Of a stretch of 64,000 nucleotides of DNA, positions 1-64,000 are shown piece by piece; position 1 is the stretch's first letter; every line of letters begins with the position of its first letter. A program made the position numbers and the translations under genes. The DNA is taken from positions 51,203 through 115,202 of the forward strand of contig JAFYNL010000022.1 in the NCBI GenBank assembly GCA_017548075.1, read 5' to 3'. This stretch comes from Bacteroidaceae bacterium. GTDB lineage: Bacteria > Bacteroidota > Bacteroidia > Bacteroidales > Bacteroidaceae. The notes beneath the pieces were generated by a model. It did no database searches and was not told the DNA's origin. It saw only the letters and a program-made list of their open reading frames with translations.

Positions 1-21
1 GCAGAATGAGTAAATATCTTT

Positions 22-885
22 TCATTTCACATATTTCTTGAAGAAACTCCAAATCTCGTCGCCAGTCTTGATGTCTTCGGTATGCGTAGAGTGTTTTCCA
101 CCAACGACTTCGTAGAGCCAAACGTCGCAACCAGTCTCGCTCTCAGTGAAGCGGTGCTTGATGATGTAGTGCCCGTTTTCCTTGTTCAGGCTCTCCACTC
201 GCTCTGTCTCTTCCTTCATACAACGGTTCTTTGCCACCCAGTAACCAACAGCAAGCGGCACAGGCATATAGGCTCCCCAACCGCCTTTGTTATCGAGGTC
301 GCCCGTCCATTCGGAAGTGCGGTCTTCTGTCCCATGAATCTCAAAAAGAGGAATGGGCTTGCAGGCTTCCAAGTCACGATACATCCACACCATCGTCAAA
401 CCCGCAACAGGAGCGACTGCCTTGAAGGCCTTCTGCTTGGAATAGGCCATCAGATAGCACATCTCGCCACCATTCGACATTCCTGTCAGGAAGGTATTCT
501 CTCGACTCAAATGGTAGCGTTTCTGTACATAAGCAGCTATCTTGCTGAGGGACTTCACATCATCCACTTTCCAACCCTCCTGAAAAGGATAGCCAACATT
601 CCAACTCGGCTTCCCTTTAGGGTCTTTCAATCCTTGAGGAATACACACGGCAAAACCTTCTCGCAAGGCTGTCTCAACCATCGGATTCTTGCGATATATG
701 CCGCCACCATATCCGTGCAGGTAGAAGACCAGCGGAGCATCAGGCTTTATTCCTTCAGGAAGGAAGACGTCAAACCGACGCATATAGCCATCCACTTTCA
801 CAGAGTCTTCCACAAACTGCTGCGCTTTCGCGTTAAAGCCACAAATGAAGCACAGCATCAACAATGTCCATCTATTTTTCTTCAT
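22..885 (-). CDS. Secreted alpha/beta-hydrolase esterase (CE1 / PHB-depolymerase-like)
   Basis: A 287-residue protein with a signal peptide (about residues 1-21, ending AKA-QQ) and an alpha/beta-hydrolase fold. The oxyanion loop LHGYGG lies at 56-61, the nucleophile is probably Ser137 in GMSNGG, and the acid and base are probably Asp188 (HGTED) and His265 (GGKH). The family (LpqC / polyhydroxybutyrate depolymerase / feruloyl esterase) cleaves ester bonds. In this sugar operon, removal of acyl or feruloyl groups from plant polysaccharide is the likelier role, but this is inference. The start overlaps the end of the fructokinase gene by 14 bp, so it is the last gene of the minus-strand operon beginning near 5939. 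The true substrate cannot be read from the sequence. Confidence 0.8.
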   Translation of the reverse strand: MKKNRWTLLMLCFICGFNAKAQQFVEDSVKVDGYMRRFDVFLPEGIKPDAPLVFYLHGYGGGIYRKNPMVETALREGFAVCIPQGLKDPKGKPSWNVGYPFQEGWKVDDVKSLSKIAAYVQKRYHLSRENTFLTGMSNGGEMCYLMAYSKQKAFKAVAPVAGLTMVWMYRDLEACKPIPLFEIHGTEDRTSEWTGDLDNKGGWGAYMPVPLAVGYWVAKNRCMKEETERVESLNKENGHYIIKHRFTESETGCDVWLYEVVGGKHSTHTEDIKTGDEIWSFFKKYVK

Positions 886-1738
886 AATATTCGTGCATTG
901 CTCCCTTCTGTGTACAAATAAATGCGCTTACCTTTACAGCCAATTGATGCGCTTCTTCGATAGATTTTCCTGCAAGCAGAGAAGCGGCAAATGCGCCTGT
1001 GAAGCTATCGCCAGCCCCTACTGTATCTGCAACTTCCACCTTGGGCGTTTCCAAGAAGCTCTTCTTGCTTGGCGCAAAAACGTAACTGCCGTTCACACCA
1101 CAAGTCAAGATGACCATATCCAAATGATACTGTTCGAGCAAACGACGACACTTCTCCTCGACTGAAAGGCCGGAGAAACCATACATTTCGGAGACGATTT
1201 CCAGTTCCTCATCGTTAATCTTCAGCACATTGCAGGCAAGCAGGTTGTCGTGAATGAGTTCTTTTGTATAGAACTGCTGACGGAGGTTGATGTCGAAGAT
1301 TTTTAGGCAATTCTCAGGCGTATGCTTGAGGAATTCCTTTATGGTGTTTCGGCTTACCTCACTCCGTTGAGCCAACGAGCCGTAGCACACACAGTCGCAT
1401 TTTTCGGCAAGTTGCTTTATCTCGGCAGTGAAGGGAATATTGTCCCAAGCAACGCCGGTCTTTATCTCGTACGTAGGGATTCCTTCGCCATCAAGCGTCA
1501 CTTGCACCGTTCCCGTCTCTTGTTCCACTTGTGGCAGCAGATACCTGAGTTCCTTCTGATTCAATTCACGAAGAATCTCATCGCCCAACTCATCATTTCC
1601 AATAGCGCTTATCGCTACGGAATCTGCTCCGAAGAGACGCGCATGGAAAGCAAAGTTAGCAGGCGCTCCGCCAAGCTTTTTCTCCTCGGGCAAACAATCC
1701 CACAGGATTTCTCCCAATCCGACGATTAACTGTTTCAT
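872..1738 (-). CDS. PfkB-family fructokinase
   Basis: A 288-residue cytoplasmic sugar kinase of the ribokinase/PfkB family. It shows the N-terminal GGAPAN substrate-binding motif (23-28) and the C-terminal signature DTVGAGDSFTGAF, with Asp244 as the likely catalytic base. The family phosphorylates fructose and related sugars with ATP. Close linkage to a mannitol-type dehydrogenase (4497-5939) supports a route from mannitol to fructose to fructose-6-phosphate. Its ATG overlaps the stop of the upstream esterase gene (ATGA) and its end overlaps the next gene, which indicates translational coupling. Another ketose or hexose substrate is possible, since specificity within PfkB enzymes is hard to read from sequence. 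Confidence 0.85.
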   Translation of the reverse strand: MKQLIVGLGEILWDCLPEEKKLGGAPANFAFHARLFGADSVAISAIGNDELGDEILRELNQKELRYLLPQVEQETGTVQVTLDGEGIPTYEIKTGVAWDNIPFTAEIKQLAEKCDCVCYGSLAQRSEVSRNTIKEFLKHTPENCLKIFDINLRQQFYTKELIHDNLLACNVLKINDEELEIVSEMYGFSGLSVEEKCRRLLEQYHLDMVILTCGVNGSYVFAPSKKSFLETPKVEVADTVGAGDSFTGAFAASLLAGKSIEEAHQLAVKVSAFICTQKGAMHEYYEEK

Positions 1739-3141
1739 TTGATTTTCTTGTTTTTGGATGTAATATGCTGATATACAATCTCTGCCATCTGTCCTGCTCC
1801 CTTTGTAGTGGGATGAATGCCGTCATTCGACATCATTCCTTCTGTAGGTTGGAACAATGTCTGGAAGTCTATCAGCTCACACTTATTCTTCTTTGCCATC
1901 TTTTTGATGATAGGACAAATCTCAGCCGTAAGAGCCTCCTGACTGATGGTGCCAGTTGCGTTCAATGCTGGGATAGGTGTAGTGAGGATAATTCGTGGAT
2001 GCGAAGGTAATGCTTTCAGGGTGTCGAGCATACTCTGCATATCGGTTGCAAACTCGCTGCCATACTTCCAATTCTTAGGCTTCGAGTCGTTGGTACCTAA
2101 CTTAATGACTACGATATCAGGCAGGAATCCCTGCGCATCCTTCCACGCCTGTTCTTTCATATAAGGATAGTCGCCCTTCTGTAGCATGGTTCTTCCGCCT
2201 ACTCCAAAGTTCTTCACAATGTATCCGTTGCCCAGTTTCTTCTGCAATTGAGCGGGATAGCCAAATATATCGCGCATGAAAATGCCTGAGCCATCGGTAA
2301 TGGAGTTACCTATGCAAGCCACTCGAACAGCATGATTCTTGGGCGAAGGTAAGTAAGCAAGCCAATCATCCAAATCGCTGAGCATCTGCTCGTGATAGCG
2401 GAAGTTCTTCTTCATTCCGAAGCCGTGACCGCCACTTGGATAAGCATATAGAGCGCAGTGGTTGCCGACTTTGTGCATAGCTGAGAAATAGGCTACACCA
2501 TTCTCCAGAATAGGCACGATGTCGTCGTCGTTTGCCAAGAATACCGCAGCTGGAGGCGTTAGATGCTTTCGCACAGCCTTATCGTTAGAGAAGTCGTTGA
2601 CCACTTTTGTACTATCTTTCTCATTGCCGAGGAAATTATCTACAGAACCATGATGCGTCTGCTTATACTGCATGGTGATGACGGGATAGAAAAGGATGGA
2701 GAAATCGGGGCGCAACTCCATCGGAGCATGTGTTGATACCGTCGATGCCAGATGACCTCCTGCAGAAAAGCCCATGATACCTACATCGTGAGCGTTAATG
2801 TGCCAGACCTCAGCACTATCTCGTACCATTTTCATAGCCGCATAAGCATCGGAGATGGGAATCTGCCGATTGCCTTCCGGCATACGATATTTCAGCACAC
2901 AAAGGGCGACACCTTTATTATTGAAATAGTCGGCCCAATCGGTTCCCTCATAATCCATCATTAGATTGGAATATCCGCCACCTGGACAACATACAATTGC
3001 TCTTCCTGTCGCCACATCAGTAGAGGGAAGGAAAACGGTAAGAGATGCTTCCCCATCAGGTGTGATATTTACCTGAAACTCACGAGCAAAAGCCGTAAGG
3101 GCAGTTTCAAGGAGGCATATAAATATCAATATCTTTTTCAT
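1735..3141 (-). CDS. Secreted two-domain esterase: alpha/beta-hydrolase fused to SGNH/GDSL hydrolase
   Basis: A 468-residue secreted protein (signal peptide about 1-19) with two apparently complete esterase domains. Residues ~22-265 form an acetylxylan-esterase-like alpha/beta hydrolase with oxyanion stretch CCPGGGY, nucleophile Ser126 (GFSAGG), acid near Asp206 and His239 (GGHGFG). Residues ~270-465 form an SGNH/GDSL hydrolase with Ser280 (GNSITDG), the GVGG block, Asn351 (GTND) and an Asp440-x-x-His443 dyad (NDGIHP). Both catalytic sets look intact, so the protein probably removes two kinds of acyl group, or the same group from two positions, on a glycan. It sits third in the operon, 4 bp after the permease gene and overlapping the fructokinase start. 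Confidence 0.85.
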   Translation of the reverse strand: MKKILIFICLLETALTAFAREFQVNITPDGEASLTVFLPSTDVATGRAIVCCPGGGYSNLMMDYEGTDWADYFNNKGVALCVLKYRMPEGNRQIPISDAYAAMKMVRDSAEVWHINAHDVGIMGFSAGGHLASTVSTHAPMELRPDFSILFYPVITMQYKQTHHGSVDNFLGNEKDSTKVVNDFSNDKAVRKHLTPPAAVFLANDDDIVPILENGVAYFSAMHKVGNHCALYAYPSGGHGFGMKKNFRYHEQMLSDLDDWLAYLPSPKNHAVRVACIGNSITDGSGIFMRDIFGYPAQLQKKLGNGYIVKNFGVGGRTMLQKGDYPYMKEQAWKDAQGFLPDIVVIKLGTNDSKPKNWKYGSEFATDMQSMLDTLKALPSHPRIILTTPIPALNATGTISQEALTAEICPIIKKMAKKNKCELIDFQTLFQPTEGMMSNDGIHPTTKGAGQMAEIVYQHITSKNKKIK

Positions 3142-3145
3142 TCCT

Positions 3146-4486
3146 TCATTCTTTCATTTTTTCAATATTTTCCAGACACCATTGGTCTTTAACTTTATAT
3201 CCATAAAGGCCATATGCCAACATCACGAGTTCGCAGAGGAGGGCAATCACCCAAGTGTATTGCCAACTGTTCAGGATGTCCGCGAAGACGCCTTGCAGGA
3301 AGGGGAATACGGCTCCACCAAAGACGCCCATCATAAAGACGCCCGAAGCTTTGGAGGTATATTCGCGAAGTCCTCGTATAGATAGCGTAAAGATACAACT
3401 CCACATCACGGAATGCACAAGTCCGACGGCCGACAGAAGCCACAGGTTCTCGGTTTGTATGGCTGCCAGAATGAGAAGAGTAGCTACGATGGTTGTGGCA
3501 ATCAACACTTTACGAGGGTTGAAGTTGCTGAAGAACGTCGATACGAAGCGTCCCACCAGGAAGCCGCCCCAATAGAGCGTTGCCAGAAGCGCGGGAATGC
3601 CCATATCCATGCCGGCTATCACCAAACGTTTCATCCCGAAAAATGAAAGTCCGTTTCCTTTCTCTATAAGTTCCATTGCGTGCAGATTCAGGTTGGAGCC
3701 TATCGACACCTCAGTACCAACATAGAAGAAGATGGCTATAACGCCGAGAGTCAAGTGACGGAACGACCAAACGCTGCGCTCCAACTTACTGCCGCCTTCT
3801 GCTCGAGTGGCCGACAAATCGGGCAACGACATCCTTCCTGCCGAGAACGCTACCAAGACAGCTGCTACCACCATCACCATGAAGGGAATGAATACCTGCG
3901 AAGCCGTAACATTATCGAGTGATACACCTGCAAAGATGACCAGCGTCACAAAGAATGGAGCTATTGTCGTACCAAAGGAATTGACTGCAGTAACGATGTT
4001 CAGGCGTTGTGCCGGCTGAGTTCCTGGGAGTTCGTAGGCAGAAACGTATGGGTTGATGACAACCTGCAAGATGGCTGCCGACGTACCCATCAGGAACGAG
4101 CCTAAGAGGAAGACCACGAAGCCGAAAGGAATCGAGCAGCTTTCGGCAATAGGCAATTGATAATTGATAAAGGATAACGGGCTTGCTGACAAACCATAGC
4201 ACAGCAAAGCCGCTACCATGCACACCAAAGCCCTCACCATCGTGGTTTGATAGCCCTTCTTGTCAATCCACTTTCCTGCAAGACGGCTATTCAAAAGGTA
4301 GCCGAGGAAGAAGAAGAGGGAGAGCATCGTGGTGAAGGTGTTCTTCATGTCTCCTGCATCCTGAAGGAATGCAATCTTCAAAGGCCCTTGCAACTGACCA
4401 TTGATGGTCGTCAGGAATCCGACGAGGAAGTATATGAAAGTCAGAAAGACAAAGGGGCCTAAGCCGTAGTTCTTTTTCTGTCCCAT
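3146..4486 (-). CDS. FHS-family MFS sugar permease (FucP/GluP-like)
   Basis: A 446-residue inner-membrane protein with about 12 hydrophobic helices, similar in layout to the fucose/glucose/galactose:H+ symporters. Family hallmarks include the N-terminal LTFIYFLVGFLTTINGQL helix, the stretch INPYVSAYELPGTQPAQRLNI and the NSFGTTIAPFF helix. It probably imports the sugar or polyol handled by the neighbouring dehydrogenase and fructokinase. The gene starts 10 bp after the dehydrogenase stop. One oddity is the loop around NYQLPIAES (bases ~4150-4172), coded by a CAATTGATAATTGA-type short repeat like those in other genes of this window; it looks like an in-frame insertion. The exact substrate (fructose, mannitol or another) is inferred from context only. 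Confidence 0.82.
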   Translation of the reverse strand: MGQKKNYGLGPFVFLTFIYFLVGFLTTINGQLQGPLKIAFLQDAGDMKNTFTTMLSLFFFLGYLLNSRLAGKWIDKKGYQTTMVRALVCMVAALLCYGLSASPLSFINYQLPIAESCSIPFGFVVFLLGSFLMGTSAAILQVVINPYVSAYELPGTQPAQRLNIVTAVNSFGTTIAPFFVTLVIFAGVSLDNVTASQVFIPFMVMVVAAVLVAFSAGRMSLPDLSATRAEGGSKLERSVWSFRHLTLGVIAIFFYVGTEVSIGSNLNLHAMELIEKGNGLSFFGMKRLVIAGMDMGIPALLATLYWGGFLVGRFVSTFFSNFNPRKVLIATTIVATLLILAAIQTENLWLLSAVGLVHSVMWSCIFTLSIRGLREYTSKASGVFMMGVFGGAVFPFLQGVFADILNSWQYTWVIALLCELVMLAYGLYGYKVKDQWCLENIEKMKE

Positions 4487-4496
4487 AATGAATTAT

Positions 4497-5939
4497 TTAG
4501 ATGATTGTTTCCAGCACTTTCATCGCCCCATCCTTCTTGATGGCTTCAACAAACTTCAAGTAAAGGCTTACGAAAGCTTCCGATTTCGAGAGGTCGGTGC
4601 TTTGGAAGGGCGAAAGATGCAGGGCTGCAATGGGGTCGTCCTTTGCAAGGAGTGCTCTGTCTTCGTCGGTCAGCCAAGGCTCATCAATCTCGAACTTACT
4701 GCCATTGTCGTCCACTTGATACTTCAAATAATGACGATAAGCGGCAATCAGATAGGCAACTCGCGTCAAATCCTTCCCGTCGGCAACCATGTGGATGAGG
4801 TTGGGCACCACATAGACGGGGAACTTGCTCACACCATCCATGCAGAGGCGAGCCACTTGGTCGCTCACGCTCTTGTTGGCAAAGCGTTCAATCAGCGTTT
4901 GCTTATACAGAGACAGGTCTGTGTTTCCTGGAGCTGGCACGTATGGAGTGATATCCTTCTCCATGAAATCGCGAACGAAGGTGACGATTCGCTCATCGTG
5001 CATAGCTTCGTCAACCCGCCTGTAACCGCTGAGGAAAGAGGGGTAGGAGAGCAACGTGTGGCTGGCATTCAGGAGCGAGAGCTTCATGTTCTCGTAGGCC
5101 GTCACATCATCCGTGAACTCTACGCCTACCTTCTCCCAGTTGGGACGACCTGCTGCGAAGTTATCCTCTACAACCCATTGGATGAAGTCCTCAGCATAGA
5201 CAGGAGCAGCATCATGAGTGCCGTTGCGTTCGTTAAGGCGCTTCACGTCTTCTGGCTTTGTGGCAGGCGTGATGCGGTCAACCATGCTATTGGGGAAAGT
5301 CACGTTATCCTGGAGCCAAGCATAAAGTTCCTTATCCTGAGCCTCAATGAAGGTGCCGAAGGCTTTGCGGCAAGTGTTTCCATTGTGCTGCAGGTTATCG
5401 CAAGTCAGGATGGTTATCTTTCCGCTTCCGGCATTACGGCGACGGCGCAGACCTTCTGCCACATATCCGAAGGCCGTCAACGGATGCTTCGGGTTCTCAA
5501 GGTCATGCTTCACCAACTCATCTTCAAGCATGAAACGGCCTGTGCTCTTTTCGATGTTGTAGCCGCCTTCGGTGATGGTCATGGTGATGATTTTGATGTC
5601 GGGACTTGCAATCTTGTTCAGGATAGCCTCCTGGTCGTTCATGCCCCAATAAAGTTCAACAAGAGAACCAATTTTCCAAGCCTCGTCCTTGCCGTCGCGA
5701 CCACAAACGGTCAGCGTATATTCGCCTTTCTGCTGATGAAGGGCAGTATAGATGCGCTCATCTTGCGGCAGAATCATGGCTCCGCAGATGCCCCAGTTCT
5801 TCTGGTCGGGGTTGTTCTCAAGAAGGAGGTTGGTTAGATACTCCAGATGTGCACGATGGAAATTGCCGACGCCAAAGTGCAGAATGCCTGCTTTTACTTC
5901 GTCTCGATTGTAGGAATAAGAAATCAGATTTGCGTTCAT
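4497..5939 (-). CDS. Mannitol 2-dehydrogenase-type polyol dehydrogenase
   Basis: A 480-residue member of the polyol-specific long-chain dehydrogenase family (mannitol dehydrogenase / UxuB). The nucleotide-binding segment HFGVGNFHRAH is at 21-31, TCDNLQHNG at 179-187, and the catalytic K-x4-N-x2-H pattern at Lys286, Asn291 and His294 (KLSLLNASH). Members oxidise mannitol to fructose or interconvert uronate derivatives with NAD(P). Linkage to a fructokinase favours mannitol/fructose, but fructuronate or tagaturonate reductase activity cannot be excluded. It is the first gene of the minus-strand operon and is divergent from the LacI gene, with putative operators in between. Full length for the family. 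Confidence 0.82.
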   Translation of the reverse strand: MNANLISYSYNRDEVKAGILHFGVGNFHRAHLEYLTNLLLENNPDQKNWGICGAMILPQDERIYTALHQQKGEYTLTVCGRDGKDEAWKIGSLVELYWGMNDQEAILNKIASPDIKIITMTITEGGYNIEKSTGRFMLEDELVKHDLENPKHPLTAFGYVAEGLRRRRNAGSGKITILTCDNLQHNGNTCRKAFGTFIEAQDKELYAWLQDNVTFPNSMVDRITPATKPEDVKRLNERNGTHDAAPVYAEDFIQWVVEDNFAAGRPNWEKVGVEFTDDVTAYENMKLSLLNASHTLLSYPSFLSGYRRVDEAMHDERIVTFVRDFMEKDITPYVPAPGNTDLSLYKQTLIERFANKSVSDQVARLCMDGVSKFPVYVVPNLIHMVADGKDLTRVAYLIAAYRHYLKYQVDDNGSKFEIDEPWLTDEDRALLAKDDPIAALHLSPFQSTDLSKSEAFVSLYLKFVEAIKKDGAMKVLETII

Positions 5940-5970
5940 AATAATTTTTTTTTTTTAGCGTTTTCTTCTG

Positions 5971-5978
5971 CAAAAATA
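5971..5978 (-). promoter_or_regulatory. Putative -7 element for the mannitol/esterase operon
   Basis: The minus strand reads TATTTTTG, matching the Bacteroidetes -7 consensus TAnnTTTG, 32 bp upstream of the dehydrogenase ATG. No clear TTTG -33 element is seen at the usual spacing, so strength is uncertain and activation or derepression may be needed. Confidence 0.45.
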
Positions 5979-6024
5979 GTTTTTCCTTATTAATAATGAG
6001 AAGATTTTATAATTATAGTGTTTC

Positions 6025-6058
6025 TGCAAACGATTGAAATTTTTTGTAACGATTGCAT
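6025..6058. promoter_or_regulatory. Pair of putative LacI-family operator half-sites
   Basis: Two related words, TGCAAACGATTGAA (6025-6038) and TGTAACGATTGCAT (6045-6058), are spaced 20 bp start to start between the divergent operon and lacI promoters. AAACG cores are typical of LacI-type operators. The position suggests the LacI protein encoded alongside binds here and controls both directions. The assignment is inferential. Confidence 0.4.
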
Positions 6059-6097
6059 GAATTAAACGACTAAAAGGAAAATGTTTTGCGAGATATA

Positions 6098-6129
6098 TTT
6101 GGTTGGGAATGAAAAATTGCCTAATTTTG
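6098..6129 (+). promoter_or_regulatory. Promoter of the lacI-like gene
   Basis: TTTG at 6098-6101, then 20 bp, then TAATTTTG at 6122-6129: a full match to the Bacteroidetes sigma-ABfr promoter. The predicted transcript start (~6136) lies downstream of the first in-frame ATG at 6081, which decides for the start at 6153. Confidence 0.65.
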
Positions 6130-6152
6130 AGGGCGAAAACTTCGATTCCGTC

Positions 6153-7163
6153 ATGAAATACGTAACAATCAAGGATATTGCACGCGAACTGGTGGTGTCT
6201 GTCTCCACCGTATCGAGAGCCTTGAGGGGCGACCCAAGCATACGCAAGGAAACCCGCGAGAAGATACAGGCTGCGGCTAAAAGAATGGGCTATGTGCCGA
6301 ATCCTGTTGCTACGAATCTGAAGTTTGGCCGCACCAAGACGATTGGCGTCATTGTGCCGGAAATGTCCACTCCCTATGCCGCAAAAGTCATCGATGGCAT
6401 TCAGGACATCTGCTATCACAATAATTATAAGGTCATCATCGCCTCTTCGAGTGAGGATGCCGACAAGGAGAAGGAGAATCTCGACATCATGATGCAGTTT
6501 ATGATTGACGGAATCATCGCTTGCCGCTGCGATTACAATAAGAATACCGAACTCTATAAGAAAATCCAGGAACAGCATATCCCCCTGGTCTTCTACGACC
6601 GCATTCCTCATAATATAGAGGCTCCGCAGGTGATTGTCGATGACGAAACGAAGGCCTTTTTCCTCGTTGAGCACCTGATTAGGTCTGGCAGGAAGAACAT
6701 TGCTTATATCGGAGCCAATTTCGATACGGTTTACAACTCCGTGCTCCGCCACAAAGGATATCGCGAGGCGTTGCAGAGATATGGCATCGAGTACAATCCC
6801 AATATCGTCGTTCAAACAGAAGGATTGAATTATAGCGACGGAGCAACGGCGGTCGATAAGTTGCGGCACGAAAAGACCGATGCCATCTTTGCTTTCACCG
6901 ATACCCTTGCAATTGGAGCCATGAATCGCTTGAAATCAATCGGGAGAAACGTCCCGAGGGATGTCGCGGTAGCAGGCTTTTCGGGGACAAACCTCTGCAC
7001 GATTGTAAGTCCGCAGTTGACGACTGTAGAACCCCGACAGTTTGAGATGGGGCAGAAGGCTGCGGAACTGATTATCAAGCACATAGCGAATCCTTCCTCC
7101 AGCAAGAGCGAGCAAGTCATCATCGATGCCGACATCATCTACAGAGAATCAACAGAAGGGTGA
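6153..7163 (+). CDS. LacI-family transcriptional regulator
   Basis: A 336-residue regulator with an N-terminal LacI helix-turn-helix (MKYVTIKDIARELVVSVSTV, residues 1-20, followed by SRALRGD) and a periplasmic-binding-protein-like effector domain (from about residue 60, TKTIGVIVPEM). The start at 6153 was chosen because it begins at the conserved HTH and lies just after a good promoter; the longer frame from 6081 would begin upstream of that promoter. The gene is divergent from the mannitol/esterase operon and is followed by an SDR and a GH27 gene on the same strand, so it probably senses a sugar or polyol and controls one or both units. The effector is unknown. Confidence 0.88.
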   Translation: MKYVTIKDIARELVVSVSTVSRALRGDPSIRKETREKIQAAAKRMGYVPNPVATNLKFGRTKTIGVIVPEMSTPYAAKVIDGIQDICYHNNYKVIIASSSEDADKEKENLDIMMQFMIDGIIACRCDYNKNTELYKKIQEQHIPLVFYDRIPHNIEAPQVIVDDETKAFFLVEHLIRSGRKNIAYIGANFDTVYNSVLRHKGYREALQRYGIEYNPNIVVQTEGLNYSDGATAVDKLRHEKTDAIFAFTDTLAIGAMNRLKSIGRNVPRDVAVAGFSGTNLCTIVSPQLTTVEPRQFEMGQKAAELIIKHIANPSSSKSEQVIIDADIIYRESTEG

Positions 7164-7197
7164 AATCATGTGCTTGCATGACGTTAGAGATTAGAGT

Positions 7198-7923
7198 ATG
7201 AATAAGACCGCCATTATAATTGGAGCCAGTTCGGGGATTGGGCAAGAAGTTGCCAAGTTGTTGCTTGCAGATGGTTGGCGTCTTGGCATTGCGGCTCGAC
7301 GAGAAGAACCTCTCATGGAACTGAAAGCAAAAGCCCCTGAGAGTGTGGAGGTTATGACTATCGATGTGACGAAGCTTGATGCAGGAGAGCGTTTGCAGAG
7401 TCTTATCGAGCGGCTTGGAGGGATGGACCTCTACTTCCATGCTTCTGGGATAGGCAAGCAAAATCGTGCTTTGAAAGAGGATATCGAACTCGGTACGATG
7501 GAGACCAATGCCGTGGGCTTTACCAGAATGATAGGCGCGGCTTACAGATATTTTGCAGAAAAAGGAGAGGGACACATTGCTGCCATCACCTCCATTGCGG
7601 GGACAAAGGGCTTGGGACCTGCACCGGCTTATTCTGCCACAAAAGCTTTGCAAGCCACTTATATCCAAGCACTTGAGCAACAAGCCCATCAGCGTGGTTT
7701 GAAGATTCGTTTCACCGATATTCGCCCTGGTTTTGTCGATACGGCTTTGCTCAATGACGATTTCCCTTATCCGATGCTTATGCGCCCTGAAAAGGTTGCT
7801 CGCGACATAGTCCGTTCCATATATCATCATCGTCATGTTCGTGTAATTGACTGCCGATACCGCATCCTGACGTTCTTCTGGCGACTCATTCCTCGCTGGA
7901 TTTGGAGAAGAATGAAACTATAA
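7198..7923 (+). CDS. Short-chain dehydrogenase/reductase
   Basis: A 241-residue classical SDR with a Rossmann nucleotide-binding motif GASSGIG (9-15) and a catalytic triad of Ser132, Tyr145 and Lys149 in the YSATK motif. It probably oxidises or reduces an alcohol or ketone with NAD(P)(H); the substrate cannot be told. The C-terminal end is basic and hydrophobic (FFWRLIPRWIWRRMKL), which might associate with the membrane. It lies 34 bp after the lacI-like gene and 26 bp before the GH27 gene, so all three may be co-transcribed. The short gap before it contains GTTAGAGATTAGAG, a word also seen as a dispersed short repeat in such genomes. Confidence 0.8.
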   Translation: MNKTAIIIGASSGIGQEVAKLLLADGWRLGIAARREEPLMELKAKAPESVEVMTIDVTKLDAGERLQSLIERLGGMDLYFHASGIGKQNRALKEDIELGTMETNAVGFTRMIGAAYRYFAEKGEGHIAAITSIAGTKGLGPAPAYSATKALQATYIQALEQQAHQRGLKIRFTDIRPGFVDTALLNDDFPYPMLMRPEKVARDIVRSIYHHRHVRVIDCRYRILTFFWRLIPRWIWRRMKL

Positions 7924-7949
7924 GAATTTACTGATAATCCTATTCGATA

Positions 7950-10613
7950 ATGAAGAAAATACTTTTTATTGGCGCGCTTTTGTGCCATGCTTTTTGCCTG
8001 AATGCTCAGATTGAAACACCTACTATGGGCTGGAGTTCGTGGAACACGTTCGCTGTGAACATTTCGGAAGACATCATCAAGGGACAGGCCGATGCTATGG
8101 TCTCGCAAGGACTGAAGGATGCGGGCTATCTGTATATCAACATCGACGACGGATTCCAGTATGGCCGCACTTCCGAGGGGAAAGTGCGCATCCATCCTCA
8201 GCGGTTCCCAAATGGCCTGAAGGTGGTGAGCGACTACATTCACTCGAAGGGCTTGAAGGCAGGCATCTACAGCGATGCGGGCGATTGCACTTGCGGCAGT
8301 ATCAGCAATGGCGACACTCAGAACACGAATGTGGGCTTCTACGGCTACGAGCAGGTGGATGCGGACTACTATTTCAAGGAGTTGGAGTTCGACTTTATCA
8401 AGGTGGATTATTGTGGCGGCAACCATGCCGGATTGAACGAGCAGGAGCAATATACGGCTATCCACAACGCCATTGTGAACACAGGCAAGAATGTGCGCTA
8501 TAACCTTTGCCGATGGGCTTATCCGGGGACTTGGTGCCACGATATTTCGACTTCTTGGCGAACGACTGGCGACATCTACGACGGTTGGAAATCGGTGAAG
8601 GGTATCTTGGATGAGAACCTTTATCTGTCGGCTTATTGCTACGATGGTTGCTACAACGATATGGACATGCTGGAGGTAGGGCGCTCTATGTCGGAAGAGG
8701 AGGACAAGACGCACTTTGGTATGTGGTGCATCATGTCGAGCCCTCTGCTCATTGGTTGCAACATGGCAACCCTCAGGGAAGAGCCATTGGCCTTGCTGAA
8801 GAACCCCGAACTCATCGCCTTGAACCAAGATCCGCTGGGCTTGCAGGCTTATGTGGTGCAGCATATCGGCGAGACTTATGTCTTGGCAAAAGACATCCTG
8901 ACGCTTCACGGCAACACCAGAGCGGTGGCTCTCTATAATCCTTCGGACAGGGAGGAGGAGATGTGTGTCAGCTTCAGCGAGGTTGACTTGGGCGGCAAGG
9001 TTCAGGTGCGCGACCTTTTCGAGCATCAGGACTTGGGAGAGATGGAGGGAGGCTTGTCTGTGGTTGTGCCGCCTCATGGAACCCGCATCTACAAGTTGGA
9101 GGCTGAGGAGAGGTTGGAACGCTATATCTACGAGGCTGAGACGGCTTTCCTGCACGACTATCAGGAGATTTACAACAACCAGTCTGTCGGCTCTGCCATC
9201 TACGAGAAGAACTCGTCGGCCAGCGGCGGAGCTTATGTCAGCTGGCTTGGTGGAAAGCGCAGCAACTCTCTGCTCTGGAAGGATGTTTATGTTGTGGAAG
9301 AGGCCGACTATACCGTTCATTTCTGTGCAACTTCGGCCGAGAGTCGTCCCTTCAATGTCGTGCTGAATGGCGAGGAGAAAGGGAAGATTACTGTCTCGAC
9401 TGGTAGTTGGACCACTTTCAAGGAGTACAATATGACGCTTCACTTGCAGGCTGGTTCCAACAGCATCGAGCTATACAACGAAAGCGGCTGGATGCCGAAT
9501 ATGGACTACATGAGCATAGAGAAAGCGGGGGAGAGCACAGTCCTGAATCGTCAGTTGGAAGAGATGATAATGCACCTCGAAACGATGAGCCACAACAGCC
9601 TTCTGACGGACAAACTGCGCCAAAGCGTAGAAAGTCTTTTGAAGAGAGCCCAAGCCGACGGCCTTACCGCTGCCAAGATAAAGTCCTTGCTCACAGAGGC
9701 GAAGAACCTTCAGAACGCCATCAGTCAGGTTGTCCCAGTCTGCGAAGAGTATCAGTTCTGGAGAAACTATGCTCAGAAGAATGTGGATGCAAGTCTGGAA
9801 TCAACGCCTCTCACTTCGTTCATCGCTAAGATTAAGAGAAGCGATACAAACCTCTCAAAAGCAAATACTTATGACTTAGCAAACAGCGCCCTTACCACCT
9901 TGAAGGCGGCAATAACGACGTATCTGAAAGCTGAAGGCGCCGTTCCCAAAGAAGGCGAATACCTCGATATGACGATGTTTGTCGTGAACTATGACTTTTC
10001 CACCAAAGAAGGATGGCAAGGCGAACCGACTTACAGAGACGGCTGCGGCGAGGAATTCAACAAGGCGTTCGACCTCTATCAGACCATTGCCGATATGAGG
10101 CCTGGAGTCTATAAGGTGGCGTGCAATGCGTTCTACAGACCCAAGGGCAACGATGGCGGAGCGGCCTACAAGGCGGGAAGAGAGAACATTCAGGCGTATC
10201 TTTATCTGAACGATGAAAAGGTGAAACTGAAGTCGCTCTATTCCGAGGAATGGCCCGAGGCATCGCAATATGGTGGCGTCGACAATCAGAACGGCTATCC
10301 GCACAGTATGCGAGCTGCAGGCATTCGCTTTGCCGAAGGATGTTATCCGAACGAGGTTTCGTGCACTTTGCCCGAGAAAGGTTCGCTCAAGTTCGGCCTC
10401 AAGAGCGCTTCTGGCGGCAACAGCAATTGGTGTTGCTTCGACAACTTTGCGCTCTACTATCAGGCTACTCCCGATTTCTACGACGGAATCATTCCAATTG
10501 ACGGTGGACAATCGGCAGTCGACAATGATGTCTATGACCTTAGTGGACGCAAAGCAGGCAAAAATTCGAAGGGCATAGTGATTCGCAAAGGCAAGAAGAC
10601 ACTCGTTAAATAA
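7950..10613 (+). CDS. Secreted multidomain GH27 alpha-galactosidase with T9SS-like tail
   Basis: An 887-residue secreted enzyme with a signal peptide at ~1-19. Residues ~24-300 form a GH27 catalytic barrel starting TPTMGWSSWN, with nucleophile Asp153 (KVDYCGG) and acid/base Asp208 (RTTGDI). A short beta-sandwich runs to ~385. A CBM35/CBM6-like module follows at ~390-527 (starting YEAETAFL), then a helical stretch (~530-650), another beta-rich domain (~670-850) and a tail YDLSGRKAGK...GKKTLVK that resembles T9SS sorting domains. GH27 enzymes remove terminal alpha-galactose; some act on beta-L-arabinopyranose. The galactose import and kinase genes at 15.7-21.1 kb fit use of the released sugar. 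The linker IPIDGGQSAVDND before the tail resembles short repeat insertions elsewhere in the window. Confidence 0.88.
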   Translation: MKKILFIGALLCHAFCLNAQIETPTMGWSSWNTFAVNISEDIIKGQADAMVSQGLKDAGYLYINIDDGFQYGRTSEGKVRIHPQRFPNGLKVVSDYIHSKGLKAGIYSDAGDCTCGSISNGDTQNTNVGFYGYEQVDADYYFKELEFDFIKVDYCGGNHAGLNEQEQYTAIHNAIVNTGKNVRYNLCRWAYPGTWCHDISTSWRTTGDIYDGWKSVKGILDENLYLSAYCYDGCYNDMDMLEVGRSMSEEEDKTHFGMWCIMSSPLLIGCNMATLREEPLALLKNPELIALNQDPLGLQAYVVQHIGETYVLAKDILTLHGNTRAVALYNPSDREEEMCVSFSEVDLGGKVQVRDLFEHQDLGEMEGGLSVVVPPHGTRIYKLEAEERLERYIYEAETAFLHDYQEIYNNQSVGSAIYEKNSSASGGAYVSWLGGKRSNSLLWKDVYVVEEADYTVHFCATSAESRPFNVVLNGEEKGKITVSTGSWTTFKEYNMTLHLQAGSNSIELYNESGWMPNMDYMSIEKAGESTVLNRQLEEMIMHLETMSHNSLLTDKLRQSVESLLKRAQADGLTAAKIKSLLTEAKNLQNAISQVVPVCEEYQFWRNYAQKNVDASLESTPLTSFIAKIKRSDTNLSKANTYDLANSALTTLKAAITTYLKAEGAVPKEGEYLDMTMFVVNYDFSTKEGWQGEPTYRDGCGEEFNKAFDLYQTIADMRPGVYKVACNAFYRPKGNDGGAAYKAGRENIQAYLYLNDEKVKLKSLYSEEWPEASQYGGVDNQNGYPHSMRAAGIRFAEGCYPNEVSCTLPEKGSLKFGLKSASGGNSNWCCFDNFALYYQATPDFYDGIIPIDGGQSAVDNDVYDLSGRKAGKNSKGIVIRKGKKTLVK

Positions 10614-10639
10614 GTCTCGACGCCCCTGTCAGCCCCTCG

Positions 10640-11866
10640 TTATTGTCCGTACGTTATCGGATTGTTGTTTTTGTCGAAGCAGCCAATCACTTGCAGTTTG
10701 GCAGCTGGACTAGCGTTGATGGGAGAATCCGCTTTGTAGCCTTGCATGCGGCAGCCTGTTAGGGTGACGGTAGCCCCGCCTGTCACGGTGATGAAGTCCC
10801 ACGATTCGCCCAGATTCGTGAGGGCGCCATTCGGACCAGAGAAGCACTCCACATTCGAGATAGAGGTGTGTCCTATGCCTTCGATGAGAATGGGATGCAC
10901 GTCCTCCAGTCGCTCGCCCGCATTAGCTATGATGCTGCCTTGCGCAATCTGCCAGTTGCGGTTTTTCCAGTTGCTGCCCGTCTTGTAGATGCCGTTAGTC
11001 ACGCAGTCGAAGTTGAAGCTGGTCAGCTGTCCGTAACTCTCTTTGCCCAGATAGACGCCGCCATAGACGCCAAAGCAGAAGAGGTCCATCAGCACGGCGT
11101 TGTCCGTATAGTCAATCCAATACGAGTAGGTCTTCCTGCGCAACACAGAGTCGATGACACTGGTCTTGAACGTCCGCCCGAACTCCCTCATGTTGGCGGG
11201 ATTCACGTGGCAATGCAAGATGCGCGGAACGTCGGTACAATGGCAGATGGCAATAAACTGACCGCTCAGCGGATAGCCATAACAATGCTCAAAGAGGACC
11301 TGCTCCACGTAGTTCTGCCCCGTGGCACGGAAGTCCATCGCCATATACTCGCCATAGAACGACAGCTGGCTCAGCGTAACGCCCAGCACCCTCTGGTCGG
11401 GAGCCACACGGATGGTAGGCGGGTAGGGGATGATGAGACCCTCGTCCTTCCACGACTGTTCGGGATAGTAGAACTGAATGCCGCGAACCTGAGTGGCCGA
11501 TTCAACGGTAAGGAAAGGCTGCTCCTTGTCCGTGATGACGAAGAGCGAACCCGTAGGGCCAGAGCGGTCGGGCAGGGCAGTGCCACGTCCCGTAGGACCA
11601 TGCGCGCCCAGCAGCGTGACATTGCGTCGCAAAACGAGACCTCCATCCATCGGATAGCCGCCCTCCGTAGGTTCCAGATAGAGCACACCGCCCAGCGGAC
11701 TCATCATGTCGATAGCAGCCTGCAGGTTCTTGCGGTTCTCCTGAGGCGTATTGTTTGGGAGCACTCCCACAGACTTCACAGAGACAAACCCCTGCGCCTT
11801 TGCAGCCCCTGCGCCTACAGCCATCCACAGGCCCAGAAGCATAAGAAAACGAGTAGCGAGTTTCAT
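10640..11866 (-). CDS. Secreted right-handed beta-helix protein (pectate-lyase-like)
   Basis: A 408-residue protein with a signal peptide (~1-24, ending AKA-QGF) and a start like pectate-lyase-superfamily proteins (SVKSVGVLPNNTPQENRKNLQAAID, residues ~30-54), followed by repeated beta-strand turns of a parallel beta-helix. The fold is typical of polysaccharide lyases and GH28 hydrolases, but no catalytic signature of a specific family could be fixed. It is monocistronic, convergent with GH27 (27-bp gap), and preceded by a 14-bp palindrome that could be an operator. It lacks a T9SS-like tail. A role in binding or cleaving pectic glycans fits the neighbours but is inferred. Confidence 0.7.
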   Translation of the reverse strand: MKLATRFLMLLGLWMAVGAGAAKAQGFVSVKSVGVLPNNTPQENRKNLQAAIDMMSPLGGVLYLEPTEGGYPMDGGLVLRRNVTLLGAHGPTGRGTALPDRSGPTGSLFVITDKEQPFLTVESATQVRGIQFYYPEQSWKDEGLIIPYPPTIRVAPDQRVLGVTLSQLSFYGEYMAMDFRATGQNYVEQVLFEHCYGYPLSGQFIAICHCTDVPRILHCHVNPANMREFGRTFKTSVIDSVLRRKTYSYWIDYTDNAVLMDLFCFGVYGGVYLGKESYGQLTSFNFDCVTNGIYKTGSNWKNRNWQIAQGSIIANAGERLEDVHPILIEGIGHTSISNVECFSGPNGALTNLGESWDFITVTGGATVTLTGCRMQGYKADSPINASPAAKLQVIGCFDKNNNPITYGQ

Positions 11867-11883
11867 ATTTTATAGGTTTTCGG

Positions 11884-11897
11884 GTGTAAATTTACAC
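11884..11897. promoter_or_regulatory. Perfect 14-bp palindrome upstream of the beta-helix gene
   Basis: GTGTAAATTTACAC is a perfect palindrome 18 bp upstream of the ATG of the minus-strand beta-helix gene. Its position suits an operator for a dimeric regulator. No recognised promoter element was found beside it. Confidence 0.35.
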
Positions 11898-11934
11898 TTT
11901 ATTCCCGAGATGACAATAAAGTTTTGCCAGAAAG

Positions 11935-11975
11935 TTAAAAGAAAAAGAGGGCTCCCACAACCAGCGAGCGCCCTC
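11935..11975 (-). terminator. Intrinsic terminator pointing leftward with no intact gene before it
   Basis: On the minus strand a GAGGGC...GCCCTC hairpin (11947-11975) is followed by a T-rich tract TTTTTCTTTT. No intact minus-strand gene lies upstream of it; only a short open frame ending in a T9SS-like tail at 12003-12059 does. Confidence 0.55.
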
Positions 11976-12002
11976 AATTTGTTTGCAATTATCTTCTGCG
12001 AT

Positions 12003-12059
12003 TTACTTCAGCAAAACCTTATTGCTCTGCCATGAGATTGAGGACGGCCCCTTGCCTCT
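12003..12059 (-). pseudogene. Possible 3' remnant of a secreted-protein gene
   Basis: The minus strand reads ...ISWQSNKVLLK followed by TAA at 12003-12005. The last residues resemble the ends of the T9SS-type tails of intact genes here (GKKTLVK, GKKMALR, GRKMIVK). The frame is closed by a stop at 12060-12062, where the AT-rich repeat element begins. A terminator lies just downstream. This suggests the 3' end of a gene whose body has been lost, but the open stretch is only 19 codons and could be chance. Confidence 0.3.
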
Positions 12060-12317
12060 TTTTTAAGCATGCTTATTTTGCTTAAATGCTTAAGTGTTGA
12101 AAATCTGTATGTTACCTATACAACGACATCTACCATTCTGCTTAGCTACGAAAATTTTAAGCAAATAAGCAAATTAAACATTGATTTTTGAGAGAAAGGC
12201 GGCGACTATATATTATTTATTATAATTAACTCATATGTAATAGGTAATATAATAAATATAAGGGAAGCCCTTTGTCTCTTTTTAAGCAAAGTTTAACTTG
12301 CTTAATTGCTTAACGCC
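12046..12317. repeat. AT-rich element 1: inverted arms built of TGCTTAA words around an AT core
   Basis: Arms 12157-12179 and 12291-12313 are inverted repeats matching at 21 of 23 positions and flank a 111-bp segment with a long A/T-only core. A further copy of the right side occurs as a direct repeat on the left (GGCCCCTTGCCTC at 12046 against AAGCCCTTTGTCTC at 12266). Words such as TTGCTTAAT recur every 8-9 bp. The architecture matches the element at 41479-41661, although the arm sequences differ. No gene is visible inside. Confidence 0.6.
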
Positions 12318-12396
12318 CTGCCAGCCTACAATTCAAACCATTTGCCGAGAATCATATCAATTGCTGCTGAAAATCGGCTGAATTGAGGTGCTGAAA

Positions 12397-12428
12397 TTTG
12401 GCAGCGCAGCCAGAATGTCGTACCTTTG
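12397..12428 (+). promoter_or_regulatory. Promoter with no coding gene directly downstream
   Basis: TTTG at 12397-12400, 20 bp, then TACCTTTG at 12421-12428: a full consensus Bacteroidetes promoter. The predicted start (~12435) is followed by repeat array A and then a terminator-like hairpin at 12592-12623, ahead of a separate promoter for GH127. Confidence 0.6.
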
Positions 12429-12463
12429 CAATGTGAAAGAAAAGAGAACTACTGCAGAGTTCT

Positions 12464-12551
12464 TTGCAAACTTCACCTGTGAAAATGGCCAACTTCACAC
12501 GTGACGTTTCGCAACTTCACGAGAGATCTTTGACAACTTCACGAGAGAGAA
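12464..12551. repeat. 22-bp-period repeat array A (4 units)
   Basis: Units begin at 12466 (GCAAACTTCAC), 12488 (GCCAACTTCAC), 12511 (GCAACTTCAC) and 12532 (GACAACTTCAC), spaced 22, 23 and 21 bp. It lies upstream of GH127, between a promoter and a terminator-like hairpin. It is the most diverged of the seven arrays; only the second unit keeps the CACGTGACG core. Confidence 0.65.
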
Positions 12552-12591
12552 AAAAACTCCACCCGCTAAACGTTAACTAATTTGAAAAAAT

Positions 12592-12623
12592 GCAGCGGCT
12601 CTGTTGGGTGGCTGCGTTTTTTT
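12592..12623 (+). terminator. Terminator-like hairpin before the GH127 promoter
   Basis: GCAGC (12592-12596) pairs with GCTGC (12611-12615), followed by CG and a run of eight T (12617-12624). The stem is short, but the T tract is strong. It overlaps the GH127 promoter region. Confidence 0.4.
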
Positions 12624-12634
12624 TCCTATCTTTG
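12603..12634 (+). promoter_or_regulatory. Promoter of the GH127 gene
   Basis: TATCTTTG at 12627-12634 matches TAnnTTTG, with GTTG (3 of 4 bases of TTTG) at 12603-12606, 20 bp upstream. The predicted leader before the ATG at 12660 is about 20 nt. Confidence 0.55.
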
Positions 12635-12659
12635 TAGCGCAAAATAGTATTATTGTCCT

Positions 12660-15632
12660 ATGAAAAAGATTGCTTTTCTATGTGTTGCTCTTTTTGCTGT
12701 GGGCCTTGGCGCAAGGGCTGCGGGCGAGATAAGGCAGGTGCCGTTTACCGATGTGCAGGTGAAGGACCAGTTCTGGAAACAACGCCTCGATGTGATGCGA
12801 AACACGACCATCCGCTATGCCTTCCAGAAGTGTACGGACGCCGGTCAGATTCGCAACTTCGAGTATGCTGGCAAGATTGTGAGCGGCGAGGCTCAGGTGG
12901 GCGACCTGACCTTCCAGTCGGGCAATCCATACGACGATGCGGAGGTGTATAAGGTGCTGGAGGGCGCTTCGTATGTGCTTACTACTCAGGCAAATGCAAG
13001 TCTGGAGGAGTATTGCGACGGCGTTATCGACCTCATCTGCTCGGCTCAGGAACCTGATGGCTACATCCAGACGAATTTCACCATCCATAACCCTCTGCAT
13101 CCGTGGTACAACGGGGAGAAGTGGACGAGCGACTGGAACCTCTCGCACGAGACGTTCAATGTGGCGGAACTCATCGAGGCTGCGATTGCCTACTATCAGG
13201 CGACGGGCAAGGACAAGCTGCTGAACTGCGCCATTAAGGCTGCGGACAATATGCTCGACTACTTCAACGAGGACGGCATCAAGATGGCTCCCGGGCACGC
13301 TGTGGTGGAGATGGCTCTCGTCCGTCTCTACGAACTGACCAGAAACGAGCGCTACCTGCAGGGCTGCAAGTTCTTCCTGGACTGCCGAGGCATCCGCAAG
13401 TTCGATCCTACAAGCGGCGACCAGCGCGTGAACGGCAAGTACTGGCAAGACCATCTGCCTGCCATAGAACAAAGGACTGCCGAGGGGCATGCGGTCCGTG
13501 CTCTCTACTTCTACAGCGGCATGGCGGACTGGGTGCGCTACTCGGGCGACCAGGCTTACGAGACGGCTGTGACGGCAATCTGGGACAACATCGCAAGCAA
13601 GAAGTGCTACATTACGGGTGGCTTTGGGGCTCGCGACAACAACGAGGCTTTCGGCGAGGACTACGAGTTGCCCAACGCTTCGGCCTATTGCGAGACTTGC
13701 GCTTCGGTGGCAGCCAGCTTCTTCAATCTGCGCATGTTCCGCCTCCATGGCGATGGCAAATATGTGGATATGCTCGAGCGCGCGTTATATAATACGGTAT
13801 TGGACGGCTACGGCATTGCGGGCAAGACGTTCTACTATCCCAATCGTTTGGCTTCGACGGCAAGAGGCGATGCCCGCCCGGAGTGGTTCGGCACAAGTTG
13901 CTGCCCCACGAACCTCTGCCGACTCATCCCTTCGGTGCCCGGCTACATCTATGCCACAGACGACGATGCGCTCTATTGGAACCTCTTTGTGGCAAGCACG
14001 GCAACGGCAAAAGTGGGTGATACATCGTTCGGCATAACTATCACTGGCTCATATCCTTATAAAGGGGAGATGAAGTTAACGTTTAACTCCGTAGAAGGCA
14101 ATCCGAGCGGCAAGAGCCTGAAGGTTCGCATTCCTGGTTGGGCAGTAAACAAACCTGTGGAGAGCGACCTCTATTCTTATACGAACCCGACGACTACGCC
14201 TGTCGTCATCAAACTGAATGGCGAGGAGGTGAGCTATACTGTTGAGGACGGATATGCCGTCTTGCAAAAGGATTGGGCAGAGGGCGATTATGTGGAAATC
14301 TCGCTTCCGATGGACATCCATCAGGTTGTTTCGAACCCGAATTTGAAGACAAATGCAGGGCTCTGTTCCTACGAGCGCGGACCGATTGTCTATTGTGCCG
14401 AGGGCGTGGATAATAGTGGCAAGCTGGACAACCTCTTCATTCCGGAAGGGGCTACAGGAACGAATTCTACTGCTCCTTCGCCCATCTCGTCGCTCTTCAA
14501 AGGCGGTATTCAGCAACTTCGCATGAACGGCAAGGTTTGCACTCAGAATGGCACGGAAGTGGAGACGGCAGACAGGGTGGTGCGTCTGATTCCTTACTTT
14601 GCAAGAGCCAATCGTGCCGCTTCGCCCATGATGGTCTGGATTCCTACGGATGCCTCGAAGATGGAGCAACCCATCGACTTCATCGACGAAGTGAAGATTT
14701 GCAACAGCGCAAGCGAGCAGGCTCACAATCTGCAAGGCGAGAACATGCGAACAGGCTCGGATTTGGGATGGAGAGACGCTTACGGAGGCTGGATTAGCTA
14801 CGTCATGAAGGTTGACTCGGAGCGTCCTACAGACCTCGTCCTGAAGCTGTGGGGCAGCGATGGAGGCAATCGCAAGTTCGACATCTATTGCGACGGAACG
14901 GTCTTCTCCTACGAACACGTCGATAACTTCTCGCCCAACGAGTACTACTACATGCGGCATCCCATTCCCTTCGACCTCACGAAAGACAAGGAGAGGGTGA
15001 CGATTAAAATGAAGGCAATTGACGGCGACAATAATGTGGGCGGCCTGTTTGGCGTCTATACCGCGCTCTCGGAAGACGTTCCGGAAGGCTCTGTGACAGT
15101 CGATTATATGTGGACCACGAAGGCTGCTTCTCGCTCGAGCCATCGCTATACAAGCAACGGCGGCAACGGCACTTTCCGCAATAGGACTTGGCTCGACGGT
15201 TCGGGAACAACGGGGCAGGCTTGGACAATGAAGGTGGACAAGACGCATCGCAACTACCTGATGCTTCTGTATTGGGGCGACGAGGGCGATGTGCGCAACT
15301 TCGACATCATGTGCGACGATGTGTATGTGGCCAGCGAAAGCCTTTGCCATAACGACCCGGGGCGTTTCATGATGCGCTGCTATCCGATTCCCGAAGAGGG
15401 AACAAGCGGCAAGGAAAGTGTCCGCATCCACCTCACTTCACCCACTGGAACAAAGACTGGCGGCATCTTCTACGCCTATATGCTCTCGCTAAAAGACGAC
15501 GGAACGGGAATGGAAAACGTTAACGTTAACCTTAACGTCGACAGGGGCGTTTATAATCTTCTTGGGCAGCAGTTGGCAGAGCCGCAGTCGGGCATTAACA
15601 TCGTGAATGGCAAAAAGATGGCGTTGCGTTGA
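12660..15632 (+). CDS. Secreted GH127 beta-L-arabinofuranosidase-type enzyme with duplicated C-terminal domain
   Basis: A 990-residue secreted enzyme (signal peptide ~1-21) with a GH127 (DUF1680) catalytic region at ~25-640. The expected active-site set is visible: Glu329 (NNEAF, likely acid/base), Glu345 and Cys347 (YCETC), and the Cys414-Cys415 pair (GTSCCP) that would hold zinc and supply the cysteine nucleophile. GH127 enzymes remove beta-L-arabinofuranose; a few act on other rare sugars. Residues ~695-965 contain two related beta-domains, shown by the parallel stretches KLWGSDGGNRKFDIYCD and LLYWGDEGDVRNFDIMCD. The end (VYNLLGQQ...NGKKMALR) resembles a T9SS sorting tail. It has its own promoter and is convergent with the galactose unit. 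Confidence 0.88.
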   Translation: MKKIAFLCVALFAVGLGARAAGEIRQVPFTDVQVKDQFWKQRLDVMRNTTIRYAFQKCTDAGQIRNFEYAGKIVSGEAQVGDLTFQSGNPYDDAEVYKVLEGASYVLTTQANASLEEYCDGVIDLICSAQEPDGYIQTNFTIHNPLHPWYNGEKWTSDWNLSHETFNVAELIEAAIAYYQATGKDKLLNCAIKAADNMLDYFNEDGIKMAPGHAVVEMALVRLYELTRNERYLQGCKFFLDCRGIRKFDPTSGDQRVNGKYWQDHLPAIEQRTAEGHAVRALYFYSGMADWVRYSGDQAYETAVTAIWDNIASKKCYITGGFGARDNNEAFGEDYELPNASAYCETCASVAASFFNLRMFRLHGDGKYVDMLERALYNTVLDGYGIAGKTFYYPNRLASTARGDARPEWFGTSCCPTNLCRLIPSVPGYIYATDDDALYWNLFVASTATAKVGDTSFGITITGSYPYKGEMKLTFNSVEGNPSGKSLKVRIPGWAVNKPVESDLYSYTNPTTTPVVIKLNGEEVSYTVEDGYAVLQKDWAEGDYVEISLPMDIHQVVSNPNLKTNAGLCSYERGPIVYCAEGVDNSGKLDNLFIPEGATGTNSTAPSPISSLFKGGIQQLRMNGKVCTQNGTEVETADRVVRLIPYFARANRAASPMMVWIPTDASKMEQPIDFIDEVKICNSASEQAHNLQGENMRTGSDLGWRDAYGGWISYVMKVDSERPTDLVLKLWGSDGGNRKFDIYCDGTVFSYEHVDNFSPNEYYYMRHPIPFDLTKDKERVTIKMKAIDGDNNVGGLFGVYTALSEDVPEGSVTVDYMWTTKAASRSSHRYTSNGGNGTFRNRTWLDGSGTTGQAWTMKVDKTHRNYLMLLYWGDEGDVRNFDIMCDDVYVASESLCHNDPGRFMMRCYPIPEEGTSGKESVRIHLTSPTGTKTGGIFYAYMLSLKDDGTGMENVNVNLNVDRGVYNLLGQQLAEPQSGINIVNGKKMALR

Positions 15633-15657
15633 GAAGATAGGAACGGAAGAAAATAAG

Positions 15658-15688
15658 AAAGGGCGTTACCGATTGGCAGCGCCCTTTT
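15658..15688. terminator. Bidirectional terminator between GH127 and the SGLT-type gene
   Basis: AAAGGGCG (15658-15665) pairs perfectly with CGCCCTTT (15680-15687), followed by TTCTTG on the plus strand and by CTTATTTTC on the minus strand. It separates two convergent genes. Confidence 0.75.
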
Positions 15689-15710
15689 CTTGTCTTATCT
15701 CCGCAGAACT

Positions 15711-17393
15711 TTACCAGAAGTAGATGTAGAATGCTACGGTGATGGCGAGGATGATGATGGTGTGGAATACATCCCAGCCATTCCAGCTGGCACGAGTTGC
15801 TGCAATTTGCTCGGGAGTGGATGTGCCGAAGACCAGTCCCTGAATTTTCTCCTTGCTTGGAGCCTCGGTGAAGAGGGAAACAAGAATTACAACCAGGCAG
15901 CAGACAACAAGCATCACGCCGCAGAAGAACAACCAGTTGAAGTCGTAGAACACAGCTTTGAACCAGCTATCAGCGGCATCGGGCGTGTTACTATAGTACA
16001 CCTTTGCACCAAGACGAGTCAAGCCAATGATAATGCCTGAGAGCAAGCCCCACTGACCGCCCTTGGCAGAAGCACGCTTCCACGTAACACCCAAGAGGAA
16101 TGCTGCTGCAATACCAGGAGCAAGCACGCTCTGGACGTCCTGCAGATAGTTGTAGAGCACGTTGCCTACGCTCCTCATAATGGGAATCCAAAGGATGCCG
16201 AGAATCACGATGACAACAGTTGCCGTTTGTCCGATACGAACCAAACTCTTCTCAGACGTTTGTGGCTTCAGTCGCTTCCAGAAGTCAATGGTGAAGAGCA
16301 TAGCGGAACTGTTGAACAGAGATGCAAGTGAAGACATCAAAGCTGCAAGAATACCGCAAACCACAAGACCCTTCACGCCTGCAGGCAGAATCTTAGCCAC
16401 GAGGGTAGGGAAGGCGGCATCGGCATTCGGAGTACCGTCTTCAAGTAGAGGCAGGAAGCCACCATACTTCTGATGAAGGGCAAAGGCAATCATGCCTGGA
16501 ATGAGGAATAGGAACACGGGCAACAGCTTCAGATAAGCTCCGAAAATGGTACCACGACGGCTTTCCTTCTCGTTCTTGCCAGACAAGACACGCTGCACGA
16601 TGTACTGGTCGGTACACCAATACCAGAAGCCGATGACTGCAGAGCCAACGAGTGCTCCCAGCCAAGGATACTGCGGGTCGCTATTCGAACGCATCAGGTG
16701 AATCATGGTGCCTGTGGCGCCTTCGTAGTTGGGCTTTACGTTGCAAAGCTGGAGCATCTGGTCCCAGCTGCCTAAGGCTTTCATTCCCAATACGAGGATG
16801 ATGAGTGAGCCAAGCAGCAGGATAGGTGTCTGCAGCACAGAGGTGTAGAGCACAGACTTCATACCTCCAAGAATGGTGTAGAGCGCTGTGATGAGCACAA
16901 GTCCGATGGCTGCAATCCAGAAGAAGTCGATGCCCCAAAGTTCTTTAATGCCAAACACTTGCTGGAACACAAGTCCGCCAGCATAAACCGTTACGGCTAC
17001 TTTCGTCAGCACGTAAGAAATCAGAGAAATGACGCTCAGGATGGTGCGGCTTTGTGTGTTGTAACGACGCTCGAGGAACTCGGGCATGGTGTAAACCATA
17101 GAACGAGAATAGAAGGGCACGAATACCCAGCCGAGAATAAGAATCATCCATCCTTGAATCTCCCAATGTGCCATTGCCATACCCGATGAAGCACCTGCTC
17201 CTGCAAGTCCGATAAGATGCTCTGAACCGATGTTCGAGGCAAAGATACTTGCACCAATGGCTATCCATGTTGCGTCCTTGCCGCCAAGAAAATAGTCTGC
17301 CGAGTTGTCGTTCTTTTGAGAAACGACCCAAAGTACGATGCCGATTAGCGCACAGCAGAAGACGCCAATGACAATCCAGTCTAATAATGCCAT
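15711..17393 (-). CDS. SGLT-type sodium:sugar symporter (SSS family)
   Basis: A 560-residue inner-membrane protein with about 14 hydrophobic helices. It is like vSGLT: an early DYFLGGKDATW segment, then IGASIFASNIGSEHLIGLAG, the helix typical of sodium/glucose or sodium/galactose transporters, and later YWCTDQYIVQRVLSGKNEKE. With galK and galM upstream, galactose is the likeliest substrate. It is last in the minus-strand galactose unit but is separated from galK by a hairpin with a T tract, so it may be expressed at a lower level than the other genes. No separate promoter was found in the 72-bp gap. Glucose, xylose or another sugar is possible. Confidence 0.85.
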   Translation of the reverse strand: MALLDWIVIGVFCCALIGIVLWVVSQKNDNSADYFLGGKDATWIAIGASIFASNIGSEHLIGLAGAGASSGMAMAHWEIQGWMILILGWVFVPFYSRSMVYTMPEFLERRYNTQSRTILSVISLISYVLTKVAVTVYAGGLVFQQVFGIKELWGIDFFWIAAIGLVLITALYTILGGMKSVLYTSVLQTPILLLGSLIILVLGMKALGSWDQMLQLCNVKPNYEGATGTMIHLMRSNSDPQYPWLGALVGSAVIGFWYWCTDQYIVQRVLSGKNEKESRRGTIFGAYLKLLPVFLFLIPGMIAFALHQKYGGFLPLLEDGTPNADAAFPTLVAKILPAGVKGLVVCGILAALMSSLASLFNSSAMLFTIDFWKRLKPQTSEKSLVRIGQTATVVIVILGILWIPIMRSVGNVLYNYLQDVQSVLAPGIAAAFLLGVTWKRASAKGGQWGLLSGIIIGLTRLGAKVYYSNTPDAADSWFKAVFYDFNWLFFCGVMLVVCCLVVILVSLFTEAPSKEKIQGLVFGTSTPEQIAATRASWNGWDVFHTIIILAITVAFYIYFW

Positions 17394-17406
17394 ATTAATT
17401 TACTAT

Positions 17407-17443
17407 TAAAAAGGAGCCCTGAACGTTGGATGTCCAGGACTCC
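17407..17443 (-). terminator. Intra-operon terminator or attenuator after galK
   Basis: On the minus strand GGAGTCCTG pairs with CAGGGCTCC (one mismatch; plus-strand 17413-17443), followed by TTTTTAATAG. It lies between the galK stop and the symporter start. Partial readthrough would set symporter level relative to galK. Confidence 0.6.
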
Positions 17444-17465
17444 ATAAGTAAGTAAATGCGAGTGA

Positions 17466-18626
17466 TTAGCAGAGTTTGCGAGAGCCGTCTCCAATAACTA
17501 CGTCGATGACGATAGGCTTCTTGCCGTACTTTTTCTGGAACTTCTCGACAACGACTTTCTTGAAGTTGGCAGCAAGTTCGTCTGCAACAAGGTTGATGGT
17601 GCAGCCACCAAAGCCGCCACCCATGATGCGAGAACCTGTAACGCCTTCTTCCTTAGCAACTTCGTTGAGGAAGTCAAGCTCTTCGCAGCTTACCTCATAC
17701 TCCTTGCTCAGGCCGTAGTGAGTTTCGTACATCATCTTGCCTACTGTCTCGTAGTCGTCCTTCTTGAGGGCGTCGCAAACGGTAAGCACGCGAACAACTT
17801 CGCCGATGACGTAACGGGCACGCTTGTACTCGTCCTCAGTAATCTGACTCTTTACTTCTTCGAGCATGTCGTAGTTTGCATCACGAAGGCTCTTCACCTC
17901 AGGATGCGTCTTGCCGATAACCTCAGCAACATGCTCACACTGCAGACGACGTTCGTTGTAGGGAGAACCCTTCAGTTCGTGCTTCACACAGCTGTTGACA
18001 AGGATGAGCTGATAGCCCTTGGGATTCCAGGGGAAGTACTCGTACTCACCGCTACGGCAGTCGAGACGAAGCAGAGCACCCTTCTTGCCGAGAACACTGA
18101 TAGCCTGGTCCATGATGCCACAGTTTACACCAACATACTTGTGCTCTGTGCGCTGACCAACCTTAGCGAGTTCCATCTTCTCAATCTTGTTGTCGCCGAA
18201 CAAATCGTTCAAAGCGAAAGCATATGTGCTCTCGAGAGCAGCACTTGAACTCATACCTGCACCAAGAGGCACATCACCAGCAAAAGCTGTGTTGAAGCCT
18301 TCTACAGGAACACCCAGAGCCATCATCTCGCGGCAAACGCCGAAGATGTAGCGAGCCCATGTTGCGCTGGGGCCCTTCTCGTCGTCAAGAGAGAACTGAA
18401 CGCGGTCCTTGAGGTCGATGCTATAAGCATCCACAGTGCGAGTGCCGTTAGGCTTAATCTCGGCAATGATGCCCTGTTCTACTGCTCCAGGAAATACGAA
18501 GCCATTATTATAGTCAGTATGTTCGCCAATCAGGTTGATGCGACCAGGAGAGGCATAAACTGAACCTGTGCTGCCGTCGAAGTGCTTTACGAAGCGACTA
18601 CGAACATCGTCAATTGTAAGTTTCAT
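17466..18626 (-). CDS. galK: Galactokinase
   Basis: A 386-residue GHMP kinase with the galactokinase signature GRINLIGEHTDYNNG (about 28-42), the ATP-binding loop LGAGMSSSAALES (about 130-142) and the C-terminal GGGFGGCTINL motif. It phosphorylates alpha-D-galactose to galactose-1-phosphate, the first committed step of the Leloir pathway. Length fits the family. It lies 33 bp after the permease gene in the order galM, permease, galK, symporter. No galT or galE is in the window, so later steps must be encoded elsewhere. A hairpin with a T tract follows the gene. Confidence 0.95.
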   Translation of the reverse strand: MKLTIDDVRSRFVKHFDGSTGSVYASPGRINLIGEHTDYNNGFVFPGAVEQGIIAEIKPNGTRTVDAYSIDLKDRVQFSLDDEKGPSATWARYIFGVCREMMALGVPVEGFNTAFAGDVPLGAGMSSSAALESTYAFALNDLFGDNKIEKMELAKVGQRTEHKYVGVNCGIMDQAISVLGKKGALLRLDCRSGEYEYFPWNPKGYQLILVNSCVKHELKGSPYNERRLQCEHVAEVIGKTHPEVKSLRDANYDMLEEVKSQITEDEYKRARYVIGEVVRVLTVCDALKKDDYETVGKMMYETHYGLSKEYEVSCEELDFLNEVAKEEGVTGSRIMGGGFGGCTINLVADELAANFKKVVVEKFQKKYGKKPIVIDVVIGDGSRKLC

Positions 18627-18659
18627 TTTTCTAAGTTTAAGAGATTAAAGTTCAAGTGT

Positions 18660-19949
18660 TTACTCAACAGGAATGTCCTTGTTCACGTTCTTGCAGCCAA
18701 TCACGCTGTAGTAGAGCATGTAAACAAGCATTGCAATTACGAGCCAGTAGCTGTTCATGTAGCCAAAGCCTTCTGCAATCTTCTCCTGAATCCAAGGCAT
18801 TACACCACCACCGACAACAAGCATCATGAAGATACCAGAAGCCTGTTCTGTGTACTTGCCCAGTCCTTCTACTGCCATGTTGAAGATGCAGCCCCACATA
18901 ATGCTGGTGCACATACCGCAGAGAACGAGGAACAGACAGCTCAGAGGAACTTGGAACATTGCAAAGCCGTCGGCTGCGCTATAACCAGGCATGCTGATTG
19001 TTGTGGTCTTAGGAATTGCGATTGCTATGAGAATCAAAATGATGGCAATTGTGCTCATGGTAATCATCTGAGCGCGGCTGCTAATCTTGCCTGAAACAAG
19101 TGTGCTGCTGAAACGTCCTACCATCATGAGCAACCAATAGATAGCTGCGATTGCACCACCGATTGCAGCACCATTTACTGCAATACCTGCACCCTTCTCG
19201 CTTGCGTCAGAGAGGTAGAAGATAACCTGTGCGGGAATACCAATCTCGATACCTACATAGAAGAAGATAGCGATTGCGCCAAGTACGAAGTGGCGGAAGT
19301 TCCAAGCGCTGTGCTCGTAAACCTTTGTGTTGCGCTCCTGAGCGGGTTCGGGAATAGTGAGGCTGGCAATGATGATGAATGCGATGCCGAATACTGCCAT
19401 TGCGATGAAGAGCAGAGGAGAAACGTCGGACATAGCAGTCTTGTCTGTAACGGTACCAACCAGAGCACCTACCAACAGAGGAGTCAGCGTGCCAGTCAGA
19501 GAGTTCAGCGTACCACCAGTCTGGATAAGCTGATTACCCTTGTTGCCACCACCACCAAGCATGTTCAGCATGGGGTTCACAACGGTGTTGAGCATACAAA
19601 CACAGAAGCCGCAAACGAATGCACCAAGCAGATAAACGTAAATGGCTGAGCCCTGCAGGAACTCGAAGCTGGAGAGGTACTGAATGCAGATGCCAATGAA
19701 ACCAACTGCGAGGGCAGCGAGAGTGGTCTTCTTGTAACCAATCTTGAGGAGCATCTTGCCTGCGGGAATACCCATGAACAGATAAGCAAGGAAGTTCATG
19801 AGGTTACCAGTCATACCTGCCCATTCATACTGGTTCTTCCAAATGGTTCCGAATGGAGCGGCCATGTTAGTTACGAATGAAATCATCGCGAAGATGAAAC
19901 ACATTGTGATGATAGCAACAAGATTGCTATTCGATTTTGTTTGTGCCAT
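18660..19949 (-). CDS. FHS-family MFS sugar permease, probably galactose/glucose
   Basis: A 429-residue, 12-helix member of the fucose/glucose/galactose:H+ symporter family, with family segments such as VVNPMLNMLGGGGNKGNQLIQ and the helix GTLTPLLVGALVGTV. It lies between galM and galK, so galactose, or glucose plus galactose, is the probable substrate. It is distinct from the related permease at 3146-4486, which has a different N-terminus. Together with the SGLT-type symporter, this locus encodes two energetically different importers for what seems to be the same sugar. Confidence 0.85.
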   Translation of the reverse strand: MAQTKSNSNLVAIITMCFIFAMISFVTNMAAPFGTIWKNQYEWAGMTGNLMNFLAYLFMGIPAGKMLLKIGYKKTTLAALAVGFIGICIQYLSSFEFLQGSAIYVYLLGAFVCGFCVCMLNTVVNPMLNMLGGGGNKGNQLIQTGGTLNSLTGTLTPLLVGALVGTVTDKTAMSDVSPLLFIAMAVFGIAFIIIASLTIPEPAQERNTKVYEHSAWNFRHFVLGAIAIFFYVGIEIGIPAQVIFYLSDASEKGAGIAVNGAAIGGAIAAIYWLLMMVGRFSSTLVSGKISSRAQMITMSTIAIILILIAIAIPKTTTISMPGYSAADGFAMFQVPLSCLFLVLCGMCTSIMWGCIFNMAVEGLGKYTEQASGIFMMLVVGGGVMPWIQEKIAEGFGYMNSYWLVIAMLVYMLYYSVIGCKNVNKDIPVE

Positions 19950-19999
19950 AATGATTTGAATTAAGTTATTTTGAATTTAGTTGTTTTGAATTCTTGTTC

Positions 20000-21082
20000 T
20001 TACCACTCTATGCCGAACTTATAGATGGTCTTCTGCCTGTAGATTTCGCCGGCTTTCAGAATGCAGCTGGGGAAATAAGCGCGGTTTGGAGAATCGGGGA
20101 AGTGCTGAGCCTCGAAACAGAGAGCTGAGTACTTGGGATAGGTTGCGCCCTGATTGCCTGTAAAGCCGTTGAGCCAGTTGCTCGAATAGAACTGAACACC
20201 AGGTTCTGTAGTCCACATCTCCATCTTCCTGCCACTATTGGGCTCTACGCACTTAACTGCATAAGACAGTTCGCCTGGCTCTCTCTTGTTCAGCACGAAG
20301 CAATGGTCGTAACCTGTGCCGTTCACAATCTGCTGATTGCTTGTGTCGCCGATGCGCTCACCTACTGCATGAGGTGTGCGGAAGTCGAATGGAGTGCCTT
20401 CTACCTTCAGGATTTCACCCGTCGGAATGCTCGTCTCGTCGATGGGAATAAAGAAATCGGCGTTGATGGTGAGGATGTTGTTAAGAGCCTCGGGAGTGGG
20501 GTTTGCGATACCTGCCAAGGAGAAGAATCCGTGACTCGTCATATTGACTGGAGTCTTCTTATTGGTAGTGCCGCGATAGTCGATGATGAGTTCGTCGTCT
20601 TCCGTCAGGCTGAACTTCACATTCATGTGCAATTCGCCAGGGAAGCCTTCCTCGTAATAAGCTGAGATGTATCGAAGCACGAGTTCGTGTTCGTTGATTT
20701 GCTCAGCATCCCAAACACGAGCATGGAAGCCTGTAGGACCGCCATGAAGATGATTGGGGCCATTGTTGATAGCAAGACTATAATCCTTGCCATTCATTAC
20801 AAAATGTCCCTTAGCGATGCGGTTGCCGTAGCGACCAACAAGCGTGCTAAGGAACGGTTCGGGACTGTTTATCATGTTCTGAATAGAGTCATGTCCCTGA
20901 ATAACATTGGCCATCTTGCCTTCCTTATCGGGAACCATGATGGCCATTATTGCACCACCGTAATTCGTGATGCTTACTTCCATTCCATTGCTGTTAGTGA
21001 GGGTGTAGAGGTCAGTCTCCTTGCCTTGCACCACAGCTTGGAAGTTTTCTCTCTTCAATCCGGAAATGAGTACGTTGTCCAT
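20000..21082 (-). CDS. galM: Aldose 1-epimerase (galactose mutarotase)
   Basis: A 360-residue mutarotase. Landmarks are NHLHGGPTGFHARVWD, TSHGFFSLAG with a probable catalytic His, and a C-terminal TEPGVQFYSSN containing the probable catalytic Glu. It converts beta-D-galactose to the alpha anomer used by galactokinase. No signal peptide is present, so it should be cytoplasmic. It is the first gene of the galactose unit, downstream of a strong promoter at 21119-21149, with a leader of about 30 nt. Confidence 0.93.
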   Translation of the reverse strand: MDNVLISGLKRENFQAVVQGKETDLYTLTNSNGMEVSITNYGGAIMAIMVPDKEGKMANVIQGHDSIQNMINSPEPFLSTLVGRYGNRIAKGHFVMNGKDYSLAINNGPNHLHGGPTGFHARVWDAEQINEHELVLRYISAYYEEGFPGELHMNVKFSLTEDDELIIDYRGTTNKKTPVNMTSHGFFSLAGIANPTPEALNNILTINADFFIPIDETSIPTGEILKVEGTPFDFRTPHAVGERIGDTSNQQIVNGTGYDHCFVLNKREPGELSYAVKCVEPNSGRKMEMWTTEPGVQFYSSNWLNGFTGNQGATYPKYSALCFEAQHFPDSPNRAYFPSCILKAGEIYRQKTIYKFGIEW

Positions 21083-21118
21083 AGGCGTATAATGTAGTTA
21101 AAGTTGCATTTTTCCTTG

Positions 21119-21149
21119 CAAATATAGCAAAAAAAACAATTGCTTCAAA
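21119..21149 (-). promoter_or_regulatory. Promoter of the galM-permease-galK unit
   Basis: On the minus strand TTTG (21149-21146), 19 bp, then TATATTTG (21126-21119): a full Bacteroidetes consensus promoter. The predicted start (~21112) lies 30 bp before the galM ATG. Confidence 0.7.
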
Positions 21150-21248
21150 GGAAAATGTAGAAATCTTACATCCTTGCCTATTAAAAGATGTTAAAGAGCA
21201 TAAGCAGGAAGGATTTGACGCCACAATTCTTTGTGCTTAAAAACATAT

Positions 21249-21349
21249 GCAGTTACGATGCCAAACGTAACACGTTACGATTGCAATCATAACACGTTAA
21301 CTTTGCCAACGTAACACGTTAAGTTTACAAACGACACACGTGATGTTTT
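21249..21349. repeat. 22-bp-period repeat array B (4-5 units)
   Basis: Unit anchors are at 21260 (GCCAAACG), 21283 (GCAATCAT), 21305 (GCCAACGT) and 21327 (ACAAACGA), spaced 23, 22 and 22 bp; each is followed by an AACACGTTA or CACACGTGA core. The array starts about 10 bp after the folC stop and ends 100 bp before the galM promoter. No gene lies in this gap (21083-21360). Confidence 0.75.
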
Positions 21350-21360
21350 AAGATGAGGCC

Positions 21361-22605
21361 TTAGTATCCGAGATACGTGAGCAGATCCGCTACAATAAAG
21401 GTGCTACCTCCTATATAAATAATGTCTTTGCTTGAAGCTTCCTTTTTTGCTGCGAGAAAAGCCGTCTTAACATCGTTAAATACCTTGCCATGAAGGTTGT
21501 GAGTTATGGCTCGCTTACAAACTTCTTCTGCTGGCATTGCGCGTTGCACAGAGGCTTGGGTGAAATAATAAACCGCATCCTTCGGCATCATGGAAAGTAC
21601 TGCGTCAACATCTTTATCGCTTACCATTCCAAAAACAAAATGCAATCGTTGATGGGGCAGGGTAGCAAGGTGACGGAAGATGTACTCAAGTCCGCCTTTG
21701 TTGTGGGCCGTGTCGCAAATGGTAAGGGGCTTCTTACTGAGTATTTGCCATCGTCCCATTAAGCCAGTCATCGTGCAGACTTCCTTGAAACCTCGTTTCA
21801 CGGCTTTGTCGCTAATCTCAATTCCTCGCTCTCGAAGCAGACGAACAGATGTGAGGATGGTCTGCTGGTTCTTCTCTTGGCAAAGGCCTTGAAGAGCGGC
21901 TCCCTCCAAACCTTTCCTTGGGAAGGCTTCGTCTTCAGCGAAGGTGATGGGTGCTCCTACTTCTTTTGCTTTGTTCTGGAATACGGCTTTGACTTCTGGA
22001 TTGACGTTCTCGCCAATGCAGACAGGAATGCCCGACTTGATGATGCCTGCCTTCTCCGAGGCTATCTTTGGGAGCGTGTCACCAAGGAATTGAACGTGAT
22101 CGAAGCTGATGTTTGTGATGACGGAAAGTACGGGCTGGATGATGTTTGTGCAGTCGAGTCTGCCTCCCAAGCCAACTTCAATAACTGCGAAGTCAACCTT
22201 CTGCTCCTCGAAGTACTTGAAAGCGAGGGCTGTAGCAAGTTCGAAGAAAGAGAATCCCGTTTCCCATGGTTCTTTTCTAACTGCTTGAACGAACTCAATG
22301 ACGCGCTTTTTGCTTATCTTTTTGCCGTTGACCCGAATCCTTTCGCGGAAGTCAACGAGATGGGGACTTGTATAAAGACCTACACGATAGCCTTGTGACT
22401 GCAGGATGGCTGCAAGGGTGTGACAGACAGAGCCTTTACCATTCGTGCCCCCTACATGAATAGTACGATAGTTGCGATGCGGATGGCCGAAGTACTCATC
22501 AAGAGCAAGCGTGCCTCCGAGCCCCTCTTTATACGCCGCTGCCCCCACATTCTGAAACATAGGGGCAGAGTCGAAAAGGTATTGTACGGCTTGTTCGTAG
22601 GTCAT
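21361..22605 (-). CDS. folC: Folylpolyglutamate synthase / dihydrofolate synthase
   Basis: A 414-residue Mur-ligase-family enzyme with an ATP-binding loop GGTNGKGS (52-59), the segment [17 protein letters not shown] and [12 protein letters not shown], typical of FolC. It adds glutamate to dihydropteroate and folates. Its start overlaps the dnaJ stop by 4 bp, so it is translationally coupled to the chaperone genes and is last in the run 26976 to 21361. Repeat array B begins just beyond its stop codon. Confidence 0.93.
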
Positions 22606-23789
22606 TCGAACATCTTTTTGAATCTGTTGAAGAAGTTGCTTTTTGCCGTTGCTCCAGGCTTCATGTTCTCGCTTGTACGGAGTTTTTCGAACATTTCCTT
22701 CTCTTCGCGAGACAAGTTCTCTGGAATATAAACGCCAATCTGCACGATGAGGTCGCCAGTTCCGTAGCCGTAGCCTTGCACGACAGGCAGGCCTTTTCCG
22801 CGAAGACGCATAGTCTTGCCGGGTTGAGTGCCTGGTTCAATCTTTATCTTCACCTTGCCGTCGATGGTGGGAATCTCAGCACTTCCGCCAAGAATAGCCG
22901 TAGGAACATCAAGCAAGAGTTGATATTGCAGGTTCTGTCCGTCGCGAAGGAGTTCGGGATGCGGTTCTTCCTCAATATAGACGTGAATGTCACCAGGAAC
23001 ACCATTCCAACGAGCTGCATTACCTTTGCCTTTCTCGTTGACCACCATTCCCTCCTGAACGCCTGCAGGAATCTTTATTTCGACGATTTCCTCACCTTTC
23101 ACAATACCCGTTCCGCCGCAGTTCTTACACTTGTTGCGAATCACAGAACCTGTGCCGCCACAAGCATCACAACTGGTTTGCGTCTGCATGTGGCCGAACA
23201 TTGTGTTTACTGAGCGATAGGTGACGCCAGAACCATTACATTTCGTGCAAGTCTCTTTCTTGCCGTCTTCGCTACCACTTCCGTGACAATGAGGGCAGGT
23301 GACGTATTTGTTTATCTTGAACTTCTTTGTGACGCCAGAAGCGACCTCCTTCAGATTGACGCGAACTTTGAGACGTAGGTCTGCGCCTTTCTCGACTCGC
23401 TTGCCGCCTCTGCTACCTCCTCCAAAGAAGTCGCCGAAACCTCCGCTAAAACTGCCTCCACCGAAACCTCCTCCGCCGAAGACGGAATTGAAGACGTCAA
23501 AGATGTCGTCCATCGACATACCTCCAGCGCCACCGAAGCCTCCATAGCCTCCGCCAGAAAAACCAAACTGGTCGTAGTGCTGACGCTTTTCCTTATCGGA
23601 TAATACGGAATAAGCCTCTGTTGCCTCCTTGAACTTCTCCTCGGCCTCTTTCTTCTCAGCATCACTCTTGCCCGTCTGACGGTCAGGATGATACTTGATG
23701 GCCATCTTCTTGTAGGCGGACTTTATCTCGGCTTCGCTGGCAGTCTTGCTGACGCCAAGCACTTCATAGTAATCTCTCTTCTCTGCCAT
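22602..23789 (-). CDS. dnaJ: Chaperone DnaJ
   Basis: A 395-residue class I J-protein. The J domain covers ~1-72 with the HPD motif at 34-36, followed by a Gly/Phe-rich region (~85-140). Four zinc-binding repeats follow ([32 protein letters not shown]), then the C-terminal substrate-binding domains. It stimulates the DnaK ATPase and delivers unfolded proteins. It follows grpE by 12 bp; dnaK is not in the window. An in-frame C-terminal extension (RFKKMFE) is short and unremarkable. Confidence 0.97.
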
Positions 23790-23801
23790 AATCCAATCCT
23801 C

Positions 23802-24368
23802 TTAGACGCCAACAACAACTTGAGCGTGACGGATGACTTTCTCGTTGAGTTTATAACCCGTCAGAGTGCAGTCCATCACTTTGCCTTTGAGTTCGGGTGT
23901 GGGAGCAGGCAACTGGGCAACTGCTTCGTGAAGGTCAACATCGAAATCGGCTTCTTTGGTATCGATGATGCTGACTCCTTGCTTACCAAGTATGTCGATG
24001 AATTTCTTATAGATAAGCTCGACACCTTCAAGTACTGCATTAACATCCTCTGCGCCCTTCATGTTCTTCAGGGCACGCTCCATATCGTCGATGATAGGAA
24101 GGATGGTAATGATGGTTTTTTCGCCGCCATTGAGGATAAGGTCAGTCTTTTCCTTGATGGTACGCTTGCGGTAATTGTCGAACTCTGCTATCTTTCGCAG
24201 CAGTTGGTCGTTGAGGTTTGCAATCTCCTTGTTTGCAGCTTCCAGTTGCTCTTCAACGGTAAGTTCCTTCTCCTCTTCAGGAGCAGCCTGTTCCGTTTCT
24301 GGAGTTGTCTCCTCGACATTCTGCTTAGTTTCTTTCTTTTCTATTTCTTCGTTCTTTTCTTCTTTCAT
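23802..24368 (-). CDS. grpE: Nucleotide exchange factor GrpE
   Basis: A 188-residue protein with a highly charged Glu/Lys-rich N-terminus (~1-35), a long coiled coil (~35-80, EEQLEAANKEIANLNDQLLRK) and the GrpE beta-domain ending DCTLTGYKLNEKVIRHAQVVV. It promotes ADP/ATP exchange on DnaK. It sits directly upstream of dnaJ on the same strand and 59 bp after the ABC-F gene. Family and length are typical. Confidence 0.96.
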   Translation of the reverse strand: MKEEKNEEIEKKETKQNVEETTPETEQAAPEEEKELTVEEQLEAANKEIANLNDQLLRKIAEFDNYRKRTIKEKTDLILNGGEKTIITILPIIDDMERALKNMKGAEDVNAVLEGVELIYKKFIDILGKQGVSIIDTKEADFDVDLHEAVAQLPAPTPELKGKVMDCTLTGYKLNEKVIRHAQVVVGV

Positions 24369-24427
24369 TTTGATAGGGTTTTGTTTCCGCTTCTTTCTCT
24401 ACAAGAAACGTGCCAATCGAGGACTTG

Positions 24428-26976
<2,549 letters not shown>

Positions 26977-26984
26977 TTCGTGCG

Positions 26985-27015
26985 CAAAATTAGATAAAAT
27001 TTGTCACTATACGAA
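26985..27015 (-). promoter_or_regulatory. Promoter of the glucosaminidase gene run
   Basis: On the minus strand TAATTTTG (26992-26985) with TTCG (3 of 4 bases of TTTG) 19 bp upstream (27015-27012). The -7 element ends 9 bp before the ATG at 26976, so the transcript would have almost no leader. Confidence 0.5.
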
Positions 27016-27032
27016 AAAAAAGTCTAACTTTG
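27000..27032 (+). promoter_or_regulatory. Promoter of cdd
   Basis: TTTG (27000-27003), 21 bp, then TAACTTTG (27025-27032). It overlaps the divergent glucosaminidase promoter. Transcription would begin about 27039, which decides for the cdd start at 27056 over the longer frame from 26960. Confidence 0.65.
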
Positions 27033-27055
27033 TGGCAGAAAAAGACATTTCTTTT

Positions 27056-27541
27056 ATGCGAGAATACAAGATTGAGGCTCTGATGCGCATCTTTGAGATG
27101 GCAGAATTGAGCAAAGCAGACCAAGAGTTGGTAGAGGCAGCCAAGCGCGCAACTGCTGGAAGTTATGCACCTTATAGCAAGTTTCGAGTAGGGGCAGCCG
27201 TTCGTTTGCAGGATGGAACAATCGTTTGTGGTGCAAATCAGGAGAATGCAGCCTTTCCATCAGGACTTTGTGCCGAGCGAACAGCTCTTTTTGCAGCAAA
27301 TGCCCAGTATCCTGACCAGCCCGTCGTAGCTTTGGCCATCGCAGCTCAGAAAGGCCGTCAGTACCTCGCTCAGCCCATCTCTCCTTGCGGAGCTTGCAGG
27401 CAAGTTATTTCAGGAGTGGAGGACCGTTACGGACAACCCATTCGCATCCTGCTTTACGGCACAGATGGTGTCCTTGTTTCCGACGGCATTAACCCCTTGC
27501 TTCCCCTTCGCTTTGTTGACGACAATATGAGGCTAGGGTAA
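27056..27541 (+). CDS. cdd: Cytidine deaminase
   Basis: A 161-residue zinc enzyme of the cytidine/deoxycytidylate deaminase fold. The catalytic CAE motif is at 72-74 (SGLCAERTA) and the zinc-binding PCGAC at 110-114. It deaminates (deoxy)cytidine to (deoxy)uridine in pyrimidine salvage. The start at 27056 (MREYKIEAL) was chosen because the promoter lies between it and the upstream in-frame ATG. The gene stands alone, convergent with porE, and repeat array C begins 2 bp after its stop. Confidence 0.92.
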   Translation: MREYKIEALMRIFEMAELSKADQELVEAAKRATAGSYAPYSKFRVGAAVRLQDGTIVCGANQENAAFPSGLCAERTALFAANAQYPDQPVVALAIAAQKGRQYLAQPISPCGACRQVISGVEDRYGQPIRILLYGTDGVLVSDGINPLLPLRFVDDNMRLG

Positions 27542-27542
27542 A

Positions 27543-27613
27543 TTGTAAACTTCACGTGGATAAAAAGCAAACTTCACGTGTGATGTTTGCCAACGACACA
27601 CGTGAAGTTTTTG
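27543..27613. repeat. 22-bp-period repeat array C (3 units), forming a 13-bp hairpin
   Basis: Units begin GTAAACTTCACGTGG (27545), GCAAACTTCACGTGTGATG (27567) and GCCAACGACACACGTGAAG (27589), spaced 22 bp. The second and third pair: AAACTTCACGTGT (27569-27581) is the exact reverse complement of ACACGTGAAGTTT (27598-27610). T runs follow on both strands, so it could terminate both convergent genes (cdd and porE). Confidence 0.75.
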
Positions 27614-27646
27614 TTCGACGCCAGTCAACAATTTCTGGACGACTCT

Positions 27647-29995
27647 TTATTCTTGTTCTTTCTCTTTTTCTTTGTCTATTTCGGGCTCGCCAATCTTTTG
27701 GGGAGACTCTTTAGTGGCATTTTCTAATTTTTTGCCAATCTCTTTTTTGATTGGTCCTTCGCCTTGCTTTGCATCAGATTGTTTCTCGCGAGGTCCTGTT
27801 GGTCGTTGTTTCTCGTCCCTTGGCCTTTGTACTTTTTCTGCAACCTGTTTCTTCTCCTTTGGCTCTGTTTCTTGTCCCACCTTAACTTCAGGCTCTTTTT
27901 CAGAGGCTGCCGCTTCCGAACCTCCTTGAGTTGCAGCTTGGCCGGCTTCATCTAATTCTTTCTCAATTTCTTCCTTGCCTCCTGCACTGGGAGCCTGCTC
28001 AGATTCTTGTGGTTTCTTTTCTGAGTCGAAAAGTTTGTAAGTTGTCCTCAGCACTTTAAACTCTGTGCGGCGGTTGAGTGCGTGACAAATCTCTTGTTTC
28101 TCTTCGTTGTCGAGGGCGAGGATGAAAGCTTCGGTCAGAGTGTCGCCTTCATTGAGGAAGTCGTAGGTGGCAGCAATCTTGCGTGTTACTATCTTGGGGC
28201 GCTTCTCGCCATAACCCTTTGGCGTGAGTCGAAGGGTGTCGATGCCGTGAGTTATGAGGTAGTTGACGACGCTCTCAGCACGCCTTTGCGAGAGTTTTTC
28301 ATTATACTCATCCTTACCGCGGAAGTCACAATGCGAGGAGAGTTCGATGGTGACGTTGGGATTTTCGTTCAGGAGGTCCACGAGACTATCGAGAGCCAGG
28401 CAAGAGCTTTCCAACAAAGCTGCTGAGTCGAACTCGTAGAAGATGTTGCGAATGAGCACAGGATTCTCGATACTTGCCAATGGGAACTGCAAGACGTACT
28501 CCTGACTCACACTACTTGTATCGACGCTCAGCTCCTCTTTATGATTGAGGTAACCTTTGCAAGTTCCGAGGAAGACATAATCGACATTTGGCTTCACTTC
28601 CTGCTCGAAACTGCCGTCGCCTCGCACACTCAACTTGAGATAAGTGCCATCGTTGCCCACCATATAAACGAGGCCTTCAGGCAGTTCGTAGCCGTCTTTC
28701 TCGTAAACCCAGCCTTTGACGGTTTGAATGACCTCTGGATGCTCGAACGACATAATGTGGTCCCAGCCTCTTGCATCGCCTCTGTTTGTGGAGAAGTAAC
28801 CTCGATTGTGAAGTCCTTCGAAGGTCATTCCAAAGTCGTCGCCGCTGGAGTTCATCGGGTATTTGAGGTTCTCGAGCGTCCAAACTCCAAGACTATCGCA
28901 TTCTGCTTTGATGATATCGAGCCCGCCCATACCTACATGACCATTGCTCGAGAAGTAGAATTCGCCATTAGGACGGAAAACGGGGAACATTTCGTCGCCA
29001 GGCGTGTTGATAGGGTATCCAGCATTCTCTACGCCTCCCAATCCGTGGTCGGTAAGCGCAATCTTCCAGATGTCGAAACCTCCTTGCCCACCAGGCATAT
29101 CGCTCGTAAAGTAAAGCCATTGTCCATCGGGCGAAACGGCTGGATGAGCATAGCTGGAAAGTGTGTCTTTACTGATTTGCAGAAGTTGTGGCTTGCTCCA
29201 AGAAGCATCACTACGAGAACTGGTGTAAATCTGAGCATAACGCGGATAATCAGCATCGTAGGTGCAAACGGTCAGATACATTGTCTTTCCGTCAGGTGAG
29301 AAGCAACAGGTTCCCTCTTCGTATTCGCTGTTCAAGTCGCCTTCAACAGGTTCGACTGGCTCCCATTTGCCTTTGTCGTTTTTCTTAGTAAAGAAGATGT
29401 CTGCGCTTTTGGTTCCCGTGATGCCGCTTATCTCGTTGCCTTTTGACTCGTTGCGAGTGCTGGTGAAGTAAAGCATGTCGCTATCATCGCCAAGAAGGGC
29501 AGGGCAGAAATCGCTTCTACGGCTTGTCAGGATAGGTTCCTTCTTAACTGAGTAAAGCGAAAATGTGTTCTTCCACTTTGGCGCAAGTTCGCATCCAAGC
29601 AATCCATTTGTGGCAAGAGTGTCGCCAGGAACCTTCTCGAGGAAAGCTGTGTAGGCCTTAATGGCACTCTTGTAGTCGCCATTCTTTTGATGAAGTTGTC
29701 CGAGATAAAGCAAAGCCATCGAGTCGGGATAACCGTAGCGAACGGCATTCTGATAAGCTCCGATAGCCTTTGCGGTATAGTTGATGCGACGATAACATTG
29801 AGCCATCTTCCATGCTCGCTGTCCTCGCTTTTCTTTGTCCTTCGTTTGAGTCCGTGAATAGGCCTTCTTGTACTCGGCAGAAGCATCGAAATATTCGCCA
29901 ATAGAATAGAACTGGTCGCCTTTCTTTACGTGCACTTCGGGGGTGCAGGCTGAGATAAGGAGTACAAGAAGAATGTATCGTAGAAGAGTCTTCAT
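27647..29995 (-). CDS. porE: PorE-like OmpA-family lipoprotein (type IX secretion)
   Basis: A 782-residue lipoprotein: signal LLVLLISAC with the lipidated Cys17, TPR region (~20-130), WD40/PD40 beta-propeller (~165-420, repeats such as ALLGDDSDMLYFTS and FRPNGEFYFSSNG), a carboxypeptidase-regulatory-like domain (~430-505) and an OmpA-like peptidoglycan-binding domain (~530-640, SHCDFRGKDEYNEKLSQRRA). This order matches PorE of the type IX secretion system, which anchors the apparatus to peptidoglycan. Unusual is a C-terminal tail of ~100 residues rich in Glu, Lys, Gln and Pro (~675-782). It is downstream of topB and probably co-transcribed. Other OmpA/WD40 proteins share this layout, so PorE identity is likely, not certain. 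Confidence 0.78.
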   Translation of the reverse strand: MKTLLRYILLVLLISACTPEVHVKKGDQFYSIGEYFDASAEYKKAYSRTQTKDKEKRGQRAWKMAQCYRRINYTAKAIGAYQNAVRYGYPDSMALLYLGQLHQKNGDYKSAIKAYTAFLEKVPGDTLATNGLLGCELAPKWKNTFSLYSVKKEPILTSRRSDFCPALLGDDSDMLYFTSTRNESKGNEISGITGTKSADIFFTKKNDKGKWEPVEPVEGDLNSEYEEGTCCFSPDGKTMYLTVCTYDADYPRYAQIYTSSRSDASWSKPQLLQISKDTLSSYAHPAVSPDGQWLYFTSDMPGGQGGFDIWKIALTDHGLGGVENAGYPINTPGDEMFPVFRPNGEFYFSSNGHVGMGGLDIIKAECDSLGVWTLENLKYPMNSSGDDFGMTFEGLHNRGYFSTNRGDARGWDHIMSFEHPEVIQTVKGWVYEKDGYELPEGLVYMVGNDGTYLKLSVRGDGSFEQEVKPNVDYVFLGTCKGYLNHKEELSVDTSSVSQEYVLQFPLASIENPVLIRNIFYEFDSAALLESSCLALDSLVDLLNENPNVTIELSSHCDFRGKDEYNEKLSQRRAESVVNYLITHGIDTLRLTPKGYGEKRPKIVTRKIAATYDFLNEGDTLTEAFILALDNEEKQEICHALNRRTEFKVLRTTYKLFDSEKKPQESEQAPSAGGKEEIEKELDEAGQAATQGGSEAAASEKEPEVKVGQETEPKEKKQVAEKVQRPRDEKQRPTGPREKQSDAKQGEGPIKKEIGKKLENATKESPQKIGEPEIDKEKEKEQE

Positions 29996-30022
29996 ATTAT
30001 ATATAACGTATAAAGACTTCTT

Positions 30023-31948
30023 TTATTGTATTGTGGATGCAGTCTTGTTTCCTTTCAGGACGGCAAGAACGATGTCCGAAACCATTTGCTTGAGTTCGTC
30101 GAGGAAGGTTTTGGCTTCGTATTCGTGACGCTCTATCTGACGAAGTTTCTTCTCCCATCTACCTGTAAGTTCTGCGCTCTTGAGTAGTTCTTCCTGAATG
30201 AGGTCGATGAGTTCAAAGCCCGTCTGGGTAGGATGTAGCGAAGAACGTTCTCTGCGAATATAGTGTCGACGAATGAGTGTTTCTATGATGGCAGCTCTTG
30301 TGCTTGGGCGTCCGATTCCATTCTCCTTGAGGGCATCACGAAGTTCCTCATCTTCCACAAACTTGCCAGCTGTTTCCATTGCTCGCAGCAAAGTGGCGTC
30401 GGTATAGGGCTTGGGAGGCGTTGTCCATTTTTCGGAAAGCGAAGGAATATGAGGTCCGCTTTCTCCCTTCTCGAAGATGGGTAGCGAGTCTTGTTCCTCT
30501 TCGTCCTCATTCGTTTCAACCTTCTTCTTGAAGACGACCTTCCAACCTTCCTCGATAATCACTTTGCCTGTGGTTCGGAAAAGAATACTCTCTTTTTCAT
30601 CCTTCTTCACTTCGCCCATCACGGTTGTCGTCTCGAACTTGCAATCGTCGTAAAACGCTGCAATAAAGGCTCTTGCAACAAGGTCGAAGACTTTCTGCTC
30701 GAGTTCTGTGAGGCTTTGAGGAATGACGCCGGTTGGGATGATTGCGTGGTGGTCCGTTACTTTCGAGTTGTCGAAAACCTTCTTCGACTTGCGCAAAGGC
30801 TTTCCTCCACCAAGCGGACGAATGAGGTCTGCGTAAGGCGCTATTCCAGCAAACTTGGTTTGATAGAGTCCGTTCATCGTTTGAGGACATTTCGCATACA
30901 CATCATCGGGCAGGAAAGTCGTATCAACTCGAGGATAAGTCGTAACTTTCTTCTCGTAAAGACTCTGTATGATAGATAATGTCTGCTCGGCTGAAAGCCC
31001 AAGTTTCTTGTTGCAATCCACCTGAAGTCCAGTCAAATCATAAAGTCTTGGCGGGGCTTCCGTGCCTTTCTTCTTTTCGACGGAAAGAACTGTGAAAGGC
31101 TTTTCCTTGATGAGGTCTAGGATGGCGTTACCTTCGGCTTCTGTGGCATATTCTAGAGGCTTGTAGATGATGCCTTTTGGCTTCTGTTTCTTGCCCTTCT
31201 CGGCGGCAGCGGCAACATTCGCAGCATCTTCCGCCTCAGCCTCTTCATCCCTTTCAATCGCGTTGAATTTGGTGTCTCGATAAAGAGTTGAAAGCACCCA
31301 TGACTGACGCGGAACGAAGTTGTCTATCTCCCTTTGACGAGCCACAACAAGGGCGAGGGTAGGGGTTTGCACTCGACCAACGCTGAGAACTTGACGCTTT
31401 CCTGCAGCGAACTTCTGCGTATAGAGTCGCGTCGCATTCATTCCTAGCAGCCAATCTCCGATAGCTCGCATCAGTCCTGCTTCGTAAAGCCCTTGATAAG
31501 CACTCTGGTCTTTGAGGGTTTGGAAGCCTTCGCGAATAGCTTCTTCTGTCAGACTATTTACCCAAAGTCGCTTGACTGGACACTTTGCCCCAGCCTTTTG
31601 CATCACCCATCTTTGGATAAGCTCACCTTCTTGCCCAGCATCGCCGCAGTTTATGATTTCATCGGCACTTTGCATCAGTTTCTCGATGATGTGGAACTGC
31701 TTCTCCACACCTTTGTCTTGCTTGAGTTTTATGCCAAATCGAGGAGGAATCATAGGCAATTGTCCCAGACTCCAACTCTTCCAAACAGGCGTATATTCAT
31801 GAGGTTCCTTCAGTTCGCAAAGGTGGCCAAAAGTCCAAGTCACCTGATATCCGTTTCCTTCCAGGTAACCGTCCTTTTGCGTATTTGCTCCCAGAACATG
31901 GGCTATTTCGCGAGCCACAGAAGGCTTCTCGGCGATACAAACTATCAT
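30023..31948 (-). CDS. topB: DNA topoisomerase III
   Basis: A 641-residue type IA topoisomerase. The Toprim domain includes an initial EKPSVAREIA (7-16) and CGDAGQEGE (101-109), SVGRVQTPTLAL at 189-200, and the catalytic Tyr338 in TTYPRVDT. The C-terminal region has GIGRPSTRAAIIETL. It relaxes and decatenates DNA through single-strand passage. A charged insertion at ~232-258 and absence of C-terminal zinc motifs are minor features of this subgroup. It is divergent from the GT2 gene and precedes porE by 27 bp. A second topB copy often sits on conjugative elements, but no such element is seen here. Confidence 0.93.
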   Translation of the reverse strand: MIVCIAEKPSVAREIAHVLGANTQKDGYLEGNGYQVTWTFGHLCELKEPHEYTPVWKSWSLGQLPMIPPRFGIKLKQDKGVEKQFHIIEKLMQSADEIINCGDAGQEGELIQRWVMQKAGAKCPVKRLWVNSLTEEAIREGFQTLKDQSAYQGLYEAGLMRAIGDWLLGMNATRLYTQKFAAGKRQVLSVGRVQTPTLALVVARQREIDNFVPRQSWVLSTLYRDTKFNAIERDEEAEAEDAANVAAAAEKGKKQKPKGIIYKPLEYATEAEGNAILDLIKEKPFTVLSVEKKKGTEAPPRLYDLTGLQVDCNKKLGLSAEQTLSIIQSLYEKKVTTYPRVDTTFLPDDVYAKCPQTMNGLYQTKFAGIAPYADLIRPLGGGKPLRKSKKVFDNSKVTDHHAIIPTGVIPQSLTELEQKVFDLVARAFIAAFYDDCKFETTTVMGEVKKDEKESILFRTTGKVIIEEGWKVVFKKKVETNEDEEEQDSLPIFEKGESGPHIPSLSEKWTTPPKPYTDATLLRAMETAGKFVEDEELRDALKENGIGRPSTRAAIIETLIRRHYIRRERSSLHPTQTGFELIDLIQEELLKSAELTGRWEKKLRQIERHEYEAKTFLDELKQMVSDIVLAVLKGNKTASTIQ

Positions 31949-31968
31949 TTGTCGTTCGTTTTTCTCTG

Positions 31969-31976
31969 CAAATATA
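31969..31976 (-). promoter_or_regulatory. Putative -7 element of topB
   Basis: The minus strand reads TATATTTG, 21 bp upstream of the topB ATG. No clear TTTG is present at -33. Confidence 0.45.
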
Positions 31977-32020
31977 CAAAAAAACTGCGAATAGTGAACT
32001 AAGAATTATGAATTATTTTG

Positions 32021-32028
32021 TACCTTTG
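32021..32028 (+). promoter_or_regulatory. Putative -7 element of the GT2 gene
   Basis: TACCTTTG lies 8 bp before the ATG at 32037, so the leader would be very short. AATTATGAATTA just upstream is a common short repeat word. No -33 element was found. Confidence 0.4.
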
Positions 32029-32036
32029 CACTGAAT

Positions 32037-32891
32037 ATGAAGCCACTCATCTCTTTCATCATCACTTATCATAATGAGCCGGAAGCCCTGCTGAAAGCTT
32101 GTTTGGAGAGTGTTAGGGCACTTCGTCTTGCTGGGAATGAAGCGGAAATTATTGTGGTTGATGATGGGAGCGAAGTACGGCCAGAAGGGGATTTTCTTTA
32201 TGTTCATCAAGAGCAGTCTGGTCTTTCTATGGCTCGAAATACTGGCCTCAGTCATGCTCAAGGCCAATATATTCAGTTTGTGGATGCAGACGATTGTCTG
32301 ATTCCTCCTGTTTATGAAGCAGTTCTCGAGCATTTGAGGAAGGGTTTGCCCGACCTTTTGCTCTTCAAGATTAGCAATATAAATAATGTATACGAAATGG
32401 GGGCTGCTCCTCGAAAAAGTTCTGGAGTTGATTTCCTTCAGAACCACAATCTTCGAGCTTCGGCTTGTGCCAATGTCTTTCGTCGAGAGATTTTGGGCGA
32501 TTTACGCTTCCAACCTGGTCTACTTCATGAGGATGAACTCTTCACGCCTCAGCTTTTCTTGAAGGCAAAAACGCTTCTCGAACTTGATGCGAAAGCCTAC
32601 TTCTATCGTCAACATTCGGGCACGATTACAAGCTCGATGTCTTCTGAGAAAATACAAAAAAGGCTGAATGATATCCAATTCATACTCAGTGAATTAAAGT
32701 CTTTAGATGAACCTGTACTTGAACGCAGGATAAGGCAGTTGACTGTCGATTATCTTCAGAAGACTTGGACGCTTACTCATAGCCTTCGAGAGCTTCGAAA
32801 ACGCATGAAGGAACTCCGCAAAGAAGGCTTCCTTCCATTGCCCGTTCGCAGCTATTCTTTGCGATATTTTCTGGCGAGCCTAGTTGCGTAG
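32037..32891 (+). CDS. GT2-family glycosyltransferase
   Basis: A 284-residue GT-A fold glycosyltransferase with N-terminal SFIITYHNEPEALLKACLES, the nucleotide-sugar site VVDDGS (40-45), ARNTGLSHAQG (66-76) and the metal-binding DAD in FVDADD (81-86). It transfers a sugar from a nucleotide donor, probably in surface polysaccharide or protein glycosylation; donor and acceptor are unknown. It stands alone, not in a polysaccharide cluster. No membrane helix is evident. Repeat array D begins 7 bp after its stop. Confidence 0.85.
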   Translation: MKPLISFIITYHNEPEALLKACLESVRALRLAGNEAEIIVVDDGSEVRPEGDFLYVHQEQSGLSMARNTGLSHAQGQYIQFVDADDCLIPPVYEAVLEHLRKGLPDLLLFKISNINNVYEMGAAPRKSSGVDFLQNHNLRASACANVFRREILGDLRFQPGLLHEDELFTPQLFLKAKTLLELDAKAYFYRQHSGTITSSMSSEKIQKRLNDIQFILSELKSLDEPVLERRIRQLTVDYLQKTWTLTHSLRELRKRMKELRKEGFLPLPVRSYSLRYFLASLVA

Positions 32892-32897
32892 TCAAAC

Positions 32898-32990
32898 AAC
32901 CCCAGTTACGTTGGCAAAGTTAACGTGTTACGTTGGCGATTTTAACCTGTTACGTTTGCAATCTTAACGTGTGAAGTTACAAAACTTCAC
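32898..32990. repeat. 22-bp-period repeat array D (4 units)
   Basis: Anchors are at 32914 (GCAAAGTTAAC), 32936 (GCGATTTTAAC), 32958 (GCAATCTTAAC) and 32980, each 22 bp apart. The left end AACCCCAGTTACGTTG is nearly identical to array F. At the right end GTGAAGTT (32971-32978) and AACTTCAC (32983-32990) form an 8-bp hairpin. It lies between GT2 and the lepA promoter. Confidence 0.75.
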
Positions 32991-33038
32991 TAGCCTAGTT
33001 CATGAATTAAATTAAGCGACAAAAATAAAGGTCTTTAT

Positions 33039-33069
33039 TTTGTTTTGTCGTCACTTATTTGTAACTTTG
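33039..33069 (+). promoter_or_regulatory. Promoter of lepA
   Basis: TTTG (33039-33042), 19 bp, then TAACTTTG (33062-33069), a full consensus. It decides for the lepA start at 33094 over the upstream ATG at 33040. Confidence 0.7.
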
Positions 33070-33093
33070 CAACGCAATATATCGATTTTAAAA

Positions 33094-34875
33094 ATGCAAA
33101 ACATACGAAACTTCTGCATCATTGCCCATATAGACCACGGAAAAAGCACTCTGGCAGACCGTTTGCTGGAGTACACAAAGACCATAACCGTGACAAAGGG
33201 GCAGATGCTCGATGATATGGACCTGGAACAGGAGCGTGGAATCACGATTAAGAGCCACGCAATCCAGATGGAATACACGCTTGAGGGGCAGAAATACATC
33301 CTCAACCTTATCGATACTCCGGGCCACGTTGACTTTAGCTACGAGGTGAGCCGAAGCATAGCGGCTTGCGAAGGAGCACTCTTGGTTGTAGATGCCACGC
33401 AAGGTGTTCAGGCTCAAACGATTAGCAACCTCTATATGGCAATCGATCACGACCTTGAAATCATTCCTGTCGTCAATAAATGCGATATGCCGAATGCTAT
33501 GCCGGAAGAGGTTGAGGACGAAATTGTGGACCTGATTGGCTGCAAACACGAGGAAATTATTCGTGCTAGCGGCAAGACGGGAATGGGTGTGGAGGACATT
33601 CTGAGGGCAGTTGTGGAGCGCATTCCAAGTCCGAAAGGCGACGAGAAAGCTCCTCTTCAGGCTCTCATCTTCGACTCTGTCTTCAACTCTTTCCGTGGCA
33701 TAATTGCTTACTTCAAGATTGTAAATGGCACGATGAGAAGCGGAGACCAAGTGCAATTCATCAATACGGGAAAGGAGTACAAAGCCGACGAAATAGGTGT
33801 TCTCAAGATGGATATGGTGCCGCGAAATGTCTTGAAGTGCGGCGATGTGGGTTATATCGTTTCTGGTATCAAGACGGCGACAGAGGTGAAGGTGGGCGAT
33901 ACGATAACGACGGTTGAGAATCCTTGCAAGGAAGCCATTTCGGGTTTCGAGGAAGTAAAGCCGATGGTCTTTGCTGGTGTGTATCCTATTGAGACAGAAG
34001 ACTTTGAGAATCTGCGTGCTTCGCTCGAGAAGTTGCAGCTCAACGATGCTAGCCTGACCTTTACACCCGAGAGTTCTGTGGCTCTTGGCTTTGGTTTCCG
34101 TTGCGGTTTCCTTGGCCTCTTGCACATGGAAATCATTCAGGAAAGGCTCGATAGAGAGTTCAATATGGACGTCATCACAACCGTTCCGAACGTTTCCTAC
34201 CTCGTTTACGACAAGCAGGGGAACATGCAGGAAGTCCACAACCCAAGCGGAATGCCCGACCAGACGCTTATCGACCACATCGAGGAGCCATACATTCACG
34301 CTTCTGTCATCACGACCGCGAACTATATCGGCCCTATTATGACGCTTTGTTTGGGTAAGCGAGGCGAGCTTCTAAAGCAGGAATACATTAGCGGAAACCG
34401 CGTCGAACTGCAATATGCAATGCCTTTGGGCGAGATTGTGATTGACTTCTACGACAAACTGAAGAGCATCAGTAAAGGCTATGCATCGTTCGATTATCAT
34501 CAGTCGGGCTATCGTCCCAGCAAACTCATCAAGATGGATATTCTCCTGAATGGTGAGCCTGTGGATGCGCTCTCCACTTTGACGCATTTCGATAATGCAG
34601 AAAGCTTTGGCAGAAGGATGTGTGAAAAGCTCAAGGAACTCCTTCCTCGTCAGCAATTCGATATTGCCATTCAGGCTGCCATCGGAGCAAAGATTATTGC
34701 TCGAGAAACGGTTAAGCAGGTCAGAAAGGATGTTCTCGCAAAGTGTTATGGAGGCGATGTGAGTCGTAAGCGCAAGCTCCTCGAAAAGCAGAAGAAAGGC
34801 AAGAAACGCATGAAGCAGATAGGCAATGTGCAAGTTCCGCAGAAAGCCTTCCTTGCTGTGCTGAAATTAGATTAA
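33094..34875 (+). CDS. lepA: Elongation factor 4 (LepA), translation back-translocase
   Basis: A 593-residue translational GTPase starting [20 protein letters not shown] (residues 1-20), with P-loop [21 protein letters not shown] (switch II), NKCD for guanine recognition and the C-terminal domain [18 protein letters not shown] typical of LepA. It acts on stalled ribosomes. The start was moved from 33040 to 33094 because a consensus promoter lies between them and because the length (593) fits the family. It heads a plus-strand run of housekeeping genes. Confidence 0.97.
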
Positions 34876-34904
34876 AAGGTAAAAAGCTAAAACTAAAAAA
34901 CACT

Positions 34905-35549
34905 ATGGACAAACGCCGCGACATAGCTCGGGAAATCTCCCGAATCTACTGCCCTCTAACGCCTCAGGCCATCGAGGTTTTGGGCAACATCCTTGTGCCC
35001 ATGAAGTTCCAGAAAGGCGACACCATTCTGGAGGAAGGTAAAGTATGCCGCGCTCTCTACTTTGTGGAGAAGGGTATGGTCCGGCAGTATTACTACAAGA
35101 ACAAGAAAGATGTAACAGAGCACTTTTCCTTCGAGGGCCGAATCGTCTTTTGCATCGAGAGTTTTCTCAAGCAAGAACCCAGCAGACTCATAGTCGAAGC
35201 GCTCGAAAACACTGTTCTTTATGCCATTCCTTATGATGCGTTCCATACGCTTATGGTTCGCAATCAGGAGATGGAAATGCTCTACCGAAAGATACTGGAG
35301 CACGTTGCCATCAGCAGCCAAGAACATGCTGACAGTCAGCGCTTTGAGAATGCTGCGGAGAGATACGACCGTCTTTTGAGGGAGAAGCCCGAAATCATTC
35401 TCAGGGCTCCAATGGTTCACATCGCCAGCTTCTTGCAGATGACTCCCGAAACGCTTAGCCGAGTTCGCGGAGCAAGTGTGGGAGCTGCAAAGAATACTAC
35501 GCCTCGCGACCAGAACGGAGCTTGGTGGGCAGAAACAAATTTGAAGTAA
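34905..35549 (+). CDS. Crp/Fnr-family transcriptional regulator
   Basis: A 214-residue protein with an N-terminal cyclic-nucleotide-binding beta-roll (~25-120, FQKGDTILEEGKVCRALYF...) and a C-terminal helix-turn-helix (~170-190, HIASFLQMTPETLSRVRG). The effector is unknown; ligand residues typical of cAMP binding in E. coli Crp were not confirmed, and many Bacteroidetes members respond to other signals. No Fe-S cysteine cluster like Fnr's is apparent. It lies 29 bp after lepA and 12 bp before hpt, so it may be co-transcribed with them. Confidence 0.85.
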   Translation: MDKRRDIAREISRIYCPLTPQAIEVLGNILVPMKFQKGDTILEEGKVCRALYFVEKGMVRQYYYKNKKDVTEHFSFEGRIVFCIESFLKQEPSRLIVEALENTVLYAIPYDAFHTLMVRNQEMEMLYRKILEHVAISSQEHADSQRFENAAERYDRLLREKPEIILRAPMVHIASFLQMTPETLSRVRGASVGAAKNTTPRDQNGAWWAETNLK

Positions 35550-35561
35550 AACATAGTTCCT

Positions 35562-36104
35562 ATGCAAAGAAATAAAACCATCAAAGTCAAGGACAAGACT
35601 TTTTCTGTTTCCATTTCCGAGAGAGCGTTAAAGCGTCAAATTAAGCGCATAGCCGAGAAAATCAATCGCGACTACGAAGGTCAGGAACCAGTCTTTCTGG
35701 CTGTCCTCAATGGCTCGTTCATCTTCGCTGCCGACCTCTTGAGGGAGATTGACCTGCCTTGCGAAATCTCGTTCGTGAAGTTGGCATCTTACGAGGGCAC
35801 GAGTTCTACGGGAAGTATCCGCGAAGTGATTGGGCTCAATATCGACATTACCGGCCGACCAGTCATTATTGTCGAGGATATTGTCGACACAGGCCTTACG
35901 ATGGCTCACATGCTCGAGACTTTGCAAAAGCAGAATCCTGCAAGTATCGACATTTGCACGCTCTTGCTCAAGCCTGAAAAACTGCAGGTAAAGCTCGACA
36001 TTCGCTACGTTTGCATGCAGATTCCCGATGACTTTGTGGTGGGTTACGGCCTCGATTACGACGGCTTTGGAAGAAATACGAAGGACATTTATACTATAAT
36101 ATAA
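35562..36104 (+). CDS. hpt: Hypoxanthine phosphoribosyltransferase
   Basis: A 180-residue type I phosphoribosyltransferase with the PRPP-binding motif VIIVEDIVDTGLT (101-113). It makes IMP or GMP from hypoxanthine or guanine in purine salvage. It lies between the Crp-like gene and adk; its stop overlaps the adk ATG by one base (TAATG), so they are translationally coupled. Length is normal. Confidence 0.93.
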   Translation: MQRNKTIKVKDKTFSVSISERALKRQIKRIAEKINRDYEGQEPVFLAVLNGSFIFAADLLREIDLPCEISFVKLASYEGTSSTGSIREVIGLNIDITGRPVIIVEDIVDTGLTMAHMLETLQKQNPASIDICTLLLKPEKLQVKLDIRYVCMQIPDDFVVGYGLDYDGFGRNTKDIYTII

Positions 36105-36682
36105 TGAAGAATATCATCATTTTCGGTGCCCCAGGTTCGGGCAAAGGAACCTACAGCGATGCTATTGTAGAACGTTATGGAATGGGACACATCAGCACAG
36201 GCGATGTGCTTCGTGCAGAAATCAAGAATGGAACAGAACTGGGCAAGATTGCTCAGGGCTATATCTCTAAAGGTCAGCTCATTCCCGATGAACTCATGAT
36301 TGACATCTTGGCAAAGACCTACGATGCTCAGCCTGCAGGCAAGGGCGTTATCTTCGACGGCTTCCCTCGCACTATTGCTCAGGCAGAGGCTCTCAAGAAG
36401 ATGCTTGCCGAGAGAGGTCACGAGCTTGGAATCATGATTGAGTTGGTAGTCGAGGAGGACATTCTGATGTTCCGTCTGCTGCGTCGTGCCAAGGAGCAAG
36501 GCAGAGAAGACGATAACGAAGAGACCATCAAGAATCGCTTCCAGGTTTATCAGAACCAGACTGCTCCCCTGATTGAGTGGTTCGAGAAGGAAGGCATCCG
36601 CAATACTTTCTACTGGGCAAACACTCCCAATAAGGAGGATATGATTGCCTCCATCTTCAAGTTCCTCGATACTCAGAAATAA
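36104..36682 (+). CDS. adk: Adenylate kinase (short form)
   Basis: A 192-residue adenylate kinase with P-loop GAPGSGKGT (8-16), FDGFPRT and the substrate-binding segments. It interconverts AMP, ADP and ATP. It lacks the ~30-residue zinc-type LID insertion found in the longer enzymes, as in many Bacteroidetes. It overlaps hpt and obgE by one base on each side, so purine salvage, adenylate balance and the Obg GTPase are coupled in one transcript. Confidence 0.95.
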
Positions 36683-37854
36683 TGGCAGAGAGCAACTTCG
36701 TAGATTACGTCAAGATTTGCTGCCGTTCGGGTAAGGGCGGACGCGGGTCTATGCACATGCACCGAGCCAAATATGTTCCCAATGGCGGACCTGATGGCGG
36801 ACACGGTGGGCGTGGCGGACACGTGTATCTGCGAGGGAACCATAACTATTGGACACTTCTGCACCTCCGTTATGAGCGTCATGTTTTTGCCGGTCACGGA
36901 GGCAATGGAGGTCCAAGCGGAAGCACAGGAGCAGATGGCGAAGACAGATATATCGATGTGCCTTGCGGAACCGTTGTCTATGATGCCGAGACTGGCGAAT
37001 ATCTCTGCGATGTTACCGATGACGGGCAGATTGTGATGCTCCTTAAGGGAGGTCGAGGCGGAATGGGCAACAAGCACTTTGCCACATCTACCAATCAGGC
37101 TCCACGCTATGCTCAGCCTGGCGAACCTATGATGGAGCGAACCGTTATCCTCGAGTTGAAGTTGCTTGCCGATGTCGGACTCGTAGGCTTTCCCAATGCG
37201 GGCAAAAGCACCTTGCTGAGTGCTCTGTCGAGTGCAAAGCCGAAGATTGCAGGCTATCCCTTTACGACGATGGAGCCCTCGCTTGGCATTGTGCCTTACA
37301 GGAACGGACAATCCTTCGTGATGGCCGACATTCCTGGCATCATAGAAGGTGCTTCAGAAGGCAGAGGCTTGGGACTTCGTTTCCTGCGACACATTGAGCG
37401 CAACTCCCTGCTGCTCTTCATGGTGCCGGGCGATACGGACGACATCAAGCACGAGTACGAGGTGCTGCTTGGCGAACTGCGCAACTTCAATCCCGAGATG
37501 CTCGACAAGCAAAGGGTTCTCGCCATAACGAAGAGTGACCTGCTCGACGACGAACTGCAGCAAATGCTCTCCGAAGACCTTCCAGACGACCTGCCTTATG
37601 TCTTCATCAGTGCGGTGACGGGCAGCGGTATCGACAGACTCAAGGATCTGCTTTGGACGGCTCTAAACAGCGAGAGCAACAAGATTGCAGCCATCACGCA
37701 GCAAGAGCGTATCGTGCATAAGAACAAGGACATTGCCGCTTTCCGTCAGGAGATGCTCGACGAGGGCGAGGACGAAGAAATAGAAATCCTCGATGCCGAC
37801 GAAATAGAGGATGTGGACGACCTTGAAGACTTCGTTTACGAGGACGATGAATAA
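36682..37854 (+). CDS. obgE: GTPase Obg/CgtA
   Basis: A 390-residue GTPase with an N-terminal glycine-rich Obg domain (~1-160), then a G domain starting near 170 ([15 protein letters not shown]), with DIPGIIEGA (switch) and TKSD. The acidic C-terminal tail ([17 protein letters not shown]) is typical of Bacteroidetes Obg. It functions in 50S ribosome assembly and stress responses. It overlaps adk by one base and the next gene (pgeF) by 8 bp. Confidence 0.96.
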
Positions 37855-38497
37855 CCTCATCCTTTATAACACTCCCTCCTGGCTCACTGCTTTCACGACG
37901 GGCAAGGGCAGTGGGGTAGAGGCACTTGGACTTCGCCTCGAGGACTTGGCTTTGCCTCGTCAGGTTCACTCCGATAATGTCCTATGGATGAAGGAAGCAG
38001 GCCGCCCTGAGCAGACCGATGCCGTCATTACCGACCAGCCAGGCTTGTGTGTCTGTGTGAAGACGGCAGATTGCATTCCCATCCTGCTCTATGATACGCA
38101 CAAACGCATCGTGGCAGCTGTTCATGCAGGTTGGCGAGGTACAGTCTCTCGCATTGTCCAGAAGACTGTCAAGCAGATGCAACCTCTCAATCCTACAGAC
38201 CTGCACGCCATCATCGGTCCAGGCATTTCGCTCGAGCAATTCGAGGTGGGCGACGAAGTCTATGAGACATTTCGTGAAGTAGGATTCCCAATGGAACGCA
38301 TCGCGAGGAAGGCCGAGCGCTGGCACATCGACCTCTGGGAGGCAAATCGCTGGCTAGTTGAAGAACTGGGCGTCGAAGATATCTTCGTTGAAGGCACTTG
38401 CACCCGCACTTCGGAAGACTTCTACAGTGCTCGTCGCGAAACCATCAACACAGGACGTAATTACAATGGTATCTATATAAAAGAATTTAAACTATGA
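37847..38497 (+). CDS. pgeF: Peptidoglycan editing factor PgeF / YfiH-family protein
   Basis: A 216-residue protein of the laccase-domain YfiH family. Copper/zinc-type His and Cys motifs are visible: [20 protein letters not shown] and [11 protein letters not shown]. Family members remove L-Ser that was misincorporated into the peptidoglycan stem, or act as purine-nucleoside-processing enzymes. The start at 37847 (MNNLILYNT) overlaps the obgE stop by 8 bp; the earlier frame from 37811 adds 12 residues with no support. Overlap with the M23 peptidase gene downstream fits a peptidoglycan role. Confidence 0.88.
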
Positions 38498-39126
38498 ATA
38501 ACAAGATACTTGCTTTCCTTTTTCTCCTGCTTCCCCTAAAGTGGGTCGGAGGGGCTGTTTATGCTCAGGACGACCCTGTTGATATTGACGAGTGGCAGGT
38601 GATGAAGGTAGAGGCGGCGAAAGACCCGTTTGAGAATCGCGACCAGTTTACCATCAATTTTGCCAACTATACCGTCGAGGAGTGGTGCTATCCCCTTCCT
38701 GGAGCCAAAGTGAACAGTCCTTTTGGCGGAGCGCGTCATCATGGAGGAACCGACTTGAAGACCTTCGGCAACGATACCACGAGGGCTGCTTTCCCGGGCG
38801 AAGTCATCCTTTCGGGCCCCTATTATGCCTACGGAAACTGCGTAATTTTGCGTCATGCGAACGGCTTGGAGACGCTTTACAGCCATCATTCCCGCAATCT
38901 TGTTAAGGTAGGGCAGTGGTTGCAGGCAGGCGACCCCGTCGGACTTGAAGGGCAGACAGGCAGAGCGACAGGCATACATTTGCATTTCGAAACGCGAGTG
39001 AAGGGCAGACCATTCGATTCCTCTCGCATCTTCGACCACGCCAACAACGCCCTTATTCGTCAAATCTTCGTCGTTACCAAGCAAAAGAACGGCACCTTGA
39101 AGTTCACTTCCGAAAAAGTTGAATAA
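38494..39126 (+). CDS. M23-family (LytM) metallopeptidase
   Basis: A 210-residue secreted protein (signal peptide ~1-24) with an M23 domain. The zinc site is His83-x3-Asp87 (HHGGTDLK) plus His162-x-His164 (GIHLHFE). It should cut peptidoglycan crosslinks. Its start overlaps pgeF by 4 bp, making it last in the hpt-adk-obgE-pgeF run; a bidirectional terminator follows. Both zinc-ligand motifs are intact, so it is probably an active enzyme and not a degenerate LytM activator. Confidence 0.88.
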   Translation: MNNKILAFLFLLLPLKWVGGAVYAQDDPVDIDEWQVMKVEAAKDPFENRDQFTINFANYTVEEWCYPLPGAKVNSPFGGARHHGGTDLKTFGNDTTRAAFPGEVILSGPYYAYGNCVILRHANGLETLYSHHSRNLVKVGQWLQAGDPVGLEGQTGRATGIHLHFETRVKGRPFDSSRIFDHANNALIRQIFVVTKQKNGTLKFTSEKVE

Positions 39127-39149
39127 CAGCGAAAAGATGATACAAAAGC

Positions 39150-39180
39150 AAGCCCCACTCATTTCGAGCAGGGCTTTATT
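39150..39180. terminator. Bidirectional terminator after the M23 gene
   Basis: AAGCCC (39150-39155) pairs with GGGCTT (39171-39176), followed by TATTCTTTG. It separates the plus-strand run from the convergent repeat-protein gene at 39211. Confidence 0.6.
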
Positions 39181-39210
39181 CTTTGTTTAGCAGTTAGAGG
39201 TTTAGGATAA

Positions 39211-40419
39211 TCACTTGACTATCATTTTCCTTCCCTTCCAAATATAAATACCGGTTTCCGTAGGTCTGGCGTTTAACTTCACACCGGAAAGAGTGTACCA
39301 CGATTCATCGTCAATCGTCAATTGTCCGTTGTCGATAGTCTTCATTCCATCAACAATGATGTAGAACGTCTCGGTCATGGTGTTACTCATACGTCCTTCC
39401 GAGTCAACAACTGCCCAAGTCATGGTGTGTTCGCCTCTATCCATTAAGTCGATAACAGATATTTCCATCATACCTATGCTACCACTCAGGGGTGCAGAAT
39501 ATATGTGTTCAGCATCATTGTCGAACCAATATACGCATCGTGCTAGCTCTGCCGGGACTTTCTGCGCCGTAATAACGAAGTAGCGCGTCACAGGACTGCT
39601 CCACACATTGAGGTCGTCTTTAGCACGAAGTGTGATAGTATGAACGCCAGCTTCAAGATTTTCGAGCACCAGTTCGCCAAAATCGTCCACACTTCTGCGT
39701 TCTGCAGTATTACCGTCGAACCAGTATTCGCATTGAACAATGGCTGTAGCCGAAGGGCTTGCAACGGGAGCTTTTACGAAATAACGAGTGACAGGATTGC
39801 TCCATACATTGAGGTCGTCCTTTATGCGAACCGTTATGGTGTGCGGACCAGCAAGCAGATTGTCCAAAGGAATGATTGCCCCGTCGGATACGGCTTGACG
39901 TTCATCTATATTACCATCTATCCAATACTCGCACAGAGCAATGGCTGTGGCCGAAGGGCTTGCAACGGGAGCCTTCACAAAGTAACGAGTGATGGGTGCA
40001 CTCCACACATTGAGGTCGTCCTTTATGCGAACCGTTATGGTGTGCGGACCAGCAAGCAGATTTTCCATTGGAATTATAGCTCCGTCGGATACTGTTTGAC
40101 GTTCATCCACCTTGCCGTCTATCCAATACTCGCATTGAGCAATGGCTGTAGCCGAAGGGCCTGCAACGGGAGCCTTCACGAAGTATCGGGTAACGGGTGC
40201 ACTCCACACTCCCTCGCTGTCGCAGATGCGAACGGTCAAGGTATGCGGCCCCACATTCTGCTCAGTCAAGTCAATCTGTGCTCCCGCAGCAATCGTAGCG
40301 CTACCTGCCACATTGCCGTCAATCCAGTATTCCTGTCGGTCGACGGTTTTCTGTGCAAGTGCAGACGAGCATATCGCTAACACGGCCGCAACAGATAAAT
40401 ATCTAATTCTTACAGTCAT
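39211..40419 (-). CDS. Secreted 67-residue tandem-repeat protein with T9SS-like tail
   Basis: A 402-residue secreted protein (signal peptide ~1-22). Residues ~28-345 form five repeats of ~67 residues with the pattern EYWIDGN, then AGPHTITVRIKDDLNVWS and PVTRYFVKAP. At the DNA level the unit is exactly 201 bp over four copies (starts 39721, 39922, 40123, 40324) and 195 bp to the fifth (39526). After the linker TIDNGQLTIDDESW comes a tail (YTLSGVKL...GRKMIVK) similar to T9SS sorting tails. It is probably a surface protein with a binding role. It follows the beta-helix gene by 22 bp on the same strand, so the two may be one transcript. No known family could be assigned. Confidence 0.7.
   Translation of the reverse strand: MTVRIRYLSVAAVLAICSSALAQKTVDRQEYWIDGNVAGSATIAAGAQIDLTEQNVGPHTLTVRICDSEGVWSAPVTRYFVKAPVAGPSATAIAQCEYWIDGKVDERQTVSDGAIIPMENLLAGPHTITVRIKDDLNVWSAPITRYFVKAPVASPSATAIALCEYWIDGNIDERQAVSDGAIIPLDNLLAGPHTITVRIKDDLNVWSNPVTRYFVKAPVASPSATAIVQCEYWFDGNTAERRSVDDFGELVLENLEAGVHTITLRAKDDLNVWSSPVTRYFVITAQKVPAELARCVYWFDNDAEHIYSAPLSGSIGMMEISVIDLMDRGEHTMTWAVVDSEGRMSNTMTETFYIIVDGMKTIDNGQLTIDDESWYTLSGVKLNARPTETGIYIWKGRKMIVK
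39526..40419. repeat. Tandem 201-bp coding repeats
   Basis: The phrase CCAATACTCG / CCAGTATTCG recurs at 39721, 39922, 40123 and 40324, each 201 bp apart, plus a weaker copy at 39526. The central copies are close to identical over more than 100 bp, suggesting recent duplication or gene conversion. Confidence 0.85.
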
Positions 40420-40441
40420 GTCGTTTGCTTGTTAGTTTATT

Positions 40442-41383
40442 CTATCTCGTCTGAGTTTCGTAGTTAACCTTCAAAGTAGAGCCGTCCACCTCCACCGTCA
40501 TGTTCTTCAGGACTGGGGTTGCAGGAACCTTGCTCCAGCCCTCGCCACCATACAGACCGCATTGCGTACCATCGGTACCAATCCATTCTTCAGGATGCTG
40601 CAGTTCATAGGTGCGTTCTGGAGTATAGTTGAAGTTCTCGCCATCGGTAAATATTTCCGCCAAGGGTACTACATAGCAGTTTTCAACGACACGATTTGCA
40701 GGTATATTGGCTATGATGACACAATTGTAGACAGTACTGTTCTCTGCAATTGCCGAAGAATACACAAAACCATTTACCAGCAGAGAGTTGGTATAGAGCA
40801 ATGGTCCGCTGTAATCATCGTAAACAATGCAGTGGTCAACCTGTATACGGCTGTCGAGTGTTACGTTTCTTAGTGAACCTAACACGCTATTGAGCACTCG
40901 CAAGCCTTGATGATTCACGTTTCTACAATTGAGATTGCCAATAATTACACATTTGGAAATCTCTATCGCAGATGTTGGATTGTAGAAATCGGAATTACTC
41001 CAACGGCATTTCGTAACTACCACATTGCTTACAGCATTAAAGCTTATGTTACCATTCACATAAATTCCCTCAACATGTACGTTGGAACTGTTAATTGACA
41101 ATCCGCCAGTTTGTGTAACTGCTGTGCTCGTTTCCTCGTCTTCCTCGAAACCGGCACCATAAACACTTACAGCCTTGTTTATATTTACACCACCGAAATT
41201 TCCAGCCGATAGGTTTATGGCATCGCCATCCTCGGCCGCATTTATAGCCTCACTGAGCGCCCCTGTGCCATAGAACACCTTCACTTCGTCGCCGTGCTGC
41301 AGAGTTGCGGTGTACACATCGCTCTGACTTTTTCCCGCAATGGCACAGCAAAGCATCGCAATGGAAAACAAAATCTTTTTCAT
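40442..41383 (-). CDS. Secreted parallel beta-helix protein, function unknown
   Basis: A 313-residue protein with a signal peptide (~1-19, ending GKS-QSD). It has a pectin-lyase-like beta-helix: AINAAEDGDAINLSAGNFGGVNINKAVSVYG (~45-75) followed by repeating IxxxNV strands (GLSINSSNVHVEGIYVNGNISF). The C-terminus (NMTVEVDGSTLKVNYETQTR) looks like a beta-strand module. No catalytic motif was recognised. It probably binds or presents on the cell surface. It is directly upstream of the repeat protein gene. Confidence 0.6.
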   Translation of the reverse strand: MKKILFSIAMLCCAIAGKSQSDVYTATLQHGDEVKVFYGTGALSEAINAAEDGDAINLSAGNFGGVNINKAVSVYGAGFEEDEETSTAVTQTGGLSINSSNVHVEGIYVNGNISFNAVSNVVVTKCRWSNSDFYNPTSAIEISKCVIIGNLNCRNVNHQGLRVLNSVLGSLRNVTLDSRIQVDHCIVYDDYSGPLLYTNSLLVNGFVYSSAIAENSTVYNCVIIANIPANRVVENCYVVPLAEIFTDGENFNYTPERTYELQHPEEWIGTDGTQCGLYGGEGWSKVPATPVLKNMTVEVDGSTLKVNYETQTR

Positions 41384-41424
41384 ACTTGCTCTTTATTTAG
41401 TTAATAATCTGGATGTTTCTGCTG

Positions 41425-41432
41425 CAAATATA
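41425..41432 (-). promoter_or_regulatory. Putative -7 element of the beta-helix/repeat-protein pair
   Basis: The minus strand reads TATATTTG, 42 bp upstream of the ATG at 41383. No clear TTTG at -33 was found. Confidence 0.45.
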
Positions 41433-41478
41433 CGAAATATTTTCTAATTACGAATAACTAGTAGAAAGAAAGTAGTTA

Positions 41479-41661
41479 AAGCGGAAAAGAGGAAAGTAGA
41501 CATTAATACATTTTGAAACGGTAAAAGTAGGTAATAATTAGGATATATAATTATATTATTATATTATATAATAATAAATAAACTTTTACTAAGAAAAGTC
41601 CTCTTTCCGCTTTCGCACCGCCCCCGAAATACCTTTATGTCTACTTTCCTCTTTTCCGCTT
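41479..41661. repeat. AT-rich element 2: perfect 25-bp inverted arms around an AT core
   Basis: Bases 41479-41503 (starting AAGCGGAAAAGAGG) are an exact reverse complement of 41637-41661. The 133-bp interior holds an A/T-only run of about 45 bp (41543-41584) and a shorter copy of an arm (CTCTTTCCGCTTT near 41601). Words such as CTCTTTTCC recur every ~8 bp. The layout matches element 1. The surrounding gap (41384-41906) holds no gene. Confidence 0.7.
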
Positions 41662-41742
41662 ATCCTCTTTTCATGAGATAAAGGCTCGTCAGTCTGTACG
41701 AAAAAGGTTTGTACTCCGAAAGAATGTGTCTAAGGTAATCTG

Positions 41743-41838
41743 AAAACTTAACACGTGAAGTTTGCCTACGACACACGTTAACTTGCCCGACTTAACACGT
41801 TATGTTTGCAATTTACCTGTGTGTCGTTTGCGAACGAT
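41743..41838. repeat. 22-bp-period repeat array E (4 units)
   Basis: Anchors are at 41764 (GCCTACGACAC), 41785 (GCCCGACTTAAC), 41808 (GCAATTTACC) and 41830 (GCGAACG), spaced 21, 23 and 22 bp, preceded by a first AACTTAACACGTGAAG unit. It lies just beyond the valS terminator. Confidence 0.75.
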
Positions 41839-41845
41839 GTTGAAG

Positions 41846-41884
41846 ATAAAAAGACAGGATGGGTTTTGTGGCTCATCCTGTCTT
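41846..41884 (-). terminator. Terminator of valS
   Basis: AAGACAGGATG (41851-41861) is the exact reverse complement of CATCCTGTCTT (41874-41884). On the minus strand it is followed by TTTTTATCTTC. It lies 23 bp after the valS stop. Confidence 0.8.
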
Positions 41885-41906
41885 GCTTTATGATTGCTAA
41901 ATCCTT

Positions 41907-44612
41907 TTATCCGAGGGATTTGATGGTGGCTTCGAGGGCTGCGATTTTGCTCTGGGCATCGGCGAGCTTCTTGCGCTCCAGTTCGACAACCTGAGCAGGG
42001 GCGTTCTGTACGAAACGCTCGTTCCCGAGCTTCTTCTCGATACCTGCCATGAAGCCTTGCAGACGCTTAATCTCAGCCTCGGCTTTCTCGCGCTCGGCAT
42101 CGGCGTCAATCAGGCTGCCAATGGGCACTGCGTACTCGTCGGTACCAACAAGGAACGCTTGCGTGCCCTCGCCCTTCTCGGCAATTTGCTCTATCTGGCT
42201 CAAGCCTGCGAGTTTCACGATGATGTCGGCCAGGGCAGGGATGCTGGTGACGCCGTTCTTGGCAGCTCCCACAACCTGCAAGGCCAGAGGTTCGCGAGGC
42301 GAGATGTTCTTGCTCTGACGCACGGCACGAACGCCGCTGACAATCTGCTTCATCTCCTCCACCTTCGCGATGAGTGTGGCATCTTCCTTCGTCGGAGCGG
42401 CAGTCTTGAAGACAGAAGCCATGAGCGATTCGCCCTCTTTCCTGTCGGCAATGTGTTGCCACAATTCCTCCGTGATGAACGGCATGAAGGGATGTATGAT
42501 GTGCATGAGCTGGTCGAAGATGTCGAGCGTGGCAGAGAATGTCTTGGCGTCGATAGGAGCCTGATAGGCGGGCTTAATCATCTCGAGGTACCAGCCGCTG
42601 AACTCGTCGGTGAAGAGCTTGAAGGCTGCCATCAGTGCTTCGTTCAGGCGATATTTGCTGTAGAGGTCGTTAATCTCGGCATAGGTGGCGTTGAGCTTTG
42701 CCTGCATCCACTGGATGGAAGCCTTATTTGCCTCAGGCTGAGCGAGTTCTGCGTTGACTTCCCAACCCTTGACGAGACGGAAAGCGTTCCACATCTTGTT
42801 GCAGAAAGCCATGCCTTGAGCACAAAGCGCGTCGTCGTAGAGGATGTCGTTACCGGCAGGAGCGGCGAGCATCATGCCCATGCGAACACCGTCTGCTCCG
42901 TACTTCTCGATGAGTTCCAGCGGGTCGGGCGAGTTGCCGAGGCTCTTGCTCATCTTGCGTCCGAGTTTATCGCGCACGATGCCCGTGAAATAGACGTTGC
43001 GGAAAGGAATGTCATGCATGTATTCCTCGCCTGCCATTATCATGCGAGCCACCCAGAAGAAGATGATGTCGGGACCAGTCACGAGGTCGCTGGTGGGGTA
43101 GTAGTAGCTGATTTCCTCGTTGCCCGGATTGTTGATGCCGTCGAAGAGCGAGATAGGCCAGAGCCAAGAGGAGAACCAAGTGTCGAGGGCATCTTCGTCG
43201 CGATGGAGCATATCCATGGTGATGTCCTTGCCGAACTTCTCCTGAGCCTTTGCCAAAGCCTCTTCTGGTGTGAGAGCCACTACGAAACGCTCTTCGTCTT
43301 CTCCCTCGATAAAGTACGCAGGAATCCTGTGTCCCCACCAAAGCTGACGACTGATGCACCAGTCCTGAATGTTCTCGAGCCAGTTGCGATAAGTCGTGAC
43401 GTATTTCGTTGGGTGGAACTTCAGTTTGCCTTCGAGCACAGGAGGCAGAGCGATGTCGGCCATGTGCTTCATGGAGAGGAACCACTGCTTGCAGAGGCGC
43501 GGCTCGACTGCTGTATCTTGATTGCGCTCGCTGTAGCCCACCTTATTCTCGTAGTCCTCAACTTTCTCGAGAAGACCTGCTGCATCGAGGTCCTTTACAA
43601 TCTGCTTGCGGCAAGCCATGCGGTCCATGCCAACATAAAGCGGCGATTGCTCGGAGATTGTGCCGTCGGGATTAAAGATGTCGATGGTTTCGAGATTGTG
43701 CGTCTTGCCGAGCTGATAGTCATTCACGTCGTGGGCAGGCGTCACTTTCAAGCAACCTGTACCGAACTCGATGTCCACATAGCGGTCCTCGATGACAGGA
43801 ATGACGCGACCCACCAGAGGCACGATAACCTTCTGTCCGCGAAGCCACTGGTTCTTCGGGTCTTTGGGATTGATGCACATCGCCGTATCGCCCATAATCG
43901 TCTCTGGACGCGTGGTAGCAACAACAGCATAGTAGCCCTTGGAATCTTTGTGAACAACACAGCCTTCGGCGTTAAGGTCCTTAAGGTCCTTAGGGTCGTT
44001 AAGGTAATATTTCAGATAATACAGCTTGCTCTTCTCGTCCTTGTAGATGACCTCTTCGGTGGAGAGCACGGTTTGAGCCTTCGGGTCCCAGTTTACCATG
44101 CGGAGGCCGCGATAGATGAGACCTTTGTCGTAGAGGTCGCAGAAGACTTTCAGCACACTCTCGCTACGCTTCTCGTCCATCGTAAAGGCAGTCCTATCCC
44201 AATCGCAACTTGCTCCTAGCTTGCGGAGTTGTTTCAGGATGATGCCTCCGTGCTCTTCCGTCCAAGCCCAAGCGTGCTTGAGGAACTCTTCACGAGTCAG
44301 GTCGCGCTTCTTGATGCCCTGCTCGGCCAGACGATTCACCACCTTTGCCTCAGTAGCAATCGAGGCGTGGTCGGTTCCAGGCACCCAGCAAGCGTTCTTA
44401 CCATCGAGGCGGGCCTTACGAATCAAGATGTCCTGAATGGTATTGTTGAGCATGTGTCCCATGTGGAGCACGCCAGTCACGTTGGGTGGCGGAATGACGA
44501 TTGTATAGGGCTCGCGATTGTCGGGCTTGCTCGCAAAGAGCTTATGGTTTGTCCAGTACTCGTACCATTTCGCCTCGACCTCTGCGGGGCTGTATTTCGT
44601 AGCTAATTCCAT
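41907..44612 (-). CDS. valS: Valyl-tRNA synthetase
   Basis: A 901-residue class I synthetase. The HIGH-type motif is HMGH (50-53, in [14 protein letters not shown]), the KMSKS motif lies near 555 ([14 protein letters not shown]), the editing domain lies between, and a C-terminal coiled coil runs ~835-901. It charges tRNA-Val. It is last in a compact minus-strand run that starts with ftsK, 23 bp after the nucleoside-recognition gene, and ends at a strong terminator. Confidence 0.97.
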
Positions 44613-44650
44613 ATTAAAAAGTTAAGAGTGAAGAGTTAAGAGTGAAGAAT
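44613..44650. repeat. Short direct repeat at the valS start
   Basis: AGTTAAGAGTGAAG occurs twice in a row (44622-44649, unit 14 bp) between the membrane-protein gene and valS. It supplies the upstream gene's final codons (CACTCTTAA, H-S-stop), so the protein end is set by the repeat. Confidence 0.55.
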
Positions 44651-45805
44651 TAAATTTTCTATTATATATGTTATGAAAAAGTATAACCAATGTGTGATGA
44701 TGCCTGCCATGATGCCTCCGATGAAGGTGCAGGTAAAGCTGCGGGAAATGAAGTGACGATAGCCGAGTGAGTCGAGCGTGGCTGCATCGGCACTCAGGAA
44801 ACCGCTCCAGCACATTCCCATAGCTGTGAAGACGGCAATGGCGTTACTGTCTATGATGCCTTTGCTCATCATCTCGGGTATGAGACCAAGCGCGGCACCA
44901 ACTGTTCCGAGAGCCGTGATGGGGAAGGCAACGAGTTCGCTCGCATTGAAGCCAAAGAGCCACTTGAAGACGAAGCCCACCTTTCCTGCCAAGAGCGGAA
45001 GGAGTTCTGTGCCTTGATAAGCGCCGCCTGTATAAGTGCCCGTCTCTGGGTCTGCGCCGAAGGTAAACATCATGACAAATGTCGAAATGATGAGCACTCC
45101 AGGAATAATGGCGAGACCAACCTCTACACCAGTCTTACCGCCATCGAGCAGGGCATCGAGCACGCGAACGAAAAGCCCCTGCCTTGTGTCATCGGGGACA
45201 GTCTCGTAAGGCGTTCTGCCTCTCTCCATTTCTCCTTCGGGGGAGAAAACATCCTCATCTTTGTATTGGGGGAACTCTTTGAGCACGAATCGTTGCATCA
45301 GTCTTGTCGCAATAATGCTTCCGATAATGGCTCCCACAAGTCCGTAAAGCGGTTCAGTATAGAATCCGTGCCCCATCATGAAGATGATGACGAGCAAGCC
45401 CATTGCATAACTGCCTGCGAAGTTCACGAGGCTAATGTGCTGGTAGCGTTTGAAGTAGCGGGCAAAAAGTGGGTTCTTCGCTACGGAAATGATGGCAGGC
45501 TTATCGCTCAGGAACGTCATCAAAGCTCCGGCGGAAGAAACGCCAGGCAGGTTGAAAAGAGGCCTGAGCACGGGCTTGAGTATCTTTTGCAACAGGTCGA
45601 CCACTCCGAAGACACTGAAGATTCTGCTCAAAGCAGCCGTCAACACACACATTGCCATCAGGTAGAAAACGGTGTTGAGCAGAAGGTCGTGAGCCGTCCT
45701 CATGATAGTATTGAGCACATTCGTAAAACCCATCACGGAGGATAGGTAGCCGAAGAGCACTACAACAACTATCAGGCATGGAATGCCGCGAGGAATCTTT
45801 TTCAT
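44636..45805 (-). CDS. Nucleoside-recognition (GATE) domain membrane protein, SpmA/SpmB-like
   Basis: A 389-residue inner-membrane protein with ~9-10 hydrophobic helices. It has two Gate-like segments (SAGALMTFLSDKPAIISVAKNPL near 92-115, and GFNASELVAFPITALGTVGAAL near 290-310) as in spore maturation protein A/B-type and nucleoside-recognition proteins. The transported or sensed molecule is unknown. It lies 3 bp after the outer-membrane protein gene. The last residues (ENLILHS) are coded by a short 14-bp direct repeat. Confidence 0.7.
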   Translation of the reverse strand: MKKIPRGIPCLIVVVVLFGYLSSVMGFTNVLNTIMRTAHDLLLNTVFYLMAMCVLTAALSRIFSVFGVVDLLQKILKPVLRPLFNLPGVSSAGALMTFLSDKPAIISVAKNPLFARYFKRYQHISLVNFAGSYAMGLLVIIFMMGHGFYTEPLYGLVGAIIGSIIATRLMQRFVLKEFPQYKDEDVFSPEGEMERGRTPYETVPDDTRQGLFVRVLDALLDGGKTGVEVGLAIIPGVLIISTFVMMFTFGADPETGTYTGGAYQGTELLPLLAGKVGFVFKWLFGFNASELVAFPITALGTVGAALGLIPEMMSKGIIDSNAIAVFTAMGMCWSGFLSADAATLDSLGYRHFISRSFTCTFIGGIMAGIITHWLYFFITYIIENLILHS

Positions 45806-45808
45806 CTC

Positions 45809-46552
45809 TTAGAAAATTCTACCGCAAATGCGGAAGTTCAAAACAGGATAGACTTTAAGTTTCGTGGCGACTTTCATGATGCCTCCACCATCGCCGTCTT
45901 GATTTGTATCTTCAACTTTTACATCGTTGCAATAGACGGAAGGCTTGCCCCAGAGAACGCATCCGAGGTCCATCTTGAAACCAACTCTGTTCTTGGGAAC
46001 AGCTCGCCCAATGCCGATGCCCAAATAGGTCTTTACAGGCTTTACTTTCAACTTGCTATCGATGTTGCCGTTCTCGTCTGGTTCGAGCAGATAGTCGCCC
46101 AAAGCCAAGCCTCTTTTGTCGTCGGGATTTGCTTTGTTATAGGCCGCAATCTCAGCAGGCATAAGCTCTGTGTTGTAAAGTCCTATAACTTCCTCTGAAC
46201 CGAAGTAGGCTCCTGCAGTAACATGAAAACTCGTTATCATCGGAACAGGCATGAAATTGACGAGCACTTTGCCTCCTTTCATCAAAGGTGTTCCTCTGAC
46301 GGGAACTTTCTTTATGCCTTCATAAGGTTTGTTCATGCTGATTTTTGTGTTGAAGTTGACTTTCGGAAACATATTGAAACCAGCTTGAACATCGAAGAAA
46401 GGCGTAACAGGCATACTGGCATCAACTCCCCATCCCATAGTTCCTACTTCTGCTCCAATGGAGAGATGGTTGAGAAGGCGCAGGTCTTTCTGAGCCGATG
46501 CCGTAGTGAGCATCATGAAGGCTGCCACAAATGCCAGAATTGTCTTTTTCAT
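45809..46552 (-). CDS. Outer-membrane beta-barrel protein, function unknown
   Basis: A 247-residue protein with a signal peptide (~1-20, ending ASA-QKD) followed by alternating strands (LSIGAEVGTMGWGVDASMPVT...) and a C-terminal aromatic end (FRICGRIF), consistent with an outer-membrane barrel of 8-10 strands. It has no plug domain. No specific function is recognisable. It follows the ABC ATPase by 11 bp. Confidence 0.65.
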   Translation of the reverse strand: MKKTILAFVAAFMMLTTASAQKDLRLLNHLSIGAEVGTMGWGVDASMPVTPFFDVQAGFNMFPKVNFNTKISMNKPYEGIKKVPVRGTPLMKGGKVLVNFMPVPMITSFHVTAGAYFGSEEVIGLYNTELMPAEIAAYNKANPDDKRGLALGDYLLEPDENGNIDSKLKVKPVKTYLGIGIGRAVPKNRVGFKMDLGCVLWGKPSVYCNDVKVEDTNQDGDGGGIMKVATKLKVYPVLNFRICGRIF

Positions 46553-46563
46553 CGAGGCTGTAT

Positions 46564-47295
46564 TTAGTCGTTAATCTCGAAATAGTTCTCGAGGATGGTT
46601 TGTGCTTGCTTCTCCTTGTTGTCGATGTCGTGAATGACTTTTCCGTGTTCCAGGAGCACGATTCGAGGACAAATATCGACAGTATGTTGGAGGTTGTGAC
46701 TGCTGACCAGAATCGTGGCACCAGTCTCTTCGTTGTACTTCTTCAGCAAATGCTTGATGGCATTCTGACTACTTGGGTCGAGGAAGTTGAAGGGCTCGTC
46801 GAGAATGAGCACTTGAGGCTTCAAAAGCATTGCTGCCATGATGCCGACTTTCTGCTTGTTACCGGCACTGAGCGTGCGGATGAGTTTCTTCTGCCCAGCC
46901 AGTTCGTCTGCCATAAAGTGCTCGAATTTAGAGAGGAACTCCTGCAACTGCTCGTTGCTGGTATCGGTAAGGCGGGCAATAAACTGGAAGTATTCATCAG
47001 GAGTGAGGTAGTCGATAAGGAAACCCTCATCAACAAAAGCACCCGTCCAGTCTTTCCACTCCTCTGTCTCTGCCACATTGATGTCAACAGAATTCTCGCC
47101 ATCTTTACCAACCATGTGGACTGTGCCTGTGTCGGCTTTGATGAGGTCGAGGATTAGGCGGAAGAGCGTACTCTTGCCTGCACCATTATTACCAACAAGT
47201 CCAAGCATCTCACCACTATGGATGGTCAACTCATTTATATCGACGGCAACTTTCTCGCCGAATGTCTTTCTAAGGTCTTTTACAATGATATCCAT
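46564..47295 (-). CDS. ABC transporter ATP-binding protein paired with the DUF5687-like permease
   Basis: A 243-residue ATPase with Walker A GNNGAGKST (~34-42), signature LSAGNKQKV (the SGG of the usual LSGGQ is replaced), Walker B VLILDEPFNFLD and a switch His (SSHNLQH). The start was set at 47295 (MDIIVKDLRKTFG); the longer frame from 47409 adds 38 residues overlapping the preceding gene. It follows the permease gene by 10 bp. Substrate unknown; it may export a lipid, peptide or drug. Confidence 0.85.
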   Translation of the reverse strand: MDIIVKDLRKTFGEKVAVDINELTIHSGEMLGLVGNNGAGKSTLFRLILDLIKADTGTVHMVGKDGENSVDINVAETEEWKDWTGAFVDEGFLIDYLTPDEYFQFIARLTDTSNEQLQEFLSKFEHFMADELAGQKKLIRTLSAGNKQKVGIMAAMLLKPQVLILDEPFNFLDPSSQNAIKHLLKKYNEETGATILVSSHNLQHTVDICPRIVLLEHGKVIHDIDNKEKQAQTILENYFEIND

Positions 47296-47305
47296 GATAA
47301 ATGTT

Positions 47306-48805
47306 TTATGAATTTCGTGAAGCTCGGAAGCCTTCCATATTCTTATATCTTCGTGCCATAAAGCGAGTATAGACATTGCGGAGCCAATACCTATGGCTAA
47401 CGATTCCAATTATTCCCATAATGGCGAGCAGAATGTATCCCCAAGGGTCACCAAGAAGGGCAGTTGCAGCTTTCTCGAAACCTATAGGCAGGAAGAGAAT
47501 GACAAGGCTAACAATCTGCTGAGTCGTGTTGCCTTGTCTGCTCGTCAACTTCGCATTCATTGGCAAGGTGTTGTCGTTATAGACGGCTAACTGAAAGAGT
47601 AGGGGATAAAGAACTCCTGCTGTAAAGAAGAAGTAGCCGATGTTCATCCAGACGGACATCTTGCCTATAATCATCAAGGGCAACAAAATGATGGGAGGGA
47701 TGATGAGCAACAGAACATTGAAGTAGTATTTGGCAGTCAGCAGTTGCAGAATGCTTTCCCTTCGACTCATCAGTCCGTCGATGTAATTGCCTTCGTAGCA
47801 CATAATCGTGATAAGCGTCATCATGCCGAGAACAATGTAGTTGTAGAGACAGATGAAAGAGCGCATGAAACTGCCATCGTATGCGGGGGTGAAATAGGAG
47901 ATGGCGCTCAGGAAAATCATAAAGCCAAGACCTACGAAGAAGCTCATCTTAACGGTCTTGTTACGCATTCTTTGCTTGACCTCGAGCTTCAGGTATTCGC
48001 CAAGTCGCCCATATCGATTCAGGAAATTGAACTGCGTGGCGTGCTTGATTTCCTTCTCTTCTTTCTTGCCTACCTCATCGTGAACCATTCCCATCTGCAG
48101 CTTGTAGTTTGCCCAATAAAGGACGGCAATAATGGTGCCAACAAACAGGAAGGGCAACAACTTCCAATGAAGGAAGTCGTTCATTAATATGGTGCAAGGC
48201 ATATCGAGCGGATTCTTGTCGGGCAAAAGCATGAGAGCCAGTATGCCTCCATGAATTGCAGCAGGAAGAAGAACCCATAATAAGTGCTTCAAGCAAAGTG
48301 CTCGACAGAAGAGATATGCATAGCCGTTCATGACTAAAAGCAGCCACCAACCAAGCAACCAGCCGAAGAAGGCAATCCAACCCACAGGAATTGCGATTGC
48401 TATAAGTCCGAATGGAACAAGCAGGAAGAACCAGTAAAGATTTCCCCAAGCAAGGCCGGAGCGCGTAAGATAGACATTCATCAGAAAACTTCTGCGGACT
48501 GGCAACAAAGCATAGGGTTGAGCTTGTTGTGCCGGCGTTTCCTGAAGGATGAATCGGAACCAGAAGTCGCAAATCAGTAGATAAATCAAACCGCCGTCAA
48601 AAACATGATATCCGGCTACTCCATTATAGCTGTTCTTCATGCCCAAAGCCATCACAACTCCCATAAAGATAAGGATGGCAGCATAATACAGCCACATGAA
48701 AATCATCAGGAACTTCATGAAGCGGTTCTTGTCGAACATAGGATGCCGCTTCTCTTTCAAGTCGGCATTCTTGCAAATCAATTTATAGAGTTGGTACTTG
48801 TTCAT
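47306..48805 (-). CDS. DUF5687-family ABC-2-type permease
   Basis: A 499-residue integral membrane protein with ~12 hydrophobic helices and a charged loop (KKEEKEIKHATQFNFL, ~250). It is Bacteroidetes-specific and of unknown substrate. Paired with the ATPase at 46564, it should form an ABC exporter. The start overlaps trxB's stop by 4 bp, so it is coupled to trxB. Confidence 0.75.
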   Translation of the reverse strand: MNKYQLYKLICKNADLKEKRHPMFDKNRFMKFLMIFMWLYYAAILIFMGVVMALGMKNSYNGVAGYHVFDGGLIYLLICDFWFRFILQETPAQQAQPYALLPVRRSFLMNVYLTRSGLAWGNLYWFFLLVPFGLIAIAIPVGWIAFFGWLLGWWLLLVMNGYAYLFCRALCLKHLLWVLLPAAIHGGILALMLLPDKNPLDMPCTILMNDFLHWKLLPFLFVGTIIAVLYWANYKLQMGMVHDEVGKKEEKEIKHATQFNFLNRYGRLGEYLKLEVKQRMRNKTVKMSFFVGLGFMIFLSAISYFTPAYDGSFMRSFICLYNYIVLGMMTLITIMCYEGNYIDGLMSRRESILQLLTAKYYFNVLLLIIPPIILLPLMIIGKMSVWMNIGYFFFTAGVLYPLLFQLAVYNDNTLPMNAKLTSRQGNTTQQIVSLVILFLPIGFEKAATALLGDPWGYILLAIMGIIGIVSHRYWLRNVYTRFMARRYKNMEGFRASRNS

Positions 48806-49731
48806 TGTGCAAGGAATTTTTCTGCTTCCATAGCAGCTTTTGCTCCACTTGCCGCAGCTATGACAGCTTGGCGATAATGCGGGTCAGCCACATCTCCGGC
48901 AGCAAAGACACCAGGAACATTTGTGCAAGGAGAATCGCCTTCGGTCAGGATGTAACCTTCTTCGTTGGTCTTGAGCCAAGGAGTGAAGAGTTCGCTATTG
49001 GGGTGATGTCCGATTGCGAGGAAGAAGCCATCGATAGGAAGGTCGTATTCTCTTTGGTCGCTTTCGCCTTTACGATGAACAAGATGTGCTCCTTCAACAC
49101 CATTCTCGCCATAAAGTCCGAGTGTGTTTGTCTCGAAAAGAACCTCAATCTTCTCGTTGCTGAAGACGCGTTCCTGCATGATTTTACTTGCTCTGAGGTA
49201 GGGCTTGCGAACAATAAGATAAACCTTCGAGGCTAGACCTGCAAGGTAAGAAGCCTCTTCGCAAGCAGTATCTCCGCCTCCAACAACTGCAACCACTTTC
49301 TTGCGATAGAAGAAGCCGTCGCAAGTTGCACAAGCGCTTACGCCTTGCCCCATGTATTTCTGCTCGTCGCTCAGACCAAGATATTTGGCACTTGCACCAG
49401 TTGCGACGATAAGGCTGTCTGCCGTCCATTCGCTCCCATCATCGAGAGAAACCTTGAAAGGACGAGCGTCGAGGTCAACTTTCATAGCGACATTCGGAAG
49501 CATTTGAGTGCCGAAACGCTCAGCTTGTCTACGCATATTGTCCATCAGCTCGTTTGCATCCACGCCATCAGGCCAACCAGGGAAGTTCTCGACCTCAGTT
49601 GTGATTGTCAACTGCCCACCAGGCTGAAGTCCTTCGAGCAGGGTGGGAGAGAGATTGGCGCGACCTGCATAGATGGCTGCGGTATAGCCTGCAGGACCGC
49701 TACCTATAATTAGAAGTTTTGTGTGACTCAT
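48802..49731 (-). CDS. trxB: Thioredoxin reductase
   Basis: A 309-residue flavoprotein with FAD-binding GSGPAGYTAAIYAGRA (10-25), the redox-active CATC (134-137) and the NADPH motif GGGDTACEEA. It reduces thioredoxin with NADPH. The neighbours ftsK and a LolA-like gene match the order common in Bacteroidetes. It starts 2 bp after the LolA-like gene. Confidence 0.96.
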   Translation of the reverse strand: MSHTKLLIIGSGPAGYTAAIYAGRANLSPTLLEGLQPGGQLTITTEVENFPGWPDGVDANELMDNMRRQAERFGTQMLPNVAMKVDLDARPFKVSLDDGSEWTADSLIVATGASAKYLGLSDEQKYMGQGVSACATCDGFFYRKKVVAVVGGGDTACEEASYLAGLASKVYLIVRKPYLRASKIMQERVFSNEKIEVLFETNTLGLYGENGVEGAHLVHRKGESDQREYDLPIDGFFLAIGHHPNSELFTPWLKTNEEGYILTEGDSPCTNVPGVFAAGDVADPHYRQAVIAAASGAKAAMEAEKFLAQ

Positions 49732-49733
49732 TT

Positions 49734-50357
49734 TTATCTCATATCATTTTTGAAAACATTCGGATAATCGGCTTCTGGGAAGACGAAGAAATTGTCGCTA
49801 AGCTGCAGATTTCCCTTGAAGCTAAGGACGCTAACCCGTTGCCAGTCTTTATTTTCGCGCACTCGAATGCAAAGGGGCTGGTAGTCACTCTTACGAATAT
49901 CTACATAGACCTCTTTCACTTCCATCTTTGCATATCGGGCTTTCAGGTAAACTTCATAAACGGCTTCACCTCGCAAGACGGTTTCCTTGACAGTCATCTT
50001 GAATCCTTTCTTGTAGATGTTCATGAAGGTGTAGGGATTCATGGCTGCCATTTCCTTCTTCGAGGGCTCGTCGATGTTCACTTCGTTTGCCTCAGGAACG
50101 TAGCACCAACGAGTCTTTCCGTTGTACCAAGTCTTGATTCCATCTGCGTCGAGTTTCATCTTGCTGCCTTGCAACCACATTGTTCCAGTTGAAGAAGCGG
50201 TTTCAGTTGAGCCGGAAAAGATGCTCGCTTTGTATTCTATCTTTACATTACCAGCCTTTCGAATGCGGTCGGCAGTAATGTCGAGCACCTTCATGGCATC
50301 TTGAGCTTGTATGGAAATGCTGAGCAAAAATGCCAGCAAAGTCAGTATCTTTCTCAT
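49734..50357 (-). CDS. LolA-like outer-membrane lipoprotein carrier
   Basis: A 207-residue periplasmic protein (signal peptide ~1-18) of the LolA fold: KVLDITADRIRKAGNVKIEYKASI, then MWLQGSKMKLDADGIKTWYNGKTRWCYVPEANEV. It resembles LolA, which carries lipoproteins across the periplasm. The gene lies between ftsK and trxB, as in other Bacteroidetes. The exact client is inferred from the fold. Confidence 0.75.
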   Translation of the reverse strand: MRKILTLLAFLLSISIQAQDAMKVLDITADRIRKAGNVKIEYKASIFSGSTETASSTGTMWLQGSKMKLDADGIKTWYNGKTRWCYVPEANEVNIDEPSKKEMAAMNPYTFMNIYKKGFKMTVKETVLRGEAVYEVYLKARYAKMEVKEVYVDIRKSDYQPLCIRVRENKDWQRVSVLSFKGNLQLSDNFFVFPEADYPNVFKNDMR

Positions 50358-50360
50358 CTC

Positions 50361-52862
50361 TTATCTAAGGTTATCCATTATCATCATTAGTTGTTCTTCG
50401 CTTACACAAAGCACTTCGCGAGGCTTGCTGCCTTTTGCGGGACCTACGATGCCTGCCTTTTCGAGCTGGTCCATCAAGCGGCCTGCACGATTGTAACCTA
50501 TTGCGAACTTGCGCTGAATCATGCTTGTGCTGCCGTTTTGCTCGTTAACAATCATTCTGGCGGCATCCTCGAACATTGGGTCAAGATGCGTCAAATCCAC
50601 ATCACCCAAGCCTCCTTCCTCATCGCCTTCAAGAGGAACTTCCGGCAAGAGGTAGGGAGAGGTGTAACTTTGCTGCTTTGCAATATAGTGAACGATGTCT
50701 TCAAGTTCGTTTGTATCGATGAATGCACATTGGATTCGAACGGGTTCGGAGCCAGTCATCAAGAGCATATCGCCCTTTCCAACAAGCTGATTTGCTCCAG
50801 TTCTATCAAGAATCGTCTTACTGTCGACACCAGTCGTTACCTTGAAGGCCATTCTTGCAGGGAAGTTTGCCTTGATGGTACCAGTAATGATGTTTGCAGT
50901 TGGGCGTTGAGTTGCGATAATCATATGGATTCCGACGGCTCTTGCAAGCTGAGCGATACGAGCAATCGGAAGCTCAATCTCCTTGCCTGCAGTCATGATG
51001 AGGTCGCCGTACTCGTCGATTACAACTACAATATAAGGCATAAACCTGTGCCCATTCTGCGGATTCAGCTGACGGTCGCGGAACTTTTCGTTGTATTCCT
51101 TGACGTTTCTTGCGTGGGCTTTCTTGAGCAGATCATAGCGATTGTCCATCTCTATGCAAAGGCTCTTGAGCGTCTGAATCACTTTGTTGACGTCCGTAAT
51201 GATAGGCTCTTCCTTATCCTCGTTGCCTTCAACTTGTGCGAGGAAATGGTTAACTATGGGAGCGTAAAGATTGAACTCGACCTTCTTCGGGTCAATCATA
51301 ACCAGCTTTAACTCAGAAGGATGCTTCTTGTAGAGCAGGGAAGTGATGATGACATTCAGGCCGACGGACTTACCCTGACCAGTTGCACCAGCCACGAGCA
51401 AGTGCGGCATCTTGGTGAGGTCCGCAATATAAACCTCATTTGTAATCGTCTTTCCAAGAGCCATCGGCAATTCATAGTCCGTTTCCTGGAACTTACGACT
51501 GTTCAGGATGCTCTCCATCGAAACCATTTGAGGCTTCAGGTTCGGCACTTCTATGCCGATAGTTCCCTTGCCAGGGATGGGAGCGATTATTCGGATGCCT
51601 AAGGCACTGAGGCTCAGGGCAATGTCGTCTTCGAGGTTGCGAATTGTACTGATTCGAATTCCAGGAGCAGGCGTGATTTCATAGAGCGTGATTGTCGGAC
51701 CAATAGTTGCTTTTGTGTTGGGCATAATCTCCACTCGGAAGTTGCTCAGAACCGTTTTGATTCGCTCCTTATTGTTGCGTTGCTCCTCCATATCGATAGC
51801 ATTCGTGGTGTTATCGTAATGGGTAAGCAGGTCGAGAGTGGGATATTTGTAGTTCTCCAAATCGAGCTTGGGGTCGTAAGGTTCCAAGGTTCGACCATCA
51901 GTCAGGTTCGCTTGCTCTGGGTCATGACCTACGACTACAGTAATATCATCTGTGTTTTCAGGTTCGTCGAGACCTTTTAGACCTGCCAACGGATCGTTAG
52001 CAAAGTCAATGGTAGTCGCGGTTTGAGCAGCTTCGTCGGAGAATGGAATCGGCTTCTCATCAGGCTCTTCTTCCTCCTCTTGCGGGCCTTCATCCTCGCT
52101 ATTGGGCATCAGAGGATAGGAAACCTCTGGCTCTTCCTCCTGTTCTTCCTCTTCTATGGGCTCTTCTTCCTTCTTCTTGGGAGTGAGAACCTTGCGGATT
52201 GCCGTTATGGCTTCGTCGCTAAGATAGAAGATGTAGAGTAGGGCAGAGAGGATGAAAATGAGGAGTGTTCCCAGACCTCCGACTTTGTTCTGCAGGAAGT
52301 CCAATTCGTTCTGGCCAATCATTCCGCCCCAGATGATATAAGTATCCTGGGCTCCAGGGAAATAGCGAACTACATAAGCGGCAAAGGCAGATGCCCAAGC
52401 CATGATAATCATGCAGTTAAGGAACCAGATGTGAAGTCTTACTTTAGCCAATCCCATGATGCGAATGCTGGCTGCTAACATGAAGACAGGGATGAGAATG
52501 CTCGATACACCAAAGGTATTATCCATTAGCCAATGTGCCACTTCGTAGCCCCATCTGCCCAACCAATTTGCCGCCGTATACGACTCACTCGTTACGTACT
52601 TCTGGTCTTCGGCTCCTGTGAAAACATGCGAAACGAGGGCAATGAGGATTGCCAACGAGAGAATGAAGAGAACTGCACCCCATACGAAGCGAAGGTTGTC
52701 TCCGTGTTCGCCCTTCTTCTGAGGGTCGACTTCCTCGTTGTCGCTGATGTTGGAACGGAACCAATTCAGCGAACGCATCCAGCCCGACTGTTTTTTCTTC
52801 TTGCGTCTGCCAGTCGTCTTGCTTGCAGGCTTATATTGTCTTACGCTCTTCTTTGCGTCCAT
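50361..52862 (-). CDS. ftsK: DNA translocase FtsK/SpoIIIE
   Basis: An 833-residue protein: four N-terminal membrane helices (~55-230), an acidic linker (~240-340, EEEPIEEEEQEEEPE), the RecA-like motor with Walker A GATGQGKSVGLN (~495), Walker B IVVVIDEYGDL, and a C-terminal winged helix (~770-833, IGYNRAGRLMDQLEKAGIV). It pumps chromosomal DNA at the division septum. The start at 52862 (MDAKKSVRQYK) was chosen because a -7 element lies at 52902-52909, which excludes the ATG at 52904. It heads an eight-gene minus-strand run. Confidence 0.95.
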   Translation of the reverse strand: MDAKKSVRQYKPASKTTGRRKKKKQSGWMRSLNWFRSNISDNEEVDPQKKGEHGDNLRFVWGAVLFILSLAILIALVSHVFTGAEDQKYVTSESYTAANWLGRWGYEVAHWLMDNTFGVSSILIPVFMLAASIRIMGLAKVRLHIWFLNCMIIMAWASAFAAYVVRYFPGAQDTYIIWGGMIGQNELDFLQNKVGGLGTLLIFILSALLYIFYLSDEAITAIRKVLTPKKKEEEPIEEEEQEEEPEVSYPLMPNSEDEGPQEEEEEPDEKPIPFSDEAAQTATTIDFANDPLAGLKGLDEPENTDDITVVVGHDPEQANLTDGRTLEPYDPKLDLENYKYPTLDLLTHYDNTTNAIDMEEQRNNKERIKTVLSNFRVEIMPNTKATIGPTITLYEITPAPGIRISTIRNLEDDIALSLSALGIRIIAPIPGKGTIGIEVPNLKPQMVSMESILNSRKFQETDYELPMALGKTITNEVYIADLTKMPHLLVAGATGQGKSVGLNVIITSLLYKKHPSELKLVMIDPKKVEFNLYAPIVNHFLAQVEGNEDKEEPIITDVNKVIQTLKSLCIEMDNRYDLLKKAHARNVKEYNEKFRDRQLNPQNGHRFMPYIVVVIDEYGDLIMTAGKEIELPIARIAQLARAVGIHMIIATQRPTANIITGTIKANFPARMAFKVTTGVDSKTILDRTGANQLVGKGDMLLMTGSEPVRIQCAFIDTNELEDIVHYIAKQQSYTSPYLLPEVPLEGDEEGGLGDVDLTHLDPMFEDAARMIVNEQNGSTSMIQRKFAIGYNRAGRLMDQLEKAGIVGPAKGSKPREVLCVSEEQLMMIMDNLR

Positions 52863-52901
52863 GTGTGTGAATACCTTATTTATATACGCGAAATATGGGC
52901 G

Positions 52902-52909
52902 CAAAATTA
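52902..52909 (-). promoter_or_regulatory. Putative -7 element of ftsK
   Basis: The minus strand reads TAATTTTG, 40 bp before the ATG at 52862. The alternative ATG at 52904 lies inside it. No TTTG is present at the -33 position. Confidence 0.5.
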
Positions 52910-53201
52910 CGAAAAAAATGGCAATTAACGAAGAAGAAGAGGGAATAATTTGAGCAAATTAACTTAATTTGAATTTCCGAGTTTGTGAGTTTAATTTGTG
53001 TAATGAATGAGAAATGTAAAGATTTTGGATGGGTTGTCAGATGTGATTTGTTTAGCAGAGTTCCCTCGAACTTTAGGCCGAGTTGACTTTCGAAGCTCTT
53101 AAAGTGGACTAATAGAATGTGTTTTCTAAGTGCTTTTCGAGGGTTGTGCTAACTAGCTAATACAGAGATAGATACAAATGCATCTTGTTAAGCTCCAAAA
53201 T
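52910..53201. other. Intergenic region upstream of ftsK without a credible gene
   Basis: Between the ftsK promoter and array F there are only very short open frames (27 and 31 codons from 53003 and 53007), and no terminator or RNA fold was recognised. It may hold regulatory sites for ftsK or mfd that cannot be named. Confidence 0.5.
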
Positions 53202-53321
53202 AACCCCAGTTACGTTGCCAAAGTTAACGTGTTACGTTTGCAATTTTAACGTGTTAAGTTGGTCGATTTAACGTGTTAAGTTTGCCAACTTCACAGGTTA
53301 AGTTTTGAGAGTTCACACACC
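53202..53321. repeat. 22-bp-period repeat array F (5 units)
   Basis: Anchors are at 53217 (GCCAAAGTTAAC), 53240 (GCAATTTTAAC), 53262 (GTCGATTTAAC), 53284 (GCCAACTTCAC) and about 53306 (GAGAGTTCACAC), spaced 23, 22, 22 and 22 bp. The left end is almost the same as array D. This array lies in the gap between divergent ftsK and mfd, unlike the others, which mostly lie at gene ends. Confidence 0.75.
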
Positions 53322-53459
53322 TAATTTCTCCTCGCTCCATTTCGCGTTTGAATTGTTAACTCGCTTTGTTCGTTATTTTGTCGTGTTTTTGGCACAAATT
53401 TAACTCGCTAAACGAGAAAAATAGAAATTAAGAAATTATGAATTTCGAATTATTTGTTG

Positions 53460-53467
53460 TATCTTTG
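53460..53467 (+). promoter_or_regulatory. Putative -7 element of mfd
   Basis: TATCTTTG lies 36 bp before the mfd ATG. AATTATGAATTTCGAATTA, a short repeat word, precedes it. The -33 element is not clear. Confidence 0.5.
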
Positions 53468-53503
53468 CAGACGGTTATAGACATTTCGCATTAGGCGATA
53501 AAA

Positions 53504-56500
53504 ATGGAGATACAGAAACTGCAGAGTCTCTATGCCAGGCATCCAGGCGTGAAAGCCTTTGCTGCCGAGCTTCAGAAAGGCTCCCAGAAAACAATCCAGC
53601 TTGCCGGACTTCAAGGGAGTTCGGCTGCTCTTGTTTTCGCTTCGCTTGCCGAGAAGGCTCCCGAAGTGCTGGGCTCTCCGTATGTTTTCGTGCTCGATGA
53701 TGAGGAAGAAGCTGGCTATTTCTATCACGACCTCACCAGAATGTTGGGCGACCAGCAAGTTCTCTTCTTCCCAAGCAGCTTTCGCAGAGCCATCAAGTTC
53801 GGGCAAAGGAATGCAGGACAGGAGATTCTAAGGACCGAAGTCCTGTCTCGTCTTTCGTCAGGAAGCCTGCCGCTCTTTGTCGTAACCCATCCTCAGGCCC
53901 TTTCCGAGCTTGTGGTAACGAAGCAGAAACTTAGCGAACAAACCCTTTCTCTCAAAGTCGGAGAGCGGGTTGATATCATGTTTGTGCAGGAGACTTTGCT
54001 CAGTTTCGGCTTCAACAGGACTGATTATGTTTACGAACCTGGGCAGTTTGCAGTTCGAGGAAGCATCATCGATGTCTACTCCTTCTCGCACGAACTCCCT
54101 TATCGAATCGATTTCTTCGGAGATGAAGTCGATAGTATCCGAACCTTCGAGGTACATTCTCAATTGAGTCGTGACCGCCAAGAAAGCATCACAATCGTGC
54201 CCGAAATGGATGGGAAGAACTTGAGCAGAGAGAGTTTTCTCAGTTTCCTTCCGCAGAATACCTTGCTCATTCTTAAGGACTTAGTGTTCCTTTGCGATAT
54301 TGTTGAGCAAAGTTATAAGGACGGATTCAGTCAGTCGGCAATTACCGTTCAACAGGAAGAGGCTTCGGTTGATTTGTCGGCAGATTCCTTGCTGGTAAAG
54401 CCTGAAGACTTCAGAAAGCAGGTCCTCGACTTCCGCAGAATCGAGCTGAAGTCCACAACTTCTCAAATCCCTAATCCCTATTCTCTAATCCAATTTCATA
54501 CCCACTCGCAGCCCGTCTTCCACAAGAACTTCGACCTCCTCATCTCAGCCTTCCAAAAGTTGCAGGACGAAGGCACAGAACTCTACATTTTGGCTGATAG
54601 CCAGAAGCAGACGGACCGCCTCGAGAGCATCTTCCACGATAAGGAAACGGGCATTCAGTTCACTCCTGTCGATCATGCTCTGCATGCAGGTTTCAGCGAC
54701 GACGACCTTCATCTTGCCTTCTTTACAGACCATCAGATCTTCGACCGCTACCACAAGTACAATCTTCGAAGCGAAAAGGCGATGGGAGGAAAGGTTGCGT
54801 TGACTCTCAAAGAGTTGCAACAGTTCGAGGTCGGCGATTATGTAGTCCATATAGATTATGGCGTGGGCAAGTTCGGAGGCTTGGTCAGGATGCAAAACGG
54901 CGACCAGATGCAGGAAGTCATCAAGATTATCTATTCTGGCGACGATACCGTCTATGTCTCCATTCACTCGCTTCATAAGGTCTCGAAATACAAAGGTCGA
55001 GAAGGCGAACCTCCTCGCATCAGCCATCTTGGCACGGGTGCTTGGGAACGCATGAAGGAGCGAACCAAGAAGAAGATTAAGGATATTGCGCGAGACCTCA
55101 TTCTACTTTACTCTCGTCGACGTGAAGAGAAAGGCTTCTCCTTCAGTCACGATAGCTTCATGCAGCACGAACTCGAGGCAAGTTTCCTCTATGAAGATAC
55201 GCCCGACCAACTTAAAGCCACTCAAGATGTTAAGGCAGATATGGAAAGGCAAAGGCCGATGGATAGGCTTGTTTGCGGAGATGTGGGCTTTGGCAAAACG
55301 GAGGTTGCGATTCGGGCTGCTTTCAAGGCTTGTGTCGATAACAAGCAAGTTGCAGTTCTTGTGCCGACAACTGTCCTCGCTTATCAGCATTTTCATACTT
55401 TCACAAGCCGTCTCAAGGACTTTCCCGTCAAGATAGAATACCTCACTCGGGCTCGTACTCCTGGGCAAACGAAACAGATTCTCGAGGGACTGAAAACAGG
55501 TTCCGTCAATATTATAATAGGTACGCACAAACTTATCGGCAAGAGCGTTCGCTTCAAGGACTTGGGCCTTCTCATCATTGACGAGGAGCAGAAGTTCGGC
55601 GTCTCTACCAAAGAGAAGCTTCGTCAACTGAAAACGAATGTCGATACCCTTACATTGACGGCTACTCCGATTCCCAGAACCTTGCAATTCAGCCTGATGG
55701 GAGCAAGGGATTTGAGTGTCATCCAAACTCCTCCGCCTAATCGTTATCCCATCCAGACGCAGCTTTGTCAGTTTAATGCGGAAGTCATAGCCGAAGCCAT
55801 CGAGTTTGAAATGAGCCGAAGCGGGCAAGTCTTTTTCGTCAATAACCGCATTAGCCAACTCCCTGAACTTGCCGAACTTGTCCGCAAACATGTGCCTGAT
55901 GCTCGAGTAGCAATCGCTCACGGACAAATGCATCCTGAAGAGTTGGAGAAGATTATGGTGGACTTCATGAACTACGACTATGATGTCCTCATCTCCACAA
56001 CCATCATCGAGAGCGGACTCGACATTCCAAATGCCAACACAATCATCATCAACGGAGCCCATAACTTTGGTCTTTCCGACCTGCATCAAATGCGAGGTAG
56101 GGTAGGTCGTTCTAACAAAAAGGCCTTCTGCTACCTGCTTGCTCCACCACTTTCTGCACTCAATATTGATGCCCGTCGCCGCCTTCAAGCCATCGAGAAC
56201 TTCAGCGACTTGGGAAGCGGCATACATATTGCCATGCAAGACCTCGATATTCGAGGAGCCGGAAACCTGCTTGGAGCAGAACAAAGTGGCTTTATTGCCG
56301 ACCTCGGATACGAGACTTATCAGAAGATTCTCTCGCAAGCCGTTACCGAACTTCGCAATGAAGAGTTCCACGAACTCTATGCTGAGGAGGTTCGCGAAGG
56401 CAATGTTGTGGAGAGTACAGACGTGGTAGACGATTGCCAACTTGATAGCAACTTGCCCATGTTCTTCAGCGAAGAGTATGTTCCTACCTCGAGTGAACGT

Positions 56501-56896
56501 ATGCTTCTCTATCGCGAACTTGATGGAATGGAAAGGGACGAAGATGTGGAACGCTTCAAGCAAAGACTGATAGACCGTTTTGGTCCTCTTCCAAGAGAAG
56601 CGGAAGACCTCTTAAAAGTCGTCACTCTTCGTCAGCTTGGAAAGCATTTCGGTTGTGAACGTGTCGTGCTAAAAGCTGGTCATGCACGCCTCTTCTTTGG
56701 TCCCGACGATGATAATCCTTTCTATGCTGGCCGCATCTTCGGACAGATATTGGACTTCGCTACGGCCAACGCTTATCGTTGTCATTTCAAACTCGACAAA
56801 GGTAAGAGCCTCCTCATAGATGATGTGAATACTATCGGCGAAGCAGTTGAACTCTTGAAACAAATAAATAATAGGAAACTATGCTCAAGCATCTGA
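53504..56896 (+). CDS. mfd: Transcription-repair coupling factor
   Basis: A 1130-residue protein with UvrB-like N-terminal domains, a CarD-like RNA-polymerase-interacting domain (~435-520, FEVGDYVVHIDYGVGKFGG), helicase motifs (Walker A GDVGFGKTEVA near 590; DEEQ in LIIDEEQKFGV near 690; TATPIPRTLQF) and the C-terminal TRCF domain. It removes stalled RNA polymerase and recruits UvrA. A short segment at ~320-333 (QIPNPYSLIQ) is coded by CCCTAATCCC-type repeats and may be an insertion in a linker. The end overlaps recN by 16 bp. Confidence 0.96.
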   Translation: MEIQKLQSLYARHPGVKAFAAELQKGSQKTIQLAGLQGSSAALVFASLAEKAPEVLGSPYVFVLDDEEEAGYFYHDLTRMLGDQQVLFFPSSFRRAIKFGQRNAGQEILRTEVLSRLSSGSLPLFVVTHPQALSELVVTKQKLSEQTLSLKVGERVDIMFVQETLLSFGFNRTDYVYEPGQFAVRGSIIDVYSFSHELPYRIDFFGDEVDSIRTFEVHSQLSRDRQESITIVPEMDGKNLSRESFLSFLPQNTLLILKDLVFLCDIVEQSYKDGFSQSAITVQQEEASVDLSADSLLVKPEDFRKQVLDFRRIELKSTTSQIPNPYSLIQFHTHSQPVFHKNFDLLISAFQKLQDEGTELYILADSQKQTDRLESIFHDKETGIQFTPVDHALHAGFSDDDLHLAFFTDHQIFDRYHKYNLRSEKAMGGKVALTLKELQQFEVGDYVVHIDYGVGKFGGLVRMQNGDQMQEVIKIIYSGDDTVYVSIHSLHKVSKYKGREGEPPRISHLGTGAWERMKERTKKKIKDIARDLILLYSRRREEKGFSFSHDSFMQHELEASFLYEDTPDQLKATQDVKADMERQRPMDRLVCGDVGFGKTEVAIRAAFKACVDNKQVAVLVPTTVLAYQHFHTFTSRLKDFPVKIEYLTRARTPGQTKQILEGLKTGSVNIIIGTHKLIGKSVRFKDLGLLIIDEEQKFGVSTKEKLRQLKTNVDTLTLTATPIPRTLQFSLMGARDLSVIQTPPPNRYPIQTQLCQFNAEVIAEAIEFEMSRSGQVFFVNNRISQLPELAELVRKHVPDARVAIAHGQMHPEELEKIMVDFMNYDYDVLISTTIIESGLDIPNANTIIINGAHNFGLSDLHQMRGRVGRSNKKAFCYLLAPPLSALNIDARRRLQAIENFSDLGSGIHIAMQDLDIRGAGNLLGAEQSGFIADLGYETYQKILSQAVTELRNEEFHELYAEEVREGNVVESTDVVDDCQLDSNLPMFFSEEYVPTSSERMLLYRELDGMERDEDVERFKQRLIDRFGPLPREAEDLLKVVTLRQLGKHFGCERVVLKAGHARLFFGPDDDNPFYAGRIFGQILDFATANAYRCHFKLDKGKSLLIDDVNTIGEAVELLKQINNRKLCSSI

Positions 56897-58557
56897 CCAT
56901 CAATAATTACGTTCTTATCGAGTCTCTCGACATAGACTTGGAACCTGGCTTCTCGGTTCTGACTGGCGAGACGGGTGCAGGAAAGTCCATCATCCTTGGT
57001 GCTTTAAGCCTGCTTATGGGGCAGCGAGCAGACTCGGGAAGTATTATGCCTGGTTCTGCGAAGTGTACCGTCGAGGGCATTTTCAATATCGAAGGCTATG
57101 ATATGCAAGGTCTCTTCGAGGAGAACGAGCTGGATTACGAGCCTCAGGAATGTATTCTTCGAAGGGAAGTGGCTGCAAATGGCAAGAGTCGCGCCTTTGT
57201 GAATGACACTCCTGTTAATGTGACAGTCCTTCGTCAGATTGCCGTTCGCCTCTTGGATATCCACTCGCAACATAGCAATCTGTTGCTCGAAAATCCTGCC
57301 TTCCAACTTGGTATTGTTGATACTGTTGCAGACCATCAGGACTTACTCAATCAGTATCGCGAACTTTATACTCGCATAGTGGAGGCTCGACGCAAGCTTC
57401 GTGAGTTGGAGGAGAACTTCGCAAAGCGGCAAAGCGACGAGGATTATCTGCGCTTTCAGCTTGAGCAACTTGATGAGTTCAAACCTCAAGAGGGTGAAGA
57501 TGAAGAGTTAAAGCAGTTACAGAGTGCTCTTTCTCATGCCGAAGACATTAAGGTCGCGCTTTCAGGAATCGATTCTTTACTGAATGGTAATGACAACGAT
57601 GAAGGAGTTGGAGCCATTGATGCGCTCCGTCGTTCCACGCAAACTATGCAACAGATTGCTAACGTCTATCCTGCCATCGAAGACTATATGAGTCGGCTTG
57701 AAAGTGTTGTTATTGAGGTTCGAGACATTGCTGGCGACCTTGAAAGCCTTTCCGAAGATGTGGAATACAATCCTGCTCGTTTGCAACAAGTAACAGAAAG
57801 GCTCGACAACCTCTATTCTCTCGAGCAGAAGCATCATGTTAGTTCGGCAGAAGAACTCATTGCTTTGGCAGAAGATATTCGTTCTCAGCTCGATTTACTT
57901 GCTGATTCTGAGGACATTATAAAGGAACTTCAAAAGCAGATAGAAGTTGATACAGAGCAGGCAAAGAAGCTTGCAGAGAAGCTTTCTGCAGGTCGCACAA
58001 AGGCAGCAAAGCAAGTTGAGAAGTTGGTTAAAGAGGCTCTTGTTCAAATGGACATTCCTGCTGCCATCTTTAATGCTGAAGTCACTCGGTCCGAATTGCA
58101 GTCTTCTGGACAAGATATCGTAACCTTCTTATTCTCCGGTAATAAGAGTATGGCGCCCAGACCTTTAGCAGATGTGGCAAGTGGAGGTGAAATGTCGAGA
58201 GTAATGCTTGCTCTTAAGGCTTTGACGAGCAAGCAAACACATCTTCCAACTATCATCTTCGACGAGATTGATACAGGTGTGAGCGGTAAAGTAGCAAGTT
58301 CTATGGCGCAGATTATGGCGAAGATGAGCAAAGGTGCAAGTCAGCAAGTCCTTGCCATCACCCACCTTCCACAGATTGCTGCAAAAGGAGATGCGCATTA
58401 TCTCGTATATAAAGAAGACGTGGGAAACCGCACTCTAACTCGCATCAAACAGCTCGACTCGGATGGACGCATTACAGAACTTGCTCATATGCTTAGCGGA
58501 AGTGTGGTTACGGATGCTGCGAGGGAGAATGCTAAACAGTTGTTGAAGGACAAATGA
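56881..58557 (+). CDS. recN: DNA repair protein RecN
   Basis: A 558-residue SMC-like protein with Walker A GETGAGKS (29-36), two long coiled coils (~155-205 and ~320-385) and a C-terminal ABC signature ASGGEMSRVMLALK with IIFDEIDTGVSG. It organises broken DNA ends for recombination. It overlaps mfd by 16 bp and tilS by 4 bp, so a DNA-repair pair is coupled to a tRNA-modification gene. Confidence 0.95.
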   Translation: MLKHLTINNYVLIESLDIDLEPGFSVLTGETGAGKSIILGALSLLMGQRADSGSIMPGSAKCTVEGIFNIEGYDMQGLFEENELDYEPQECILRREVAANGKSRAFVNDTPVNVTVLRQIAVRLLDIHSQHSNLLLENPAFQLGIVDTVADHQDLLNQYRELYTRIVEARRKLRELEENFAKRQSDEDYLRFQLEQLDEFKPQEGEDEELKQLQSALSHAEDIKVALSGIDSLLNGNDNDEGVGAIDALRRSTQTMQQIANVYPAIEDYMSRLESVVIEVRDIAGDLESLSEDVEYNPARLQQVTERLDNLYSLEQKHHVSSAEELIALAEDIRSQLDLLADSEDIIKELQKQIEVDTEQAKKLAEKLSAGRTKAAKQVEKLVKEALVQMDIPAAIFNAEVTRSELQSSGQDIVTFLFSGNKSMAPRPLADVASGGEMSRVMLALKALTSKQTHLPTIIFDEIDTGVSGKVASSMAQIMAKMSKGASQQVLAITHLPQIAAKGDAHYLVYKEDVGNRTLTRIKQLDSDGRITELAHMLSGSVVTDAARENAKQLLKDK

Positions 58558-59798
58558 TTGATAAAGTACGTACATACATAGAACGTGAGATTGGGCTTGA
58601 AGACGAGTCGCTTGTTCTTGTAGCACTTAGCGGAGGAGCTGATTCCACAGCACTTCTGCTCATGATGAAGGAACTTGGTTACAAGATTGAGGCTTTGCAT
58701 TGTAACTTTCATTTGAGGGATGAAGAGTCGAATCGCGACCAAACTTTTGTGGAGGAACTTTGCAAGAAACAAGATGTGCCTTTGTCTGTTCGTCATTTCA
58801 ATACGGAAGAAGTTGCAAAAGAGCGTGGCATAAGTATTGAGATGGCTGCTCGAGACCTTCGTTACGACTGGTTCCGAGAGGAGATGAAAGCAAAGAAAGC
58901 AACTTGTATTGCAGTTGCTCATCATCGGGACGACCAAGCAGAGACGCTCCTTCTCAACCTTCTTCGTGGAACTGGATTGCGTGGTTTGGCTGGAATGAGC
59001 CCGAAGCATGATGGCATTATCCGTCCTTTTCTATGTTTGAGCCGTGAAGAGATTTTGAGATATCTCGAGTCTCGAGGGCAATCTTTCGTTACCGATAGTA
59101 CAAATTTAGAACGAATTGTGCAAAGAAATCGCATTCGTCTCGACCTGATTCCTTTGCTTCAGAGCATCAATCCATCTGCAGTCGAGCATCTTTGTCTTGC
59201 GCAGGATAATGTGCGAGAAAGCATACCTTATTATATTAAGGGAGTTGAAGCGGCTTTCGACGAGTTGGGTATTACGGCAACGTCTTTCCCTCTTAGTGTT
59301 CTTACTTCCCGTACCTTGCTTCATGAATGGCTTTCGGGCAAGGGATTTAATCAGGCTCAAGAGGAAGAGTTGATGAGAGCCACAGAGAGTAATGTCGGCA
59401 AGATGTGGCATTCGAAAAGTCATACAATCCTGCTTGATAGAGAGGCTTTGATTTTGGCTCCTTTGTCGAATGAATTAAAAGTCCCGCAAATCAAGCAGGA
59501 GATAGTGTCTTCTATTGAGGAGAAAGGGCCGAATGTTGCCTACTTTGATGCAGATTTGATGACTGCTCCGATTGAGGTCCGGCTTGTTCGTGAAGGCGAT
59601 TCCTTTGTGCCTTTCGGCATGAAGGGTAGGAAGTTGGTAAGTGATTTCCTGACTGACCGCAAGATAAATCGCCTAGAGAAAGCAGAATCGTTCGTCGCTA
59701 CTTGTGGCGAAGACATCATTTGGCTAATAGGTCATCGGAGCGATAACCGTTATAGGGTTACCGAAGGAACAAAGCGAATTCTCAAACTGTCCGTGTGA
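58554..59798 (+). CDS. tilS: tRNA(Ile)-lysidine synthetase
   Basis: A 414-residue enzyme with the PP-loop SGGADS (26-31) and the block LHCNFHLRDEESNRDQTFVE, then a C-terminal substrate-binding domain. It changes the wobble C of tRNA-Ile(CAU) to lysidine so that AUA is read as Ile. It is last in the mfd-recN-tilS run. Its last codons (TCC GTG TGA) lie inside repeat array G, so the repeat supplies the stop codon. Confidence 0.93.
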   Translation: MIDKVRTYIEREIGLEDESLVLVALSGGADSTALLLMMKELGYKIEALHCNFHLRDEESNRDQTFVEELCKKQDVPLSVRHFNTEEVAKERGISIEMAARDLRYDWFREEMKAKKATCIAVAHHRDDQAETLLLNLLRGTGLRGLAGMSPKHDGIIRPFLCLSREEILRYLESRGQSFVTDSTNLERIVQRNRIRLDLIPLLQSINPSAVEHLCLAQDNVRESIPYYIKGVEAAFDELGITATSFPLSVLTSRTLLHEWLSGKGFNQAQEEELMRATESNVGKMWHSKSHTILLDREALILAPLSNELKVPQIKQEIVSSIEEKGPNVAYFDADLMTAPIEVRLVREGDSFVPFGMKGRKLVSDFLTDRKINRLEKAESFVATCGEDIIWLIGHRSDNRYRVTEGTKRILKLSV

Positions 59799-59892
59799 CG
59801 TTTGCAAACATCACCAGTTAACTTTACAAACATAACACGTTAAGTTTGCAATCTTAACGTGTGTCGTTGGCCAACTTAACGTGTTACGTTTC
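59788..59892. repeat. 22-bp-period repeat array G (5 units), overlapping the tilS stop
   Basis: Anchors are at 59804 (GCAAACATCACC), 59826 (ACAAACATAACACG), 59848 (GCAATCTTAACG) and 59870 (GCCAACTTAACG), each exactly 22 bp apart, with a first partial unit CCGTGTGACGTTT inside the end of tilS. It fills the gap between convergent tilS and the fasciclin gene; no ordinary terminator is seen there. Confidence 0.75.
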
Positions 59893-59905
59893 GAGACGAC
59901 GCTCT

Positions 59906-62026
59906 TTACCAGATATCTTCTGGGTGCTCGGGATTGTCGTAGACCTCCTTCGGACAATACTCCATGTAGTCCATGTAGAACTCTTTCTGCTCGGAGTCGA
60001 GCACGGACTTCACTCTCATGTAGTAGGTCTTATCTGGGTCAAGCGTCTGACGAATAACGATGTAGCGAAGGTTGGTGCTACGGTTGCGTTCTATGTCGCC
60101 ACTAGTGCCGTTTGCTGTAACCGTTTTAGCTCCCTTCATGACGCCATTGTTGCGGAGTCGTTTATCGACCTCAATGTTGTAGTCTTCGTCATTACCATCG
60201 GCTTCCCAACCTACGGGCATGCTGCTGATGGAACGTGTGAGGTCGACAGGAATACCTGCTGCGGGCATCTTCGTTGGGTCGGAACCGAAGTAGAACTGCT
60301 GGATGCCTCGGTCGCCATTCGGCAGGACATCATATCGGAATTCGTAGGTTGTGCGACGAGGAACCGGCGGAAGTTTGAAGGTCAACTCAAAGCGTCCCTT
60401 TGCTTTCATCTCGTCACTATGGAGGTTACACCAGGTATAGCCGTATGCATTCAGGTAAACGAAGAGCGTCTGGTCGTTCATCTGCATGTTCTCGAAGTAG
60501 TTGTAGATGCGAGTTGCAGGAATGTAAACGTCCTGATTCTTCTCGTCGCCGGACATTTTCAGGCGGATATCGTTGTTCATAGCTTCTGGGAAGAGGTTCA
60601 TTCCGTCGAAGCGAAGGCGTTGTTTAGCCAGATTGTCTCGTACTTTATCGTTATATGAGAGAGGAGCATCGATAGGATAGATGCAGCAATTCACGATGTC
60701 GTTTAGTACGGCTCTTTCCGGGTTTCTATCTACGTAACAACCCACCTTGTCGGGGTCACACGAGAGTTCGCAAAGCACTTCTGTACGCTCTCTCTGGAGG
60801 TTGGGGAATCGATTGAGGTAGATACCGTTACTCTCCTTACTCTCGAAAATCTTCAAGAGACGACGCTTGCCCATAGTCGTGTACAGTTCGTACATTGGAA
60901 TGGTGAAAGTCTGTCTGGTTGCATCGTAGCCAAACTCATTTCTGTGGAAGACGAGACGGTCGGCAGGAGTGCGGAAAGGCAGAATGTGGTATGTCGTCCA
61001 TTGATAGAGGAGATTGTCCTCGCTCTCGTAGTTCTCGTCTGTCACAAAGTGGTCGTCATCGGAATACTGATGATTGTTGACTATCCAATTAATAAGTTGT
61101 GGCAAGAGAGTTGCAGAAGGAGCAGTTGGGTCGAGACCTTGTTCGCGCCAGAACTCGTCGGTTTCCGTGAAGATGGTAAAGCCATAGAGTCGATGTCTGG
61201 GCGTCCAGTTATCACCATTCGGGAAGTGTCCGTCGATGTAGAGATGCATATTCTCGGGAATCTCGCCTCGCAGATACTTGTTCTCATAGACTTCATCCCT
61301 TATCTTGCTGAGCGTGTCCATGAGTCCGCAAGCCTGGATTGCCTTTGCCATCACAAGGAAGCCTTCCTTATTTTCCTCAAGAATATTTTGCAGGTAGAGA
61401 GCAGCTGTGACGTCCTTTGGCGCGATAACTCTCTCAACTTGATGAATCACACCATTTGTGGCAAGGATGTCTCTTTCCGTCTCATTGATGGGACAGACAT
61501 TATTGATAAAGATGGAGTCCACACCTTTGTAACGGACCGAGAGCCTGCGGTCGTTCATGTTGCTCAAAGGAAACTCCGTTCCTGTTTCTTGAGGGAAAGT
61601 GTTTATAGAATAAGCCTCCTCGTTATCGCCAGAATCGATGATTGAATTGAGGACGAGGACTTTGTAGATGGAGTCACGTTTATGCTCGCTAACGAAAGCA
61701 TCCCAAGATGGTTCGCTCAGCAGTGCGGGCTCTTCTTCGCAGAGTCGCTGCAGGAATTTCTCTATCGCTTCGTTTGTGGGAGCAAAGACGGTATAATGTC
61801 CTCTTGCCGTCAGCAACTCGCCAACGGTACTCTTGCTCCTGATTGAGATGGGCGTTATCTTCAGGATTCTGACGTATTCAGAATAAGCACTATGCTTCTC
61901 CAAATAGCTCATCACACAATCGGAGGTGAAGACATATCTCGCAGATGTGTCCACTTGTTCTTTACAACTCCAAATGAGGCAGATTAATAAGATTGCGGTA
62001 AGTAACTTACCATATACATATTTCAT
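59906..62026 (-). CDS. Fasciclin-domain lipoprotein, mostly uncharacterised
   Basis: A 706-residue lipoprotein (signal ending LIWSCKEQ with the lipidated Cys21). Residues ~35-220 form a FAS1/fasciclin domain (TARGHYTVFAPTNEAIEKFL, then NGVIHQVERVI). Residues ~220-700 have no recognisable family but include a DNDIRLKMSG-like block and beta-rich segments. It is likely a surface or periplasmic protein involved in adhesion or glycan handling. It stands alone, divergent from typA. The function is not known. Confidence 0.65.
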   Translation of the reverse strand: MKYVYGKLLTAILLICLIWSCKEQVDTSARYVFTSDCVMSYLEKHSAYSEYVRILKITPISIRSKSTVGELLTARGHYTVFAPTNEAIEKFLQRLCEEEPALLSEPSWDAFVSEHKRDSIYKVLVLNSIIDSGDNEEAYSINTFPQETGTEFPLSNMNDRRLSVRYKGVDSIFINNVCPINETERDILATNGVIHQVERVIAPKDVTAALYLQNILEENKEGFLVMAKAIQACGLMDTLSKIRDEVYENKYLRGEIPENMHLYIDGHFPNGDNWTPRHRLYGFTIFTETDEFWREQGLDPTAPSATLLPQLINWIVNNHQYSDDDHFVTDENYESEDNLLYQWTTYHILPFRTPADRLVFHRNEFGYDATRQTFTIPMYELYTTMGKRRLLKIFESKESNGIYLNRFPNLQRERTEVLCELSCDPDKVGCYVDRNPERAVLNDIVNCCIYPIDAPLSYNDKVRDNLAKQRLRFDGMNLFPEAMNNDIRLKMSGDEKNQDVYIPATRIYNYFENMQMNDQTLFVYLNAYGYTWCNLHSDEMKAKGRFELTFKLPPVPRRTTYEFRYDVLPNGDRGIQQFYFGSDPTKMPAAGIPVDLTRSISSMPVGWEADGNDEDYNIEVDKRLRNNGVMKGAKTVTANGTSGDIERNRSTNLRYIVIRQTLDPDKTYYMRVKSVLDSEQKEFYMDYMEYCPKEVYDNPEHPEDIW

Positions 62027-62057
62027 TTTATATGTGTTTGTTGTTAGTTCTCGGGCA

Positions 62058-62065
62058 CAAAATTA
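62058..62065 (-). promoter_or_regulatory. Putative -7 element of the fasciclin gene
   Basis: The minus strand reads TAATTTTG, 32 bp before the ATG at 62026. No clear -33. Confidence 0.45.
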
Positions 62066-62109
62066 TAAAATATTTGTGAAATGAGGAAATAGATTTGTGA
62101 TTTTTTTTG

Positions 62110-62117
62110 TACCTTTG
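62110..62117 (+). promoter_or_regulatory. Putative -7 element of typA
   Basis: TACCTTTG lies 22 bp before the ATG at 62139. It sits downstream of the other in-frame ATG at 62097, which excludes that start. No -33 at standard spacing. Confidence 0.5.
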
Positions 62118-62138
62118 CGCACGAAAAATGAAAATAGT

Positions 62139-63941
62139 ATGCAAAGCATAAGGAATATAGCAATTATTGCACATGTCGATCACGGCAAAACAACCCTTGT
62201 AGATAAGATGTTGCTGGCAGGAAACCTCTTCCGCGAGAACCAGCAGACAGGCGAGCTTATGCTCGATAACAACGAACTCGAGCGTGAACGAGGCATCACC
62301 ATTCTTTCCAAGAACGTTAGTATCAACTACAAGGACACGAAGATAAATATTATCGATACTCCAGGACACAGCGACTTTGGTGGCGAAGTGGAGCGTGTGC
62401 TTAATATGGCCGACGGATGTCTGCTTCTCGTGGATGCCTTTGAAGGTCCGATGCCGCAGACGCGTTTCGTCCTTCAGAAAGCCTTACAGATTGGCCTGAA
62501 ACCCGTCGTAGTTATTAATAAGGTAGATAAGCCGAACTGTCGTCCTGAAGAGGTTTACGAGATGGTGTTCGACTTGATGTGCGACCTTGACGCAACAGAG
62601 GAACAACTCGACTTCCCCGTCATCTATGGCTCTGCAAAACAAGGCTGGATGGCTGAGGATTGGCAAACGCCTACGCAGGATATTACCTATCTGCTCGATT
62701 GTATTCTGAAGTACATTCCCGAGCCTGAGATGCTGGAAGGCACGCCTCAGATGCTCATCACGAGTCTCGATTATAGCACTTATACAGGTCGAATTGCGGT
62801 AGGTCGCGTTCATCGTGGCACGCTTCGGGAAGGTATGAACATTACGATTGCTCATCGAAACGGCGAGATGGAGAAGACGAAAATAAAGGAACTCCACACC
62901 TTTACGGGAATGGGACGCCAGAGGACTTCGGAAGTCGGTTCGGGCGACATTTGTGCTATCGTTGGCTTGGAGCGTTTCGAGATTGGCGACACCATTTGCG
63001 ACTTCGAGAATCCCGAGCCTCTGCCTCCTATCAGTATTGACGAGCCGACGATGTCCATGCTCTTCACCATCAACGATTCGCCCTTCTTCGGAAAGGAAGG
63101 TAAGTATTGCACGAGCCGTCACATAGGAGAACGTCTTGAGCGTGAGCTTGAAAAGAACCTTGCTCTTCGCGTTGAAGTGCCCGAGGGCTATACCGACCGA
63201 TGGATTGTCTCTGGCAGAGGCGTGCTGCATCTGTCTGTCCTCATTGAGACCATGCGTCGCGAAGGCTACGAGCTTCAAGTTGGCCAGCCGCAAGTTATAT
63301 ATAAGGAAATAGATGGCGTGAAGTGCGAACCTATCGAAGAGATGACGATTAACGTGCCTGAGGAGTTCGCTTCGAAGATGATTGATATGGTTACTCGTCG
63401 CAAAGGTGAGATGACCAGCATGGAGAGTCAGGGCGAACGCGTTAACATCGAGTTCCTTATCCCCAGTCGTGGCATCATAGGTCTGCGCACAAACATGCTT
63501 ACGGCAAGCCAAGGCGAGGCCATCATCGCACATCGTTTCAAGGAGTATCAGCCCTACAAAGGCGACATCAATCGTCGCGTTAATGGCTCCCTTATCGCCC
63601 TTGAAAGCGGTAATGCTTATGCCTATTCCATCGATCACTTGCAAGATAGAGGACGCTTCTTCATCGAGCCTCAGGATCAGGTCTATGCTGGTCAGGTTGT
63701 GGGCGAGCACGTTCATGAGAACGACATCGTCATTAACGTCTGCAAGGCCAAGCAATTGACCAACGTTCGTGCCAGCGGAACAGACGAGAAGGCGCACATC
63801 ATTCCTGCTACAATCTTCTCTCTTGAAGAGGCGCTCGAATACATCAAAGCCGACGAATATGTTGAGGTTACGCCCAAGAGCATGCGCATGCGAAAGGTTA
63901 TTCTCGACCACTTGGTAAGAAAGAGAGCAAACAAAGAATAA
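62139..63941 (+). CDS. typA: Translational GTPase TypA/BipA
   Basis: A 600-residue GTPase starting [20 protein letters not shown] (1-20), with P-loop [24 protein letters not shown] (switch II), NKVDKP and the C-terminal TypA-specific region ([38 protein letters not shown]). It acts on ribosome assembly at low temperature or stress. The start was moved from 62097 to 62139 because of the -7 element and to fit family length. After its stop the last 59 bases hold no gene. Confidence 0.96.
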
Positions 63942-64000
63942 AACCTTGAAAGCTAAACTATTATCCTTCATCATTTTGTCCTTTTGTTTAAATAACATGA

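Follow-up and report, generated by a model that had tools for sequence, protein, structure and literature searches.

RESULTS

Arrays in the window

The window, a stretch of 64,000 nucleotides, holds seven arrays of 22-bp units, designated A to G. These are listed with their profile scores, neighboring genes, and syntenic arrays in related genomes (G011, G035, G051, G070, and the genus members G026 and G034 are named below); the genome under study, that of a gut bacterium, is referred to as G000 and its assembly is 88% complete.

Array A, 12462-12549: 4 units, 73.9 bits; divergent gap, 110 bp before a start at 12660.
Array B, 21235-21344: 5 units with AC linkers, 105.1 bits.
Neighbor of array B, 21361-22605, minus strand: gene with Mur-ligase domains (Pfam), its stop 16 bp from the right end of the array.
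Array C, 27541-27606: 3 units, 51.9 bits; convergent gap, its start falling on the stop codon of a gene of the cytidine/deoxycytidylate deaminase type (Pfam); syntenic array in G070.
Array D, 32888-32997: 5 units, 97.0 bits; upstream of lepA, with its start overlapping a glycosyltransferase gene's stop codon; G070, G051, and G035 each have a syntenic array, and in G026 none was detected.
Array E, 41738-41825: 4 units, 71.2 bits; 81 bp behind the stop of a minus-strand valyl-tRNA-synthetase-type gene (Pfam).
Array F, 53170-53389 with doubtful outer units included (117.2 bits): clear part 53187-53318, about 6 units, left end CCCCA-GTTACG; divergent gap between ftsK-type and mfd-type genes (Pfam); syntenic arrays in G070 and G011.
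Array G, 59778-59909: 6 units, 114.6 bits, with an internal polarity switch from AC to GT; fills the 107-bp convergent gap between a PP-loop-family gene and a fasciclin-domain gene (Pfam); syntenic array in G070.

A 22-column profile, for which 464 kb of genomic sequence (the 64-kb window plus 400 kb) served as training data, was used to detect the arrays; one unit carries about 18 bits of information in it. The profile search recovered from the window precisely the seven arrays of the original prediction, at scores of 51.9 to 117 bits, and the same set was already obtained at a threshold of 15 bits. With Tandem Repeats Finder alone, four of the seven (B, D, F, and G) were reported with a period of 22. 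The family proved to be larger than first described. At scores of at least 20 bits, 59 arrays were found in the 464 kb and none in three first-order Markov simulations, while 858 kb, or 32% of this genome, yielded 108 arrays. The density there was one per 7.9 kb, and in the window one per 9.1 kb. Genome-wide pattern scans gave 139 and 226 matches, and the reversed patterns gave none. The distinction from CRISPR was upheld, as the units follow one another directly every 22 bp; no unique spacers were found separating identical repeats, and Cas1 had no match in the 88% complete assembly.

Anatomy of the unit

The 22-bp period was confirmed, with 403 of the 415 steps between units being exactly 22 bp. 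Ten steps were 44 bp, corresponding to one weak unit skipped, and single steps of 21 bp and 23 bp were observed. Arrays usually had 3 to 7 units and a median length of 110 bp. The two palindromes described for the unit are not independent, since any array that has one dyad and repeats every 22 bp must have another dyad at a distance of 11 bp. Both arms use one common 8-mer vocabulary. Excess complementarity was observed for two outer arm pairs (z of 3.7 and 5.5), and this excess was also present in unit-to-unit and other-dyad comparisons. The inner four arm pairs showed no covariation (z of −0.7, −2.8, −0.3, and −0.6; 286 units), and an explanation by hairpin covariation was rejected on this ground.

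Inverted boundaries mark the ends of many arrays. The boundary statistics were taken from the 85 of 108 arrays that had at least four units and every step at 22 bp; 101 of their 170 ends could be anchored, and the linkers, read inward, were CA in 67, TA in 33, CG in 1, and TG in 0. Between array polarity and the strand of the genes no significant link was observed (30 to 21; p = 0.26).

An 11-bp harmonic in either W/S composition or roll, the latter calculated with dinucleotide values, was absent from 46 arrays of other genomes, and phased bending or gyrase-like wrapping through such a harmonic was therefore rejected. The absence also counts against wrapping by composition. Some of these 46 arrays were barely palindromic, the lowest tenth scoring 0.43 or less against a column-shuffled median of 0.50.

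Placement relative to genes

Gene calls were made with a simple ORF caller, from which the simulated nulls were also drawn, and an array was taken as intergenic when its center lay within 45 bp of a gap (60 bp in some analyses). By this measure 104 of the 108 arrays lay between predicted genes and 4 lay inside them. Equal occurrence inside genes, named beforehand as evidence against the arrays, was thus not observed. An unsupervised lag scan of 464 kb placed 53 period-22 segments in gaps and 0 in genes. When 794 kb, with the window excluded, was scanned under a different scoring, one segment fell inside a gene and 53 were intergenic.

In codirectional gaps the array lay at a median of 14 bp behind the stop codon. 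Convergent gaps were occupied in 34 of 76 cases (19/40 and 15/36), and divergent gaps held 19 of the 108 arrays. Of the arrays proposed to begin near a stop codon, C starts at its stop and D over its stop. Array B instead approaches a stop codon, that of the minus-strand gene, with its right end. Arrays A and F sit in divergent gaps and hence not behind a gene end.

Even spacing

The arrays are evenly spaced along the chromosome. In the first set (54 intervals) the mean was 7454 bp with a coefficient of variation (CV) of 0.40, and no interval was shorter than 3.4 kb compared to about 16-18 expected. The second set, from stretches outside the profile training, comprised 44 intervals with a mean of 7503 bp and a CV of 0.42, and 5 intervals were shorter than 3.4 kb compared to about 14-15 expected. 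When positions were drawn only from boundary-type gaps, the null CV was 0.80-0.90, and equal regularity was reached in 0 of 3000 simulations for either set. Seven other members of the genus, when pooled, gave a mean of 7473 bp and a CV of 0.54 against a null of 0.82 (equal regularity in 15 of 2000 simulations). The cause of the even spacing could differ, for example uptake or replication.

Relatives and distribution

Where a syntenic gap holds an array in G000, the relatives carried one in 11 of 12 comparisons, which represent 8 distinct gaps with that of array D counted in four genomes. Where the gap lacks an array in G000, only 3 of 118 relatives' gaps carried one (Fisher p of about 1.5e-12). 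Arrays in other genomes were detected with the G000 profile and the lag scan, by which diverged arrays are missed. At the conserved positions the unit sequence has changed between related species. Arrays resembled each other more within than between genomes, clearly for G000 and G011 and barely for G070, the difference not being measurable for G051 and G026; detection by the G000 profile favors G000-like arrays in this comparison. In the other genus members the median distance from the stop was 19 bp (39 codirectional or convergent arrays).

The exact unit sequence is restricted to the genus. Leyella stercorea has its own 22-bp family, unrelated in sequence and similar in placement (median of 16 bp from the stop for 7 codirectional or convergent arrays); its stretches were picked for pattern matches, and the lag-scan arrays in them include more than one sequence family. 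A sample of 20 stretches (348 kb) was taken from genera and families elsewhere in the order; with one stretch of less than 3 kb left out of the scan, a single lag-22 intergenic segment was found compared to two each at lags 23 and 33. A further 20 stretches (346 kb) represented the remaining orders sampled in the phylum; with two of less than 3 kb left out, one lag-22 segment was found compared to three at lag 21, and 50 kb of Escherichia coli gave none. By the G000 profile, 0 of 80 named LepA neighborhoods held an array, the four nearest relatives included. The nearest named relatives by LepA are MAGs that bear the names Bacteroidaceae, Bacteroidales, or Paraprevotella, to which the original assignment to Prevotellaceae is a loose fit. 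The occurrence of arrays in all Bacteroidales, which a scan of LepA flanks had hinted at, was rejected given the rarity of period-22 arrays in other genera. Together with the LepA result, this rarity indicates that the function is not shared by the whole order. The short pattern matched 29 viral contigs, and none of the 29 held an array.

DISCUSSION

The observations on which the interpretation builds are the unit anatomy, strict period, a position mostly close behind stop codons, even spacing, places conserved between species with altered unit sequence, and absence of significant polarity relative to transcription. From these we infer, at a probability of roughly 0.4, a binding protein and a function: the arrays would be protein-binding platforms that punctuate the chromosome, perhaps as boundaries of supercoil domains. 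Each array would present double-stranded DNA on which half-sites alternate in orientation, with two in every 22 bp, and the distinct inverted boundary would often cap its ends. A putative sequence-specific protein, probably dimeric, would cover the array cooperatively, and the stable complex would stand between transcription units, where it may limit or absorb supercoiling. The outcome would be roughly one boundary per 7.5 kb. Several observations count against this model: both strands fold better than shuffled sequence, the arrays of other genomes lack an 11-bp harmonic and some are scarcely palindromic, two outer arm pairs have excess complementarity, and arrays are absent from the named LepA loci and rare in the other genera sampled.

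Punctuation of the chromosome is made probable by the even spacing and by the retention of the same places in relatives with altered sequence; the change of sequence at kept places also suggests that the binding specificity co-evolves with the arrays. Three readings had been offered originally. The DNA-level reading, protein binding, was strengthened by the inner arms without covariation, the polarity unlinked to strand, and the even spacing; the mobile family was weakened by the conservation of positions between species and the lack of a Y1 transposase match in G000, and the RNA-level 3' element was weakened as well. The proposed platforms resemble the iteron arrays of plasmid replication origins, in which tandem units some two helical turns long bind protein. 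Iterons are, however, direct repeats with one or few arrays per replicon, whereas the present arrays are palindromic and number in the hundreds.

It is unlikely that the arrays are a REP/BIME-like palindromic family, spread by a past transposase and tolerated at gene ends with no role at chromosome scale. They do share the traits of that class, being intergenic, palindromic, present in hundreds of copies, located at 3' ends, and genus restricted in sequence, and their inverted boundaries resemble terminal inverted repeats. The Y1 transposase family (PF01797) was matched in 53 of 101 genomes searched, including array-bearing G026 and G034, but not in the 88% complete assembly of G000, and a RAYT was rejected as the spreading agent despite the two positive genomes. 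REP-bearing genomes do not all keep a RAYT. The REP tags were not enriched in the 108 arrays: GTAG/CTAC occurred 9/13 times and CGTC/GACG 21/23 times, compared to about 46 expected for each under equal base use, a crude expectation for a patterned unit with 40% G+C. Conserved positions also argue against this reading, and even spacing would not be expected of tolerated insertions, barring target immunity.

RNA-level 3' elements, that is, tandem hairpins in 3' untranslated regions that end transcripts or block 3' decay in both directions, also seem a rather poor explanation. Their expected placement was observed behind stop codons and in convergent gaps, and both strands folded better than shuffled sequence (median z of −2.79 and −2.36; 40 arrays). 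The compensatory change expected of hairpins was nevertheless absent from the inner stem pairs, strand polarity was not significant, the 19 arrays in divergent gaps do not conform, and the even spacing is left unexplained. Predicted intrinsic terminators were equally or more frequent beside arrays, which gives no sign that arrays stand in for them, and no Rfam family reached its gathering score in a search of the window.

It is improbable that the arrays load gyrase at gene ends to clear positive supercoils there, as E. coli BIME-2 does. Gyrase wraps about 130-140 bp, which is near the median array length, and the 3'-end and convergent placement and an even spacing at the scale of supercoil domains would be consistent with such sites. 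The missing period-11 harmonic argues against them, as does the information content of the unit, a strict 22-bp code not being expected as a gyrase requirement.

Least probable is a self-recognition signal, such as DUS/USS-like DNA uptake or protection of own DNA, which would be consistent with the even spacing, lineage-specific sequence, gene-end placement, and array-free viral contigs, but would require about 110 bp per site, far more than known uptake signals, in a genus for which competence is not known, the ComEC-type homologue of G000 being uninformative since 10 of 14 control genomes also match.

No description of the arrays was found in searches of open-access full texts, in agreement with the original view that they are undescribed; the matching passages of PMC4679880 and PMC5771137 do not describe them. 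For REPs, roles in supercoiling, termination, and mRNA stability have been hypothesized (Di Nocera 2013, PMC3733652). REPs and BIMEs are likewise short palindromic intergenic units of high copy at gene 3' ends; the arrays differ in their strict 22-bp tandem period, even chromosomal spacing, lack of GTAG/CGTC enrichment and of a RAYT match in G000, and positions kept while unit sequences change. The PINSR of Prevotella intermedia is also lineage specific and intergenic; one strain has 177 copies and another 184, with about three quarters of sites common to both. It is, however, described as 188 bp long and lacking terminal inverted repeats, and section 3.4 of its description does not mention 22-bp units (PMC4755523). 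USS/DUS are dispersed and relatively even and form overlapping inverted pairs at gene ends (PMC7811141); each is one short motif, with about 1 kb to the next, whereas the arrays have 3-7 palindromic units each and lie about 7.5 kb apart. New here are the even spacing, syntenic retention, non-stem-like inner arms, polarity without a significant link to strand, inverted boundaries, and genus restriction.

The supercoil domains of bacterial chromosomes are thought to measure roughly 10 kb, and to our knowledge regularly spaced domain boundaries that are fixed and defined by sequence are unfamiliar. The arrays are candidates for such boundaries, regularly spaced and open to deletion, relocation, and testing. 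The retention of place and geometry while the code changes points to a co-evolving protein that should be recoverable, and L. stercorea DSM 18206 is a named strain with similarly placed arrays that is open to experiment. A chromosomal ruler, in which a fast-evolving DNA-binding protein on fixed arrays about 7.5 kb apart sets domain boundaries, with unrelated codes elsewhere in Bacteroidales such as that of L. stercorea, is a doubtful extension; if true, selection would keep place and 22-bp geometry and let the sequence code diverge from one species to the next.

Detection and structure of the arrays

A 22-column profile was used to detect the arrays, tandem runs of degenerate 22-bp units. Its seed was a consensus taken from the window, and its training set comprised the window together with another 400 kb of the source genome, G000. 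Within the window, the profile recovered all seven arrays of the original prediction, with no other match scoring at least 15 bits. At 20 bits or more, 59 arrays were found in these 464 kb (set 1) and none in three first-order Markov simulations. A genome-wide pattern scan gave 139 matches to AACACGTTAN{0,3}TTTGCNAA and 226 to TAACACGTTANNTTTGC across the whole G000 genome versus none for either reversed pattern. Together with a further 394 kb (set 2), which played no part in profile training, 108 arrays were counted in 858 kb, corresponding to 1.4% of the DNA, with a median length of 110 bp and with 403 of 415 steps between units at exactly 22 bp. From this density, ~335 arrays were extrapolated for the 2.66-Mb G000 assembly, which is 88% complete.

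In the hairpin-phased register, the unit comprises an 8-bp arm, a 4-bp centre (most commonly TGCA, TGCC, or GGCA), another 8-bp arm, and a 2-bp linker, most commonly AC or GT. In the 286 units of set 1, both arms shared one word list, led by AACTTAAC, AACGTAAC, AAGTTAAC, and ATCGTAAC. The second dyad in the unit follows from the first, since one dyad and a 22-bp period already give it. Linker identity was correlated between adjacent units of set 1 (z of 7.7 and 6.5), and AC and GT linkers were mixed within 25 of 104 arrays.

Array ends, analyzed for 85 arrays (170 ends), were unlike the array middle. A boundary linker was found at 101 ends, reading inward as CA (67), TA (33), or CG (1) and never as TG; the other 69 ends could not be anchored. 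The anchoring rule presupposed pyrimidine-purine linkers, but the CA-not-TG direction is independent of it. The sequence just outside the boundary linker was most often AACRACTG or AACRACCC, and GTAAC-type arms came first inside. Many arrays therefore have inverted, TIR-like ends.

Placement and spacing

The claim that the arrays are intergenic was upheld against predicted genes, just 4 of 108 lying inside them. In set 1, arrays were present in 19 of 40 gaps between convergent genes, 30 of 235 between codirectional genes, and 9 of 39 between divergent genes; the corresponding counts in set 2 were 15 of 36, 21 of 221, and 10 of 33. In codirectional gaps, the median distance was 14 bp to the upstream stop and 147 bp to the next start, the 3' end being the nearer neighbour for 46 of 51 arrays.

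The even spacing of the arrays is an addition to the original prediction. The mean interval was 7454 bp in set 1 (54 intervals; CV, 0.40; minimum, 3498 bp) and 7503 bp in set 2 (44 intervals; CV, 0.42; minimum, 2101 bp; 5 intervals below 3.4 kb). Random choice of gaps, weighted by type or restricted to boundary-type gaps, gave CVs of 0.80 to 0.90, and the observed CV was reached in 0 of 3000 simulations for either set. Seven other genus members, when pooled, gave a mean of 7473 bp and a CV of 0.54 versus 0.82 for the null (15 of 2000 simulations); a wider pool, to which no null was attached, gave 8330 bp and 0.56. Nine array-free intervals exceeded 11.8 kb; three were a single codirectional gene run and six a few such runs each.

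Conservation and distribution

Syntenic gaps of G000 were compared with 11 other genus members. Where G000 had an array, the relative also had one in 11 of 12 comparisons (8 distinct gaps), versus 3 of 118 where it had none (Fisher P of about 1.5e-12). The sole miss was the gap upstream of lepA in G026. Alignments showed altered arms between arrays in matching places, and on this sequence comparison the place of an array is kept between species and its code is not. Best 16-mer identity was 0.86 within G000 versus 0.74 to 0.79 to arrays of other genomes and 0.85 versus 0.68 to 0.71 for G011; G070 was barely more self-similar (0.77 versus 0.75 at best), and G051 and G026 had no measurable within-genome excess (0.76 to 0.77 both ways). 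At window positions 56880 to 56896, two genes overlap by 16 bp, and their G051 counterparts are 272 bp apart (L200, C2:43982-44254); this spacer contains an array and TATCTTTG, which we take to be a promoter-like motif. Array gain may have split an operon in G051, or array loss may have joined one in G000.

Besides G000, 9 of the 72 other genus genomes sampled contained the exact sequence, and none of 47 genomes from the order's other families did. The family sample had 2 positives among 201 genomes (G000 and G051), and the phylum sample of 118 had a single one, G000 itself. Of 11 other genus members sampled, 10 had at least one intergenic segment of period 22 in an unsupervised lag scan (15 to 40 bp), the exception being G065; 22 was the sole lag in nine of the ten, G052 having one additional segment each at lags 20, 30, and 40. 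Among 80 named LepA loci (1.4 Mb), lag 22 was the commonest intergenic lag, with 16 segments versus at most 5 at others (8 versus at most 5 when rescored another way). By contrast, the G000 profile at 20 bits detected no array in these 80, which include the four nearest LepA relatives (L061 to L064), and a further 39 kb from the L061 genome had no lag-22 segment. Such arrays were rare in random stretches from outside the genus: lag 22 gave a single gap segment in 348 kb from the order's other genera and families, a single one in 346 kb from other orders, and none in 50 kb of Escherichia coli. Other lags were equally frequent in these stretches.

Other 22-bp families were also observed. Leyella stercorea has its own family, with 82 matches to TCGATGCGGANNTCTGCG at up to 1 mismatch (control, 0). 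In Leyella stretches selected for containing matches, the lag-22 arrays in codirectional or convergent gaps, 7 in number, had a median distance of 16 bp to a stop codon. Intergenic 22-bp arrays that are strongly palindromic and unrelated in sequence occur in Bacteroides caecigallinarum, Bacteroides sp. 214, and Prevotella sp. UBA4330 (L067, L071, L091, and L230). Alongside the main arrays, G051 has a second, AT-rich palindromic family (ATACATACATGTA; L198:10079-10146 and L201:13077-13145) and G011 a different 22-bp family around GGTTAACC (L206:17766-17851 and L207:13109-13190).

Interpretation

A role as double-stranded DNA is favoured because inner arm pairs showed no covariation (286 units of set 1), array polarity relative to gene strand was not significant (30 to 21; P = 0.26), and the even spacing is a chromosome-scale property. 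An RNA role is kept open by the predicted folding of the arrays, which on either strand exceeds that of their shuffled counterparts (median z of −2.79 and −2.36; 40 arrays of 80 to 160 bp), and by excess complementarity in two outer arm pairs (z of 3.7 and 5.5; 286 units); the excess in these columns also appeared in unit-to-unit comparison.

The arrays resemble REP/BIME elements in placement and palindromes but differ in their even chromosomal spacing and in having no enrichment of GTAG/CGTC tags in G000. A Y1 transposase match was absent from G000 (88% complete) and present in array-bearing G026 and G034. CRISPR identity was rejected, the units being contiguous at 22 bp and Cas1 being unmatched in the 88% complete G000.

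One ComEC-type match was observed in the whole G000 genome. A 201-bp tandem repeat (2.5 copies, 86% match) lies at window positions 39709 to 40209, inside the span of a minus-strand ORF at 39211 to 40419. The nearest printed case found in the lineage is a 188-bp intergenic repeat, PINSR, with about 180 copies in Prevotella intermedia (PMC4755523). No published account of the 22-bp arrays was found in the open-access literature searched.

The array finding is real, positionally kept between species, and unusual. Returning to the DNA-level role, we tentatively propose, at a probability of roughly 0.4, that the arrays are putative protein-bound punctuation of the chromosome. Base composition lends no support to wrapping by phased bending. 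Protein binding is the firmer half of the punctuation proposal and a supercoil or domain role the softer.
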